Source of the DNA: Amyelois transitella
Lineage: Eukaryota > Arthropoda > Insecta > Lepidoptera > Pyralidae
NCBI RefSeq assembly: GCF_032362555.1
Contig: NC_083517.1
Coordinates: 6,654,001-6,718,000, forward strand
Length of the DNA stretch: 64,000 bases
Direction of reading: 5' to 3'
Shown here piece after piece: positions 1 to 64,000 of this stretch (within the stretch, counting starts at the first letter, position 1; each line of letters begins with the position of its first letter). The notes below the pieces were generated by a model. It saw only the letters and a program-made list of their open reading frames with translations. It did not search any database and had not been told where the DNA came from. The translations under genes were made by a program, and so were the position numbers.

Positions 1-413
1 TCTTAAACATGTCATTTCAGTCTTTGCGAGACTTTTGGTCTTGTAAATTCGGTAACGGATAAAGACGTGATAATATGCATGTTAGTATGTATTCATATTT
101 AGTTCCATAGTTGTTGTTTTTGATCAGATTTATTTTATTGATAATTATTTTTATCGTGGCTAGCTTGCATCCCGAGGAGGAGGCCGGGCTTTTGTGTCCA
201 ATAATAGTATTAAAATAAAGTTTTTTATTGACGTCGCCAGCCCTATGAATTTGTTAATTTGACGTTTCAACGTTCCCAATTGGATTGGAACCCACGCGCC
301 GCCCGCCACTGACCCTCCGGCCATTCATGAAATTACTATTAAGACATCATCCGCAATAATTATGCCTATACAAATATATTATCTAATGGCAAAAATGTGA
401 CATTTTGTCTGTA

Positions 414-673
414 CATACATACATACATATGATCACGTCTATATCCCTTGCGGGGTAGACAGAGCCAACAGTCTTGAAAAGACTGAATGGCCACGTTCAG
501 CTATTTGGCTTAATGATAGAACCGAGATTCAAATAGTGACAGGTTGCTAGCCCATCGCCTAAAAGAGGAATCCTAAGTTTATAAGCCTATCCCTTAGTCG
601 CCTTTTACGACATCCATGGGAAAGAGATGGAGTGGTCCTATTCTTTTTTGTAATAGTGCCGGGAACCACACGG
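414..673 (-). mobile_element. SINE1 retroposon, complete copy with target-site duplication
   Basis: The 3' tail of (TACA)n on the plus strand lies at the left and the 5' head ending in CCACACGGCA lies at the right, so the element reads on the minus strand. A perfect 13-bp direct repeat, CATTTTGTCTGTA, flanks it at 401-413 and 674-686. The body carries the conserved CAGTCTT/AAGACTG hairpin and the TCTTTCCCATGGATGTCG block found in all other copies. It has no ORF. Direct repeats of this length point to target-primed reverse transcription by a LINE; the likely partner is the RTE LINE of this window. Confidence 0.88.
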
Positions 674-924
674 CATTTTGTCTGTATGTACGACATATAC
701 CTACCAGTAAATACTCCTCTCTTTGCCGGAACGACTTTTCAATGAAAATATAACTACTTGGTTGAACAATCATGGAACTGGCGTTTTTTATATGACCGAT
801 CCGTCTATAATTATATGACAATATCACTCTGACTCTGATACACTTGACGACTGGTCTTCAAGAGTGAGGAAAATAAGTAATTTCTATTAGCCACTGCTGT
901 TTGACCTCCTTTACCCGGTTACCA

Positions 925-960
925 GATCAAATCTGGTCAATAATTTGACCAGATTTGATC
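925..960. repeat. Perfect 16-bp fold-back palindrome
   Basis: Arms GATCAAATCTGGTCAA at 925-940 and TTGACCAGATTTGATC at 945-960 are perfect reverse complements around a 4-nt loop, TAAT. The left arm is itself partly palindromic (CCAGATCAAATCTGG). It lies in putative intron sequence, with no adjacent gene or recognised transposon end. Confidence 0.9.
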
Positions 961-2198
961 ATGCAGTTATCTTATTGGGTATGTTTCCCTCACTGCAAAA
1001 GCATTCAAACGAATGTTTGTACGAGTACATAGCTCAAAAACAATTCATTGATATTTATTGTGCGCGCGGAATGAATGTGACCTGTCTAACTTAATAAACA
1101 TATTTTTGTTTTGTGTAAAATGTGATACAACCTTGCTTTCATGAAAAGCTTATATTTATTATTACTTCTTTTATGAAAATGTTATACCATTTATAAATTC
1201 ATCTTCTCATGTGCGAGAAGTCAACGGTGGAATTTGTAATTCAAATGCACTCCCAAGTAAGTATGAAGTAGTTTTCGTACCATATTTTAAAATCTTAATA
1301 CTATCAACAGTTATGTCGATGTCAGATTTTCATTTAGAATTTGACCCTTTTCTAGGATGCTACACATTACGCATTTAGTTACATAACGGAAATAGGCGCT
1401 GTTCATTGCTGCATCGCTTAATGAACCATGAACCGACAACGTGTGGCTACGCTACCGGTGCAATGCGTGGGAAACAATCTTTTACATTATATCGTATTTT
1501 ATATTTTAAAAGCTAGACTATTTCAATATCGGAAGGTGAAATCCGAGCCCCGACGCATTAAAGTAGACCCTTCACTAATAATAGTTTTAGCTATATTAGT
1601 TTCGGCTATATCTTGTCATTAGCCACAATTCAAAGCCACTTAGTAATAAGTGTTTTATATATAAGTACTAATTTAATGTCATATTATTATTTCATTATTG
1701 AGAGAATGGTCGTATCTTCTGATCTCTATACAGATATAGCAAAAAATCGCACCTTTAGGTATACGACGACGTGAGAACTTCGTTGTAGGATTACAAAACA
1801 AACGCAGGAAATGTTGCACTTGTGTCTATTACGCTTTTATTTGAAACATGAAACTATCGGCCTGTCTTTGTCCGTAGTACTTACCTATTTAGTTTGAAGA
1901 TATATTAAAAGGTATTTCTACGCACAGCAGAAGCACTTGCAAGGATAATGATATTTCTCGTACAGGTGTAGTAGATACTATAATAACTTTGTTAATCTGC
2001 AAAGTAAAGGACTTTCGAAATTTTTGTTTCTGTTAATAAGCTTGTGTTTGAAAGATATTTCGGTTAAGCACTCCATTTTACTTTCACGATTTAAAATATC
2101 CTTTAGACACAACAATGAAATAGTGTAACTACCACAAAATGATAACATAGAAAAAAATTATTAAAAGATACAATAACTATATCAAATTTATTTCACAG

Positions 2199-5100
2199 AG
2201 CCACCACGGGTGGCGACGGCGATTGGATCGCGGGGGAAGCGCGTGCAAACGCCGCAACAAACGCGCGCGCCACCAGTAACGCTACCCACCGCTCCCCTCC
2301 CCACCCCGCCCCGCGAGCAAGCGGTTGCGCTCGCACACGCCGCTAAAGGCGTCGAGGCATTGGGCGTTTTAGTGCAATATTTAGTGTTTCGCGTAAGTAT
2401 TCTAAGTTATTATGTAAAGTAGACACTTTTTATATTTTTATTTATCTTCGGTGACGCTTACCAGTATATTTCCAAATCAGACTTTTGATTTCCATAGATT
2501 TTTCTGTTCAGTTCAATGAGATAACGAAGAACTAAAAGGAGTACTAATTTTGTCATATCAGGGTTAGTTATAATTTGAATAACTTTTTTTTTCTATTTAT
2601 TTCATAACGATTCATAGTAATTTTCATTATTTCAGTTGGATGCTTTAAATGGCGGGACATGGCGAATAGAGGCAGAAAAATGGCGAGAAGTTGCGGCAGC
2701 GGAGAGAACCAGTGCTGCCCGCGCCGACAGAGATCGCCAGCAAAGGGCACAGAAGGACTTAGACACCAGTACGTATAGAGCTAAAAGGATCACAAAATCT
2801 GATTTGTGATGATTGTGATGATCGTCAGCTGTATTTAGTCGACTGATGATCATAGGCCTCACCTGAAGAATTCCACCTTGACCTGTTTAAACTGTCTTCC
2901 TGCGCCCCTAATAAAGCTGTGGGTCTACCAAAACAGGGAATTTTTTTCTCTCTATGAGAATTTAAATATAAGTGCGATGTTCAAACACTTATTGAATATT
3001 GACTAGTCAATGTATTAGACAAGATAACCCATTAAAAACCTTACTCAAATCATCTCCAATTGTATAGTTTTGAGTCGTCCTGTCGGCGTTTAGAGGATAA
3101 CAATTTAATGTTTGTAATTAAACTATGTAATTTTAATGTAACCTCACTTTATGTTTAAACCTTATCTTTACGTACAAAACCTAAAAGTAAAAGAAACATA
3201 TATTTTTTAGTCGCAGAATGCCTGAGCAAGATCTCAGAGCTGGAAATGGAAGTGTCCTCGAAAGAGGAGGCCAACGCTCGTCTTCAAGAAGCACACGTGC
3301 AACAGCTCACAGTGCTGGCGAACGATATCAAGGGGCTGAAGGTAGGCAACTTACCGTATTCTGTAATCATCACCTATTGGGCCAAGTTTTAATTAGTTAA
3401 TAATTTTTTAAATTTTGTACAATACTAAATGTATAAAAAAAAATACTGTCCGAATCACAAACTAAAGGTCTTGGTAGGCTTGATCTTATTTGAGAAAATG
3501 CAGCAGTAATCCTATTAGGTATATGAAAATTTTCAGGACACAATTGAAACCCTAAAACGTGAAGTGGCTGAAAGTAGAGCGCGCTTGCACGCGCACAGTG
3601 AAATCGAGCGAACATTGCGAGCGCAATTAGAAGCGGCGCGAGTAGAAAGCGAGCGTAGCAAGCTGCCTACGGCCGATTCATCGGGCGACCAGTCGTGCGA
3701 CAAGTCATGCGACATGTGCGACGCGGCGTGCGACCCCGTCCAGTGTGAGGTGGAGGATTGTGTGCTGCGAGTCTCTGCCAATGAGGAACTGAGCACAGAT
3801 GCCAACGAATTGGCAGCTGAGGTTAGTATGTGCAACCATTTTCATATAATTAAAGTTATAATAAGAGTATTTTGGCACAGGTTCAGACTATGTAGTCTTG
3901 TGCCCTATCGGCGAAATTAAAATTATGCTAGTAGGAAGTCAACGTAAATATTTCGTTGACAACCTTCAAGGCCCTGTGATTAAAGCCGCAAGCAAAGCAC
4001 GTTGATACTTTATTTGTTAGACGCGCAATTTAGCATAGGACCAAATTTCCAATTTGATTTCTTCAAATAAAACTTATAATAATCAATTAAATTGCCATCT
4101 GTAACCTAAAGTACTTTTAACTTACCAATATTTTTATGATATGTATTTCAGTACATCATTCAATATTTTTATTTCAGGTACGATCTCTCCGAGCCGTCAT
4201 AGAACTAAAACAGGCCGAAATGGCTTCCCTCCGCGATGCCCGCTCAGAGTTGGCGGTGGAGCGTGAAAGGCGCGCGGCGGCCGAACGTGACGTCCGTGCC
4301 GCAAAACACGCCGCCGAGGAACTGAAGGAGCGGGCGGCGGCCCGGCAGAGGGACGTCGACAGGTGAGGTTTAAACTTTAGAACCTGAAACGTTAAGGTAT
4401 ATAACCTTTGAAATAATGTCACGTCACCTAGTAACTGAAGAAGAGGAAAGTTGACAGGCGAGAAACCCTTCACATGGATGGGCATCATTACGTTTTGATA
4501 CTGCAAGTATGTATGACAATTTTCTCACTGACTACTTCAACACGCTGTCAAATTCTTAAAAGTCTAATAAGTCTCAAAAGTCTTAGTCAGAAGTCTAGGT
4601 TGCCATAAGGAAAAAATACATAAAACTTATTTTCCAACAGGCTACGGGATGATAACCGCCGCCTCAGGGAAGTGGCCGCCCGAGACCGGGACCACGCCAC
4701 CAGACTGGCGGCGCTCAACGAGGAGCTCAGATACAAATTGCGGCAGAAGTCTCAGGTATACCTTTGGCTCATTATTAAGTCTGACTAAATTTAATCCCTC
4801 TTTTGCTCATATTGGTTCTAAGCTCGTGTCGTGAGTTGATTTAAATAGACACAAATTATTAACAGGTACCGAAAAACCATATTTACTCAAAAAGTCTGTG
4901 ATTTTTTTTTGCTTGGATAGAATAGAACTCAGAAATTGGTAGTGGAGATCTGACGGAGTGTAAACTGCACTGCGATGTTTGTCAAACTCTTTTAACGGAA
5001 AGGAAGCCTTCATCTTCTCCACAGAGGTTGTCTTAGGGCATTAATATTAGATTAGACATTACTGGAATCGTAAATAGTAATCCAGCAAAACTTGCTTGCT

Positions 5101-6027
5101 TTCTATTGAATTATTATCGTATCTTAAAAATTACTTACACATATCTCTATTCGTTCAGGTGGTATCGCTGCTAGCTGGCGGCGGCTACATCGAGCGCACT
5201 CCGCTGCGGACGCGCACGTCGTCGGCCGATTCTGTACGGTCTGCGTCCCCGCCCCCCGACTCCCCGCCATCCCCCGCCGCCTCTCCCGCGCCCGGCACAC
5301 CTCCCCTCCCCGCTGTCAAAGGAGTTGTAGAGAAACACGACTCCGTCAGCTGGGTGCTGGAGATCGAAGAGACCCCAGAAGAAGTTGCGTCAAGGTTTGT
5401 TGTCTTCTAAAGAAAAATAATTTAATTCTTCTTCTTCTTCGCTTAATCCTGGTTGCAACCCTACCACTCTGGAGAGGACCAGGGGTGTGTGTAAGTCAGG
5501 ATTTACAAGAAACGACTCCCATCTGACCTCTGCAACCTTTGCAGGGGAACCTAACCCGTATTGGATCGATCATGGTTACTCATCCAGTTGCCTAAATGTG
5601 CAGGTTTCCTCACGATGTTGTCCTTCACCGTAAGAACACCGGTTAGTATTCTAACTAATGAACATTACTTTGAATATAATCATCGGTACATGACCGAGGT
5701 GGGATTCGAATCTGTGCCTTTCTGCGCAACACACATTTTAAACCTTACCGATTCGGCACCGACTCTCTCACTCAAAGGAGATTGTATTACATATTTATTT
5801 GTCACAGACTAGCGCGGCGATCATCGTTCCGCGCGGCGTCTTCACCGAGCGGCGTGAAGCGTCGCGGCGGCGGCTCCCCCGGCAGCGGCTCCCCCGCGCC
5901 CGCCTCCCCCGCACCAAATGCCTCCAAACTCTTCCGCCCCGGCGACCTCGACTTCCCTCCACCACCACCCCCACTCAAGGAATCCGCCGGAGAAGCCATC
6001 TATATTTACGACGATCGCCAGTACTGA
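2199..6027 (+). CDS. Coiled-coil, Pro/Ser-rich protein; C-terminal 498 residues, 5' part outside the window (possibly MTUS/ATIP-like)
   Basis: Eight exons join in phase: 2199-2392, 2636-2768, 3211-3341, 3537-3821, 4178-4362, 4641-4755, 5159-5394 and 5808-6027, all with GT-AG borders and a TGA stop at 6025. The first exon opens with two bases of a split codon, so the N terminus lies to the left. Exons 2-6 encode long charged Glu/Arg/Ala helices typical of coiled coil (for example ERERRAAAERDVRAAKHAAE), interrupted by a Cys/Asp-rich patch in exon 4 (SCDKSCDMCDAACD). Exon 7 changes to Ser/Pro-rich sequence followed by a block DSVSWVLEIEETPEEVASR. Exon 8 is Gly/Ser/Pro-rich with a run of six prolines and ends in YIYDDRQY. 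The exons are much more GC-rich than the introns. The layout, helical rod then basic Ser/Pro tail, suits a cytoskeletal adaptor; similarity to microtubule-associated tumour suppressor (MTUS) proteins is only a tentative recollection. No catalytic domain is visible. Confidence 0.8.
5428..5790 (-). mobile_element. tRNA-derived SINE, family C, in the last intron of the coiled-coil gene
   Basis: Read on the minus strand, the right end carries an A-box-like GTGCCGAATCGGTAAGG and a B-box AGATTCGAATCCC, as in RNA polymerase III tRNA promoters. The left end is a (GAA)n tail (CTTCTTCTTCTTC on plus). The central block, with CTCTGGAGAGGACC and GCAACCTTTGCAGG, recurs at 24.5, 46.1, 52.0 and 60.0 kb. It lies between exons 7 and 8 of the coiled-coil gene, in antisense. 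Its right edge comes within about 20 bp of the exon 8 acceptor. No ORF. Confidence 0.7.
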
Positions 6028-8518
6028 ATGAAATAAAGAATCTAATTCGTGAATTACTAGTCTCGTACTCGTGGAACGGAATATCACACTCGCAACTCGA
6101 CAGACGTGACAATCTACTCGAGTGCGACTCGGAAGGTGATTTTCAACTGATTTGATATTCTTGCCTGATGTATATTGCATGTCTCAGTCATAGATTTAAA
6201 TAAAAATGGGACCCGAAGTGAATGTTTGCAATGTAGCATAAAAAGTTGCTATTTGTAACTGAATATTATTTGAGAATGTAACCGATGGTGTAGATTTCTT
6301 AAACTTCGTAAGATAAACCAATATGATTCACATTAAGAAGGGCCATAACACAAGCGCCTAAAAATGCGTCAGTACTAAATGAACGCGATATTACTTTGAG
6401 ATAAAACACGGCACTATTAGATTTTGTATGCCGTCGTTAAGTTGATTTTTCTGCATACCAACATATACTGGTTCAATATTTAATCATTGTTCAAAGAAAA
6501 TTTATAGCTTGCAGTGATATAATGTTATTCAACTATGATATTACTTTGTAGATATAGTGTTAAGTACCTACCACTGTTACACACTTAACTTATTTCATAG
6601 TTTTCTGTGTGTAACGATTTTTGGCAGTCGAGTTAACTTAAGAAATAAGGTAAATGAGTAGCTGCCTTCTAGTATTTTGTAAGTATGCTTTTCTCAAAAT
6701 TTCCTAGCCTTGAAAATATGTGTATAATTTGGCTATAATTTGAAGGAAAGTGTTTTATGTACCTGTCAGTTGCACCAATGAATAGAATAATAACTTTCTT
6801 TTTAATTAATAAATCACATAGATTTTATTTAAGTGGCAGACATATAATTGCCTACTGGATCGTTGCCTTATAATTAATTTAACCTGCATTATGCCTAACC
6901 TGCGAGAAGTATCTATACCGGGACTGATTTGCATTTTATGGTTAATATCCTTTTTTGACCTTTTACTTCTTCTCATTCTTCTGTCTTTATTCTTTCTACA
7001 AATCCGTTCCATTTTTGTTTTGTTTCTATTATTGGTGCAATTATTCTTGTTTCTGGTTGTTATTTATATTAAAAAAACATTAAATTAAAGAGATCATGTG
7101 AAAAGCCGGCTGCAAGGTTGTTATTCATTAGCAATAAAGTGATCCTTAAATGTTTATGTCGTTTTGTATCCACTATCGTATAATTATATCTTAATTATTA
7201 TAGTTTATCGTGGTTGTTGGCACTGTATTATTTTTTATGTACAAATAACAATTTTAATAATGGAAAAAAATAACTTAGATTTAAGTGAAATCTTGTCATG
7301 AAAGACAGGACATTGTTTTTGCAATTAGAGTTTGACGCTGATTATTAAGGGGTGATGAATGCTTTTGCAACGTGTTTTTCGAATTAACTATTTTTATTTT
7401 CTTGTCTAAATATTCTATCTCAGTCAAACCAAAGAGTCATTAAAACTCTTTGCTACGTTCCTTAATTTTGCTTAGCAAACAAATATTTTGCATGCGTTCT
7501 ACACAGTGATTCAGGTGAAGTTTGATTTTTTTATTTATTTTTTAAGTTAAAGGATAATAATATTACCATTCCAAATTAAGAAATGTAAGCGATAATAATT
7601 ATTACTTAATGCGAAGGATATTAATATAAAATAAAATAGTATGTTACAGTAAAACTTTGTTTTATTTTTTTTTGAACTTTTGAAAGAAGTGGGCACGTTT
7701 CCCCTTGTCACATCCTGCATACTTCTTTTGCTTCATCTATATTCATAATTTTATTTATTTGTATGAAAACCGGTAAAGTGTAAATCTGAGTCTTACACGT
7801 ATGATTCTATATCACACCTATTTCTTATGCTACTTTACAAAAATTATTTTCATAAAAATTATGTCTTCCAACATAAACTTAGGTGAACAATACGTGGTGT
7901 TAAGGTAAATATTACAAATCACTATACCAACGGAAGTCACAACTGATATAGATAATAGGTTTGATTTGGGGTTGGGCGTTATGGTCAAAGAATATAATGG
8001 TCGGTTAAGTAATTCCTACTGACTTCATTTTTTGAACCATCCCAGGTATAATTTCTTTCATTTTTCAAATTATATTTTTTACTTAATATACTCTAAGGTA
8101 TACTTAGAAGTCAACCCATAATAACAATTTGTTTATATGCACCCAATAGTCCCAACTTTATATTTTAGCGACAAATTAAAATTTATGAAAAAAAAGACTA
8201 CTAAGTCGACGTTCAAAATAAATAAACAGTGACATAATATTCATAAGAATTATTTTCTGAAGTTCTAAGAAACTAGGTACCAATGCAAATACGACGTAGC
8301 TAAATGAATATTACTCCAATTTAACAAATTTCATAGTTGATCTAGCGATCATATTTAAACAAAATAGTGTTGTATGCATAGTGGTATTTACTGAACTAAG
8401 TAACTCAAATTAATAATAATTATAATGAGACGTCTGAAAGCCCAAATTGAGATAGTGTTTATGGCTAACAAAATATGTCATGGCTGAAAAAAATTGAGGC
8501 CATTTTGATAGCAGCCCC
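6028..8518. other. 3' UTR of the coiled-coil gene followed by an intergenic stretch
   Basis: The stop at 6025-6027 is followed almost at once by AATAAA (near 6032), with further candidate poly(A) signals near 6805 and 7131. Which one is used cannot be told from sequence. The rest is AT-rich without coding character or clear repeats, up to the lipase promoter. Confidence 0.5.
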
Positions 8519-8543
8519 TATATAACCGTCTTGCCATTTCAGT
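8519..8543 (+). promoter_or_regulatory. Candidate core promoter of the lipase gene (TATA box plus TCAGT initiator)
   Basis: TATATAA at 8519-8525 is followed by TCAGT at 8539-8543, the arthropod initiator consensus. The presumed start A (8541) lies 22 nt from the TATA start, a little closer than usual. The lipase ATG follows 22 nt further on, giving a short 5' UTR. The sequences are seen directly; promoter use is inferred. Confidence 0.5.
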
Positions 8544-8562
8544 CATAAATCACTTCGTGAAA

Positions 8563-11500
8563 ATGGTAGCCATGATCAGTGAGATTTGCATCGCTGTCCT
8601 TTTATTTGGTTCCGGTAAGATCCTTAGATGTAGTAGAAATACTTTTAAATATTAAGTTAATAAAATAATATTTTTATGATTGGCCTGGGTCTTGAAAGTT
8701 TATATATTGAAGAACATTTTTTTAAATACAGTATCACTGAGATAGTAGGTACCTTTGCCATATAACCCAAGTCTCGAACTTACATTGAGGCTAGCTGTCT
8801 GTGTGATTTGCCCTTATATTTTTTTTATTCATTTTACATCTTTATATTCTATTCCTTGGTTTTTGATATTCCATTTGAAAGAAAATATGTTTTTCTTACA
8901 TGTATGTTTTATTATTATTTCCAGCCCTCGGTAATATAAATGAACTCAGTAATGATGATTATGATGATGTTGCCAAATTAAGATTTTATAAAAGGTAATT
9001 TAATACTTTTTTTATTAAAAACTGCGGCAAGTGGGTTTCTAGGCCTTCTGCACTAGATAACACTATTGCTGGAACTCATGCCAGGTGTGAGCTACGAGGC
9101 TCCGTAGGTCTCATATAGAGCGCCCTGGTCTAGACTATGATCATCTCCTATTACATCCACACGCTATTTTGGTTTTTAATTAATTACTGCAGTGGGTCGT
9201 TGCTTAATTTACACAAAAATCTTTATAAAATAAGCTTCGAAATTACTCTTAAGTATCATTTTTCATAATCATTTTAAAATCTTTGAAGTTACTATTCAAC
9301 TTATTTTCAGTTCCTTTGATGATTTTATTGAGTTTCCTTTGAACAATGCCAGAGAAATAGTTTTTACATCATGGTACGATCCTAAAAAGACAACAATCAT
9401 TTTTACACATGGATTTTCAGGTACGTAATATCGTAATAAAGAGTTCCTAGGCCTCAGAAATTTGAATTATTAAATTCTTAAAACTAGATATATTTTTTAC
9501 CTCAGTAAATCAAGTTGAGATCGAATCAAGTTAAAAATTTGTCTGTAAATTAAGGCATCGATAGATGAGTATCCTCAATGAATTATCTTGTATTAGATAT
9601 AAAAAATATTGTAACCAAAAGCAGCATTTCTCAGCTAATAAATTCTATTACTCCAAAGACAAGTAGGTATCGAGACAACGCCTTTATTTTCAAAATTGTT
9701 TAACAATTTCCAATACAAATCTTTACGATACATACATATATGTATTAGTCGTTCCGTCGTGATTTTCAGGTTTTCCCAATGGCCCAGCTGTAACAGCCGT
9801 TATCACTACTTATCTTAACCAAGGTGGTTATAATGTGGCGTTGCTGAACTGGCAAGAACTAGCAGCTCCAGTTCTACCCAGCATGTTTAACTCTTACTTG
9901 AATTGGGCTTATCCTAACGCCAAAAGAGTAAGTCTTACAAACAAACAATCAAAGTTACAAAAATTTTCGTGTTTATTATATTCTATTACTAAATAGGGAA
10001 GTAAGAATAGTTTGTCATAAGACGACTAAATCCACCTGCGTTGAACTTACATTCCCCCTTTTTTCTCTTCATTGCCAAATTTCCTTACACAATATAAATA
10101 ACAAATCTTGTCTCTTTATAATATAAATAGGGATAGCTGAATTAAAGTAAATCTAATATGTAATACATACATAAAATCCACAGATAAATTTAAAACGGCA
10201 AAACAATATTAAGCATTGAACCGTTGTTGTAGACTGTTCAACGTTTGAGTGGTTAATTTTTAAACAAAACTGGTGCAGACGTGATCGTTTAAAAACTAGA
10301 ACTTCTATTTTTATTCTTTCAGCTAGGGGTAGATTTTGCCGACGCCCTTTTAAATCTTTCAGCTGCTGGTATTAATCTGAACAAAACACATTTGGTGGGC
10401 CATTCTCTAGGAGCCCACATTTTCGGTATAACTGGTAATACACTATTGGCCAGAGGGGTCATGTTACCATGGTACGTGGATACTGTAATTTTTTTCACTT
10501 TGTCCAGTTCGGGGTCATCTTCAATTTCAAAACCATTAGCACGCATATAGATATATCATCTTTCTTGGAATGGGATGTTTTGGAAATTTCCATATAAACA
10601 AAGCCCGGGGCAAAAGTTAATGTAAATATTTTCCTCAGGATTACAGGGTTGGATCCTGCATCGGTAGGGTTTGAAAATAAACCGCTAGCAGTTAGACTTA
10701 ACCCTAAGTCTGCGGGTTTTGTTTCGGTGGTCCACTCGGACCCCAGCCGGTATGGGTATAAACGATCCCTGGGCACTGTGGACTTCTGGCCTAACTACAG
10801 CACCGGGACCGTCACACAACCTGGCTGCGACAAGAAAAACAATCCTGCTTTCTCCCCTGAGGGTAGGTCCCACTCATTACGTGGGGTCGGCACATTATTC
10901 GATTAAATTAAATACGATTTCTTCAAGACTGACTGTAGGAAAAAAGCCTTGATCAATAGTTAGAAACACATTTAAAAACTCAAGTTGTGCTGAAACAAAT
11001 AAGTCTTTATATAAAGACACATATATAATTCAATCTGCAATGTGAAATAATTGAACGAGCATAACAACAACAATATAAACATAGGGAATAACTCGAAATC
11101 TATTAGTAGTTTCTGGTAAACGTTAGATTGCGTTGTCATATTTTCTTAGAATTCAAGAGACAAAAGCTTTTTACAGTAATTTGGACGTGGATGAAGCGAA
11201 AGAAGTAGGTATGCAGGAATCATGGAAAGCTGCAGTTACTATCTACACTCCCGGGAAAGAAATTATAAGTGTGTTTTTATTATGTATTTTTATTACAGAT
11301 TTGTGCAATCACAATAGAAGTTGGGAGATATTATTAGATTCAGTGGTTCACCGAGGGACAATAATAGGTAGTCAGGCGCCGAACTTCAGAAAATGGAGGA
11401 AATACACGGATGAAGAAAGAAAAGCCAATATTTTAGAAGTTGGAGTGTATTCGGAAAATCCGTGAGTTTATATTAATTTAAATTATTTATATACGCACAT

Positions 11501-11807
11501 GTACGTTGTATTCTAATAATTCTAAATTATCACTGACACCATTATGTAAAAAATGTTTTACATAAATTTATTTACAGCCTCGTTGTCTTTCTGTAGATTT
11601 TTATGTTTGCTGTGGATTAATGCAACCAGTATGTCATACATAATATGTCGAGATATACTCGTATAGAGTACAATATATACATTATAATATTTACTTATTT
11701 TTTTATTGACTTATGTAATCTTTTCACTCTTTTTCAGTTTGCCAGGGAACTACTACTTCACAACTAACGCAGCATCTCCTTATGGGCTTGGGATAGACGG
11801 GCTGTAA
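8563..11807 (+). CDS. Secreted neutral lipase, pancreatic lipase family (331 aa, complete)
   Basis: Eight exons: 8563-8614, 8925-8994, 9311-9420, 9770-9927, 10323-10471, 10639-10862, 11299-11461 and 11738-11807. They join in frame for 996 nt with a TAA stop. Family members hydrolyse acylglycerols or phospholipids at an interface. Visible family features: an N-terminal hydrophobic stretch (ICIAVLLFGSA) read as a signal peptide; the HGFSG oxyanion-region motif; the nucleophile elbow GHSLGAH with Ser158; Asp185 in WITGLDPA; and His259 in DLCNHNRSW. The Ser/Asp/His triad is therefore complete. The length fits insect pancreatic-lipase-related enzymes (about 300-340 aa), which lack the C-terminal PLAT domain of vertebrate pancreatic lipase. 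Introns hold a SINE B tail (8681-8822) and a decayed LINE fragment (about 11180-11268). It is the first of three plus-strand genes with N-terminal signal-like segments. A gut digestive role is typical but not shown here. Confidence 0.92.
8681..8822 (+). mobile_element. tRNA-derived SINE family B, 5'-truncated tail in lipase intron 1
   Basis: The block starting GATTGGCCTGGGTCTTG and continuing through CAAGTCTCGAACTTAC to TGATTTGCCC aligns with the 3' two thirds of the SINE B copies at 26.7 and 51.3 kb. The tRNA-like head is absent. It diverges visibly from the other copies, so it is an older insertion. Confidence 0.7.
11180..11268 (+). mobile_element. Decayed 3' fragment of the RTE LINE in lipase intron 6
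   Basis: A short translated stretch, DVDEAKEVGMQ, followed by a CCCGGGAAAGAA block, matches the last codons of the RTE ORF (NVDEAKEVCRDRGKW through PSGKEA) on the opposite strand relative to the large copies. The surrounding open frame is fortuitous and is not an alternative lipase exon. Confidence 0.6.
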
Positions 11808-12182
11808 TAAGAATATATTTTTATTAATGCACTGGAATAACATATATGTATATCGATTTCTTTGGTTTGTTTTTAATGAATTCTATCCAATATGTTCAAT
11901 AATATGTCGTCTTTTTGTGATTGTTAGGTTAGATATTACAGATGCCAGATCACTTTTCAATTCTCTCACTACATAATAGCACAAAATATGTATGTGCTAC
12001 GTAATATCAAATTATAAATTCAAAACTAATTACAATACAATCGATTGTAGAATGGAGTTAAGTTAAGTACATAAATTAGGTAGATATGTAAATATCACAT
12101 ACGCACACAATATTTCCGATAACTATCTATAGTATCGTAACCCAGATATGTGGTTCCCTCTTTTACTTGAGATTACGAACAT

Positions 12183-12350
12183 ATCAAAAGTCAACATCAA
12201 AAGTACCCGAAACCGCCGAGCTTGCATGAAGAGAGTTATGAATGTGGATGAAGCGAAGGAAGTATGCAGAGATCGTGGCAAGTGGAAAGAGGTAGTCTCT
12301 GCCTACCCCCCCCCCCCGGGAAGAGGCGTGATTTTATGTATGTATGTATG
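12183..12350 (+). mobile_element. 5'-truncated RTE LINE, 3' terminus with (TATG)n tail
   Basis: The sequence encodes the last residues of the LINE ORF (RNRRACMKRVMNVDEAKEV) and ends in the element's 3' UTR and (TATG)n tail. A run of twelve C near 12306 replaces the usual CCCCTCC. Possible short flanking repeats of TACGAACA type occur near 12174 and 12351. It lies between the lipase and NRF genes. Confidence 0.75.
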
Positions 12351-12552
12351 TACGAACACATTTAATGTTATTTCAATTCATAAAATTGTCTAGAACGATT
12401 ATAGTATCTATAACAACTAAAAAACAGTTTATCAGGCTACTTGCCTGTTTTAAAAATATCTTACTGAAATGAAAATACGTCGATTATTTTTATATCGGAA
12501 AATATTCTCAAGCCTAAATAAACTAAGTAAGTCGAAGACGTTCTGGCAAAAG

Positions 12553-12628
12553 ATCAGGTCAAGAGTACCCGAAACCGACGGCTGAAAGAAGAATGCCGGA
12601 ATCGTGGCAAGTGGAAACATGTGTAGAC
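12553..12628 (+). mobile_element. Decayed RTE LINE fragment
   Basis: AGGTCAAGAGTACCCGAAACC followed by a GAATCGTGGCAAGTGGAAA block matches the RTE 3' coding end, with an internal deletion. No tail is visible. It is older than the copy 200 bp upstream. Confidence 0.6.
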
Positions 12629-13128
12629 TATGTATATAAACAAAAGTAGTTTGGTATACCTATTTTAATACCTAGCTTGGTATAACAAAACTTGTCAAAA
12701 TGTTAGATATTTATTTTATTTTGGCTATAGAAATTTAAAACTTTTTAGATTTATGAGGTCTTACCACTTCTCTGGTTTATATGGAACTATAAGTATCTAA
12801 CTCGGCCAATTTGTCCATGTTCTCTGAGTTTTTCATAGGGTAAGCGACGTAGATTGGTCTTAGCAATATTTTTACATTAACATGTTTTTGATAACGTTAT
12901 TCTTAAAAAAGTTGAACTGAACCCTCACTATGCGAGCTCGACTCGCACTAACTTATCCGTAGTTTTTTTCCCTTACATTATTATTCCACGTTTTTTTTTA
13001 TAAAAAAAAATTTCCTTGAAACTGAACATTCTTAATAATTTGTCCATTTGTAATTGGTATAGTGCTTAGTAAAACAGGCATTTCAGATGGCATTAATAAA
13101 ACACTACTTATTAAAATAAAAAGTGATA

Positions 13129-16100
13129 ATGAAATTATTCAAAATGGTCAAAATGGATTTAGCTGGGATTCTTTTAGTGTTTTTAGGAATCGGTAAGTTG
13201 AGGTATATTTATAACAAGCTTTATTTGTAAATCATATTCCTTTTAAAAAATAATACAATTGAGCGTTGATTCCCGTTACATACATACATACATACATAAA
13301 ATCACGCCTCTTTCCCGGAGGGGTAGGCAGAGACTACCTCTTTCCACTTGCCACGATCTCTGCATACTTCTTTCGCTTCGTCCACATTCATAACTCTCTT
13401 CATACAAGCTCGGCGGTTTCGGGTACTTTTGACCTGGCCCTTTACCAGGACGTCCTTAATTTGATCAAGATACGTTCGTCTAGGTCTTCCCACTCCGACC
13501 TTTCCCTCCACACTCTCCTTGTATATCTGCTTAGTCAACCTGCTTTCATTCATCCTCTCCACATGACCGAACCATCTTAACATACCCTTTTCTATTCCTG
13601 TAACTACATCTTCTTTCACATCACAACATTCCCTTATCACGCTGTTCCTTATCCTGTCACTCAATTTCACACCCATCATACTCCTTAACGCTCTCATTTC
13701 CACTGCATTTATTCTGCTTTCATGCTTCTTTTGCCATACCCAACTTTCACTCCCATACATTAATGTCGGGACCAACACGCCCCTGTGCACAGCCAGTCGA
13801 GCCTTTTTGGATAGTTTCTGACTGCTCATAAAGGCATGCAAAGCTCCATTCACCATGTTCCCCGCGTTCACTCTCCTTTCAATATCACTATCATACTTAC
13901 CATCTGATGTAAACTTTGATCCTAGATATACAAACTCTTTCACTTGCTCCACTTTTTCTCCTCCAATCAAAATATTACATGCTGTCATTTCTTTCTCCAT
14001 TTCAAAAACCAGTGTTTTAGTTTTACTTACGTTCACTTTCATTCCTTTCTCTTTTAAAGCTTCATGCATACAGTTTACCATCTCCTGTAACTCCTCCGCT
14101 GATGACGCCAGTATAACCTGATCGTCGGCATAGAGCAGACATTTGACGAGTAACTCATTCATCCTTAATCCACTTTTAGACTCTTTCAAATCTGTCAAAC
14201 AGCTATCCATAAATAGGTTGAACAGCCACGGTGACGCAACACATCCTTGCCTAACGCCTTTCTCAATCTTAAACCACTCAGTGTGCGCTCCGTTTATCCT
14301 GACACAAGCACTCGAATCCTCATATAAGGATTTCAGTGCTCGTATTAAGAGACTGCTCACCCCATGCATAGAAAGTGCTGACCACAATTCATTCCTCTCA
14401 ACTCTGTCATAGGCCTTTTCCAGATCTACGAATGTGCAATAGACTTTTTGACTCTTGGCCAAAAACTTTTCGGCTATGCACCGCAAGGAAAAGACCTGAT
14501 CAGTACATCCCATTCCCTTTCGAAATCCCGCTTGAGCATCCCATATTTTGTCATCAGTTTCATTCCTGACTCTATTAATCAATACCTTAGCATACAATTT
14601 GCCGACGACGCTAAGCAGGCTTATACCACGATAATTTTTGCAGTCCAGCTGTGACCCTTTTCCTTTGTAAAGTGGCACGATAACAGCCTTACACCAATCT
14701 TTTGGTACTCGGCCGCTTCTCCAACACAAATTGAAAAGGCAGTACAACTGACTAGCTACTACGCCTTTTCCTGCTTTAAGCATCTCGACCGACACTCTAT
14801 CACACCCAGCAGCCTTTCCCGCTTTCATACTCTTAAGTGCTTCCACAATTTCGAACATTTCAATTTCGCCTTCCATCTCATTCTCTTTTTCTTCGCTATA
14901 GCAGAAATCTTTCTTATTTCCTTCCTTTTTTTCAAATAAACTTTCAAAATAGTCCTTCCATATCTTTAGTACACATTCTTCTCCTTTCACAACGCTACCA
15001 TCCTGGCATCTGATCCTAGTCAGCTCTCTGGTTATAGTATTTCCTCGGGCTGACCTTACGGATTTCCAGAATACTTTCAGATTTGACTGAAAGTCTTCTG
15101 ATAGCCTTTTATCAAAATCCTCTTTATACTCTTCTTTCTTTCTAATCACAGCTTTCTTAACCAAATCTTTCATTTTCTTATATTCCTTACGTGCTTCATT
15201 CACATCTTCATCTATAACCTCTTGCATTCTTAAGTTAGCTTTTGCTGCTAACAAATCCAGCCATGCTTTCTTCTTTAATCGCACAAGTTCTTGCACATCT
15301 TTACTCATCCACGCATTTTTGTGATTTTTTTCCTTTCCTTCTTCTACTTACACCACACACTTCAACAGCTACTTTCACAATTCTTTCTTTAAATTCCTTC
15401 CATCCATCTTCAATATCGCTCATTTCCTCTAAATCTTCAAATTCATCCTTCAGTCTATTAATATACTTCTTACCTACATCCATATCTTGCAAATTTTCTA
15501 CTTTTACTCTTTCCAAAGCGCTGGTTTGCTCCCTTACCCTGTGCCGCCAGCGATTGAAGATACCCCTTATCCGGGATATCACCAGTAAATGGTCCGAGTC
15601 AATGCCAGCACCGCGATATGCACGGGTATCCAGCACTTTGTTCTTCAATCTTTCATCTACAATCACAAAGTCTATCATACTTTTTAAAATACCTTCCACT
15701 CTTGTGTAGGTGTGGATCTCTTTATGTTGAAACATTGAGTTCGACACAAAAAGATCCCACTCTAGACAAATTTCTAATACACTTCTTCCATTATCATTCA
15801 CCTTTTCGTCACCAAACGCACCAAGCACCTTTTCATATCCATCACGCTTTACACCCACCCATCCATTAAAATCACCTAACATAATAATCTTCTCATTTGG
15901 CTTGGTAACTTTCAATACTTCTCTTACACTATTCCAGAACTCCTCGTTTTCGCTTTTTGCTGATGTTGTACCCCTCGAACCCACATCCCAAGGTGCATAA
16001 ACACCTAGAACGAAGATCCGAGTGATTCCAACTTTCAGCCTAATCCATAGAAGACGAGGGCTGACACACTCATACTCATTCACGCACTCAGCCATTCGTG

Positions 16101-19100
16101 CAGAAAGAATTAGACCGACCCCTTGACAGCCTCGGCTGGTACTGGAAATTCCAGACCAATACGCCGTGTAAGGGCCGTGCTGCGTCGCGTCGCATCCTTT
16201 CCGCTTCGTTTCATTCACGCACAACACATCCAAACGTCTTTCATCCATCATCTGGCATACTTCCTCAATCTTATCCTTCATTCCTCCTCTTACATTCATC
16301 GTCGCAAAGCGGCTTTCAGCAGACCGCATACCGCTCCCGCCGGGAACGAGACGTGATGGGGTGCGGACACCATCGCCGCCATTTATATGCTTTTTAAGGT
16401 TCATAATGCGATTCCCACGAGACGCTAGGGAAAAATTTTGTCCGCCCCAGCAGAGCCCCGCATGCCAGGGTAAGGCTAGCCATTACCTGGGGGTCGCCCA
16501 ACCCCATGGCGGAAGTGGCACGCTCGAGACTAGGCTCGCCCCTAGCCATGCATCCATCGGCGCGGCAGACCTTAGATTGGCAGGGATTTACATTAAAGAG
16601 GAATCCCAAGTCTATCCCTTAGTCGGCTCTTACGACATCCGTGGGAAAGAGATGGAGTGGTCCTATTCTTTTGTAATGGTGCCGGGAACCACACGGCAGA
16701 TTCCCGTTACAATAGAATTAAATTAGACAATAGTGATTCGAACTCTCACAACGTTTATACATATCTTATATTAATCACTATAATGATCGCCAATCTTCGT
16801 CAAAAAAGAGTATTTTTTACGTCCGGCTGCTAGTTTAAAACCAAAACGTTTTGTAAATATTTAATGCTTTGTTTTAATTATTTTTAATGGTAAATTCTGT
16901 TGTTATATGTTCTGCTCGTTTTAAATTTTGTCTTTTAAAACACTCATTCATTGTGGTCTTCCTAGGCGACTGTTGAGTGTAATTAAAAAAATTTGAGAGT
17001 CTTTGTACTTTTTATTCAGGTCAAGTAAAAACGACGACGCGCCCTCTCACAAATATAGATGTATTGATGCTGTCCCTCAAATCGCAACAGTGGACCAACG
17101 ATGAGGCCCTATGTATTGACACAATGATAGCTACATTAACACATGCGAAAAACTTCACAATGTGGGCCGTCTGGTGTAAGCATAACTTGGTTATATTTTT
17201 TTGTTATAAGCCTAATTATATATTTACATTCATCAAGCCTCCTTTGATAGGCAGACACTTTCTAAATCATAAGCCTAACAGACATTGCGTAACATTACTG
17301 CCAGATTTTGAAAATAATAAATAAAATAAAAAATTATAAATAACTTCTTGAAGCTGAAGTTTTCATGTAGTACTTTCGCTTTCATTTAAGGTAATATTCT
17401 TCCAACATCTATTAGAATACATTATTCTATTCTGCCTAAATTCCGTCATCTTTCTTGTTTTAATACATGATACCATATATACTTATGTATACTCGCAGGT
17501 ATACACCTTCCTTCGAAAAATTGCTTCCTTTAGTTTTTTTTAAGTATTAAATTTGTTGCAGATGTGGATTCAATGCAATTACCGACTGGGCAATTATATG
17601 GAGCCCTGAGTCACTTGGGTAACTACGACGAATGTCTGTCTTCTCATCGTGTTTTCGACCACTCTGGACACGTTCCATCATTCAAGTACTGTATGAATGA
17701 AGTTTCATTGACAAACAAGCTAAAGAAGGAAATATTTTCTAGAAATCCTAATGTTACAACAGACCTCTATTTAAATGTAAGTTAGGTTTTGTTTTAACCA
17801 TTCGAGAACGCCTAAGGTATCAACCATCTTGTATAATCTAGGATGCCATTCGGAACTTACTTGTAGTAATCGTACGGACATGAACTAACAAGCAGAGGTA
17901 AAAGAGCACGTAGAACCGCTTACTGTATAAATTTCTATGCAGCTAACAAATAACTGTTTCTAAAAGCACCAATGTTTTCCCGAGCTTTGATTTGATTCGA
18001 TTAGGATTCGATAATAATCCTAATTACTGAAATACTAAATACAGCTGAACCGGCACAATCACTAATGGAGAAGTATTACACAGGAAAATTATTAAAAATA
18101 AATTATAAGAGAATCTGTAAAGTAAAAAACAAGGAATATTGTTTAGTCTCATAAAAAATATTTCTAGAAGTAGTACTGACAATCTTTCGTTAAAATCATG
18201 GCTCTTTTCATATTTTCGATTTCCTAGTAACACACTTCACTGCTACGCATCGAGGTCCAGGGTCCGCTTCCCGACGTGTGAAACTCGTATCAGAAATTCA
18301 AATTTTACTACTTCTATACTTCTGACAAACATCACATTTTTTCTGCAAAATTTCTAATGAGTCATTGTTTAACTTCTTTCATATTTTTGTCTATTTGTGA
18401 AATGACATCAGAATAAAAAAAATGTCATGGGATGTTATTTATAGGTACAATGACGTAAAAGTTATGTACGTATTCCTACTTTTTTAATACGTTTGTTTAT
18501 CATATTTTTGGAATTGCCTTTCAGTCTTTTGATGACTGTTGGCTATGTCTACCCCGTAAGGGATATGGACGTGATTATATGTAATGTTATGCTACATTGA
18601 ATGTTATGAAAATGAAACGTCTCTTTTATCAATTTTATTCGATGTTTTAGAAAAGGACGACTTTTAAAAAAAGCTTATCAAAACTTTTTTGGGGACTTTG
18701 TATACCCAAGGTCTGCGAACCACATTCGGTGGCCAAGATAACCCGAGCTTACATGCAGACCAGCCATTTGTCTCCCATGGACAATACTACAAACATCAAT
18801 GTGTCTTACTGTAGATCTGGAGAGCCTGAGCAAACTTCATTAGCATTTTACTTATTTGTGTAAGTATCTGTAAAGATTTTGACCTGCTGCTACAACTGGA
18901 GAGCATCTGTTGAATGCCCAATTATTACACATAGTCAATACCTACCTACATAAATTACTAGCCTAGAATATTATTACTCAATGCTTCTATGCTGTTCTGG
19001 AAGCGAAAAGATATGTAGCGGTGTGCCACTACTTCTTCCCGCCCGAAAAATAACAGTCAATCGAAGGCTCATACAATTAAAGAATAAAGCCTTAGTATTT

Positions 19101-22100
19101 ATGTCTGCTTGCGTTAACCATATTTTGCTATTTTCAGAATTTTTACAGTTTCATTTATATTGATGACGGTGTCTTGTACTTACTACTTATCAACCCTTAA
19201 ATCACCTCCTAATACATTTGGTAAGTGTTACCGTATCATATTAACAGATATTTTTTTATAGTATTCTTTAGTCTCTACCAACTCTTTCGGGAAAGAGACG
19301 TAATGTAAATTCAACGTTTATGTTTCGTCTGTTCGTAACTGCTGATACGCCTGGAAAAATGTCAGTCATTGGGGTCATAATTATTTCGTCTTTTCTCTCA
19401 GTTGCGTTTTCCTTGGGGAGTAACTTCAGATCCGCCAAAGACACCAACAGACATTTTCTGTCAAGAGTTACAAGTTGAAAAAAAGTGTGAACGTGATTCC
19501 CATCTAACAACATCTTTATACATGATAACAAGTAGACTAACTCAGCTTCAACCACAATTATTACACCAAGTGAAATTGCTTTTTCCTTTGTAGCGGAAGC
19601 GATAATTCGGCTCAACCGCCACTATAGGGAAGATCTTCCGCCAGGCTAGGTGTTATGCCTGGGCAACCGATGATGTTGTGTCGGAGGTTGTATATATGCT
19701 CCAGTCCGTGAAATCTTTGCTGGCATAATTTCGACTTTTCGCTTTCGATGTCGCCCCACCTTTGGACCTTTATTAAAATGCTGGACACGGCACTCATCGT
19801 CATTTATTGACCAGTATCAGTATATTATTTCTATTTTTGTTTACCTACGTTTATTGGTTTCATTTCAGTTGGCGCGTTGGCAAAATCATTTAGCTTAAAA
19901 AGAAACATGGAAGAACTGACAATACTCCGAGGTAGCGAAATATTTTCAATGAATATAATGCGTATCCTTTCGTCAGTTCTGATCATATCAGGCCACATGG
20001 TACAAATGAACTTGTTTCTTACGGTGATCAATTTTATGGACGCTGAAGAAGTAAGTCCAAAATGATTACATTTCAAGACACAAAACACTTTTTATCTCCT
20101 ATATATATAAATCTGAAGTTAAGTTACCGAGTACAAGTTACCACCGCCACCTACAAAAAATACAGGTTTTCCGCAAATCCCACAAGAACTATAGTTTTTA
20201 CCGGGATGAATTACTCTATGTCCTTCTCTAGACTAAGTTTTATATAACCCGTGAAGAGGTGACAAACAAATAAACTTACTTTCACATTTATAATTTTCCC
20301 TTCCCTCCCATCCCTTATGGAGTAGACAGAGTCAACAGACTTAAAAATACTGAAAGGCCACGATCATGACGTCTCTTGGCTTTGTCTACCTAAACTAAAC
20401 AATACAGGAGTAACTAACTTATATCTCCTAGCTGCAGATAATATTTTCTTTTTGATTCCTCTTAATTTTTGTAGTTAGTTCGTATGACAAGTGCTAGTTT
20501 ACTGCACCTGGATTTGATGACAGACTCCTTTTTCACCATCTCCGGATTACTGTTCATGAAAGGAATGTTTTCCGACAAACGAAAAAGTCCTTTGAAATTT
20601 ATGTGGAAGCGGTATATCAGGTTTGTCTTTTCGCATTATAAGCCAAAAAATATATGATGAGGATACGATTTTATATAATCAAATAAATTGCCCATATAAG
20701 TGTCTTTTTTAAAACCTATCTATGCTATCATGACCATAGTAACTAAATACTAAAAGCCGTGTGGTTCCCGGCACCAATACAAAAAAGAATAGAACCACTC
20801 CACTTCTTTCCCATGGATGTCGTAAAAGGCGAATAAGGGATTGGCTCACAAACTTGGGATTCTTTTTTAGGCGATAGGCTAGCAACCTGTCACTATTCGA
20901 ATCTCAATTCTATCATTAAGCCAAATAGCTGAACGTGGCCATTCAGTCTTTTCCAGACTGTTGGCTCTGTCTACCCCGCAAGGGATATAGACGTGACCAT
21001 ATGTATGTAGTAACTAAATAGCAAATAGTTTTACTTAGCACACATATCTATAATCAGTCAGGTCCTTTGTTACCAACAAATGTGCTTTAAATATTCTGAT
21101 TGAATTGAATTAATGAGAGTTATTCTACCTATTTGTTACGTCTTCATATAATATATCTTGCTTTATCTTATTTTCATGTAACAATAAGTATGTTATTAAT
21201 TGCCTGATTTCAGGTTAACAGTGGCTGCAATGTTCATTGCTGGTATCATCGCTTTGGTACTGCCATACGTTGGCGATGGTCCTCTGTGGAATACTTTACC
21301 ACAAGCAGACATAGAGTCATGTAAAACCAACTGGTGGCGTAGCATTTTGATGATTCAAAACATCTTGGAGCCAAGAAACATGGTAATACTCGTACTGGCA
21401 CAATATTTGACACATTAAACTGTAACTTAGTCTAAGGTTAAACCAAAGTACCTGCGGTGCATGAATACATTTAAAGTATGAATTTGATCCGAAATAAGAC
21501 AGAACGCCCAACTGTCTTATCCGGCTAAACATCATATGGTTTCTAGACTTAATCTCGCGCAGATCGTAGAAGGCAATTGACAGAAGTAATTGCTGTGCCG
21601 ACCCCACGTAGAAAGTGAGAAAAGGTAACGACAAAGAAGTAGAAGAAGATCGTAGAAGTCGATCAGCCCCTGTAGCGGCCCATGCGACGTCGTTTTTATC
21701 ACGCGCGATAAATCCATTCCTGTTTCGCTTCTATTATGAAGCGAAAATGGACAGAGTGTTTCCGCCAAAGGCAGAATAACGTGTAACATCGATAGTTTCT
21801 CGCGCAATATAAATGCCCGAGATATGTGGTAAAATACATAAAAATTATCTTATGATTTAATGTTTATTGTTTTGCCTTTCAGTGCAACCTGGTAGCCTGG
21901 CAAGTGTCCTGCGACTTTCAACTTAGTATAATAGCAGCAATACTGTTCTGGGTTTATCAAAAAAACAAACGACTAGGAAAATTATTGCTTTCCCTTACAG
22001 TTGTCTTGGGAATGATTCAAAGTGGACTAATTAACTGTTGGCATAAATTGAGTCCTATACCTTTCAATGGTTTTGAGTGAGTTATCTATGTTTATTTTAA

Positions 22101-25100
22101 TTCTATTTACTGCGTTGGCATAGAACATATACCGTTCATCAGTCGGGGCCATGTTGGTCTGGTAGCGAAGAAAAAAAGTAGTGCGTGCCAGCTGTTTCTC
22201 TTCCCGTGTAGATTGTAAGAGTCAATCTAAGGAAAGGCTAATAAACTTGGAATTCTTCTTTAAGGCGATGGACAAGCAACCTCTTAATATTTGAACTTCA
22301 ATTCTAGCCCGGTCGTTGCGATAATTCCTAACAAGCTGGAAATAAGTAAAATCAGTTTAAATATAATCTATACATATAATAAAACAGTAAAAATATTTTA
22401 TCTGTACATTTTTGACTGAAATGGATAGAGGGACACTTAGAACGAATTATTATTCGTTCTAAGTGTCAAAGCAAAAATTTTTTTAATTTTTTGTTTATGT
22501 ATGATCACGCTTATCTCCGAAAGTACTGAACCGATTTACTTAAAACTTTTACCAATTGCTTTATTTTTACTCAGAAAAACATTTAAAGATCGGTTCACTA
22601 AAAAAAAGTTATCGTCATTTGAATGAACACAAGGCATGAGTTTGCCTGCAAATAAGTTACGAAATTTGAAATTCAATGTCATTTATATAAAAATAACAAA
22701 CATAATAATAACATATAAATGAGTGAAAAAAATGATTTTTACTGTTTTATTATATGTATAGATATTGTAAATTCAACTCGAAATTTACGCGGACGAAGTA
22801 GCAGCAAGTAGTTTGTAACGGTTCTCTATCTATTAGTATAAAATTTTGTGTCATAATTTTACATGGCATACCTTCGTTTAGCATAATAATTGTTACGCAT
22901 AATATTATTTGGCATAACTTTTTAGGAATATTTCTTTAAGGATACCTACTATTAGCATAACCTAACCTTACCTAACCTAAGAAGTACTCGCCTTATAGCG
23001 CATTACACTACATCTGGTCCGCGCAAGAAATAAATTATTCTAAACTATATTTATGCCTATTGAAATAGTATGCCAAAACCAATTATGCCAAAAAACTATT
23101 TTGACAAAAAATAGTATGCGTAACTCGTTATGCCAAACAAAAATAGGATAAAAATAATTAGTCTAATGAAAGGGATCTTCTTTGTAACAGCTAGTTACAA
23201 ATATTTTTTCTAAACTCTTTCCCATGGATGTCGTTAAAAGTGACTAAGGGATAGACTTGGGATTCTTCTTTTAGGCGATGGGCTAACAACCTGTCATTAT
23301 TTGAATCTGAATTCTATCATTAAGCCTAATAGCCGATCTTGGCCTTTCAGTCTTTCCAGACTGTCTTTTCTTAGCTAGCTCTGTCTACCCCGCAAGGGAT
23401 ACAGACGTGATTTCATGAATTCAGTCACAAACCCATTCCTTTGACCTCGTGTAACTGCTTTCCTTAAACTGAAATAATGGGGAGTTTTGAGCTAAAGCGA
23501 AACGAGGCACTGCAAGTCCTTTTACAGTGGTTAAAATCAAGGCTTGGCCCTGTCTACCCCGTAATAGATAAAGAAATGATGGATATAGGTAAATATTATT
23601 CATTTCAGAAACTTCAGACCATTGGGAAAACCTTCTGTTGAAAGGTATGTTAAAAATAAAATCAAACTCAAATTATTACTCATAACCTCATTAAACTGGG
23701 TATATATTACTAAATATTTTTTATGATGTTTACATGTAGCCAGATATAATAAATAAAGATATATATATATATATATATACTTTATTATATATATATGTAT
23801 GTATGTAATATCTTTATTGCATAGAAATTTACACAGTAACAAGAAAATAGTACATAGTTATAAAAGAAACAAATCACTTGCAATGTAGACATATATAACT
23901 TTACTTCGAACAATGAGGAGTGATAACTTCATTTGATAAAAGTAAAATATCAGGTAATAAATGTTACGAGAAACTGCGAATTCTTTCAGCGTTAGAGAAT
24001 CAACAGTTTTTTATGATGTTTATATGCAGCCATATACACACGCGCCTCCATTCCTGATTGGAGCGGCGATGGGGTATATCATGTACACGTATAAACCAAA
24101 CAATTACAGAAAATGTTTTGCACAGGTAAGTATAGTAATGCTTTCTCTCTGTCTTATTTTTAAATGCTCTAAAAATCTAATCGTGTCAAGAAAATTGTAT
24201 CATTTCATGTACTCGTAAGAAACACACACAAATACAAAGTAACGTCAAAGAGAAAACATATATATAGAACATAAACACAAGAATATAATTAAAGGTTCTT
24301 CTGAGCTCAAGAAGCTTCAAAGAAGGTCAAATTGTCCACTTAAATCAAATTTTACTTTTTTCCGTGTGGTTCCTGGTACTTTAGAATAGGACCACTCTAT
24401 ATCTTTTCCTTGGATGTCGTGAAAGGAGACTAAGAGAATGGCTATTAAACTTTGGATTCTCCTTGTAGCGCTGATGTAGCCATACAGCTGAATGATATAG
24501 ACGTGATAGTTATTTTTTGTGTCTTCTTCCTTGTATGTTTAAGTTCTGGTTCCATCGTCACATCTCTGGAGAGGTGCCCAGGATATTCTTTTGACCGTGA
24601 ATCCTGGATTGGGTAAGCTAGGTTTTTACACGAAGCGATTCCCATCTAACCTCCGCAACCTTTGTTGGTAAACCTAACCCGTATTGGATTCATGTTTACA
24701 GCATCCAGCCTGTATGTGTAGGTTTCCTCACGATGTTTTAAGTGACTATGAATGGATTAGTCATTGGTCATTGATCATTTTCATCTGTGCCTTTTCACCT
24801 ATTTGAGACTGTAAAGTTGGCGGTCCAAGTTCGAACCCCAACAAAAATAAGATATTTTTTTATTAATTTTTTTTTATGATGATTGAGTATTTTATTTAAA
24901 AAATCTGAAAATCACATATAATAAAACGGTAAAAATATTTTGTCTGTACATTTAGTATTTTGACTGCAATGGATAAAGAATTTTTTTTTACATTTTTTGT
25001 CTGTCTGTCTGTATCTGACTGTATGATCAAGATTCAACTCGAAACTTACGCGGACGAAGTCGCGGGCAACAGCTAGTATTTTATAAATTTTTATTATATT

Positions 25101-27502
25101 TTCAGTTATGGTCATATACGGCGGTAGCAGTTGCTTTGTTTATAATGCACATGGGCCTCTACGGAGGCTATTTCTACTATTTTGTGAGTACCGACGTGAC
25201 TGTACACTCAACTATTTATGCCGCAACTCACCGAGCCCTGTGGGGCATCTCAATATGCACTATTATTGGCATGTCCGAATACGGAAATATACGTAAGTAT
25301 TGTACAAAATATATAAACAGTAACTAGTTTACCATTGAACCATAAAAAAAATTAGGATGTTATATTGATGGTAGCAATTATTTTCTATCACCTTTGCTCG
25401 AAGCGTTTTCCTACGCTGTGCATCGGTACTATCTACATAACATTATCATCCTCCTGTTGTTCATCTCGGTGACATGCTCCTTAGGGAAGAGTCCAAGATA
25501 TGCCTATACACGTTCGTAATTACACAAAGCCACGACCGGCACGCCGTTTCACCTCCGTGACAGGTCCCGTTTAAACGGGGTGTCTGGTAAATGCATTGCA
25601 TTGAAAGAAGGCAATCAGTATCTGATACTCGTTCGAAAAAAAGTAAAAAATAAGGAGGTGTACGCGGCAGCGAGCCGTTTCGCTGGATTCGCGTGGCAAG
25701 CGCACAAAAATTATGAGACTGTGTGCACTATTTTCTTTTAAACTAGTATTTTATTGATTTTATATATTACTTATAAAGTTAAGCGTGTTATTGATTAACA
25801 ATGTCCCTAAATATGAAACTTGCTAGCTACCTTTCATGATAATTTCGTCACATAGTTGCCTGAAGATTTCTAGCTATGTTTTCCTTCACAGTAAAAAAGA
25901 AAATGTAGGTACCTACCGTCTAACATAGAAAAGTCTTGCACGAGGCAATAGCTGAAAAGTATATTTGTTACCGGGTATTTGAATTGCCTCTATGAGTACG
26001 CTCGTCTGAATCCTATCACCAATTAACTCATACGTTCAATTGAATCACTAAATAGGTATATAAAACAAATTTACTATGGTATCCTTAGAGAATCAGGCCT
26101 AATCGGTATACCTAATCTGGAAAGCAATAAGTCATCAAAGAAAGAGCAATTTATAATTTATAATTTTTTATTTGTTTCAGCCGTACTTCAGAAAGTGTTT
26201 GAGTGGTTTCCATTCGTTCCTATTAGTAGACTCTCGTACGCTGCGTATTTGGTGCAATATCCATTGTTATTGCTTTATGTGGGTTCCCAACGCAGCTTGG
26301 TGCAATGTGATCTTTATCAAGTCGTAAGTGGTGTTTTTACCTACCCACATCAAAAAAAGGAAATACGGCAAAATACATATAATGTTGCACATAGGAAATA
26401 TCACTAAAGAAAATAGTAAATATATACATACTTAATTACATACAAAGAAGTCCATATTCCTTGCAGAGTAGACAGAGCCAACAGTCCCAAAAAAACTGAA
26501 TGGCCGCGGTCAGCTTTTTGGCTTAATGATGGGTAATTCAAATAGTAACAGATTATAAGCCCATCACCTAAAAAGAAGAATTCCAGTTTATTAGCCATTA
26601 TCAATCACAACACAATAAATACAGTCATTAAGTCACGCAACTCAACCGGTCTTTTCAGTCTTTTGGAGACTATTGGCTATGTTTACACCGTAATGACGGC
26701 CTCTGTGGCGCAGCGGTAGTACGCTTGTCTGTGACACCGAAGGTCCCGGGTTCGAATCCCGGCTAGGGCATGATGAGAAAAGAACTTTCTCTAATTGGCC
26801 TGGGTCTTGGATGTTTATTTATATAAGTATTTATTATAAAATATATTATCTTTGAGTTAGTATCTCGTAACACAAGTCTCGAACTTACTTCGAGACTAAC
26901 TCAATCTGTGTAATTTGTCCTGTAAAAATAAATAAATAAAAATAAAATGGATAAAAACGTGTTTATGAAATTACGTAATATTTATATTATATTTATCATT
27001 TCAGTGTTTTTAATAGCTTAAAAATGTTTTATTTTTAGATTTTGAATTCATTGGGCCTCACGGTGTTATGCTACGTGACTAGTCTCTTCATCTGGCTGTT
27101 TGTGGAAGGCCCCCTCCATAGCATCAACAGCGTACTAACATTCAAAACGTAATTATCTTTTATTTACTGAGATCAACTCTAAACAGTAACAAAATAAACA
27201 TTCATTGCTGTAGAGTTCGAGTCCTGTACGTAACAGTGTTGCCAACTAAGTAAACTATGACGAAATAATAAAAAAAAATCGCTTTCATAAAAGTTAGAAA
27301 GCAAAAAGATTTCAATCATAATCGGTCACATCATATTTTATAATAGTACCTGAAGTATAAAACTATTAGAGGTTTTTATTTTTTGTGCAAGACGATTTCA
27401 GAATTGGTAAATTGTTACTATTATAATGTTATCAACCTTTTTTGTTTCAGATGGAAGAATGCAAAAGAAATATCTACAACAAGCAATGGCAAAGATGATT
27501 AA
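13129..27502 (+). CDS. Nose-resistant-to-fluoxetine (NRF-6)/drop-dead type membrane acyltransferase (693 aa, complete)
   Basis: Fifteen exons: 13129-13192, 17020-17175, 17562-17776, 18651-18859, 19138-19220, 19869-20050, 20475-20620, 21214-21382, 21883-22076, 23609-23644, 23990-24125, 25106-25292, 26181-26323, 27039-27148 and 27451-27502. Every junction is GT-AG and in phase; the stop is TAA. Exon 1 is a signal-like segment (AGILLVFLGI). Exons 2-4 form the extracellular Cys-rich NRF domain: AVWYVDSMQLPTGQLYGAL, LGNYDECLS, GLCIPKVCEP and VSYC. Exon 5 starts the transmembrane part (VIFTVSFILMTVSC). Exons 6-14 carry the acyltransferase-3 fold: LRGSEIFSMNIMRIL, ISGHM with the conserved His, FFTISGLLFMKGM, PPFLIGAAMGY, ATHRALWGI, and SRLSYAAYLVQYPLLLLYV. 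The tail is short and polar. The C. elegans and Drosophila relatives affect lipid or xenobiotic uptake; the acyl donor and acceptor are unknown. Intron 1 is enlarged by an antisense RTE LINE, and later introns by SINEs and Helitrons. Confidence 0.92.
13281..16698 (-). mobile_element. RTE-type LINE, copy A, near full length with 13-bp target-site duplication
   Basis: GATTCCCGTTACA occurs perfectly at 13268-13280 and 16699-16711. Between them lies a 3.4-kb element reading on the minus strand, from a 5' head (TGCCGTGTGGTTCCCGGCAC) through a GC-rich 5' UTR and one disrupted coding region to a (TATG)n 3' tail at the left end. The 5' UTR extends about 130 bp beyond that of copy B and contains the block shared with SINE1. 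It sits in antisense inside intron 1 of the NRF gene, away from both splice sites. Confidence 0.92.
13302..16404 (-). pseudogene. RTE LINE endonuclease/reverse transcriptase ORF broken by one frameshift
   Basis: Two frames together cover the single ORF of copy B. 15301-16404 (367 aa) holds the apurinic-type endonuclease, and 13302-15308 (668 aa) holds the reverse transcriptase with YADD and the C-terminal RWFGHVERM region. The break is at about 15320-15335, in a T-run: copy A has one base more than copy B (T7CC against T5CCC), so the upstream frame ends in KSQKCVDE. Apart from this the two copies are nearly identical. The change looks like a recent replication or reverse-transcription slip. 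Confidence 0.9.
18519..18585 (+). mobile_element. SINE1 3'-tail fragment
   Basis: TTTCAGTCTTTTGATGACTG followed by GTCTACCCCGTAAGGGATATGGACGTGAT matches the last third of SINE1 in the plus orientation. The head is missing. It lies in intron 3 of the NRF gene, upstream of exon 4. Confidence 0.65.
19262..19868. other. NRF intron 5 stretch without recognised gene
   Basis: A block near 19265-19310 (CTACCAACTCTTTCGGGAAAG) resembles a decayed RTE 3' end. The rest has short open frames on both strands, including 63 codons at 19612-19803 minus (KVQRWGDIESEKSKLCQQRF), that match no family I know. The transmembrane exon 5 joins exon 6 in phase across it, so it is not coding in the NRF gene. It may be transposon debris. 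Confidence 0.45.
20096..20290 (-). mobile_element. Decayed non-autonomous Helitron fragment
   Basis: CCGGGATGAATTACTCTATG and ACTTTCACATTTATAATTTT resemble internal and 5'-terminal parts (in reverse) of lepidopteran Helitrons such as the one at 42181. No intact TC or CTAG terminus is seen. The assignment rests on remembered family character. Confidence 0.4.
20301..20400 (-). mobile_element. SINE1 fragment
   Basis: CCCATCCCTTATGGAGTAGACAGAGTCAACAG and ACTGAAAGGCCACGATC match the tail half of SINE1 read on the minus strand. The head is absent and the copy is diverged. Confidence 0.6.
20750..21007 (+). mobile_element. SINE1 retroposon, complete copy with target-site duplication, NRF intron 7
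   Basis: The head (GCCGTGTGGTTCCCGGCACC) lies at the left and the (TATG)n tail at the right. TAGTAACTAAATA is repeated perfectly at 20737-20749 and 21008-21020. The body is close to the other young copies. It lies in sense orientation in the intron between exons 7 and 8 of the NRF gene. Confidence 0.88.
21560..21660 (+). repeat. Interspersed-repeat 3' tail (GAAGAAG-type)
   Basis: TGCTGTGCCGACCCCACGTAGAAAG followed by AAAAGGTAACGACAAAGAAGTAGAAGAAG resembles the purine-rich end of a common lepidopteran retroposon. Only this end is recognisable. It lies in intron 8 of the NRF gene; the adjacent 21661-21800 is GC-richer and unassigned. Confidence 0.35.
22140..22330 (+). mobile_element. Diverged SINE1 copy
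   Basis: The order AGTCAATCTAAGGAAAGGCT, AACTTGGAATTCTTCTTTAAGGCGATGG, CAACCTCTTAATATTTGAACTTC follows the middle of SINE1 in plus orientation. Head and tail are too diverged to place. Confidence 0.5.
22367..22812 (+). mobile_element. Non-autonomous Helitron, family H2, NRF intron 9
   Basis: The 5' end TCTATACATATAATAAAACAG follows a host A. The 3' end, CGCGGACGAAGTAGCAGCAAGTAG, is followed by T and is a mutated form of the usual GTCGCGGGCAACAGCTAG terminus. An inverted copy of the 5' terminus occurs inside at 22737-22763. A related copy, inverted and interrupted, is at 44845-45913. No Rep/helicase ORF is present, so it depends on a partner. Confidence 0.7.
22432..22467. repeat. Perfect 16-bp palindrome inside Helitron H2
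   Basis: GACACTTAGAACGAAT (22432-22447), loop TATT, then the exact reverse complement (22452-22467). The matching place of the 45-kb copy has GACACTTAAAATGAATAATAG without the second arm, so the palindrome arose in this copy. Confidence 0.9.
22840..23160. mobile_element. Fold-back type repeat rich in GGCATA/TATGCC motifs
   Basis: Dispersed GGCATA, AGCATAAT and GGCATAACT in the left half are mirrored by TATGCCAAA, ATTATGCCAAA and TTATGCCAAAC in the right half, which suggests a non-autonomous element with long imperfect inverted repeats. It contains a short CCTAA tract in the centre. No ORF. The exact ends are not clear. Confidence 0.5.
22961..22980 (-). repeat. Four-unit telomere-like tract (TTAGG type)
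   Basis: CCTAA CCTTA CCTAA CCTAA, the complement of the insect telomeric unit TTAGG with one changed unit. It is embedded in the fold-back repeat, not at a chromosome end. Confidence 0.6.
23205..23415 (+). mobile_element. SINE1 copy, head truncated, NRF intron 9
   Basis: It starts at CTCTTTCCCATGGATGTCG and runs through AGGCGATGGGCTAACAACCTGTC and CAGTCTTTCCAGACTG to CCCCGCAAGGGATACAGACGTGAT. The head hairpin is missing, as in 5'-truncated LINE-type products. An extra TCTTTTCTTAGCTAG interrupts the tail. Confidence 0.8.
23758..23812. repeat. (TA)n microsatellite
   Basis: A run of about eleven TA units at 23758-23779 is followed by further TATATATATATGTATGTATG. It is close to NRF exon 10 but within the intron. 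Confidence 0.85.
24361..24510 (+). mobile_element. Diverged SINE1 copy, NRF intron 11
   Basis: CCGTGTGGTTCCTGGTACTT, TAGAATAGGACCACTC and TTGGATGTCGTGAAAGGAGAC follow the SINE1 head order; the rest has decayed, with AGCTGAATGATATAGACGTGAT near the right end. Confidence 0.65.
24513..24795 (-). mobile_element. tRNA-derived SINE family C copy, NRF intron 11
   Basis: Left (tail) TCTTCTTCC, then CTCTGGAGAGGTGCCCAGG, TCCTGGATTGGGT, CTAACCTCCGCAACCTTTG, AACCTAACCCGTATTGGAT and GGTTTCCTCACGATGTTTT match the copy at 5428. The tRNA-like head at the right is lost where the next repeat starts. Confidence 0.7.
24797..25076 (+). mobile_element. Chimeric element: tRNA-like segment joined to a Helitron 3' end (family D)
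   Basis: A tRNA-like 3' half with B box (GGTCCAAGTTCGAACCCCAAC) is followed by poly-T/A sequence, then ACATATAATAAAACGGTAAA (the Helitron H2 5' block) and finally TTACGCGGACGAAGTCGCGGGC and CAGCTAG at 25073-25076, followed by T. The same order occurs inverted at 44845-45171, so the joint pre-dates both insertions. It ends only 30 bp before NRF exon 12. Confidence 0.65.
25430..25745. other. Unassigned GC-richer block in NRF intron 12
   Basis: The block differs in composition from the flanking intron (for example CCACGACCGGCACGCCG, GTCCCGTTTAAACGGGG, GGCAGCGAGCCGTTTCGCTGG). GTCCCGTTTAAACGGGGT is a near-palindrome. It has no long ORF and joins no exon. Probably an old transposon, family not recognised. 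Confidence 0.35.
26440..26605 (-). mobile_element. SINE1 copy, NRF intron 13
   Basis: TCCATATTCCTTGCAGAGTAG, CAGTCCCAAAAAAACTGAATGG and GATTATAAGCCCATCACC follow SINE1 from tail to middle on the minus strand. The head is truncated. A further short SINE1-like piece in the other direction (CAGTCTTTTGGAGACTATTGGC) lies at 26650-26698. Confidence 0.7.
26699..26945 (+). mobile_element. tRNA-derived SINE family B, complete copy, NRF intron 13
   Basis: The head is tRNA-like: an A box (TGGCGCAGCGGTAGTACG) and a B box (GGTTCGAATCC) at tRNA spacing. The unrelated body (ATTGGCCTGGGTCTTGGATG, CTCGAACTTACTTCGAGAC) ends in an (AAATA)n tail. A second copy at 51332 is interrupted and a third fragment is at 8681. 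I call it a SINE rather than a tRNA gene because the body and tail recur with it. Confidence 0.85.
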
Positions 27503-27831
27503 ATGATAAAAAAAATAAATTTGAAGATAACAATCATGATTGTTTGTGTGATCAAGTTTCCCTCCCGTTTCATCTTTTTTCAGTTCTAAGCCTTGATGTA
27601 AAAGTTAGGTACGAAAGCAATAAAAAATCATTTTCTTATTTAACATAACATTAAATATAATCACGCCTATATCCCTCGAGGGGTAGGCAGATCCCACAAT
27701 CATCAAAAGACTGAAAGGCCACGTTCATCTGTTTGGCTTAATGACAGAATTGAGCCCACTTCTTAAAGTGGAAACCTAAGTGTAAAAGCCTATCCCTTTG
27801 TCTCCTTTAACGACATCTAAGGGAAAGAGAT

Positions 27832-30800
27832 ACATACATACATAAACTCACGCCTCTTTCCCGGAGGGGTAGGCAGAGACTACCTCTTTCCACTTGCCAC
27901 GATCCCTGCATACTTCCTTTGCTTCATCCACATTCATAACTCTCCTCATGCAAGCTCGGCGGTTTCGGGCACTTTTGACCTGACCTTTCACCAGGACATC
28001 CTTAATTTGATCAAGATATGTTCGTCTAGGTCTTCCCACCCCGACCTTTCCCTCCACACTCTCCTTGTATATCTGCTTAGTCAACCTGTTTTCATTCATC
28101 CTCTCCACATGACCGAACCATCTCAACATACCCTTTTCTATTCCTGTAACTACATCTTCTTTCACATCACAACACTCCCTTATCACGCTGTTCCTTATCC
28201 GGTCACTCAATTTCACACCCAACATACTCCTTAACGCTCTCATTTCCACTGCATTTATTCTGCTTTCGTGCTTCTTTTGCCATACCCAACTTTCACTCCC
28301 ATACATTAATGTCGGGACCAACACGCCCCTGTGCACAGCCAGTCGAGCCTTTTTGGATAGTTTCTGACTGCTCATAAAGGCATGCAAAGCTCCATTCACC
28401 ATGTTCCCCGCGTTCACTCTCCTTTCAATATCACTATCACACTTGCCATCTGATGTAAACTTTGATCCTAGATATACAAACTCTTTCACTTGCTCAACTT
28501 TTTCTCCTCCAATCAAAATATTACATGCTGTCATTTCTTTCTCCATTTCAAAAACCAGTGTTTTAGTTTTACTTACGTTCACTTTCATTCCTTTCTCTTT
28601 TAAAGCTTCATGCATACAGTTTACCATCTCCTGTAACTCCTCCGCTGATGACGCCAGTATAACCTGATCGTCGGCATAGAGCAGACATTTGACGAGTAAT
28701 TCATTCATCCTTAATCCACTTTCAGACTCTTTCAAATCTGTCAAACAACTATCCATAAATAGGTTGAACAGCCACGGTGACGCAACACATCCCTGCCTAA
28801 CACCTTTCTCAATCTTAAACCACTCAGTGTGCGCTCCGTTTATCCTGACACAAGCACTCGAATCCTCATATAAGGATTTCAGTGCTCGTATCAAGAGACT
28901 GCTCACCCCATGCATAGAAAGTGCTGACCACAATTCATTCCTCTCAACTCTGTCATAGGCCTTTTCCAAATCCACGAAAGTGCAATAGACTTTTTGACTC
29001 TTGGCCAAAAACTTTTCGGCTATGCACCGCAAAGAAAAGACCTGATCAGCACATCCCATTCCCTTTCGAAATCCCGCTTGAGCATCCCATATTTTGTCAT
29101 CAGTTTCATTCCTGACTCTATTAATCAATACCTTAGCATACAATTTGCCGACGACGCTAAGCAGGCTTATACCACGATAATTTTTGCAGTCCAGTTGTGA
29201 CCCTTTTCCTTTGTAAAGTGGCACAATAACAGCCTTACACCAATCTTTTGGTACTCGGCCGCTTCTCCAACACAAATTGAAAAGGCAGTACAACTGTCTA
29301 GCTACGACGCCTTTTCCTGCTTTAAGCATCTCGACCGACACTCTATCATACCCGGCAGCCTTACCCGCTTTCATACTCTTAAGTGCTTCCACAATTTCAA
29401 ACATTTCAATTTCGCCTTCCACCTCATTCTCTTTTTCTTCGCTATAGCAGAACTCTTTCTTATTTTCTTCCTTTTTTTCAAATAAACTCTCAAAATAGTC
29501 CTTCCATATCTTTAGCACACATTCTTCTCCTTTCACAACGCTACCATCCTGGCATCTGATCCTAGTCAGCTCTCTGGTTATAGTTTTTCCTCGGGCTGAC
29601 CTTACGGATTTCCAGAATACTTTCAGATTTGACTGAAAGTCTTCTGATAGCCTTTTATCAAAATCCTCTTTATACTCTTCTTTCTTTCTAATCACAGCTT
29701 TCTTAACTAAATCTTTCATTTTTTTATATTCCTTACGTGCTTCATTCACATCCTCATCTATAACCTCTTGCATTCTTAAGTTAGCTTTTGCTGCTAACAA
29801 ATCCAGCCATGCTTTCTTCTTTAATCGCACAAGTTCTTGCACATCTTTACTCATCCACGCATTTTTGTGATTTTTCCCTTTCCTTCTTCTACTTACACCA
29901 CACACTTCAACAGCTACTTTCACAATTCTTTCTTTAAATTCCTTCCATCCATCTTCAATATTGCTCCTCTCATCTAAATCTTCAATTTCATCCTTCAATC
30001 TATTAATATACTTCTTACCTACATCCATATCTTGCAAATTTTCTACTTTCACTCTTTCCAAAGCGCTGGTTTGCTCCCTTACCCTGTGCCGCCAGCGATT
30101 GAAGATACCCCTTATCCGGGATATCACCAGTAAATGGTCCGAGTCAATGCCAGCACCGCGATATGCACGGGTATCCAGCACTTTGTTCTTCAATCTTTCA
30201 TCTACAATCACAAAGTCTATCATACTTTTTAACATACCTTCCACTCTTGTATAGGTGTGGATCTCTTTATGTTGAAACATTGAGTTCGACACAAAAAGAT
30301 CCCACTCTAGACAAATTTCTAATACACTTCTTCCATTATCATTCACCTTTTCGTCACCAAACGCACCAAGCACCTTTTCATATCCATCACGCTTTACACC
30401 CACCCATCCATTAAAATCACCTAACATAATAATCTTCTCATTTGGCTTGGTAACTTTCAATACTTCTCTTACACTATTCCAGAACTCCTCGTTTTCGCTT
30501 TTTGCTGATGTTGTACCCCTCGAACCCACATCCCAAGGTGCATAAACACCTAGAACGAAGATCCGAGTGATTCCAACTTTCAGCCTAATCCATAGAAGAC
30601 GAGGGCTGACACACTCATACTCATTCACACACTCAGCCATTCGTGCAGAAAGAATTAGACCGACCCCTTGACAGCCTCGGCTGGTACTGGAAATTCCAGA
30701 CCAATACGCCGTGTAAGGGCCGTGCTGCGTCGCGTCGCATCCTTTCCGCTTCGTTTCATTCACGCACAACACATCCAACCGTCTTTCACCCATCATCTGA

Positions 30801-31135
30801 CATACTTCCTCAATTTTATCCTTCATTCCTCCTCTTACATTCATCGTCGCAAAGCGGCTTTCAGCAGACCGCATACCGCTCCCGCCGGGAACGAGACGTG
30901 ATGGGGTGCGGACACCATCGCCGCCATTTAGGTGCTCTTTAAAAAAATTTGCATCCATGCGATTCCCACGAGACGCAAGGGAACAATTTTGTCCGCCCCA
31001 GCAGAGCCCCGCATGCCAGGGTAAGGCTAGCCATTACCTGGGGGTCGCCCAACCCCATGGCGGAAGTGGCACGCTCGAGACTAGGCTCGCCCCTAGCCAT
31101 GCATCCATCGGCGCGGCAGACCTTAGATTGGCATA
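27832..31135 (-). mobile_element. RTE-type LINE, copy B, slightly 5'-truncated, coding-competent
   Basis: The 3.3-kb element runs from 31135 (5' side) to its (TATG)n tail at 27832 and has a 10-bp target-site duplication, GGAAAGAGAT. Relative to copy A it lacks about the first 130 bp of 5' UTR, so it may lack the promoter although the ORF is whole. It lies 330 bp downstream of the NRF stop codon, in the opposite direction. Confidence 0.92.
27848..30958 (-). CDS. RTE LINE polyprotein: AP-type endonuclease plus reverse transcriptase (1036 aa, intact)
   Basis: The single ORF is the only protein such an element needs: it nicks target DNA and copies its own RNA from the nick. Endonuclease motifs are in order: MNVRG (Asn40), VNETKRKG (Glu68), GDFNGW (Asp181, Asn183), MIDFVIVD (Asp248) and SDHLL (Asp274-His275). 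Reverse transcriptase motifs follow: NYRGISLL, QAGFRKGMGC, FVDLEKAYDRV (Asp663), GVRQGCVASP and LLYADDQV (YADD at 761-764). The C terminus has RWFGHVERM and GRPRRTYLDQIKDVL. There is no RNase H and no gag-like ORF1. One ORF, this order and a simple-repeat tail fit the RTE clade; clade placement would need a tree. Start: Met at 30958; Met39 (MNVRGG) is an alternative. All catalytic residues are present, so it could supply machinery for SINE1. Confidence 0.9.
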   Translation of the reverse strand: MDANFFKEHLNGGDGVRTPSRLVPGGSGMRSAESRFATMNVRGGMKDKIEEVCQMMGERRLDVLCVNETKRKGCDATQHGPYTAYWSGISSTSRGCQGVGLILSARMAECVNEYECVSPRLLWIRLKVGITRIFVLGVYAPWDVGSRGTTSAKSENEEFWNSVREVLKVTKPNEKIIMLGDFNGWVGVKRDGYEKVLGAFGDEKVNDNGRSVLEICLEWDLFVSNSMFQHKEIHTYTRVEGMLKSMIDFVIVDERLKNKVLDTRAYRGAGIDSDHLLVISRIRGIFNRWRHRVREQTSALERVKVENLQDMDVGKKYINRLKDEIEDLDERSNIEDGWKEFKERIVKVAVEVCGVSRRRKGKNHKNAWMSKDVQELVRLKKKAWLDLLAAKANLRMQEVIDEDVNEARKEYKKMKDLVKKAVIRKKEEYKEDFDKRLSEDFQSNLKVFWKSVRSARGKTITRELTRIRCQDGSVVKGEECVLKIWKDYFESLFEKKEENKKEFCYSEEKENEVEGEIEMFEIVEALKSMKAGKAAGYDRVSVEMLKAGKGVVARQLYCLFNLCWRSGRVPKDWCKAVIVPLYKGKGSQLDCKNYRGISLLSVVGKLYAKVLINRVRNETDDKIWDAQAGFRKGMGCADQVFSLRCIAEKFLAKSQKVYCTFVDLEKAYDRVERNELWSALSMHGVSSLLIRALKSLYEDSSACVRINGAHTEWFKIEKGVRQGCVASPWLFNLFMDSCLTDLKESESGLRMNELLVKCLLYADDQVILASSAEELQEMVNCMHEALKEKGMKVNVSKTKTLVFEMEKEMTACNILIGGEKVEQVKEFVYLGSKFTSDGKCDSDIERRVNAGNMVNGALHAFMSSQKLSKKARLAVHRGVLVPTLMYGSESWVWQKKHESRINAVEMRALRSMLGVKLSDRIRNSVIRECCDVKEDVVTGIEKGMLRWFGHVERMNENRLTKQIYKESVEGKVGVGRPRRTYLDQIKDVLVKGQVKSARNRRACMRRVMNVDEAKEVCRDRGKWKEVVSAYPSGKEA

Positions 31136-31424
31136 GGAAAGAGATAAAGAGGTCCTATTCTTTTTCTATTGGTGCCAGGAACCACACGGCACCTTTCTTG
31201 TTCAAGTAGGTAACAATCAATTTTGATGTTCACTGAGAGAAGAAATAACTTTCAGAATGGCTTAATTTTAGACTGTACCCATAGTTTTAAGTTATACAAG
31301 CTTATCAAATAATGTTGATTAAACATCGTAATTCAAAAACAGCTCAAAACTACGTCAATACCTTTAATTAATAACTTGCAAAATAAAAATGAAGGAAATA
31401 ATAAAAGATATTATATCCCATAAT

Positions 31425-31560
31425 CATGTTTATTGTACATACCTACATACATATACGTCACATCTATATCTCTTGCGGGGTAGACAGAGCCAACAGTCTT
31501 GAAAAGAGTGATAGGCCACATTCAGCTGTTTGGCTTAATGACAGAATTGAGATTATTATA
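31425..31560 (-). mobile_element. SINE1 copy, head truncated
   Basis: The tail (TACATACCTACATACATA) and ATATCTCTTGCGGGGTAGAC through CAGTCTTGAAAAGAGTG and GGCTTAATGACAGAATTGAG match SINE1. The copy stops before the middle of the body. Confidence 0.8.
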
Positions 31561-32699
31561 AGAGATGTTTATTATAATACTATATTTCCCCCTATAGTTG
31601 GAAATATTTGCTTTGCCAGGTGCAATCACAGATTTTAATTATTAAAAAAAAACAAATATGAAAATTGCACAAGCAGGTGTTCATGAACTATTTTATTGCA
31701 ATTTCCATCATATGTTATTACACAGATATTTTTTATGCTCAGTATGAATAATAAATTGAAGGCAAATATCATAAGCATTGCAATCACATATTTCAATGAC
31801 TGACATCCTCTTATTTAAATAAGTAACTTTTGTCACAGCTCCGTCTCCGTAATAATTAATAATAACTCAAATTCCTAGTTATTAAGTACATTTCCAAGGG
31901 AATTACGGGAAATTCTTTTCATAGTGCTAAGCGAACACCTGTGGCCTGTTGATGTGGTTTTTTAATCGAGATTTTGAAAGACAAAATTGCCAAAATTAAC
32001 AACATAATTGAACGAAACGTAAAGAAATACACATAGAAAAAAGCACTAGAGTACACGTAATAGTAGTCAGGCATTCAGTAAAGAAGGATTTGAAAAAGCT
32101 AATGTTTTTAGTCAGTTTTTGCAAATTATTTCTCATATTATTGTTTCCCAAAAAATAATTCTAACAGAGAAAATTAAAACTATGGGAACGAAGCTTTAGG
32201 CAAAAACTAGACTCTCAATAATTCTTCTCAGATGAACTTTCAATTGTTTTTTTAAACCCATGCAGGCAAAATAAATGACAGGCCAAGTTTATGGTTATGA
32301 GGCCTGCGCAATTACTGTAGTCTCCACCACCTAGGCTTAACCACTTAAACCACATTCTTTCCCACACGATATTTCTTTTTTGAAGATGCACCCAGACGCA
32401 ATCAACTTTTTAACTTAAGCGTTATAGCATTCACGTGACTTCTTGTTTTGTTTAAAACGAGTGAATATTTCTTTCTTTTAAGTATAGGGTAGTAAGGTAT
32501 TTGGTTTTTTGCTTTTGACTTACAACTCTAAACTCTACTTATACAATATTTTTAATATTATATCCATCGGAACTACAAAACTATTTCTGTAGCTTTTTGT
32601 TTAGCCTCAAAAAGTACTATTTTATCCCTTGTTCCAATTTTATACTCTTAATAAACCACTTAACATGATCTCGATTGTGAATCTAAAAACCAGTTTATT

Positions 32700-32977
32700 T
32701 GTTTATTTCGCGAGATAGCAGTATTTGCGAGAGAACGGTATCCTCTCTCGCGAGTTCGGTTCATATTGGTCATCGTGTCAACGTAGCGGTACCGCCAAGT
32801 GTACGGTCAAGGCTTGTTGGCGGGCCCGGCCTGGATTCTCCAATAAGCGAGCCCCAGCCAAACTGGCGGCACGTCTCTGCTGAACTTGGCAATTTTGTAA
32901 GCCGCTAATAAAAGTAACCAGCGAGTATTCTTTTTTTTTATTCAAATTCAAATACATAATAATTTAAAAAGTTGTCG
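32700..32977 (+). promoter_or_regulatory. Candidate promoter / 5' UTR exon of the GMC gene in a GC-rich island
   Basis: This block is much more GC-rich than its surroundings and contains an 8-bp hairpin, GCGAGAGA/TCTCTCGC, near 32727-32751. It is followed by a strong donor, GTCG|GTGAGT, at 32978. A matching acceptor (GATATTGCAG) ends at 33396, just before the GMC start codon, implying a 419-nt 5' UTR intron. A 69-codon frame at 32699-32908 has no known motif and is probably not coding. It could also be an LTR fragment, given the AATAAAAG near 32908; I cannot decide. Confidence 0.35.
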
Positions 32978-33399
32978 GTGAGTATTATTTTATTTCTCTT
33001 TTTTAAACATTATTTAAATAATTCTATATAATAATAATAATCATTTTATTAAAGTGCACTTATAATGGATATTAAATTTTAATTAACACATCGGCTGACA
33101 GTAAACTTGTGTACGTATATTTAATTGATTTTAATTTAAGTATCGTTTGGTAATTAAAGTCCTAATTTAACTCTCTCTGATCTTATTATTTTCTTAATTA
33201 TATTCTCTATTAGCTTTAAAGCTCGCAAGTTACATTACGGAATATATAATATAGCATTACGGAAGGTAGTCCATTAACTGGGCAGTGAGTGAACACAGGA
33301 AAAATAGAGTAGAAACTAGAAATCAAACATAATTTCATTTTGTAATTAAACAATTTTAAATATTATTTACTATTTAACATTTTAATGATATTGCAGAAA

Positions 33400-36300
33400 A
33401 TGAAGAGACTAAAAATCACGCATCTCTTTTTTCTAATTGTTGTTTCGGGATCGCATTTGAAAGCCATGGAAGTTGATTCCGATGATGAATATATAAGTAT
33501 AGAGGAAAACATAATCCCTGAGTATAAATCAAAAGTTGAGAGTGCTCACAGAGAATCGAAGGTTCTTCGGCCATATCCTCTAAATCACAAGAAAGATGAA
33601 AATGAAAAAAGTGAAGGAAATAATTTGGATGTAAACAGAAAAGCGCGCTTTTTGCCATTTTCTTACCCCCAAAGTCCGATTGTAGATCTTATGATGCAGA
33701 CAGTGTCCAATAATTATTCGCCCACAAACGCGAGGGATCCATTCGACTTCTTGCGGGATTCTTATCCGTTACCTAAGGGTAAGCTATCTTATATTACTTT
33801 AGAAGTTTTCAAATTTTCAAAACTTTGGTTTGGTAATGAAAAAACCGTCAGCGAAGCAGATTAGTTAACCAAACGGATTCTCACAACAAATAACTGCAAC
33901 TGCAAAAAAATCATCTTTTCGCATAAAAAACTCTGAATTATTCTCGTTAAATGAAATAGTAAATGAGTTTTATTAGGCTTATTGTATATACATAAGTACA
34001 TTTTGAAAGCTGGTGATAACTATTACTTACATACATACACAACTTTTTCAGGCTATACAAGTCCTTTAGAAGAATATGACTACATTATAATCGGAGCAGG
34101 TTCAGCTGGATCAGTTCTAGCATCGCGGCTCACGGAAGACAAACCAAAAGCCATGGTACTGGTCATCGAAGCTGGAAAACCGGAATGTCTCCTTTCGGAT
34201 ATACCGGCTTTAACCCAGTATCTGCAGCAAACAGACTATATTTGGCCGTACAGAATGGAACACCAATCCGGAGTTTGTATGGGTAAGTGTTTATACAAAT
34301 ATTAACAGCACAGTGACACCTACCCGTAGAGGAGCACCACATAATTACGTCTTTATCCCTTACAGACTACACAGAGCCAACATGCCTAGAGTGAAAGACT
34401 GATCAGTCATGTTCAACTCTATGACTTGATAAGAGATTGTGATTCAAATACTTATAGCCCGGTTGCCAGCACATCACCTAAAAAAGAATTTTGTTATTGT
34501 TAGTCTCGATTAACTTTTTAAATTGTTAGTAATTTTTTTTTACTTTTGATTGGAGTCATGATCGTTCTTGATTCATAAATCAAAACTTCTTCTTCTTTCC
34601 AAAGAGATGTTAAAGAATTTAAAAAATGTGCCGTGTGGTTCCCGGGTGCCGTGTGGTTCCCGGCACTATTACAAAAAAGAATAGGACCACTCCATCTCTT
34701 TCCCATGGATGTCGTAAAAGGCGACTAAGGGATAGGCTTATAAACTTAGGATTCCTCTTTTAGGCGATGGGCTAGCAACCTGTCACTATTTGAATCTCGG
34801 TTCTATCATTAAGCCAAATAGCTGAACGTGGCCATTCAGTCTTTTCAAGACTGTTGGCTCTGTCTACCCCGCAAGGGATATAGACGTGATCATATGTATG
34901 TATGTATGTATTTAAAAAATTATGCACATAAATTTGCATAAATTTCGAGTAACCTGAGTACTATAAGGTACCAACATACTATATCGATGATACAAATTAA
35001 GGTTATCAAATACATATTAAGTTCACAAGTTTATCGGGTCGATATTAAGCAGTTAGTATTGAAATTCAATTCGTTAAAAAAATAAACCCTCGAATCCATA
35101 ATTAGTATAATAGACATGAGTTTGTGTTATACTTTATTGTCATATAGGAAAAAAAACAAAAAATGGCATAAACGCTCAAACCACGTTTTTGAGATGTCTT
35201 AATTGATGATTCGAGTCTTATTAGTTACCATTATTGGTTGCAATCTCCTACGAGAATTTGAATTTAGGTTAACATTTCAACGTAACGGTTGCAACTAAAT
35301 CTTTGCAAATATTAGTCAAATACTTGGTAAAGATCAGTCTTACTCCCTATATTAGTATTGTTAATTAAATTAATCGTATTACCAAATTAAAATTTCATAG
35401 TTAATTTAGGAAGTCATTAGGCTACTATATGGTACCCCAATTCGCTTAAAAGACTAATAACTTCAAAAAGGAAAATTTTGAAAATTACTGTTAAATGGCA
35501 CTCCTACATTCATTTCAGGAAGTGAAGGACAGCGCTGTTATTGGCCTCGAGGCAAAGCTGTGGGGGGAACTAGTGTTACCAACTACATGATGTACACAAG
35601 AGGGCGCCCTCAGGACTGGAATAGAATTGCGGCCGATGGCAATTACGGATGGTAAATTTCCAATATTTTTATACCACTCAGTTCCTGCTCAAGGTGAAAA
35701 GAAAATCATCGAAAGGGTCCAAAACCATAAGGTAAAAGTAGAAATACGACAAAGATATTTTAATTGAGAAGAACAAACTGTCACAAGATCTATCTGCCGG
35801 TAAGGGAATCCGCAGCGCAAGGCACGTTGTCTCGTTGATGCCAATCCACTTTAGGAATCAGTATTGCAATATTTTAATACGCATGTAACGATCTTTACCT
35901 GTTCCAATTGGACTTTTCTCTTTCCCCTTTGTCTAGTCTACAGCGTCATCAGTTTTCACATATTATACTCTATTTCAACCTTAATATAATGGACACACGG
36001 ACAATCAAATATTAAAATGGGCTTTCATTTTTGTTGCAGGTCTTATGATGAAGTTTTAAATTATTACAAGAAATCAGAGAGAGCCGAGCTGAAAAAGTAC
36101 AAAAGCTCTCCTTACCACGGCCGAGATGGCGAACTAACTGTTGAAAACGTTCCATTTAAGTAAGTTTATAATTTGTAATAGCTTTGACGTTAAAGCGCCT
36201 GATGAAAAAGTAGAGCAAAATTTTAAAGGAAATTGCAAAAAGAGGATTATGCAATTTGACAATTTCTAGTAGTTTTAGATAAAAAAAAATGATTTTAGAG

Positions 36301-37795
36301 TAACTCAAGATATAAAAGTATACAAATTACTAAATAAATGTAACTAAGATATACCAATAAGTAGGTACTAAATATTATTGTATATGGGGATGCAATTTAA
36401 ATGAACCTTCCTACTCAAATTCGAGCTATGGCATCTTTACAAGCTTTTATTATTTTGTTCGTTAGTAGTTAGTGATGCAATAATTTCCATTAAAATAACA
36501 GACTTGAAATATTCTGTTTTTATCATCGTAACAATTTTGTATATTACAGAACTGGACTAGTCGAGGCTTTCTTAGAAGCTGGACGGAAGCTAGGACACCA
36601 GACCGTTGATTACAATGCTCCAGATCAACTAGGGTTCGGGTATATACAGACCACCACTAACAAAGGGCATAGAATGAGCACTGCAAAAGCATTCCTTCAT
36701 CCTCACAAACGGCGGAGAAATCTTCATATACTTTCTGAAAGTAGAGCTACAAAAATTCTTATAGAACCACAGACAAAGAGAGCATACGCCGTAGAATACA
36801 TGAGACATGGCATCAAACACACCGTGCGCTGTCGAAGAGAAGTCATCTTATCGGCTGGTCCAGTAGCCTCTCCGCAACTGCTTATGCTGTCCGGTGTAGG
36901 ACCACGACAAAATCTAGAAACCTTAGGCATTCCCGTAATTACTGACCTAAAAGTGGGTAAAACTTTGTACGACCAAATTGCTTTCCCCGGCGTTATATTT
37001 AAACTAAATACCACAAACGCTAGTCTTCTTGAACCAAAAGTGGCTACGCTACCCAATCTAGTGCAATGGTTACAATTTGGAGATGGTCTTCTTACTACCC
37101 CTGGTACTGTAGAAGCGTTAGGATATATAAAAACTGCTCAATCTGATGATCCTGAATTGGTACCAGATATTGAGTTGTTAAGCTTGGGAGGTTCTATGAC
37201 AGTCGATGGCGGTGGCGCCTTTAGAAAAGGTTGGAAAATCTCTGATAGTACTTATTACCCGGCATTTGGATCTTTAACAGGACATGACACTTGGTCTGCC
37301 ATACCGGTGCTTTTACAGCCGAAATCAAAAGGATATATGGAACTCCGTGATACAAGTCCATTTTCTTTTCCAAAATTATATGGAAACTATTTGACAGATC
37401 CTAAAGATATTGCAACATTAAAAGAGGCAGTGCAATATATTATTAGGCTTGCACAATCAGATGCTTTCAATAAATATTCTCCAAAACTGCACTTAGCCGA
37501 ATACCCCAATTGTAAAAGCTATGAGGCTGGATCAGACTCTTATTGGGATTGTGCCATTAGAACAATGATCATATCTACCCGTCACCAAATAGCAACTTGC
37601 AAAATGGGACCTCCGTCTGATCCTGATGCAGTTGTCGATCCTGAGCTGAGGGTGTACGGAGTGGAAGGATTGAGAGTTGTAGATTCCAGCGTTATTCCAA
37701 GACCGATTTGTGCTCATACGAATACTCCGGCGATAATGATCGGGGAGAAAGCAGCAGATATGATTAAAAAAGCATGGTCGAATGTTGTTAGTTAA
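33400..37795 (+). CDS. Secreted GMC oxidoreductase, glucose dehydrogenase (FAD, quinone)-like (702 aa, complete)
   Basis: Five exons: 33400-33778, 34052-34282, 35519-35651, 36040-36159 and 36550-37795, all in phase. The Met at 33400 is preferred over 33385 because TTGCAG at 33391-33396 looks like a splice acceptor; the protein then begins with a signal peptide ([17 protein letters not shown]). GMC enzymes oxidise an alcohol or sugar with FAD. Residues 23-127 form a charged extension that I do not recognise. Next come the FAD Rossmann motif [16 protein letters not shown] (GxGxxG at 141-146), the GMC signature [33 protein letters not shown], the second signature [16 protein letters not shown], and the C-terminal active site [12 protein letters not shown] (His633) with [20 protein letters not shown] (His677). 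The 44-residue spacing suits the catalytic pair. Asn is the residue I remember as common at the second position in insect relatives. The substrate is unknown. A young SINE1 lies in intron 2. Confidence 0.92.
34340..34490 (-). mobile_element. Diverged SINE1 copy, GMC intron 2
   Basis: TTACGTCTTTATCCCTTACAG, CACAGAGCCAACA and GTGATTCAAATACTTATAGCC with CCAGCACATCACCTAAAAAAG follow SINE1 from tail to middle on the minus strand, with many substitutions. Confidence 0.6.
34628..34909 (+). mobile_element. SINE1 retroposon, complete, with target-site duplication and doubled head
   Basis: The perfect 11-bp repeat ATTTAAAAAAT flanks it at 34617-34627 and 34910-34920. The 5' head GTGCCGTGTGGTTCCCGG is present twice in tandem at the start. 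The body and the (TATG)n tail are otherwise canonical. It lies in sense orientation in GMC intron 2 and is among the least diverged copies. Confidence 0.9.
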
Positions 37796-40399
37796 TTTTA
37801 CCTCCGTTTATAATGTAATTACGTGTAAATAGATTATATTTAGTAATAAACTCTAGTAACTATATATGTAATGTTTTCTTGACATGCTATTCTTGAGTAA
37901 AAGAAAGAGCGAAAACGAAGTGTATTCGATAAAAACTTCGATTGTGAAATAAATGGTAGGTACGTGGTTTGTTATCATTACCTACGTCACATTTTAGTCG
38001 TCTAAATAATATTACAATTAACATGTAACCACTCCCCCTAGCTACGTCAGGGGGTGGTCAGGCGCCAAAGTTTAAAAGCACAAAATCAATTATCTTTCAC
38101 TATCTTTCATAAAGAAAAAAAAACAACCCCTATATTTTGGAATTAAATGTACGATTAATTGTGTCGCCTTTTGTTTTTAGGCAATAAATAAATTATCCCT
38201 TGTACATTATGAAAATCGTTGATGGAAAGTTAGTTGGCTTTTGAAAAGCCACTCTTAGCAATGTTACAGTAGGGGTGTGTTACCGACTATGACACTAAAT
38301 AAATATACAGGAAAAAATACGATAGGAGTGCAATCCGGTTACAAATGAAAACCTGTAAAAAATAAATATTTAGTATCTGGCAAATATTTTCCACCATCGA
38401 TATTCAAATTCAAAAAAATGAAAACTACGCCATGGATCTACATATCTATCTATTCACATAGAAATTTTTTTGGCAAAATTTAGGTGAACGTGATCCAACA
38501 TCATGTAACTTTCCGAATATAATTTAATTCGTTGAAAGTTCGTTTGTGAAAATCGGATTTCGTTTATGCGTGTCAGTAACATTTCTTGAACCGCAAAGCT
38601 TGTGCTACAGAGATTTTAAACGTATAGCTTTTATTCTAAAGCTCAAAATTAAACGGCGGGTTAAGGGAATTAATGATCCCGATGCGAAGCCAAGTTAACC
38701 ATTGGATTGACGATAGGCTGTAATCTTCGAAACACTTTTACCCAGAGTTGAGTTGACGGTTATAGGGAAATTATAACTTTGTCTAACCAATGTTTGAATT
38801 AAATGATTAATTCATGAACTTTTCGGCTCATCTACAGTGAAAATATTTGTGGAAATCCTGCTTCTGGATAAACTTGTGGTTATGTATACTAAAGTTGTTC
38901 TGTCTAACCATTTGACTGCTAATAATACAACAGACAGATAACACCATTATACCCTGAGAAGTACTCTATTCAATGTAGGAGTTAAATAGTGTTATGTTAA
39001 AATTGTGTAGAAATTTTACAGATAATTAGTGTTTGATTTATTTCTATTGGTTCATGAAAACGAAGTAAAAATACTTTCTGCTTTGTTAACTTTCCTAACG
39101 AAGGTTACGTTATAATTTTATTTAAAAAAGAAGCTGATATTTTATTATTATTATATAAATGTTCGACCATGCATAATTAAGATGGGAAAAACCAAATGCA
39201 TTAAATACTTTACAGTGCCTTAAATATTAATAATAATATAATGAAAAAAGAAAACAGTTGATGCAGAGAAAATCCACATTGGAAATCAACATTATTTTAG
39301 TGACCACATTTCACACAAACCGCAAATTATTCAGGTGACGTGCATTTTGGCTATGAATACTATCTAAAGATACGAGTATATAAAATGCAAGGCTGTTAGT
39401 TGCTACTCGTATGTTGTAGTCATCCACTAAGATATGAATTTTAGAAATTCGAGATTTATCGTTGATCGCGGGCGGAGCCGCGGGCGCGCACTAGTGTTAA
39501 AGTATTCAATAATAATTTGCTGTGTTTTTAATAGTTAAAGATTGAACAAAGAAACTGTAGCTACTGCATATTGAAGGCATATGAATCCGTGATCCAAGCT
39601 GGCTTTGGTACATTTCTGACTCCATATGGAAGTCAGATAATTGTCGGTTAACGTCATTACTAAGTTTTCCACTGCTGAAATTAAGTCATAGATGAAGTAC
39701 AGATGCAACCGAGATAAACATCAGGATTTTGATTAACACTTTATTTTCCAAATCGAAAAGGAAAATGTAAGTATATTTTTGTTACCGAATAATTGGATCC
39801 GGAATGAGATCACCTACCATTAATTTATTCAATCTTGTCTTCGCTGAATTAAAATTTTCTTAAGTCAAGGCAATTAAAACAATGTCTTACAAAACGGCAC
39901 CTGCGTAAAGATACACCTACACCGAGTTCGATCCAACTAGTGGTTCACGCAATAACAGAATATATTGAAAAGATGAGTACAAAATACAGAGAGGAAGGGT
40001 GACAATAATTGTCTATAAACAATTACAAAAGATAAGACGGAGCCCTAAAAGAGCTAAAAATAACATCTTGTAAAATATTTATTATGGCAAAATTGTATAC
40101 GATATATTGAAATAATGCAGTTAGCACAAAAGAAGTTTTAACTTTACTAATTTATCCCTATAATACAGACAACACTAGCATCAAAATGCAGAATTTACAA
40201 AATATCCTTCCGGAATTTTTAAAAAATATCCTTTTATACGTAAACAGAAAATGGGTTCTGAACTGTTCTTCGACGGTGGTTCGGCCTACGAACAGTCCGA
40301 CGTCATAAAAACCGTTAAGACTTTTTATTACAATCATAACAGAACAGTAAGTATCTGTTTCGTGAAGTAGTAAAAAAGCGAGTGAGTTCGGATCGAGAA
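37796..40399. other. Intergenic stretch downstream of the GMC gene
   Basis: AATAAA candidates for the GMC transcript occur within about 150 bp of the stop (for example AATAAAC near 37843 and AATAAATGG near 37948). The rest is AT-rich without coding character. One Helitron terminus is seen near 39490. Confidence 0.5.
39460..39493 (+). mobile_element. Helitron 3' terminus remnant
   Basis: A GC hairpin, GCGGGCGGAGCCGCGGGC, is followed by GCGCACTAG and a T, the layout of a Helitron 3' end (hairpin, CTAG, insertion before T). No 5' end can be assigned. Confidence 0.5.
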
Positions 40400-40592
40400 A
40401 CCCCTAGTAAAGGGTAGTTGTTCAATGAATGGGCGGAAAGCGCAGTTGCCCACGCTCGGTCGCGCGCGCGAACGTTTGAACCTTTGGCTCTCAACAAGTG
40501 AGGGAAAGCCTCCTGCAAGTTCACGCGGAAATGTACCGTCGAAATTGAGTGGATTCCATCATTAGTGTAGTGATAAGTGCTCATTTGGATAA
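40400..40592 (+). promoter_or_regulatory. CpG-rich candidate promoter and non-coding first exon of the gene at 52.3 kb
   Basis: In an AT-rich region this block stands out as CpG-rich (CTCGGTCGCGCGCGCGAACG near 40455-40475). It ends in a consensus donor, GGATAA|GTAAGT, at 40593. No long ORF is read on the plus strand up to the donor; a minus-strand frame at 40315-40584 is probably a by-product of composition. A partner acceptor (AATTGTTTCAG) lies at 52210. The link across 11.6 kb is inferred from strand and signals only. Confidence 0.35.
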
Positions 40593-42180
40593 GTAAGTTT
40601 CATTATAGCTATTTTTTTGAGAGATAAGAATATTTTTTTTATTGAACATGCAATAGATTCTGTATAACTTATACCTACAGGTATACTAATTATTATAATG
40701 AGTGTAGGACAACGTAAATATGAATAGTTTACCTACCTAACAAATAAAAAGGTGCCATTAGTGGTGCTGACTGAAATTATAAAGAAAATTTATTTATGCA
40801 AATGTAGGTTCGTTTATTTCTCCCTTTGTGCGAGGTATAAATGAATAAAAAATATGACAATTTTACTTACTTATAGTATTTTCCGTAAAAGATAAGGACG
40901 TCATTAATAACTGGTGTCATAATAATTTACTATCCATTTTTATCAGAATAATTTTAGGATATTTAGGAAATACCGAAGAAAGCCAGTAAATGTTTTCTTA
41001 TAATTCCGACGGGAGCTTCAGGTCCAGAAAATAGCATTTTCTCCACATATTTCACGTCGGAATAACTTTATTCTCGAGATCTAATATTTTGCACTTTTTC
41101 ATTCATGGTTAGGTATTAGGTGTAATCAAATTTTAAAATCGATTTCGGGCGTTGATAAAAATCTTAATGACAAGGTCAATCTTGTCATTCTATTAAATTT
41201 TTACTAGTCACTCTATGACCACTTCTTATAATGCATTCATTTTGTCATAAGTATTAAGGCATAGGTGCATGCATCTACATTAGCTACCGTCAGACATGTA
41301 GAAAATATTTGAATACTTAGCACAAAAAAGATCACTTTAGGTATACCTTGAGACTTATTCATGAAATGCAATGTCTTCCCCTTCCTCTCTTTCAAGCTTT
41401 GAGTGGTACTTGAGTGATAGAGAGAGAAGATTAACATATTGCCATTCGACTTTCGTAAACAAGGGGCATATAAGTCAATATGACATTATGCACTTGAAGA
41501 TATTATTGAAAATAAGAAACCGCACAGTAAGTTGTGAATTCTATCTCTTACCATAGCGTATTTTCAGTTCAATTTTCAGCAATCGACTGCAAAACTTTGG
41601 ATCCCTAAAGAGAGCAGTCAAATCTTACTTTACAGTAAAACGTTTAAGGATAGTTTTTACAAATTTTTATGCACTAGTTGTCAGTGATTAAATAGTTTAT
41701 CGAAATACGTATTGGAAATGGATAGTGGAGTATAAATAAAAAGGTTTTTATATTAAGTGAAGGTTTATAATATTTAAAGTAAAGTATGTTTGTTATAAAT
41801 TATTTATTATCACCCACACAAAGGTTCTGTGCTTAATCCAATGGTAGACTATTAGAAAATGCTATTAGCATTAAGTCCGCCTATTGTACTTTACAAATTG
41901 TAAAAGTTACAATAAAGAATAATAAATAAAATAAAAATACATTTTCCATTCTCTGGTTACGTTCTACATTCACAGATTCGTGTAGAAATAATATTAAAAC
42001 TTTTCTTGGAAAAAACACGAAATATGTCAATAATTTAAATTGAATATTGGTATATTGAGAGGTAGCCTGGGAATACAAAGTTCGTATTCAATATAATAAA
42101 TGATTCATTCGGGTTTTGAAACGAAAATAAACTTCAGGATAAAGTGGAACAAATTAGGTTATTTTCAACAAAACTGCAAA

Positions 42181-42846
42181 TCTATACTAATATTATAAGG
42201 CTGAAGAGTTTGTTTTGTTTGTTTGTTTGTTTAAACGCGCTAATCTCAGAAACTACTGAACCGATTTGAATAATTCTTTCACTGTTAGATAGTCTATTTA
42301 TCGAGGAAGGCTATAGGCTACATTTTATCCCGGATTTCCTACGGGAAACGTCAACAATGCAGGTGAAAGTTGAATGAGTCGGCTATCTGCGAGCATTCCA
42401 CGCGAACGCTGCGCAAACCAACAAAGATATAGTAAAAGAATGTACTAAAGATGTGAAGTACTCATTTTTTGCCACAAAAAAGTCCGCGAGAGCATATATC
42501 TATCTCTTAAGGTTTACTTACAATAACCATTTTTATGTTCATTTTTTAAGATTATTTTTTCATTATAGACATAAGTTATTTTGAAACCAATTTTCTTTAA
42601 TTCAGTATTAATCCTTATCTAAATAAATATGTTAATTACTTTCGGCTTTTCATGTAGACTAAAATTGCCATTTACAGTATATAAATCAGACGAATAGATT
42701 TTGAGAAATAGTCGTTATAAGCAATTTGCAGCGAAACATTTAATACGGCGAACCAGCGTTCTTTCTAATACGCGTGACCGCCTGCAAAAATAAATATGAT
42801 GCCCAAAATAACTATTCCACGCGGACGAAGTCGCGGGCACAGCTAG
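42181..42846 (+). mobile_element. Non-autonomous Helitron, complete ends
   Basis: The 5' end TCTATACTAATATTATAAGG directly follows a host A (42180). The 3' end GCGGACGAAGTCGCGGGCAC then AGCTAG at 42841-42846 directly precedes a host T. Insertion between A and T without duplication, the 5' TC, the 3' CTAG and the GC hairpin before it are the Helitron hallmarks. The 666-bp interior has no Rep/helicase ORF. The CTACTGAACCGATTTGAATAA block is typical of such elements in Lepidoptera. Confidence 0.85.
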
Positions 42847-43033
42847 TGAATAATATGCGAGACGGAGTCGTCTGGCCGGGAGCGGTGAAATCGCCGTAAT
42901 AAATGTTTGCCAGTACCAACTATGAATTAATCCCAGCAGAGGGACTCAAATTAAACAGGCGACAATATAAATTATCGTTCTTATGCGATGAATTTTATTG
43001 TGCTGTGTTTCGTTATTTTTTACAGCTAAATGT

Positions 43034-43270
43034 TGAGAGGATGAATGAGAGCAGGTTGGCAAGAAGAGTGAAAACGCTCGAAGGGAAAGACCTAGATGAA
43101 CTTACCTTGGCAAAAAGATGTTCGGTTTAAAGTTCAGGTCAAGAGTCCCTTAACCGACGGGAAAAAGATAGATAAATGTAACAAAAGAAGTGCATCTAAT
43201 ATTCGTGCTAATTGAATAGATGTATTTTCTGCCGACCCCTTTCGGGAAAGAGGTGTGATTGGGTATATGA
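43034..43270 (+). mobile_element. Diverged RTE LINE 3' fragment with internal rearrangement
   Basis: NVERMNESRLARRVKTLEGK matches the C-terminal region of the LINE (HVERMNESRLTKQI...VEGK), and AGGTCAAGAGTCCCTTAACCGACGG with CCCCTTTCGGGAAAGAGGTGTGATT matches the 3' end. It is older than copies A-C. The apparent 75-codon frame at 42903-43130 is this fossil, not a gene. Confidence 0.65.
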
Positions 43271-43751
43271 ATAGTTGTAATAGTATCTTTTATTTTTCCA
43301 GTAATAACTATCTTCTGTTTATAAATTATTATATATTCATAAATAAAAAATCAGTAAGAAACTTACAAAAAAAAACAAATTGTTATGTAGATGATAAAAC
43401 CCATGTTGAATTTATTATCTTGTTCTTCCTGGTTGCTTCCTGGATATTTCACTTCAGCCTGTATTAATATTACAGCGGGGCTTACCCATGAGAAATTTAT
43501 TAGGGAGCGTTTCAAATGACCCTTGAAAATAATGGCTTCCCAAAACACAGCAGGGAAAGATTGATAAGACGTGTGTGCCGGTCGGCAGTCGGCAGTCACA
43601 CATAGTTATTGCATAAATTAATTTGATCTAAATCAATTATTTCGGACGGGATTAGAATTGAAAAAATCTACAGATAGAATTTATCCATAGAGGATTGTGG
43701 CAATACCTTAAGACTATACTATGTATTCCAAAATATCACTGGATAAATGGG

Positions 43752-43850
43752 CAAGAAGAAGATGGGCCATCTTCTTCTTGTCCATTGGGTCATGGTTACC
43801 TGAATATGCAGGTTTTCTCATGATGTTTTTATCGATTAGCACTCGGACTA
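43752..43850. repeat. 14-bp palindrome joined to a SINE C fragment
   Basis: CAAGAAGAAGATGG (43752-43765) and its reverse complement (43767-43780) meet around a single G. The right arm continues into TTGTCCATTGGGTCATGGTTACC and GCAGGTTTTCTCATGATGTTTT, part of SINE family C, whose tail is a (GAA)n run. Confidence 0.65.
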
Positions 43851-44384
43851 ATAAGAAGCATTGTAATTAGTAATTGATATTAAATGAATGTAACATTTTT
43901 TACGCAGTTCGTGCCACGTACACGGCCCGAGCTTTTACACGAACCATACTAATGAGAACCAATCCTGCATTTCTAATTTGAACTCAATGACGCTTGACAT
44001 CCCTATTCTCTCTATTACAAGGGTCCAACAATCGGGGGTGTACCTAAAGATCTTTGACAGATGCCAGTTCAACGCTATGAATCGGATAAGCTGCGTAGAT
44101 GTAATAATATGAACATAGTTGTAAGTTACTATATATTAAAAGCTTATAATGAGTGTCTGAGTTATGTGGGGAAATCGACGCGTTTCTTTTTTAATAAAAT
44201 ATATATTTCTTTACAAGAGGTTTTGTAATTTTTGCTTAAAATCTAACTGCAAAACTTTAAATAACTTTGTCACACTCAAATACATTTGATGATTGCGAGG
44301 ACCGAATGCTATACACTACAACATACCAGTTAATTTTGTTTACCTGTCGTCCCTCTATGTAAGGTTTGCTTGTCAATGGTTGTA

Positions 44385-44530
44385 CGTGGCGCCATTTCCA
44401 CGTAGATCGTGAAATAGGATATAAATGAAGGAGTTACGGCCCGGCCTGATCGTATAGCGAGGGTAATGCGCCTTAGCAGCGATAAATTGAAATCGCTACA
44501 TTTATTATCACCGCTGTGATTGTGTCTTTA
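44385..44530. other. Unique block of mixed composition; possible regulatory element
   Basis: TGGCGCCATTTCCACG, ACGGCCCGGCCTGATCG and CAGCGATAAATTGAAATCGCT (a small inverted repeat, AGCGAT/ATCGCT) are not shared with any repeat in the window and are less AT-rich than the surroundings. No ORF. The regulatory reading is a guess. Confidence 0.2.
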
Positions 44531-44844
44531 TGTGTGGTGTCAACGTTTGTTAACTAGATCGTAAATTGAGTTATAACTATATGGAAAAAATATACAAATA
44601 AAAACTAACATTATTATAATTTCACTTTTTTATACCTACGATGGTCAAACGGTTCAGGTGCCTGTATAAAATCGTGATCTGTAGTAAAAAGTAAATGACA
44701 ATGACTTCACAATTCGCAAAATTTTATAGCTTGCGGTCACCGCTGTCACACACATTTACACAAATAACATAAAAAACAACAATTCTGGTTATAGTCACTA
44801 GTTGTGTAATTTCACCAAGTCCATTATATTACAATTAAATAATA

Positions 44845-45171
44845 CTAGCTGTTGCCCGCGACTTCGTCCGCGTAAATTTCGAGTTGAATCTTGATACAGT
44901 CAGATACAGACAGACGGACAAAAATGTAAAAAAAAATTCTCTATCCGTTTCAGTCAAAGTACTAAATGTACAGACAAAATACTTTTACCGTTTTATTATA
45001 TGTAGTATTTTGATTTTCAGTTTTTTTTAAATAAAATACTCAAACAACACAAAAAATAAATATTTTTTATAAAAAAAATTACTTTTTGTTGGGGCTCGAA
45101 CTTGGACCGCCAACTTCACAGTCTCACGCGCCCACCACTGGACCATCGAGGCCGTTGCGGCGGTGTCGAAA
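44845..45171 (-). mobile_element. Chimeric tRNA-like plus Helitron element (family D), second copy
   Basis: Minus strand: A-box-like TGGTCCAGTGGTGGGCGCG, B box GGTCCAAGTTCGAGCCCCAAC, a T/A-rich stretch, then ACATATAATAAAACGGTAAA, GACTGAAACGGATAGAG, and the 3' end TTACGCGGACGAAGTCGCGG, GCAACAGCTAG, followed by T. It keeps the tRNA-like 5' half that the copy at 24797 has lost. Together with 45540-45913 it may be one larger Helitron. Confidence 0.65.
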
Positions 45172-45184
45172 TTAAAGTAGACTA

Positions 45185-45438
45185 CATACATACAAATAGT
45201 CCCGTCTATATCCCTTGCGGTAGACAGGGCCAACAGGCTTGAAAAGTCTGAATGGCCACGTTCAGCTATTTGGCTTAATGATAATTGAGATTCAAATAGT
45301 AATAGGTTGCTCGCCCATCGCCTAAAAAAAAATCCCAAGTTTGTAAGCCTATCCCTTAGTCGCGTTTAACGACATCCATGGGAAAGATATGGAGTGGTCC
45401 TATTCTTTTTTGTATTGGTGTCGGGAATCACACGGTAC
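45185..45438 (-). mobile_element. SINE1 retroposon, complete copy with target-site duplication
   Basis: TAAAGTAGACTA is repeated perfectly at 45173-45184 and 45439-45450. The tail is short (CATACATACA) and the head slightly diverged (GTGTCGGGAATCACACGGT). It sits between the two parts of the Helitron composite and is therefore younger than it. Confidence 0.85.
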
Positions 45439-45539
45439 TAAAGTAGACTAACAAACCAAAAATCATTTTACGTGAGAATTATGCATGTTATGTGCGGCAA
45501 AACCAGAATCTTATCAAATTGATTTTCACTTAGGTATAT

Positions 45540-45913
45540 TAATATGTTATAGGTATGCTGTCGTACAATGATAAATGACTTTGAATTTTAAATTTCGTAA
45601 CTTATTTGCAGGCAAACTCATACCTTGAGTTCATTCAAATGCCGATAACTTTTTTTTGTGATCCGATTTTTATGAAACAAACTTTAAATGTTTTTCTGAG
45701 TTAAAACAAAGCGATTGGTGAAAGTTTTAAGTAAATCGGTTCAGTACTTTCGGAGATAATCGTGATCATACATACAGACAGACAGAAAGACAAGAAATAA
45801 AAAAAATATTTTTGCTTTCTATTATTCATTTTAAGTGTCCCTCTATCCATTTCAGTCAAAAATACTAAATGTTTAGACAAAATATTTTTACTGTTTTATT
45901 ATATGTATATAGA
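45540..45913 (-). mobile_element. Helitron H2, 5' part
   Basis: Read on minus from 45913: TCTATATACATATAATAAAACAG, AGGGACACTTAAAATGAATAATAG, CTCCGAAAGTACTGAACCG and GTTTGCCTGCAAATAAGTTACG. This is collinear with the copy at 22367. It lacks the 16-bp palindrome of that copy. The 3' end may be the CTAG at 44845. Confidence 0.65.
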
Positions 45914-46029
45914 TAATAAGATGTTAATTATATTACTCAATCGTTTCAATAATAGGTACTTTGTTTTTGAATCTTAAATGATTTAATTATATATACTTAT
46001 CTGTATTTCATACATTACTTTAATTTCTA

Positions 46030-46195
46030 CCTCATGCTCTTACGGTGAGGGCAAATATCGAGAGAAAACCTGCACATCAAGACAATTGAATTCAATATGG
46101 GTTAAGAGCGCCTTGAAAGGTTGCAGTTGGTTGGTAATCGCTATGTGTACATCGGGCTCCTCTCCAGAGAGATGAGGATGCAACCTATTGCAATG
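46030..46195 (+). mobile_element. SINE family C copy, diverged
   Basis: CCTGCACATCAAG, TTCAATATGGGTTAAG, AAGGTTGCAGTTGG and CTCCTCTCCAGAGAGATGAGGATGCAACC are the reverse complement of the family C body. The tail lies to the right. Confidence 0.55.
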
Positions 46196-46501
46196 ACAAA
46201 AGAAAAGTTAAAAGTACTTAGTTATACTACTGCGATGCTCATATTTTGTCGACTTTAATTAAACTTTATAGCCGTAGATTGCTTTTTATTGTATATATAG
46301 TATGTCCCTAATCGCTATGTGTTTGTTAGTGAATATACAAAGGTATTTTATTGCTAACCATTATTGAATTAATATGAAAATGCGTTCTGGTTTGAACTTC
46401 AAATTACCTATTTAAATCTTCTCTGGACTCGGTCCAGCCGGGGTAGAGTTTCAGCGAGACTGAATTTTTATTTTAACAACATATGATTCATTTGGTGTAC
46501 A

Positions 46502-46545
46502 CTAGCTTCACGTCACGGCTTCGCCCGTACATACATGAAATATAA
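46502..46545 (-). mobile_element. Helitron 3' terminus remnant
   Basis: On the minus strand, GGGCGAAGCCGTGACGTGAAGCTAG is followed by T, matching a GC hairpin plus CTAG end. No 5' end is assigned. Confidence 0.45.
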
Positions 46546-47429
46546 CACCTGTAGATAATGTACAGAAATTATATGATCAGTTGAGTATTTACAAACAAAC
46601 AATCAAAATAACAAACTTAACCTCTTAATAATATTAGCACGTATATACAGATTTTAACGGTGGTTCTCAATGCTTTGATGGCACTTGTCACTGCCTTCAC
46701 TCCATTGTGCTGTGTACAGGGCCCCTAGTCACAAAGAGAATTAATAAATAGAACTCTGAGTTGAGACCAGAGATATCTAAATAACAAACATTCATACTTC
46801 TACGATGAAGACTTAAGTCAGTTTAATATAGGTTGAGAAGATTGACGAATCCACCAACATTTTAACTCCATGTAATAAGCCTCAATTGCGTGCCTCTTTA
46901 CGTTAAAGTTTAATGACATTTCGGGAATTAATCCTACAAGTGTATATTTAATGAGACGGAACAGTCACACTCTCCCGTCAAAATCAGATGCTCTTTTTTT
47001 CCTGAGCCCCTCCAAATTTATGTCGTGAAGTTTACTGCGCCGCAAAACGCAAAAGCAGGTGCAAAACATTCGGCACTCACTCCATTAGCATTCGTTCTAT
47101 CAATAATCTACAGTTCTATTTACAAGTTTCAACCCTGTACCGTTGATTGATATAAGACAAGATATGTCGGTGCTTTTATCCACACGAATCCAGGAATACG
47201 TATGTAGCAAGCAGTAATATACCGCATTAATTAACCTCGATGTAAGTGGTTGAACAAAGAAAGCAGTTTTAATTATTTAATAGAACTTTTTGCGATGAAT
47301 AATTTCCCGCAAACTTGTCAGCCAACATAAGTATAACTGTTGAAGCGTTTTCTGTCACAATTTTATTTAATTCAACGTTAAAGGAAATAATTGTTTATAA
47401 CATATTTTAGTTTGCTGTATATTCTTTAT

Positions 47430-47530
47430 CACTTATGGGGTAGACAGAGCCAATGATCTTGGAAAGACTGAAATACCACGACCAGCTGTATCGCTTAATT
47501 CAAAACCATAATTGAATTCAAATTGTAGAA
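47430..47530 (-). mobile_element. Diverged SINE1 fragment
   Basis: TTTATCACTTATGGGGTAGACAG, AGCCAATGATCTTGGAAAGACTG and CCACGACCAGCTGTATCGC match the SINE1 tail half on the minus strand. Confidence 0.6.
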
Positions 47531-48279
47531 AAGTTCTTTAATTTTATAACATGACATAATGATAACAAGTAACTAAGAAATCTTCCATCTATTCCGTCTA
47601 CCTTTTCTCTCTGAATCCGGTGGTGCAGCATGCCAACATTTATTTCCTAGATAGCCAGGTTTTCGCAAGATGGGACAATATCTTTAGACTGACCTCAGGG
47701 ACTCATTAAAAAGGGAAAACCTTTGCCAGCTTTGCCATGAGTGTTTTATAGGTCAAAGTTTCATAGTCACCTTGTACGACCGTACCGAAAACCACACGGA
47801 ACATCTCTCATCTCTTCAGGTGTATAAATGATCCCGCAAGTAAGTAAGCTAGTTAAAAGTTTACAGTTCAGTACATTTAAGTTGTTGCTTTTTAGCCCTT
47901 TAGCATTACAAGTACTACTCGAGCTTAACAACTAGAGAAATGATCATTTAAATCAACAAAATTTTCTGAATCACATCAGATAACTTCAAAACTTATCATT
48001 AAACGAGGTTGTAGATTTGCCAATAAATTGGTTATTATTAATAAATACACTTTAGCTTAATCCTTTTGAAATAATGTTTGACAATTAAAGACTAGATAAG
48101 AATCGTAGGTAAATATGGAAACGTTGCGAGCGCTACTGTGCTATGCGACTGTGCGTGTGTAACATAGAACTTGACAACGCCTTGTCGCTCGGTCACGCGA
48201 CCTACTCGTTTAATTCCCCAAAATGACCAAATTTAACACATATGATGGACATACATACAATACAAACTTAATTTCTGAA

Positions 48280-48430
48280 CCTTGACGCTGGTTTCCGTAA
48301 ACATGCAGATGAATTTATTATTGTTTCATTCGGTTTTAATTTCGAGCCGCGGAAAAACGTTTAATCGTATAATTTATGAATTGGAACATTTCCGCCGAGG
48401 GGTCGCGGTGTAGATGGTGCTATCTATAGG
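48280..48430. other. Unique block with homeodomain-like AT motifs; possible enhancer
   Basis: ATGAATTTATTATTGTTTCATTC, TTTAATTTCGAGCCGCGG, GTTTAATCG and AATTTATGAATTGG, followed by CCGCCGAGGGGTCGCGGTG, form a non-repetitive island of AT-rich potential homeobox sites and CpG sequence. No ORF. The functional reading is a guess from composition. Confidence 0.2.
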
Positions 48431-49149
48431 TACACATGATTTAGAATTCCATTAAAATGCAGCCTGGACCAGTTAGATTTAATTATAAAAAATCGTGTCA
48501 TTTCCTATAACTTGAGTAAATTGGCTTTTGTCCGCGTATTTTGCACGAGTAATTAATATGGAATTGTATATTTATCTAATTCTATGTCGAGTAAGAATTT
48601 TTTTCCAACTGTACCAATGTTATCTTATGGACATACAGGTTGCACATTGTCTTTAGGAAAGCGAGTAATAAACAAGTATCCTTCATTTTTTACATAAAAT
48701 AGGTTTCCAAAACCAAAAGTCACATTCAATGGTGACCAAAAGTAACTTATCCCTTGTTCAAGGGTTTTTAGGTGCACATTCTTGTATAAAGGATTTTGTC
48801 ATAATAAGCATTTGGTTGACTGGTTTGCTACTATCTCAGTAATATGATAAATAAACTAAAGTTTGTGAGACAATATGGTTGGACAGCTAACTCGTATGTT
48901 ACTTGTTAATGTTCTAATTAAACTCTATTTGAAAAATATGCTTGAAAATGCAAAACATAGCAAATAAACATGTTAGGCTGATAATGAAGAAAAAATATAG
49001 TGTCTCCTAACTGCTAACCTGCGCGCGCAGATTAGAAAAGTCAATCATCGATTGATCAATAGAATTCCCAGATCTGAGAATTTAAGAATATTCCATTTCT
49101 ATGATTGGAATTATTTTCAAGAGCGATATGCTAGTTAGTAACTTGACAC

Positions 49150-49260
49150 TAACATGGTTTCTAAACCTCGATTCCACCTTTCAGCCATCCAGCTAAACGT
49201 AGACTTCAAGTCTTGTGACTTTAGGATCTGTCTACCTCGTAGATGTGATAAAATATGTGT
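49150..49260 (+). mobile_element. Diverged SINE1 fragment
   Basis: TTCCACCTTTCAGCCATCCAGC, AAGTCTTGTGACTTTAGG and TCTGTCTACCTCGTAGATGTGAT follow the SINE1 tail half in plus orientation, heavily substituted. Confidence 0.45.
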
Positions 49261-51331
49261 GTTTAGAAGACAGTCTTATACTTACTGCTCGTACACCAGC
49301 AGTTAACTCCGACACAAGCAGTTTCCGACAGTTTGCTTAGCAGGCACTTGTTCGCAGAAACACACGTACGCATCCTACTCGTATCCGTCAGCGTTAGTAG
49401 GATAAAGTGAGGACGCTAAAATAGATACATAATAAAGAAAAGACATTGTAGCAATTATTTGTTTAATCAATAAAACTGGACTGTTGACATAAAACTGTTA
49501 GGAATGTCCAATAAATTACCCTTTCATAATGGCTATGGAAGTATTTTATGAGTTACAGAAAAGTACCTACATATTTCATCTTATAAAGGCAAGACTACTG
49601 TACTATCATAACATAAATAATCAAAGCTACAACTAATATTTTATAATCAACAATGAACAGCTATCAGGTAAGTAAGTACTCACCTTGCTTACGCAGAACC
49701 CTCATTTTGGCCGAGTCCGAAGTTTACGATCAAAAGTTTTTACTGTTCCCACAACAACAGGGACGATTCCGTGGATGCAATTAAGCTGAACAAACTTTTG
49801 TTTGCCTCGCTTATTGCTTTGTCTTGTTTTATTTTCGGATCCGAATTAATTGACTCTTAAGTGGTCTATACATCCGAGAAAATAGAGGTTACATATGTGT
49901 ATTATGGATGTATGAATCCATCACTATAAATGAATGGCCAGCGATTCATAAGAGTAGCACCGTAATATCGATTTAAATCGATATCATTACTGTTACCACA
50001 CCACCTCTTCTGGTTGTAAAAAACAAATAAATCGTTATTGATTCATGAATAGAAAAAAGGTACTTAATATGATTTTTAATATCTTTAAGTACAGGAGTCC
50101 ATGGCTATCATTTTTAAGAATTGTTCGACCAGTTGTTACAAAATTAATTAACGAATACTCTGTCTGTACTGTCAATCTATAGCGCGCAACATTTTGATAA
50201 AGTAACGCTTCAACATCGCACCCGTAGCCACCAGATCCAAGGCTTACATTGTCCCGTATATACCTATACCTATTTACATACGATATGATGATAACATAAA
50301 AACATCACCGCTAGCATAACACTACTATTTGTACAATTACTAGACTTGAAAGTTATGAGAAAATGGCAAGTTAAAAGCGAATTGTGTAAAAAATTAAAAT
50401 TCGAACAGGGATTCCGAAGGTTGTTTTTGTTTGTGATTGGAAAAATCTTCGTAAATTATTGGAGTTATAATTATTCCTAGGTAATAAAATTATCCTTATC
50501 GTTCATTTAAAAACCAAGACCGACATAAAAAAATTATGGTCACTAAATAATAGTGTTCAATAATTACGGTAGGTATTTAATTAATAGAAAAGCGCTTACG
50601 ACTTGTATCACAAACTTCATACAAGTTTTTTCATCAAATTTGGAATATGGCTGTCAATGAAACGGAATAAATATTTCATGAGAGGAAAGAATCTATATAA
50701 TGTACATAAACAAAATGTCGTTAGATCTCTTTTTATTTGTCGCATTTATCATCTTATTTATGGCAGGTCAAATATTGTAACTAACACTAGTTCAGATAAC
50801 TGTCTCAGTAAAAAATATTGTTGAAAATGTCCTATCAACACTGAAACCAAACTAAGGTAAATCTATATACCTTTGAAGAGAACTCGTCAAGACCTTCTGC
50901 GTAAATTGTAGGATTTCATCATCTTTCATTTTCCTCAGTTACTTATTGGTCCCCTGCCACTGGAAGGCAGCTTCATCCGTTGACTTTTGACTTTATTGAA
51001 ATCAATCATCAACATCAATTTCAATGAAGAATTTCATGAGCTATTGCATGTGTTAATATTTAACGATAATAAACGCTGGGAATCTAAACTTTAAAACTTT
51101 TATAGTAAACACATTCTATAAATAATAATGGGAAATTTGAAATTATTAAAGAAAGCGTTAAGTTTCATGTATCATAAAAAGCTGACTTCGTTTGTTATTC
51201 AGTATGAAAACAAAAATTCGATTTAAACTTGTGATGTTATTATTAAACTTAATACTTTCTGGGTTATCGACTAACTTTTATATCGATTTGATAAAACAGT
51301 GTGTAGGTATTTTGGGAGTTATTTGAAGTTT

Positions 51332-51775
51332 TGACGGCCTCTGTGGCGCAGCGGTAATACGCTTGTCTGTGACACTGGAGGTCCCGGGTTCGAATCCCGG
51401 CCAGGGCATGATGAGAAAAGAACTTTTTCTGATTGGCCTGGGTCTTGGATGTTTATCATACATACATACAACATATGATCACGTCTATATCCCTAGCGGG
51501 GTAGACAGAGCCACCAGTCTTGAAAAGACTGATAGGCCACGCTCAGCTGTTTGGCTTAATGATAGAATTGAGATTCAAATAGTGACAGGTTGCTAGCCCA
51601 TCGCCTAAAAGAGGAATCCCAAGTTTATAAGCCTATCCCTGGATGTTTATCTATATTAAGTATTTATTATATTATAGTATCGTTGAGTAGTATCTCGTAA
51701 CACAAGTCTCAAAGAACTTACTTCGAGGCTAACTCAATCAGTGTAATTTGTCCCGTATATATTTATTTATTTATA
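51332..51775 (+). mobile_element. tRNA-derived SINE family B, interrupted by a SINE1
   Basis: The head GACGGCCTCTGTGGCGCAGC carries an A box and B box (GGTTCGAATCC) as in the copy at 26699. The element continues to 51456, resumes at 51640 after a SINE1 insertion, and ends near TAATTTGTCCCGTATATATTTATTTATTTATA. Confidence 0.85.
51457..51639 (-). mobile_element. SINE1 copy nested in SINE B, 5' truncated, with target-site duplication
   Basis: TGGATGTTTAT occurs at 51446-51456 and again at 51640-51650; the uninterrupted SINE B at 26699 has it once. The copy begins with the (TACA)n tail and stops within the body at AAGCCTATCCC, lacking the shared head. This is the usual 5' truncation of LINE-driven insertions. 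Confidence 0.9.
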
Positions 51776-51914
51776 TTTTAAGTTTTTATTTTGATACAGT
51801 AACGAAAAAAAAGCAAAGAGTATGCCCCTTCTTATCACGTGCAGATTATAAAAGTCAATCAAGAGAAAGGCTTCAATCATGAACATATATGCGATGTGCT
51901 AGCAAGCCACATAT

Positions 51915-52140
51915 CAGAATACTCAAAGTATTTTCGAGACTATTAGGTTTGTCTACTCCTTAAGGGATAATTATGAGAAGTTTTCTCTCCAGAAGGGGCC
52001 CGGGATGCGACTTTTGATCATGAACTTGGATTGGGTACGTTTTTTACAACAAAGCGACTCCCGTCTAACTTTCGCAACCTTTGAAGGAGAACCATGAACC
52101 CATGTTGAATGGGTCTATTACCATATTTTACGACATCTAA
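51915..52140. mobile_element. Decayed SINE1 tail (plus) followed by a SINE C fragment (minus)
   Basis: CGAGACTATTAGGTTTGTCTACTCCTTAAGGGAT (51930-51968) is a SINE1 tail. TCTCCAGAAGGGGCCCGGGATGCGAC, CTTGGATTGGGTACG and CTAACTTTCGCAACCTTTGAAGG (51980-52090) is SINE family C. Both lie just upstream of the signal-peptide exon. Confidence 0.5.
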
Positions 52141-52210
52141 TGGAAAGAGATGGAGTCTTATTATATTAAACATACGAGATAGTTGAATATGACATCTCCA
52201 ATTGTTTCAG

Positions 52211-52385
52211 ATGAAAAGGCCGCTATGTGCGCAGTGATGAGTGATGGTGTGATATTATAACAGTGTTGCCATGCCGGCTGCCAGTTGATAGCGCCGCCTA
52301 GCAACCAGGAAGATGGTCGCCAGTGGAAGATGTCGGGTGCTCTCCATTATTTTTAGCACATTGCTTTTGGGGAGAGCCATAGCAG
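52211..52385 (+). CDS. Signal-peptide exon of an unidentified secreted or membrane protein gene (partial; coding from 52313)
   Basis: A strong acceptor (CCAATTGTTTCAG) ends at 52210 and a donor (GCAG|GTAAAT) follows 52385. The coding part starts at the ATG at 52313 and encodes 24 residues: a basic start (MVASGRCRV), a hydrophobic core (LSIIFSTLLLG) and an AIA ending typical of a signal peptidase site. It leaves in phase 1. Upstream in the same exon are short uORFs, starting at 52211, 52225 and 52271 and each closed by a stop, which could dampen translation. No downstream exon was found in the remaining 11.6 kb, so the next intron is long or runs out of the window. The mature protein, and hence the function, is unknown. 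Confidence 0.55.
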
Positions 52386-52681
52386 GTAAATATGTATGTT
52401 ATTTTTATCTATCCCAATGGGTGGCCTACTCTGATATCAGATTTTTAAGCCCACCTTAAGCCATTTGAGATGATTTTACGACTACCGCCTAGTGATGACT
52501 GCTGAGACCAACGACTTAACATACCTTATGAAGCACGGAGATGCTCAAGAATAATTTGTGCCACTTGCGGTCAGCCACCCAAATAGTCTAAATCCGTAAG
52601 CACTTCAAACGCTAACACCAGTTGAGCTATTGATTATTATAACGGGAAAACAAAAGATATCGTTTATTACATGATTTCTTG

Positions 52682-52736
52682 AGAACTATGAAAGGTACTT
52701 ACTTTTTTGATGTTCAAAAAAGCCTTTCATAGTTCT
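52682..52736. repeat. Fold-back hairpin with one bulge
   Basis: AGAACTATGAAAGG (52682-52695) pairs with 52723-52736. After a 6-nt bulge (TACTTA), CTTTTTTGA (52702-52710) pairs with TCAAAAAAG (52714-52722). The loop is TGT. 23 base pairs in all. Confidence 0.88.
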
Positions 52737-52804
52737 ACATACATACCGAAAATCATTTCCATCGCTCAGTAGATTCGACTTACTTTATTTTAACTAAAGA
52801 TATT

Positions 52805-52936
52805 GCAGATCGGACAAAGTGGATAGAAAAAAGTCGGAAAGCGGACATCAGACTTCGAAGCCTAGTCGCGAAGGGTGTATTTAGGAAAACGCTACATGAG
52901 GGAAACACACACATAGATAGATAGATAGATAGAGAA
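52805..52936 (+). repeat. Retroposon 3' end, family E, with (TAGA)n tail
   Basis: GATCGGACAAAGTGGATAGAAAAAAGTCGGAAAGCGGAC, then GGGAAACACACACATAGATAGATAGATAG, is collinear with 63212-63305 (CGGACCAAGTGGAGAGAGAAAAG, GGGAACACGCAGAGATGAGAG). Two copies with a common block and a simple-repeat end suggest a LINE or SINE 3' terminus. The family was not recognised. Confidence 0.5.
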
Positions 52937-52969
52937 GTACGCTTACGCTTATTAAATATTTTTGTTATA

Positions 52970-53015
52970 ATTTGTTATAATTTTATGTGCTATTGCACAT
53001 AAAATTATAACAAAT
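52970..53015. repeat. Perfect 21-bp fold-back palindrome
   Basis: Left arm 52970-52990 (ends TTTTATGTGC), loop TATT (52991-52994), right arm 52995-53015 (starts GCACATAAAA). The arms are exact reverse complements. Confidence 0.92.
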
Positions 53016-53398
53016 ATATTTAATTCTAAACTAATAAACAAAAGGCGGCCTTATTGCATTATGCAATCTCTTCCAGGGTAACCACAAAAACATTTCTTAA
53101 GAGAGAATTTGGTGCACATAATCACTTCTTTATACTACGATTTTATCTGTATATAACGAGTTATACAGAACAAAAGTCACAAGAGTGAAGGGCTAGAATA
53201 CGTCCATTGCCATCATTAGTTCAAACGAAATTGAGAGAGTCAAAATTTAATGAAATATTACATAATTATGAATTTGATATCATAGAAAATCTATTTACGT
53301 ATTTTTGAAATTCCAACTATACGTTTTAATTATCATAATTATACTTTGTGATTTAATTACATATTTTATACTTGGAAACAAAATATATATTTCAATTG

Positions 53399-53470
53399 AA
53401 ATTTTACATATTAATTCAATATCGTGCATTACCAGTTTAATGCACGATATTGAATTAATATGTAAAATTT
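53399..53470. repeat. Perfect 33-bp fold-back palindrome
   Basis: Left arm 53399-53431 (ends ATATCGTGCATTA) and right arm 53438-53470 (starts TAATGCACGATAT) are exact reverse complements with a 6-nt loop, CCAGTT. There are no mismatches over 33 bp. Confidence 0.93.
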
Positions 53471-53609
53471 CCTAGAAACAAAGATTTACGCCAGTTGTTT
53501 AATAAAATCATAGAAATTTGAATAACATTATTCTATGAATAAAATTATTTTGTTGTTTAGTTTTTAAAAGTGTTATACTTTTATTTTGACCATATTGAAG
53601 AATATTACA

Positions 53610-53765
53610 GATACATATAATCACGTCTTTATCTCTTACCAAGTAGACAGAGCCGAAAGTCTCGCAAAATCTGAAAGGCCACGCTTAGTTATAAAGGTTA
53701 AAGATGGAATTGAGATTCAAATACTGACAGGTTGATAGCCCATCGCATAAAATAAAAATTTCAAA
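53610..53765 (-). mobile_element. SINE1 copy, diverged, head truncated
   Basis: ATAATCACGTCTTTATCTCTTACC, AGTAGACAGAGCCGAAAGTC, GGCCACGCTTAG and CAGGTTGATAGCCCATCGC follow SINE1 from tail to middle on the minus strand. Confidence 0.7.
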
Positions 53766-55318
53766 TTGACATCATTATACCTTGATATATACAAGGCCAC
53801 CTCGAGATTATATCTTTTATTTATTTTATTTTATTTATTCAAAATATATTGTACGGAAATAAGTCAAACTCTCTCCAATTTCAATACAAAAAACATACAG
53901 AATCATCCCTTTATAAACATGCAAAAAGAAACATTTATTTTTGTTAAGTATTCGGCGCTGTTTTGCTAATATATTATTTTAATTGGTTTCATTGGAAAAT
54001 GTTTTATGATTGTTTGTGCTAAAATAATTTATAAAGCAAACAGCCATGAAGACGGTAAAATATATATATATACATATATTATATAATAAAATATACTACA
54101 TCATTTTTTAAATAAAGAAATAGAAAAGGTACCAATTAACGGACAGGCGAACGCTTCTAGTTTCTAGGTAATTACTGTTGCATGCCTGGACGCCATGTAG
54201 AAATTTCTAATTCTACCGGCTAACAATTTTCTAAATAGTTTCATGAAAAACTTCCATAAAATGGCTACCCAATCTAAAGTTCCATACAAGTTGCGGGAAT
54301 GAGCAACTGGTCACCTCGCTTATTTACAACCGACTTACACTCAATAGCTAGTTAAAAGTTTCCGAAAATAAACTGAATCTATATTTACTGTAAAATTTTG
54401 AGACTGTGTATTTGTGTATCTTTAGACAAATACACAAAGATTTTATTGTGTTCAATCGGTTTTATTCAATAAAACTCTTGTTATTTATGATGGCACATTC
54501 CTGTCCTCATATTGTCTGGAGGTGCTAAGAGAGGATTTTCTGTAGCTCCCACAGCTGGTGAAGTCGCGGGCGCTATAATCTATTATACCATAGAAAATTG
54601 TTTATTTGACGCTCTTAACATAACTGAGGAAGCTTACATTTTTCGTGGCCCGACATATGCACTTGTCTGGGTTTTATTTTTCCGTTTGTCAATACAGTCC
54701 GCTTGATTGAATATTATTTCGTGTAATATCTCCATGTATTCTTTCAATTTGTGAATAATGAAACAGAAAATTAATTAATATAGTAACCAATAAAACTTGC
54801 TCGTACAATACAGCAGCTAATTATAAAAAATTCTAAAAGTCATCACGAATATGATAGAAGATATGAATACTTAAAGCAGGATAACAAATGTTTCCTCTTT
54901 AAAAAAACAATAAAATGACGTCCAAGTATGTTAAATATGCTAGACAGTTTATGATACGGTGTACATACTAAATAATATTGAATACCTGTGTACTTAAATC
55001 TGGTATTAAATGTTTTATAAATCAACTTGTGCTAAAATATTTTTTTGTATGTATAATTGTTTATATGTTTGTAATACGATATCATTCGAACCGTTGATCT
55101 GATTAAATACACGAAAACTTATTTAACAAAAAATTGAAGTGTTTGTGAGGTCTAAGTTCACGGCGAATAACTAGTAAATAACACCAAAGCTAGGTTGTCT
55201 TACTACAGATATCTTTCCACAGTATGTGTCGTCCAAGGAAAATTTATGGTTTTTCCTGTGAGAATAATCTCAATGAAGGCACAAGTTTGAAAACAAATCA
55301 CTATGAAAATGACAGATC

Positions 55319-55388
55319 GTAGCATGAAAGTCTCGTAGCTCGTAGCCGATGCACTACGAGTCGCGACTAACTTTCGTAGCACAGCGTA
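55319..55388. repeat. Imperfect hairpin built of CGTAG motifs
   Basis: CTCGTAG (inner left) pairs with CTACGAG (inner right) around CCGATGCA, and outer ATGAAAGT faces ACTTTCGT. The CGTAG(C) motif is repeated six times within 70 bp. It may be the end of a small DNA transposon. Confidence 0.4.
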
Positions 55389-55639
55389 GATCAATCAATT
55401 TATTGAAACCACAAACAAAAATGTTTATCATTTCAAAGTATGCCATTATGAATTTTTGATGCTTTAATATGCCAAAAAACTTAGAAAAGAGTGTTATCTA
55501 AAATTTTAATGAAAATAAAGAACGAAACTAATGAAATCTTTTAAGCGATTATGATTCCTTTACCACTTATTTTATAACAAGCATGCTATCTTTGAGCTTA
55601 GATAACAATAGTGTAAAGAATGTCTCGAACATATTGTAA

Positions 55640-55725
55640 GTCCACGTAGGCCAAATAGTGACAGGTTGCTAGCGGATACCTTAAAAGAAGAATGCCAATT
55701 TTATAAGCCTCTTCCATGATTGATT
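55640..55725 (-). mobile_element. SINE1 middle fragment
   Basis: CCAAATAGTGACAGGTTGCTAGC, CCTTAAAAGAAGAATGCC and TTTTATAAGCCTCTTCC match the SINE1 body on the minus strand. Tail and head are absent. Confidence 0.65.
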
Positions 55726-56779
55726 ATTTACCACACTACTTTTTATATATATATTTATTAATTCTATTGCCTTAAAATATGGAATTTACATTAACTCATC
55801 GTAAAATATATATATGCAACATTCTCGATTGCCAAGTCATTAATGTTCCTTTTGGCCCCAAGTAAACATAAACTGTGATGTCGATTAGCGGGCTTCATTA
55901 ACACTTAATTGATGTTGCTATCAAAGTTCATAGGGATATTTTTAATCAACCTTGGTTAGTAGATAATGAAGAACGCCCGTATTCAACCTAAATTTGATCA
56001 ACGGTGATAATGCAAAAACTTTTCTTTAAACGAGTTATGAAAGTAGCGATATTGATATTTGAGTTATTTTGTTAAGGTTAATTATTACCACAGAATTATT
56101 AATAACTGGAGGTTGCCCGCGACTTTTTTCGCCTTTAATCTCTATACATTTTGACTTATTATGTTCTTGCAAAGTCGAAGCTGACCAGTTCAGTATTTTT
56201 TTAGTAAACTAGTAACAAACACACACACACATCCTTAAAAAATACTTTCGTGTTTATAATATTATTAGGATACTACATTACTCCACATTTCATTCAAAGA
56301 TATTTGTATGTCCTTGCAGCTTTTCGACAGTATATATTTTTAAAGATTAGGTTCCATTTTGTTTGTCACATATTAGAAATAAAATTGTTAATCTATAGTG
56401 TGGTGTGTTGCAAAATAATAGTTTATCTTTGCCATTGGAACGTGGTATTAGAGATTATATTCTCCATACGGGAATTACATACGGGGATACTCCATAAATC
56501 ACGTCTTAAGTCGTGATTTAGAATAATTGTGATACAGCAAAATATAATATCGTAGGACTGGTCCTTCAACTCCAAATAAAATATTTCGTTATAAAGAGAA
56601 CGAGAGAATTGCAGATAAATTTTCGTAAATAAGAAATTGTCAGTTGAGCAGTACACACTCGTAACGTAACATAGTTTGCTGCGATGTCTCGACAAATTGA
56701 AACAGAAGTGTCCCAGAAGCGATTCAGGGTTCACGTGTAGCGAATGCAGCCATCTTTTGTTAGGTTTAATTTTTTAAAT

Positions 56780-56976
56780 TTACAAAAACACTACATCGTA
56801 CTCCGAAATAGCTGACCGATTCTCATGAAGTTTTGTGAGCATATTGAGTAGGTCTGAGAATCGGCTAACATCTATTTTTCATACCCCTGAGTCATAAGGG
56901 TTATCCTTAACTTTTTTTAACTAGAAATTACTTAAAATTATTTATATGGCAAAACAACGTTCACCGGGACAGCTAG
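56780..56976 (+). mobile_element. Non-autonomous Helitron, 3' part
   Basis: CTCCGAAATAGCTGACCGATTC, ATGAAGTTTTGTGAGC and CATACCCCTGAGTCATAAGGGT lead to AACGTTCACCGGGACAGCTAG followed by T (CTAG at 56973-56976). The layout matches a Helitron terminus, but of a different subfamily from 42181. The 5' end was not found. Confidence 0.55.
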
Positions 56977-59900
56977 TTTTTATATAATTCCTTCGAGTGA
57001 CCAATCTTTTAAAAAGATTGATTGAACATGTAGACATCGACCCTGTTGTTACTATTAGCTATAATGACAGCATTACGAGGTGTTCGCGTGACAAACTTTA
57101 CAGACCAACTGCCTAAATAAAATCAAGAAGGCATATCAAATATAAGACATCTTTATTGTCCACAACAAAGAATATTAAGGTAAAAAAATCAAAATTATCT
57201 GTTACCACTATACTCGTAGTGACAGTTTATTAACATTTTGCTTCGCTGACTGAGAAAAATTACTTTAACTTCATTGACCAAATATTTTTTATAGGTCTAG
57301 AATATTGCTGGAATAAAAAAACACCTAAACTTGTTATTAAGGCTGCGCAAAGGGTTGTCGCCAAAGCTGTACACAAAATAAAGTCATGACAATTTAATTT
57401 ATCACCATTTGTTGAAAATAGGCTTTATGACATTATAAATGAGTGACTAATACAATTTGTATTCATACACTTAACCTTGACGGACACTTTTCAGGGATCC
57501 CTGATCAACAATACCTACCCTTACCTTAAAGGTTTGCAATATATGAAGTACAATAACAAGGCACCGTTTGTCCGTCCATAACTAAGTGCGCATTTGAATA
57601 ATGTTAATTGTTATAGATCTTAAACATCACAACTTCATTATATTGTCATTCTTAATTAGCCAGGGTCAATGCAATTTTAAGTCCGTGTAACTCCTGAAAG
57701 TCTAGTCTACCTTTATACTAAATTTCATCACAATTGGTCGGTCGGATAGTTTCTTTAAAAAAAATCTTTTATTCGTTTTAAAAAAACACAAAAATATGTA
57801 TGTAATTTCTTTCTGTTACAAGTTATATACTTATATTTAATCATCGTTTACTAAGTGTCTAAGTACGGATTCGTACAAGGTTACGTCAATGTTTTCAACT
57901 GAAATCGGTATTTCCCCAGAGTGCTGTTTTGGGATTTTAGCTCCCAAGGTAGACAAACTTATTTATGTTTCAATTCAAATATATAACTTTCGAACGAACG
58001 CGTGTACTCGTATATTCCTCTAGAACATGATATTTTGTTGCGCTAAATATTTGTTCTCCAAGTGCACTGCAGTTAATACCCGATAAAAGCACGATTTCGA
58101 CTTTGCTCTTGACTTTCCATTGGAGGATTTACGATTTTAACGACCTTGTTTTCACTATGGAGCCTTTTATGCAAGTAAAAAAATATTGTATTCCACAATA
58201 TGTTATAGTGTCAGTATAGATAGATTGACCTACTAAAAAGCTGAATGGCAAAATATATTATATTTTAGTTTATAACCCTCTACGTTATTAAAATGAAACT
58301 AGGGTAATTTTAGCGGGACTATAAACCCATTGCGTGTTACAAATGGTTTAAGTCAGCCCACGCGAGACTACGAGTCTTACGTGGGTATCATCAAACCACA
58401 CGATCCGCCCGGCTGAAGTTATTCTTACACATCAAACCGTGGATCTTGTTTCACACAAGTTATACAAATATATTTAACCAAACATTAATTCAATTAATGT
58501 GAAAAAAATTACAGAGAGATGATAGGTTCATAAATAAATTAATAACTAGGATGACCCCTTCAAAGAAAATGTATAATTCTGTTTTTTTTACATCCAGAAT
58601 TTGGCCTCTGTATATAGTGATTATACTTATTTAGGTATACGAATTTCAACCGAACGAACATATTTAAGAATAACATGAATGAATATCACTATGTTAAATA
58701 AATACTTGCTTTGGTAAGGAATATATTTTTCTCCCTTGACTTTTGTATTTTTCTACTCTATATTACTGCGATTTCTATGTTTCTTATATAATAAGCACTG
58801 CATTGTGATGATTTAAATGTTCTTCTGATATTTTGATGAATTAATTAATTTATTTATTTTAAGGTAACTAAGACTCATAATTGTTAGTGGAATTCATATT
58901 TATAAATAAACATATATTACATATAATATATATTAGTGGAAAAATTAAATTTATATAACAAATGAAGAAACAAATTTACATTATATTAAAATGTCAATTC
59001 CTACACCATTCCCTCGAAAATGGAACAAGCATGTTTCACAATTTAATTCATGCTTTACTAGTAGCAAAGTTCCTTAACACTAGAAAGAAAGGCATGATGT
59101 TGTAACCCGCCTATTTCTCGTATTTTGAGGGAGCAGCTGACTATGCGATTTCATGACACTAACAAGTGAAAGTGTGTTTTAACATAGTCCTCATTGGTTC
59201 ATGTCCGCCCAATACTGATTGATTTGGAATTGGGGAGTAAGGATAATAATATATCGTAGAAATAACCACAAAAGGCTTATATGACTTATACGAGTAAGGT
59301 TGTAAGCCCAACCCAACACATGGCACAAATTCGATTACTCAAAGTTATTCACATGTATCTTAAGAAACACACTTTTTGGATATTGTTATGACATCATACC
59401 ATAGAGATATGTATGTATATATAGTTCCGTTGCTGTAAAAGTACCATTTCTAACTATGCAATAAAATGTTAATAGAACATTACATACATCTGTATGTTAA
59501 AACTGTCTTCGAGCCACCAATTAAAACTTCCTATACCTACATTTCGAAATATCAACAACTTTATTTTCTATTTACACTAACATGTGGAACTAACAGAGGA
59601 CGAAATGTTTAAAACATGTTCAGAATTGTATATTTTGTTTTGGGTAGTACTCGAATCTGCGATGTCGGAGACAAAACGACTGTGAGATTATGGACTATAG
59701 ACTTACCACGCGAAATGCATTCAAATTACCTCAAGTGGGGGAAAAATAACCGAGTTAGTAGCAGTAATATACAGAAAGTTAGTATAAATGACAGTGGGGC
59801 GTGCTGTTTTAAATATATTGTGTCTTGGTTTTTTTTTAATATACTACATATCGCGAGATATGTATGACATTTTTTAAATAACACATGCACAAGCGCACAC

Positions 59901-59989
59901 ACACATATATTGTCGTTATCCGTTATAAGGTATACAGAAGCAAAGATTGCAATAAATTGAGCCTTTTGTTTAAATTTTACCATATTTTC

Positions 59990-61290
59990 CTCCTGGCTTT
60001 AGTCCCGGTTGCATCTTCATCACTATGGAGAGAAAAATGTATCTATGAAGAGAAAAAATCCATGGATCCTGGATTGGGTGAGTTGCGCTCCGCAACCTTT
60101 GCAGGTAAACCTAATCCTAATTAGATCGATGATGGTGACACATCCAGTTGCTTGAATGTGCAGTTTTCTTCACTGTGTTTTCTGTCACCCTAAGAACTTG
60201 GTTAGTATTCAATCTAATGAAGATAACTTTTAAAAAAAGCAATTGGTACATGGCCGAGGTAGGATTTGAATCAAAGCCTTTCTGCGCATACATACATACA
60301 TACATAAAATCACGCCTCTTTCCCGGAGGGGTAGGCAGAGACTACCTCTTTCCACTTGCCACGATCTCTGCATACTTCTTTCGCTTCGTCCACATTCATA
60401 ACTCTCTTCATACAAGCTCGGCGGTTTTGGGTACTTTTGACCTGACCCTTTACCAGGACGTCCTTAATTTGATCAAGATACGTTCGTCTAGGTCTTCCCA
60501 CTCCGACCTTTCCCTCCACACTCTCCTTGTATATCTGCTTAGTCAACCTGCTTTCATTCATCCTCTCCACATGACCGAACCATCTTAACATACCCTTTTC
60601 TATTCCTGTAACTACATCTTCTTTCACATCACAACATTCCCTTATCACGCTGTTCCTTATCCTGTCACTCAATTTCACACCCATCATACTCCTTAACGCT
60701 CTCATTTCCACTGCATTTATTCTGCTTTCATGCTTCTTTTGCCATACCCAACTTTCACTCCCATACATTAATGTCGGGACCAACACGCCCCTGTGCACAG
60801 CCAGTCGAGCCTTTTTGGATAGTTTCTGACTGCTCATAAAGGCATGCAAAGCTCCATTCACCATGTTCCCCGCGTTCACTCTCCTTTCAATATCACTATC
60901 ATACTTGCCATCTGATGTAAACTTTGATCCTAGATATACAAACTCTTTCACTTGCTCCACTTTTTCTCCTCCAATCAAAATATAACATGCTGTCATTTCT
61001 TTCTCCATTTCAAAAACCAGTGTTTAAGTTTTACTTGATTTCAGTGCTAGTATTAAGAGACTGCTCACCCCATGCATAGAAAGTGCTGACCACAATTCAT
61101 TCCTCTCAACTCTGTCATAGGCCTTTTCCAGATCTACGAATGTGCAATAGACTTTTTGACTCTTGGCCAAAAACTTTTCGGCTATGCACCGCAAGGAAAA
61201 GACCTGATCAGTACATCCCATTCCCTTTCGAAATCCCGCTTGAGCATTTTAATCGGGCACCATACCTATTCGACTACTGACGGTCTAAGA
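59990..61290 (-). mobile_element. tRNA-derived SINE family C, interrupted by the RTE LINE copy C
   Basis: The body and B-box side lie at 59990-60288 (CTCCTGGCTTTAGTCCCGG, TCCTGGATTGGGTG, GCAACCTTTGCAGG, then AGGATTTGAATCAAAGCC). The A-box side lies at 61248-61290 (TTTAATCGGGCACCATACCTATTCGAC). In the uninterrupted copy at 5428 these are adjacent, so the LINE broke the element between its two promoter boxes. Confidence 0.75.
60289..61247 (-). mobile_element. RTE LINE copy C: 5' truncated and internally deleted
   Basis: It runs from the (TATG)n tail at the left to a truncation point inside the reverse transcriptase (plus-strand CGCTTGAGCAT, 61247). Compared with copy A, 300 bp are missing at the joint near 61036 (copy A positions 14029-14328). 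The lost part includes the YADD catalytic motif. The remaining frames, 60310-61008 (232 aa, C-terminal region) and 61024-61221 (65 aa, FVDLEKAYDRV region), are otherwise close to copy A. Non-functional. Confidence 0.9.
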
Positions 61291-62779
61291 AAAAGATACC
61301 ATATTTAGAACCAAGTAAAAACCTACTACTGGCTATGTTTATCAACTCATATTTAATACACTACCTCTTCACTGTCTCATAATAGTATAATATTGCTTTC
61401 ACAACTTTTTATTTCAAAAGAGTGAGGTCTGTAAACGATAGCAGATTTACAAGCTATTACGTATAAACATAGTCGGTCGGCTGCTTGTCTGACACAAATC
61501 CTCGGACGATCATTTTGTTGCAATAGATGTGAGTTTTTTTAACCATAAACGACTTAAATTACTTTTATTATAGGTAGTGCTACTAGTGCATTATTTTACA
61601 AAAACCATCAACCGAACGCAAGACTAAAGTGAAAAAAATAATGTCAAAATTAATAGGTCAGAGAAATTAAACTGAAAGTAATTTCAGAAACAAAATAAAG
61701 GCTCCAACGTTACGCCAATATATTGTGAATGGGGAAATATTTCTTTATTTTAGGGTGAAATTTCAACAGTTAACGGAACAAAAGACAAGCCCTTTGAAGA
61801 CTCTGTGAAAGGCGCGTAAGTGGGAGGTGCTGAAAAGAATTACGGAAAAGGCATTGTTCTTTACAACAGTTACTTATTCGTCCTTGCCATTCAATAGGAA
61901 ATAAGAAACTGTGTTAAATCGTTTAAGTCATTTCCAAAAATAACCATAATTTAGACCCAATTTCGAGTACGTTCGAAGTTCCTCCTGCTTAAAATGTAAT
62001 ATTACGTTAATTTTGGTTCCCGAGGGAATATCAGGACATCTCATAATGCACCTTGAGACAAGGCACCTACGTTCCAAATTTTTTACTCATAAGTTTCAGC
62101 TGTGATTTGATTGTCAGTCAATTATTATATATTTAGGTTTCTTATACATAGTGAATAAGCAGCCGATATCTCGAAAGCGATTGTTTATTAATAAATAAAT
62201 AACACTTAAAATATAGGAAATAAAACTATAAATATTGTATATCAGAACGAATCCACAAGAAATTCTTTTGGGGTATAAATGCCTGAGCCTTACAAAATAG
62301 TACGTATTTTCGACGGTTATTTTTACAAAAATACACAGAATATTCAGATATGTGCACTAACACACAACTATAAGAAATTGCATAACCATAATCATGATTT
62401 TTTTATTAGGTTCTAGCCTGAAAAAAAAATCATTTTAGCTCAAAATCGATAAGAATATGGAAGTGGCTCCATAACAAAAGTCTATTGCACTGATGAGCAT
62501 TTTTTGTTAAGGTGGATATCACAAAATCCACACGTACAAAATCGGGGGCGACTACTATCTATATCTAAATCTATAATAGAACTGAAGTTTCATCCATCAT
62601 ACTTGGCTTAGTGTTTTTATCAGAGAATGCTTTCAGCAACTTAAATCAATGTTTTCTTATATTTTATTCCGCCCACGTTTGAACTAGGAGAACTATTTTC
62701 GGCCGGAATATTGGTTTCAATGAAAAAAGGACCGGTCAAGCAGAGATTGACATAGTCACCGAGGGTACAATTTTTCTTA

Positions 62780-62872
62780 GTTTGCGTAGCTTTTACCCGC
62801 CACTTCGCCCGCGCGACTTAAGCGGCGCATGTGTCTAAGTTTAAACTTACTTTTGCATTTATAATATTAGTT
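62780..62872 (-). mobile_element. Short Helitron remnant with both ends recognisable
   Basis: Read on minus, AACTAATATTATAAATGCAAAAG at the right resembles the Helitron 5' block, and GTCGCGCGGGCGAAGTGGCGGG with AAAAGCTACG at the left resembles the GC hairpin and a mutated CTAG. At about 90 bp it is strongly deleted. Confidence 0.5.
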
Positions 62873-63211
62873 GAGAGAGTTATACATTTTACACGAAATT
62901 AGTTCAATAATGTTCGTTAGTACAAATATTTTCCTTTTTATCCTGTGTAATTTTAAATGAGTTCTTTATCTCTAAATTTAGTAACACAAATATTTAACTT
63001 AGAAGTAAATTTAACAACATTTATCCTGACTTATGTACGTATGCAATTATGACTGTAGTGGATTGGCGACAACAACACGCATGGACCACACTAATATACT
63101 TAAGCCACAGAAATATACCGCATCACATCGGCTGTAGCGACGAATTTTTGTCGAATGCTTACTACGTATAATATATAGTATAGTAATATAATACGTATAC
63201 GGTAGGAAAAC

Positions 63212-63305
63212 CGGACCAAGTGGAGAGAGAAAAGTCGAAAGGCGGAGCCCGGTTCCCGAAACACTCCTGTGGAGGGTGCAACCGGGAACACGCAGAGATG
63301 AGAGA
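63212..63305 (+). repeat. Retroposon 3' end, family E, second copy
   Basis: CGGACCAAGTGGAGAGAGAAAAGTCGAAAGGCGGAG through CGGGAACACGCAGAGATGAGAGAG aligns with 52814-52936. It ends in an imperfect GA-rich tail instead of (TAGA)n. Confidence 0.5.
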
Positions 63306-63479
63306 GCTTACCTATTCATATCCCGCTCATGACAAAGGATCCCAAAACATATCCTAAGTAAATTGTTGAGATTCCAAAAACATCCAAGTGAACCTCCTAG
63401 GAACCCACTTTCCTAACCATATTTTCTGTAAGTAGGTACATCGTGTATTCGAGAAAGACGCTTTGATGGATTGTATACG

Positions 63480-63700
63480 TGCATATAGTCACATCTTTAT
63501 CACGCGCAGAGTAGACAGAGCCGACAGTCAGTTTAGCTAAATCCACATAGATGGAATTGAGATTCAAATAGTAACAGTTGCTAGCATGTCACCCACAGGA
63601 AGAATCCCAAATATAATAGCATTTTCCTAAGTCGCTTTTTACGACATCTATGCAAAGATATGCAGTGGTCCTTTTCTACCATACGGCACTTTATGGATTG
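63480..63700 (-). mobile_element. SINE1 copy, diverged but nearly full length
   Basis: ATAGTCACATCTTTATCACGCGC, AGAGTAGACAGAGCCGACAG, ATTCAAATAGTAACAGTTGCTAGC, GTCGCTTTTTACGACATCTATG, GCAGTGGTCCTTTTC and CCATACGGCA follow SINE1 from tail to head on minus. A deletion removes the second half of the tail hairpin region. Confidence 0.7.
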
Positions 63701-64000
63701 CTTTATATAAAAGGTATTGGCACGCAGGGTGCACCAATCAGTCGATAATTTCGGTGCTCAAAATAGACAGGGAAAGCCTCTCCGCTATTTGCGATCAAAG
63801 CTAAGTATATACTTTGCGTTGTGCATTTATAGATGAGGCGAAAATTTGGAAATTTTGAGATTGCAAAAGACCTAGTAATTGACATATAGATATATGCCTA
63901 GAGCGATAGCCAAATAACCAAATTATCAATTTGTTACCCGTAGTAACAATAGATAATCTCACCCAGAGTTACACAGGGTTTTTGAGAAGAATTCTTGGTA

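Follow-up and report, generated by a model that had tools for sequence, protein, structure and literature searches.

A 5' end resembling a SINE on a young RTE-type LINE of Amyelois transitella, probably acquired from the SINE twice

In mosquitoes, the 5' region of the LINE MosquI-Aa2 contains Feilai SINE sequence. Non-autonomous RTE elements of bipartite structure, together with SINEs derived from such elements, have been published (PMC7245038, citing Kojima 2018), and the part of that source dealing with these chimeras proposes template switching or recombination. For L1, fusions to Alu or to small RNAs are on record, and a swap of the L1 5' UTR has been suggested (PMC13174262, in its treatment of chimeric insertions). 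In trypanosomatids, Pr77, a 77-nt 5' promoter sequence, is common to a LINE and short elements and is described, in the abstract of PMC8190864, as one sequence in all of them. The lepidopteran SINEs HaSE1, HaSE3 and PxSE5 have as partners HaRTE1 and PxLINE1, with about 43 nt of 3' end in common and, for PxSE5 and PxLINE1, an (ATGT)n terminus (PMC3272025, PMC8010984, in their descriptions of these pairs). According to PMC8010984 there is wide variation between SfSE1, PxSE5 and PxLINE1 in the 5' region, and the descriptions of these pairs in the two sources mention no common head.

SINE1 of the pyralid moth Amyelois transitella resembles the bipartite RTE elements in being short and in having similarity both to the 5' part and to the 3' part of an RTE LINE; in those elements, as presented in PMC7245038, the donor is the LINE, whereas here the donor is apparently the SINE and the receiver the LINE. 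Unlike SINE1, HaSE1, HaSE3 and PxSE5 have tRNA or 5S heads (PMC3272025, PMC8010984, same descriptions). As in the L1 chimeras, a SINE or other RNA is joined to a LINE, and the authors of that work speculate about renewal of the LINE 5' UTR; however, its account catalogues the chimeras as insertion events (PMC13174262), whereas the fusion described here makes up a family numbering in the hundreds, with a LINE of RTE type, in an insect. The initial annotation knew of no description of the SINE1 family; the kind of element it envisaged, a bipartite short element with both RTE ends, was already in print (PMC7245038, as far as its account of such elements goes). The SINE1-headed LINE is a new variant beside what has been published on bipartite RTE-SINEs, on L1/Alu chimeras and on a suggested L1 5' UTR swap.

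The window, the whole stretch of 64,000 nt analysed, holds three copies of the LINE and several of SINE1 (Table 1). Copy A has two overlapping ORFs, with Pfam matches to RVT_1 (1.8e-41) and Exo_endo_phos_2 (1.2e-6). Endonuclease and reverse transcriptase domains, a (TATG)n tail and a target-site duplication are all present as traits of an RTE-type LINE, a name that follows the initial annotation and the published lepidopteran partners. Exact-pattern searches of viral and prokaryote contigs gave no relatives, and a reverse transcriptase protein search of viral contigs confirmed no relative. Folding z-scores, neither of them informative, were 0.13 for the LINE 5' end and -1.23 for SINE1.

Table 1. 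Positions of the LINE and SINE1 features in the window.
Feature	Position	Strand	Remarks
RTE-type LINE copy A, own part	13281..16582	-	TGCCAATC (16582) to (TATG)n tail; clade II
SINE1-like head of copy A, type H1, probably captured	16583..16698	-	SINE1 comparison and genome-wide junctions
Target-site duplication of copy A, left	13268..13280	+	13-nt direct repeat GATTCCCGTTACA
Target-site duplication of copy A, right	16699..16711	+	13-nt direct repeat GATTCCCGTTACA
LINE copy B, headless, clade I, nested in a SINE1 copy, orientations matching	27831..31133	-	
Head of the SINE1 copy that received LINE copy B	31134..31195	-	Arrangement could found a new headed LINE
Remainder of the SINE1 copy that received LINE copy B	27627..27829	-	
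SINE1, young full copy	34646..34920	+	244 nt identical in 40 other scored copies
SINE1, young full copy	402..675	-	99% to 34647-34920
SINE1, older full copy	20756..21009	+	
SINE1, older full copy	45189..45438	-	
SINE1 copy without the first 50 nt	23215..23420	+	H1's 8-nt deletion present
LINE copy C, 3' part, internal deletion, without 5' end	60287..61247	-	

Compared with SINE1 as far as a TTTT, the 116-nt head of copy A shows 6 mismatches over 106 positions, with gaps of 8 and 2 nt in addition. The target-site duplication encloses it, and the head thus came with the LINE. The likeness, the duplication and the recurrence of the same junction across the genome bear out the original observation that the SINE1 head is also the 5' end of copy A. 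A genome-wide check of LINE 5' ends had been proposed: with up to three mismatches allowed there are 685 LINE 5' starts and 451 junctions of the LINE with a head of the copy A type (H1); a second head type, H2, gave 12 junctions at the same threshold. The first 100 zero-mismatch starts listed (contigs 1-5) comprised 77 with H1, 3 with H2 and 20 headless. Both heads join at LINE base 1; the LINE itself begins with TGCCAATC. A 109-nt head query returned 42 matches from the 40 scored of 1,406 candidates: 40 were 100% identical over the full length, and the other two were a 99% inverted neighbour and a 27-nt piece. All 30 loci fetched from these matches (L001-L030) continue into the LINE. A one-off chimera at copy A is ruled out by these identical heads, by the loci that continue into the LINE and by the 451 junctions. 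Among 68 exact H1 junction copies (two places entered twice), the head match starts in the first three bases in 59, as expected if the RNA begins there.

Flanks were read by eye for 15 pairs, 10 of them headless. Three headless copies have direct repeats adjoining TGCC or at most 3 nt away (L070, L075, L083), one has a weak repeat (L078) and one a repeat with a 17-nt filler (L085); no direct repeat was found in the flank pairs of L077 and L086, L087 was doubtful, and no LINE 3' end was found for L067 and L084. Repeats enclose the head in the H2 copies L061, L065 and L071 (weakly in L062) and in the H1 copy L068. In a tree of the LINE, clade I holds 6 H2 and 7 headless rows and clade II 42 H1 and 4 headless rows, with a branch support of 100/100; two H1 places are duplicated (L008=L088, L015=L089), leaving 40. 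Apart from the rearranged L067 and L012, no row departs from the consensus by more than 1.64%, and the copies compared are young. The head is present on most of the young 5'-complete copies examined, which upholds the earlier view of it as a true inherited part of the LINE.

SINE1 is mobile. Direct repeats of at least 7 nt flank 29 of 30 identical copies, compared with 21 of 200 mismatched pairs, and the element carries a (TATG)n simple-repeat tail. The LINE-like tail ascribed to it is confirmed at a modest level: the local score of 15 was reached by 1 of 2,000 shuffles, 20 of 40 positions agree without gaps, and a similar stem is possible in both tails, with T-A in one tail at a pair where the other has C-G. 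On the LINE side the match covers mostly the end of the LINE ORF. Rfam gave no meaningful match for the SINE1 middle and none to an HDV-like ribozyme, 5S, tRNA or 7SL RNA for the head; these origins were rejected for want of an Rfam match and a box signal. The best score for pol III A and B boxes in SINE1 was reached in 467 of 500 shuffles and those for 5S boxes in 473 and 381 of 500, and ARAGORN found in the window only two tRNA-His copies, away from SINE1. In these tests SINE1 shows neither a head of tRNA, 5S, 7SL or snRNA type nor pol III boxes above chance, and no promoter was recognised, although it may have a divergent one. Fifty-five non-identical SINE1-like heads without a LINE (one place, L015/L089, counted twice) have about 64-95% identity to SINE1.

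Our main reading, with a probability of roughly 0.7, is that a LINE with its own transcript start TGCCAATC took the first ~105-120 nt of SINE1 as a new 5' end, probably twice, as H1 in clade II and as H2 in clade I. The direction is most likely from SINE1 to the LINE, apparently the reverse of the usual borrowing, because the heads are joined at LINE base 1, headless copies start there, and the SINE1-like heads vary far more among themselves than the LINE copies do. On the same evidence of a separate LINE 5' end, the initial annotation was probably wrong to derive the SINE1 head from the LINE.

Two routes to the junction appear nearly even, with nested insertion slightly preferred. On this route, the LINE would have inserted, in the same orientation, in the T-rich tract that ends a SINE1 head; RNA from the SINE1 start would run through the nested LINE, and copying of this fused RNA would pass on the head, which would then act as 5' UTR and perhaps as promoter. 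RNA of a headed LINE would begin at the head, and the LINE's own TGCC start would stay usable and yield headless copies in both clades. SINE1 itself would be mobilised by this LINE, or by one closely related to it, by way of the similar tail. LINE copy B, which has no head of its own, is nested in SINE1 between near-direct repeats AGG(G)AAAGAGAT. A (TATG)n tail lies at most 12 nt before TTTTAGGCGATGG, where heads end, at 34 loci, compared with none for a reversed-pattern control; of the 14 loci read, 10 were SINE1 in SINE1 and 2 were LINE 3' ends. A scan of a small DNA sample for a hot spot found no tail at the head's end and between 0 and 2 tails per point at the 39 points tested along SINE1, which weakens both the nested route and the head-donor proposal made below, and strengthens a template switch. 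The one LINE of the family read at the tail/TTTTAGGCGATGG loci, L157, was rejected as a parental locus, LINE sequence being absent at the expected 5' place; no parental locus was found.

A template switch is a real possibility, if one short of even odds, and stands as an alternative inside the main reading, not to be added on top of it. The reverse transcriptase would have reached the end of the LINE RNA at TGCC and then switched to an RNA of SINE1, with the direction still from SINE1 to the LINE. The position of the join at LINE base 1 fits such a jump. Fillers, tandem 5'-hairpin copies and inverted 5' copies at junctions (L005, L007, L034, L040, L046, L057) also fit, indicating that copying near the 5' end often goes astray; the mechanism has been proposed for L1 chimeras (PMC13174262, in that part of its account). 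In addition, the TTTT near which the heads stop could mark the terminus of a short RNA. However, no short SINE1 RNA is known, the pol III boxes do not rise above chance, and same-orientation nested SINE1-LINE pairs (copy B; L085) offer a route that needs no jump.

It is unlikely that the head is instead the ancestral LINE 5' UTR and SINE1 an internally deleted bipartite RTE derivative with an added middle. Headless copies would then arise through an inner start site, as indeed they could, and H1 and H2 would be diverged forms of one ancestral head; on our reading the headless form would come first. Published work calls bipartite derivatives of RTE common (PMC7245038, in the part cited above), and the ends of H1 and H2 lie at most ~10 nt apart in SINE1 coordinates. 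A tree of 32 heads, which are short, does not reject H1 and H2 as a single clade (AU p 0.47), compatible with one LINE-head clade. However, there are 9 differences between H1 and H2 in 106 positions and 19 between the clade bodies in 1,400 (Fisher P 7e-5), a roughly sixfold excess, and set against the LINE's own first 180 nt, with 2 of 180, P is 0.003; a faster-evolving head would weaken this rate argument for two captures. Similarity to SINE1 ends ~5-15 nt from LINE base 1, the headless start point, and SINE1-like heads are much more varied than the LINE rows. As for a bipartite RTE origin, most of the young LINE copies examined carry the head, yet it is joined at LINE base 1 and headless copies exist. 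Since the head tree leaves one clade possible, acquisition of the SINE1 head by the LINE probably twice is argued from the rate difference and from the confinement of H1 and H2 to two different LINE clades. Counting against the main reading, H1's 8-nt deletion was seen in a single SINE1 copy in 361 kb scanned, where the undeleted form had 67 matches.

That copy A simply landed next to an old SINE1, as copy B did, is next to impossible given 451 junctions of one form, and is refuted for copy A by a duplication that lies outside the head.

How LINE lineages come by a new 5' UTR or promoter is a standing question, to which chimeric insertion has been suggested as an answer (PMC13174262, within the same account). 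That one young LINE occurs headless, with H1 and with H2 in a single genome, together with a candidate donor family and the precursor-like copy B in the window, makes the step datable and testable. We propose tentatively that SINE1 may serve as a head donor for its own LINE: landing in the same orientation in the T-rich end of a head would give a working 5' end at no cost, so that LINE lineages would repeatedly renew the 5' UTR from their parasite, at least twice within ~1.4% LINE divergence, and one hybrid lineage would have taken most of the family. These observations suggest that exchange between SINE and LINE can go from parasite to LINE; one hybrid, H1, has spread to hundreds of copies, and if the direction is true, this reverses the customary view, in which the short element is the borrower and the long one the source.

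In the initial annotation, SINE1, a short mobile element family with a (TATG)n tail, was proposed to have taken both its head and its tail from an RTE-type LINE. The shared head was confirmed in LINE copy A, where a 13-nt direct repeat in the window sequence flanks the LINE and head together, outside the head; proteins of this copy match reverse transcriptase and endonuclease models. Copy B is not what that annotation may have taken it for, being headless and lodged in a SINE1 copy, and copy C lacks its 5' end.

Window copies of the LINE and the head of copy A
Feature	Position	Strand	Length	Remarks
LINE copy A	13281-16582	minus		own part; preceded by the 116-nt SINE1-like head
SINE1-like head of LINE copy A	16583-16698		116 nt	
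LINE copy B	27831-31133			own head absent; nested in a SINE1 copy, same orientation

We searched 327,366,114 bases in 33 contigs (the window lies on contig 13) for the head. Forty of 1406 candidates were scored, yielding 42 matches: 40 were 100% identical across 109 nt, and the other two were an inverted neighbour at 99% and a piece of 27 nt; the same LINE followed the head in 30 of 30 fetched loci. Genome-wide, the LINE 5' start (a 36-mer from base 2) occurs 685 times with at most three mismatches, and the junctions of LINE base 1 (at TGCC) with two SINE1-like head types, H1 and H2, occur 451 and 12 times. The head belongs to the LINE in most young copies examined. As these junctions number only 463, most of the 14,899 exact occurrences of the 21-nt head start (control 0) are presumably SINE1-type copies.

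Among 30 loci retrieved with the copy B 5' sequence, copy B itself included, 12 were headless, 12 carried H1 and 6 carried H2; the headless copies begin at TGCCAATC, save one of the 12 that begins at CGCCAATC. The first 100 zero-mismatch LINE 5' starts listed (contigs 1-5) comprised 77 H1 (including variants L128, L149 and L150 and some shortened heads), 3 H2 and 20 headless, with head type assigned by junction, coordinate lists and eye, and headless meaning no head-like sequence joined within ~124 nt upstream (some adjoin SINE1 or LINE sequence). Direct repeats were looked for by eye in fifteen 5'/3' pairs (10 headless, 4 H2, 1 H1). Clear repeats adjoined TGCC or lay at most 3 nt off in three of the ten headless copies (L070, L075, L083); L078 had a weak repeat, L085 a repeat plus filler and L087 a doubtful one, none was seen in the pairs of L077 and L086, and those of L067 and L084 did not reach the LINE 3' end. 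Repeats were clear in three of four H2 copies (weak in L062) and in the H1 copy L068, and enclosed the head in the headed copies inspected.

Several element starts are irregular. At L040, L046, L021, L057, L081 and window 34628-34645, SINE1 or headed LINE copies open with tandem copies of their first 18-30 nt, a hairpin unit (GTGCCG...CGGCAC), and L005, L007 and L034 have their own 5' end inverted just outside the element, resembling snap-back copying. By eye, ~10-21 nt of filler separates the target-site duplication from the element start at L085, L061, L071 and L068, and at L012 a 5S rRNA-like sequence with a TTTTT end, just upstream of 1501, directly precedes an H1-headed LINE, which may have inserted next to a 5S gene or form part of a triple chimera.

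The head-LINE association is real, and its direction is most likely the opposite of that first proposed. SINE1-like heads without a LINE formed 55 non-identical rows in sampled DNA (L015 and L089 being one place), at about 64-95% identity to SINE1, besides 40 identical SINE1 copies scored; no LINE row departs from the LINE consensus by more than 1.64%, two rearranged rows excepted. Similarity between SINE1 and headed LINEs ends a few bases short of LINE base 1, where headless copies start, a break not expected of an internally deleted LINE. Together, these sequence comparisons make it most likely that the head was added to the LINE, not taken from it by SINE1. L128 and L149, both H1 variants, resemble SINE1 more closely at several positions, as would be expected of older stages.

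The tail similarity claimed at the outset held up to a modest degree, with a score of 15 reached by 1 of 2000 shuffles and 20 of 40 positions identical without gaps. Each tail can fold a short stem, in which one position differs yet stays paired. Direct repeats of at least 7 nt flank 29 of 30 SINE1 copies, versus 21 of 200 mismatched pairs. We infer that SINE1 is mobilised by this LINE's enzyme. The tail signal overlaps coding sequence, since most of the SINE1-tail-like LINE segment (13302-13345, minus) belongs to the end of the ORF (SAYPSGKEA, stop). Two tRNA-His-like copies (26699-26770 and 51337-51408) within a 125-nt repeat (95% identical) both adjoin SINE1-like sequence.

The LINE likely captured a head twice, judging from the LINE tree and the divergences. 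In a tree of bases 1-1400 (59 rows picked by similarity, so that head-type proportions there are not estimates; L067 and L012 left out as rearranged, L064 as a copy B duplicate), LINE bodies split into two clades (support 100/100), one holding all 6 H2 rows with 7 headless and the other all 42 H1 rows with 4 headless; two H1 places appear twice (L008=L088, confirmed; L015=L089, by coordinates). Of 106 compared positions, 9 distinguish H1 from H2, in addition to gaps, against 19 of 1400 between the clade bodies (Fisher P = 7e-5, or 0.003 when the comparison is with the first 180 bases of the LINE itself). Against two captures, a single clade of LINE heads was not rejected in a 32-head tree (p = 0.47), even though in the best tree young SINE1 is joined by H1 and L128 (89/82), with H2 placed elsewhere.

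As to the route, a LINE inserting at the SINE1 head-end in the same orientation would yield SINE1 head plus LINE in a single step, and RNA beginning at the SINE1 start and reading through the LINE would make the head heritable. Elements bearing a (TATG)n tail do insert where captured heads end: a scan for this tail with TTTTAGGCGATGG, the SINE1 site in question, at most 12 nt behind it found 38 matches, spread over 34 loci, against 0 in the control. The 14 loci inspected comprised 10 SINE1-in-SINE1 insertions, 2 LINE 3' ends and 2 others. The LINE 3' ends are at L157 (H1/H2 LINE family) and L155 (related, more diverged, by eye); L157 is not a proven parent, because its expected 5' place showed no LINE sequence. 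No preference for the head-end point appeared in sampled DNA, where 39 SINE1 points had 0-2 such tails each and the head-end point none. Copy B is an example of such nesting at a different SINE1 point. In 59 of 68 exact H1 junction copies (two places counted twice), the match starts no later than the third base of the head. The head may hold a promoter; sequence searches for its type matched no pol III box or Rfam family. Nearly as likely as nested insertion is a jump between templates at the 5' end of the LINE, where tandem and inverted 5'-end copies at several loci point to error-prone copying.

Lepidopteran SINEs and RTE-like LINEs with common 3' ends are described in the parts consulted of PMC3272025 and PMC8010984; the 3'-end sharing here is alike. 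SINEs derived from bipartite RTE elements (PMC7245038, in part) and Alu/L1 chimeras with the idea of a 5'-UTR swap (PMC13174262, in part) are also on record. Among the open-access matches listed, no title or abstract opening described an RTE LINE gaining a SINE head and then spreading. The SINE-headed RTE LINE family is a variant within the known types of SINE/LINE chimera.
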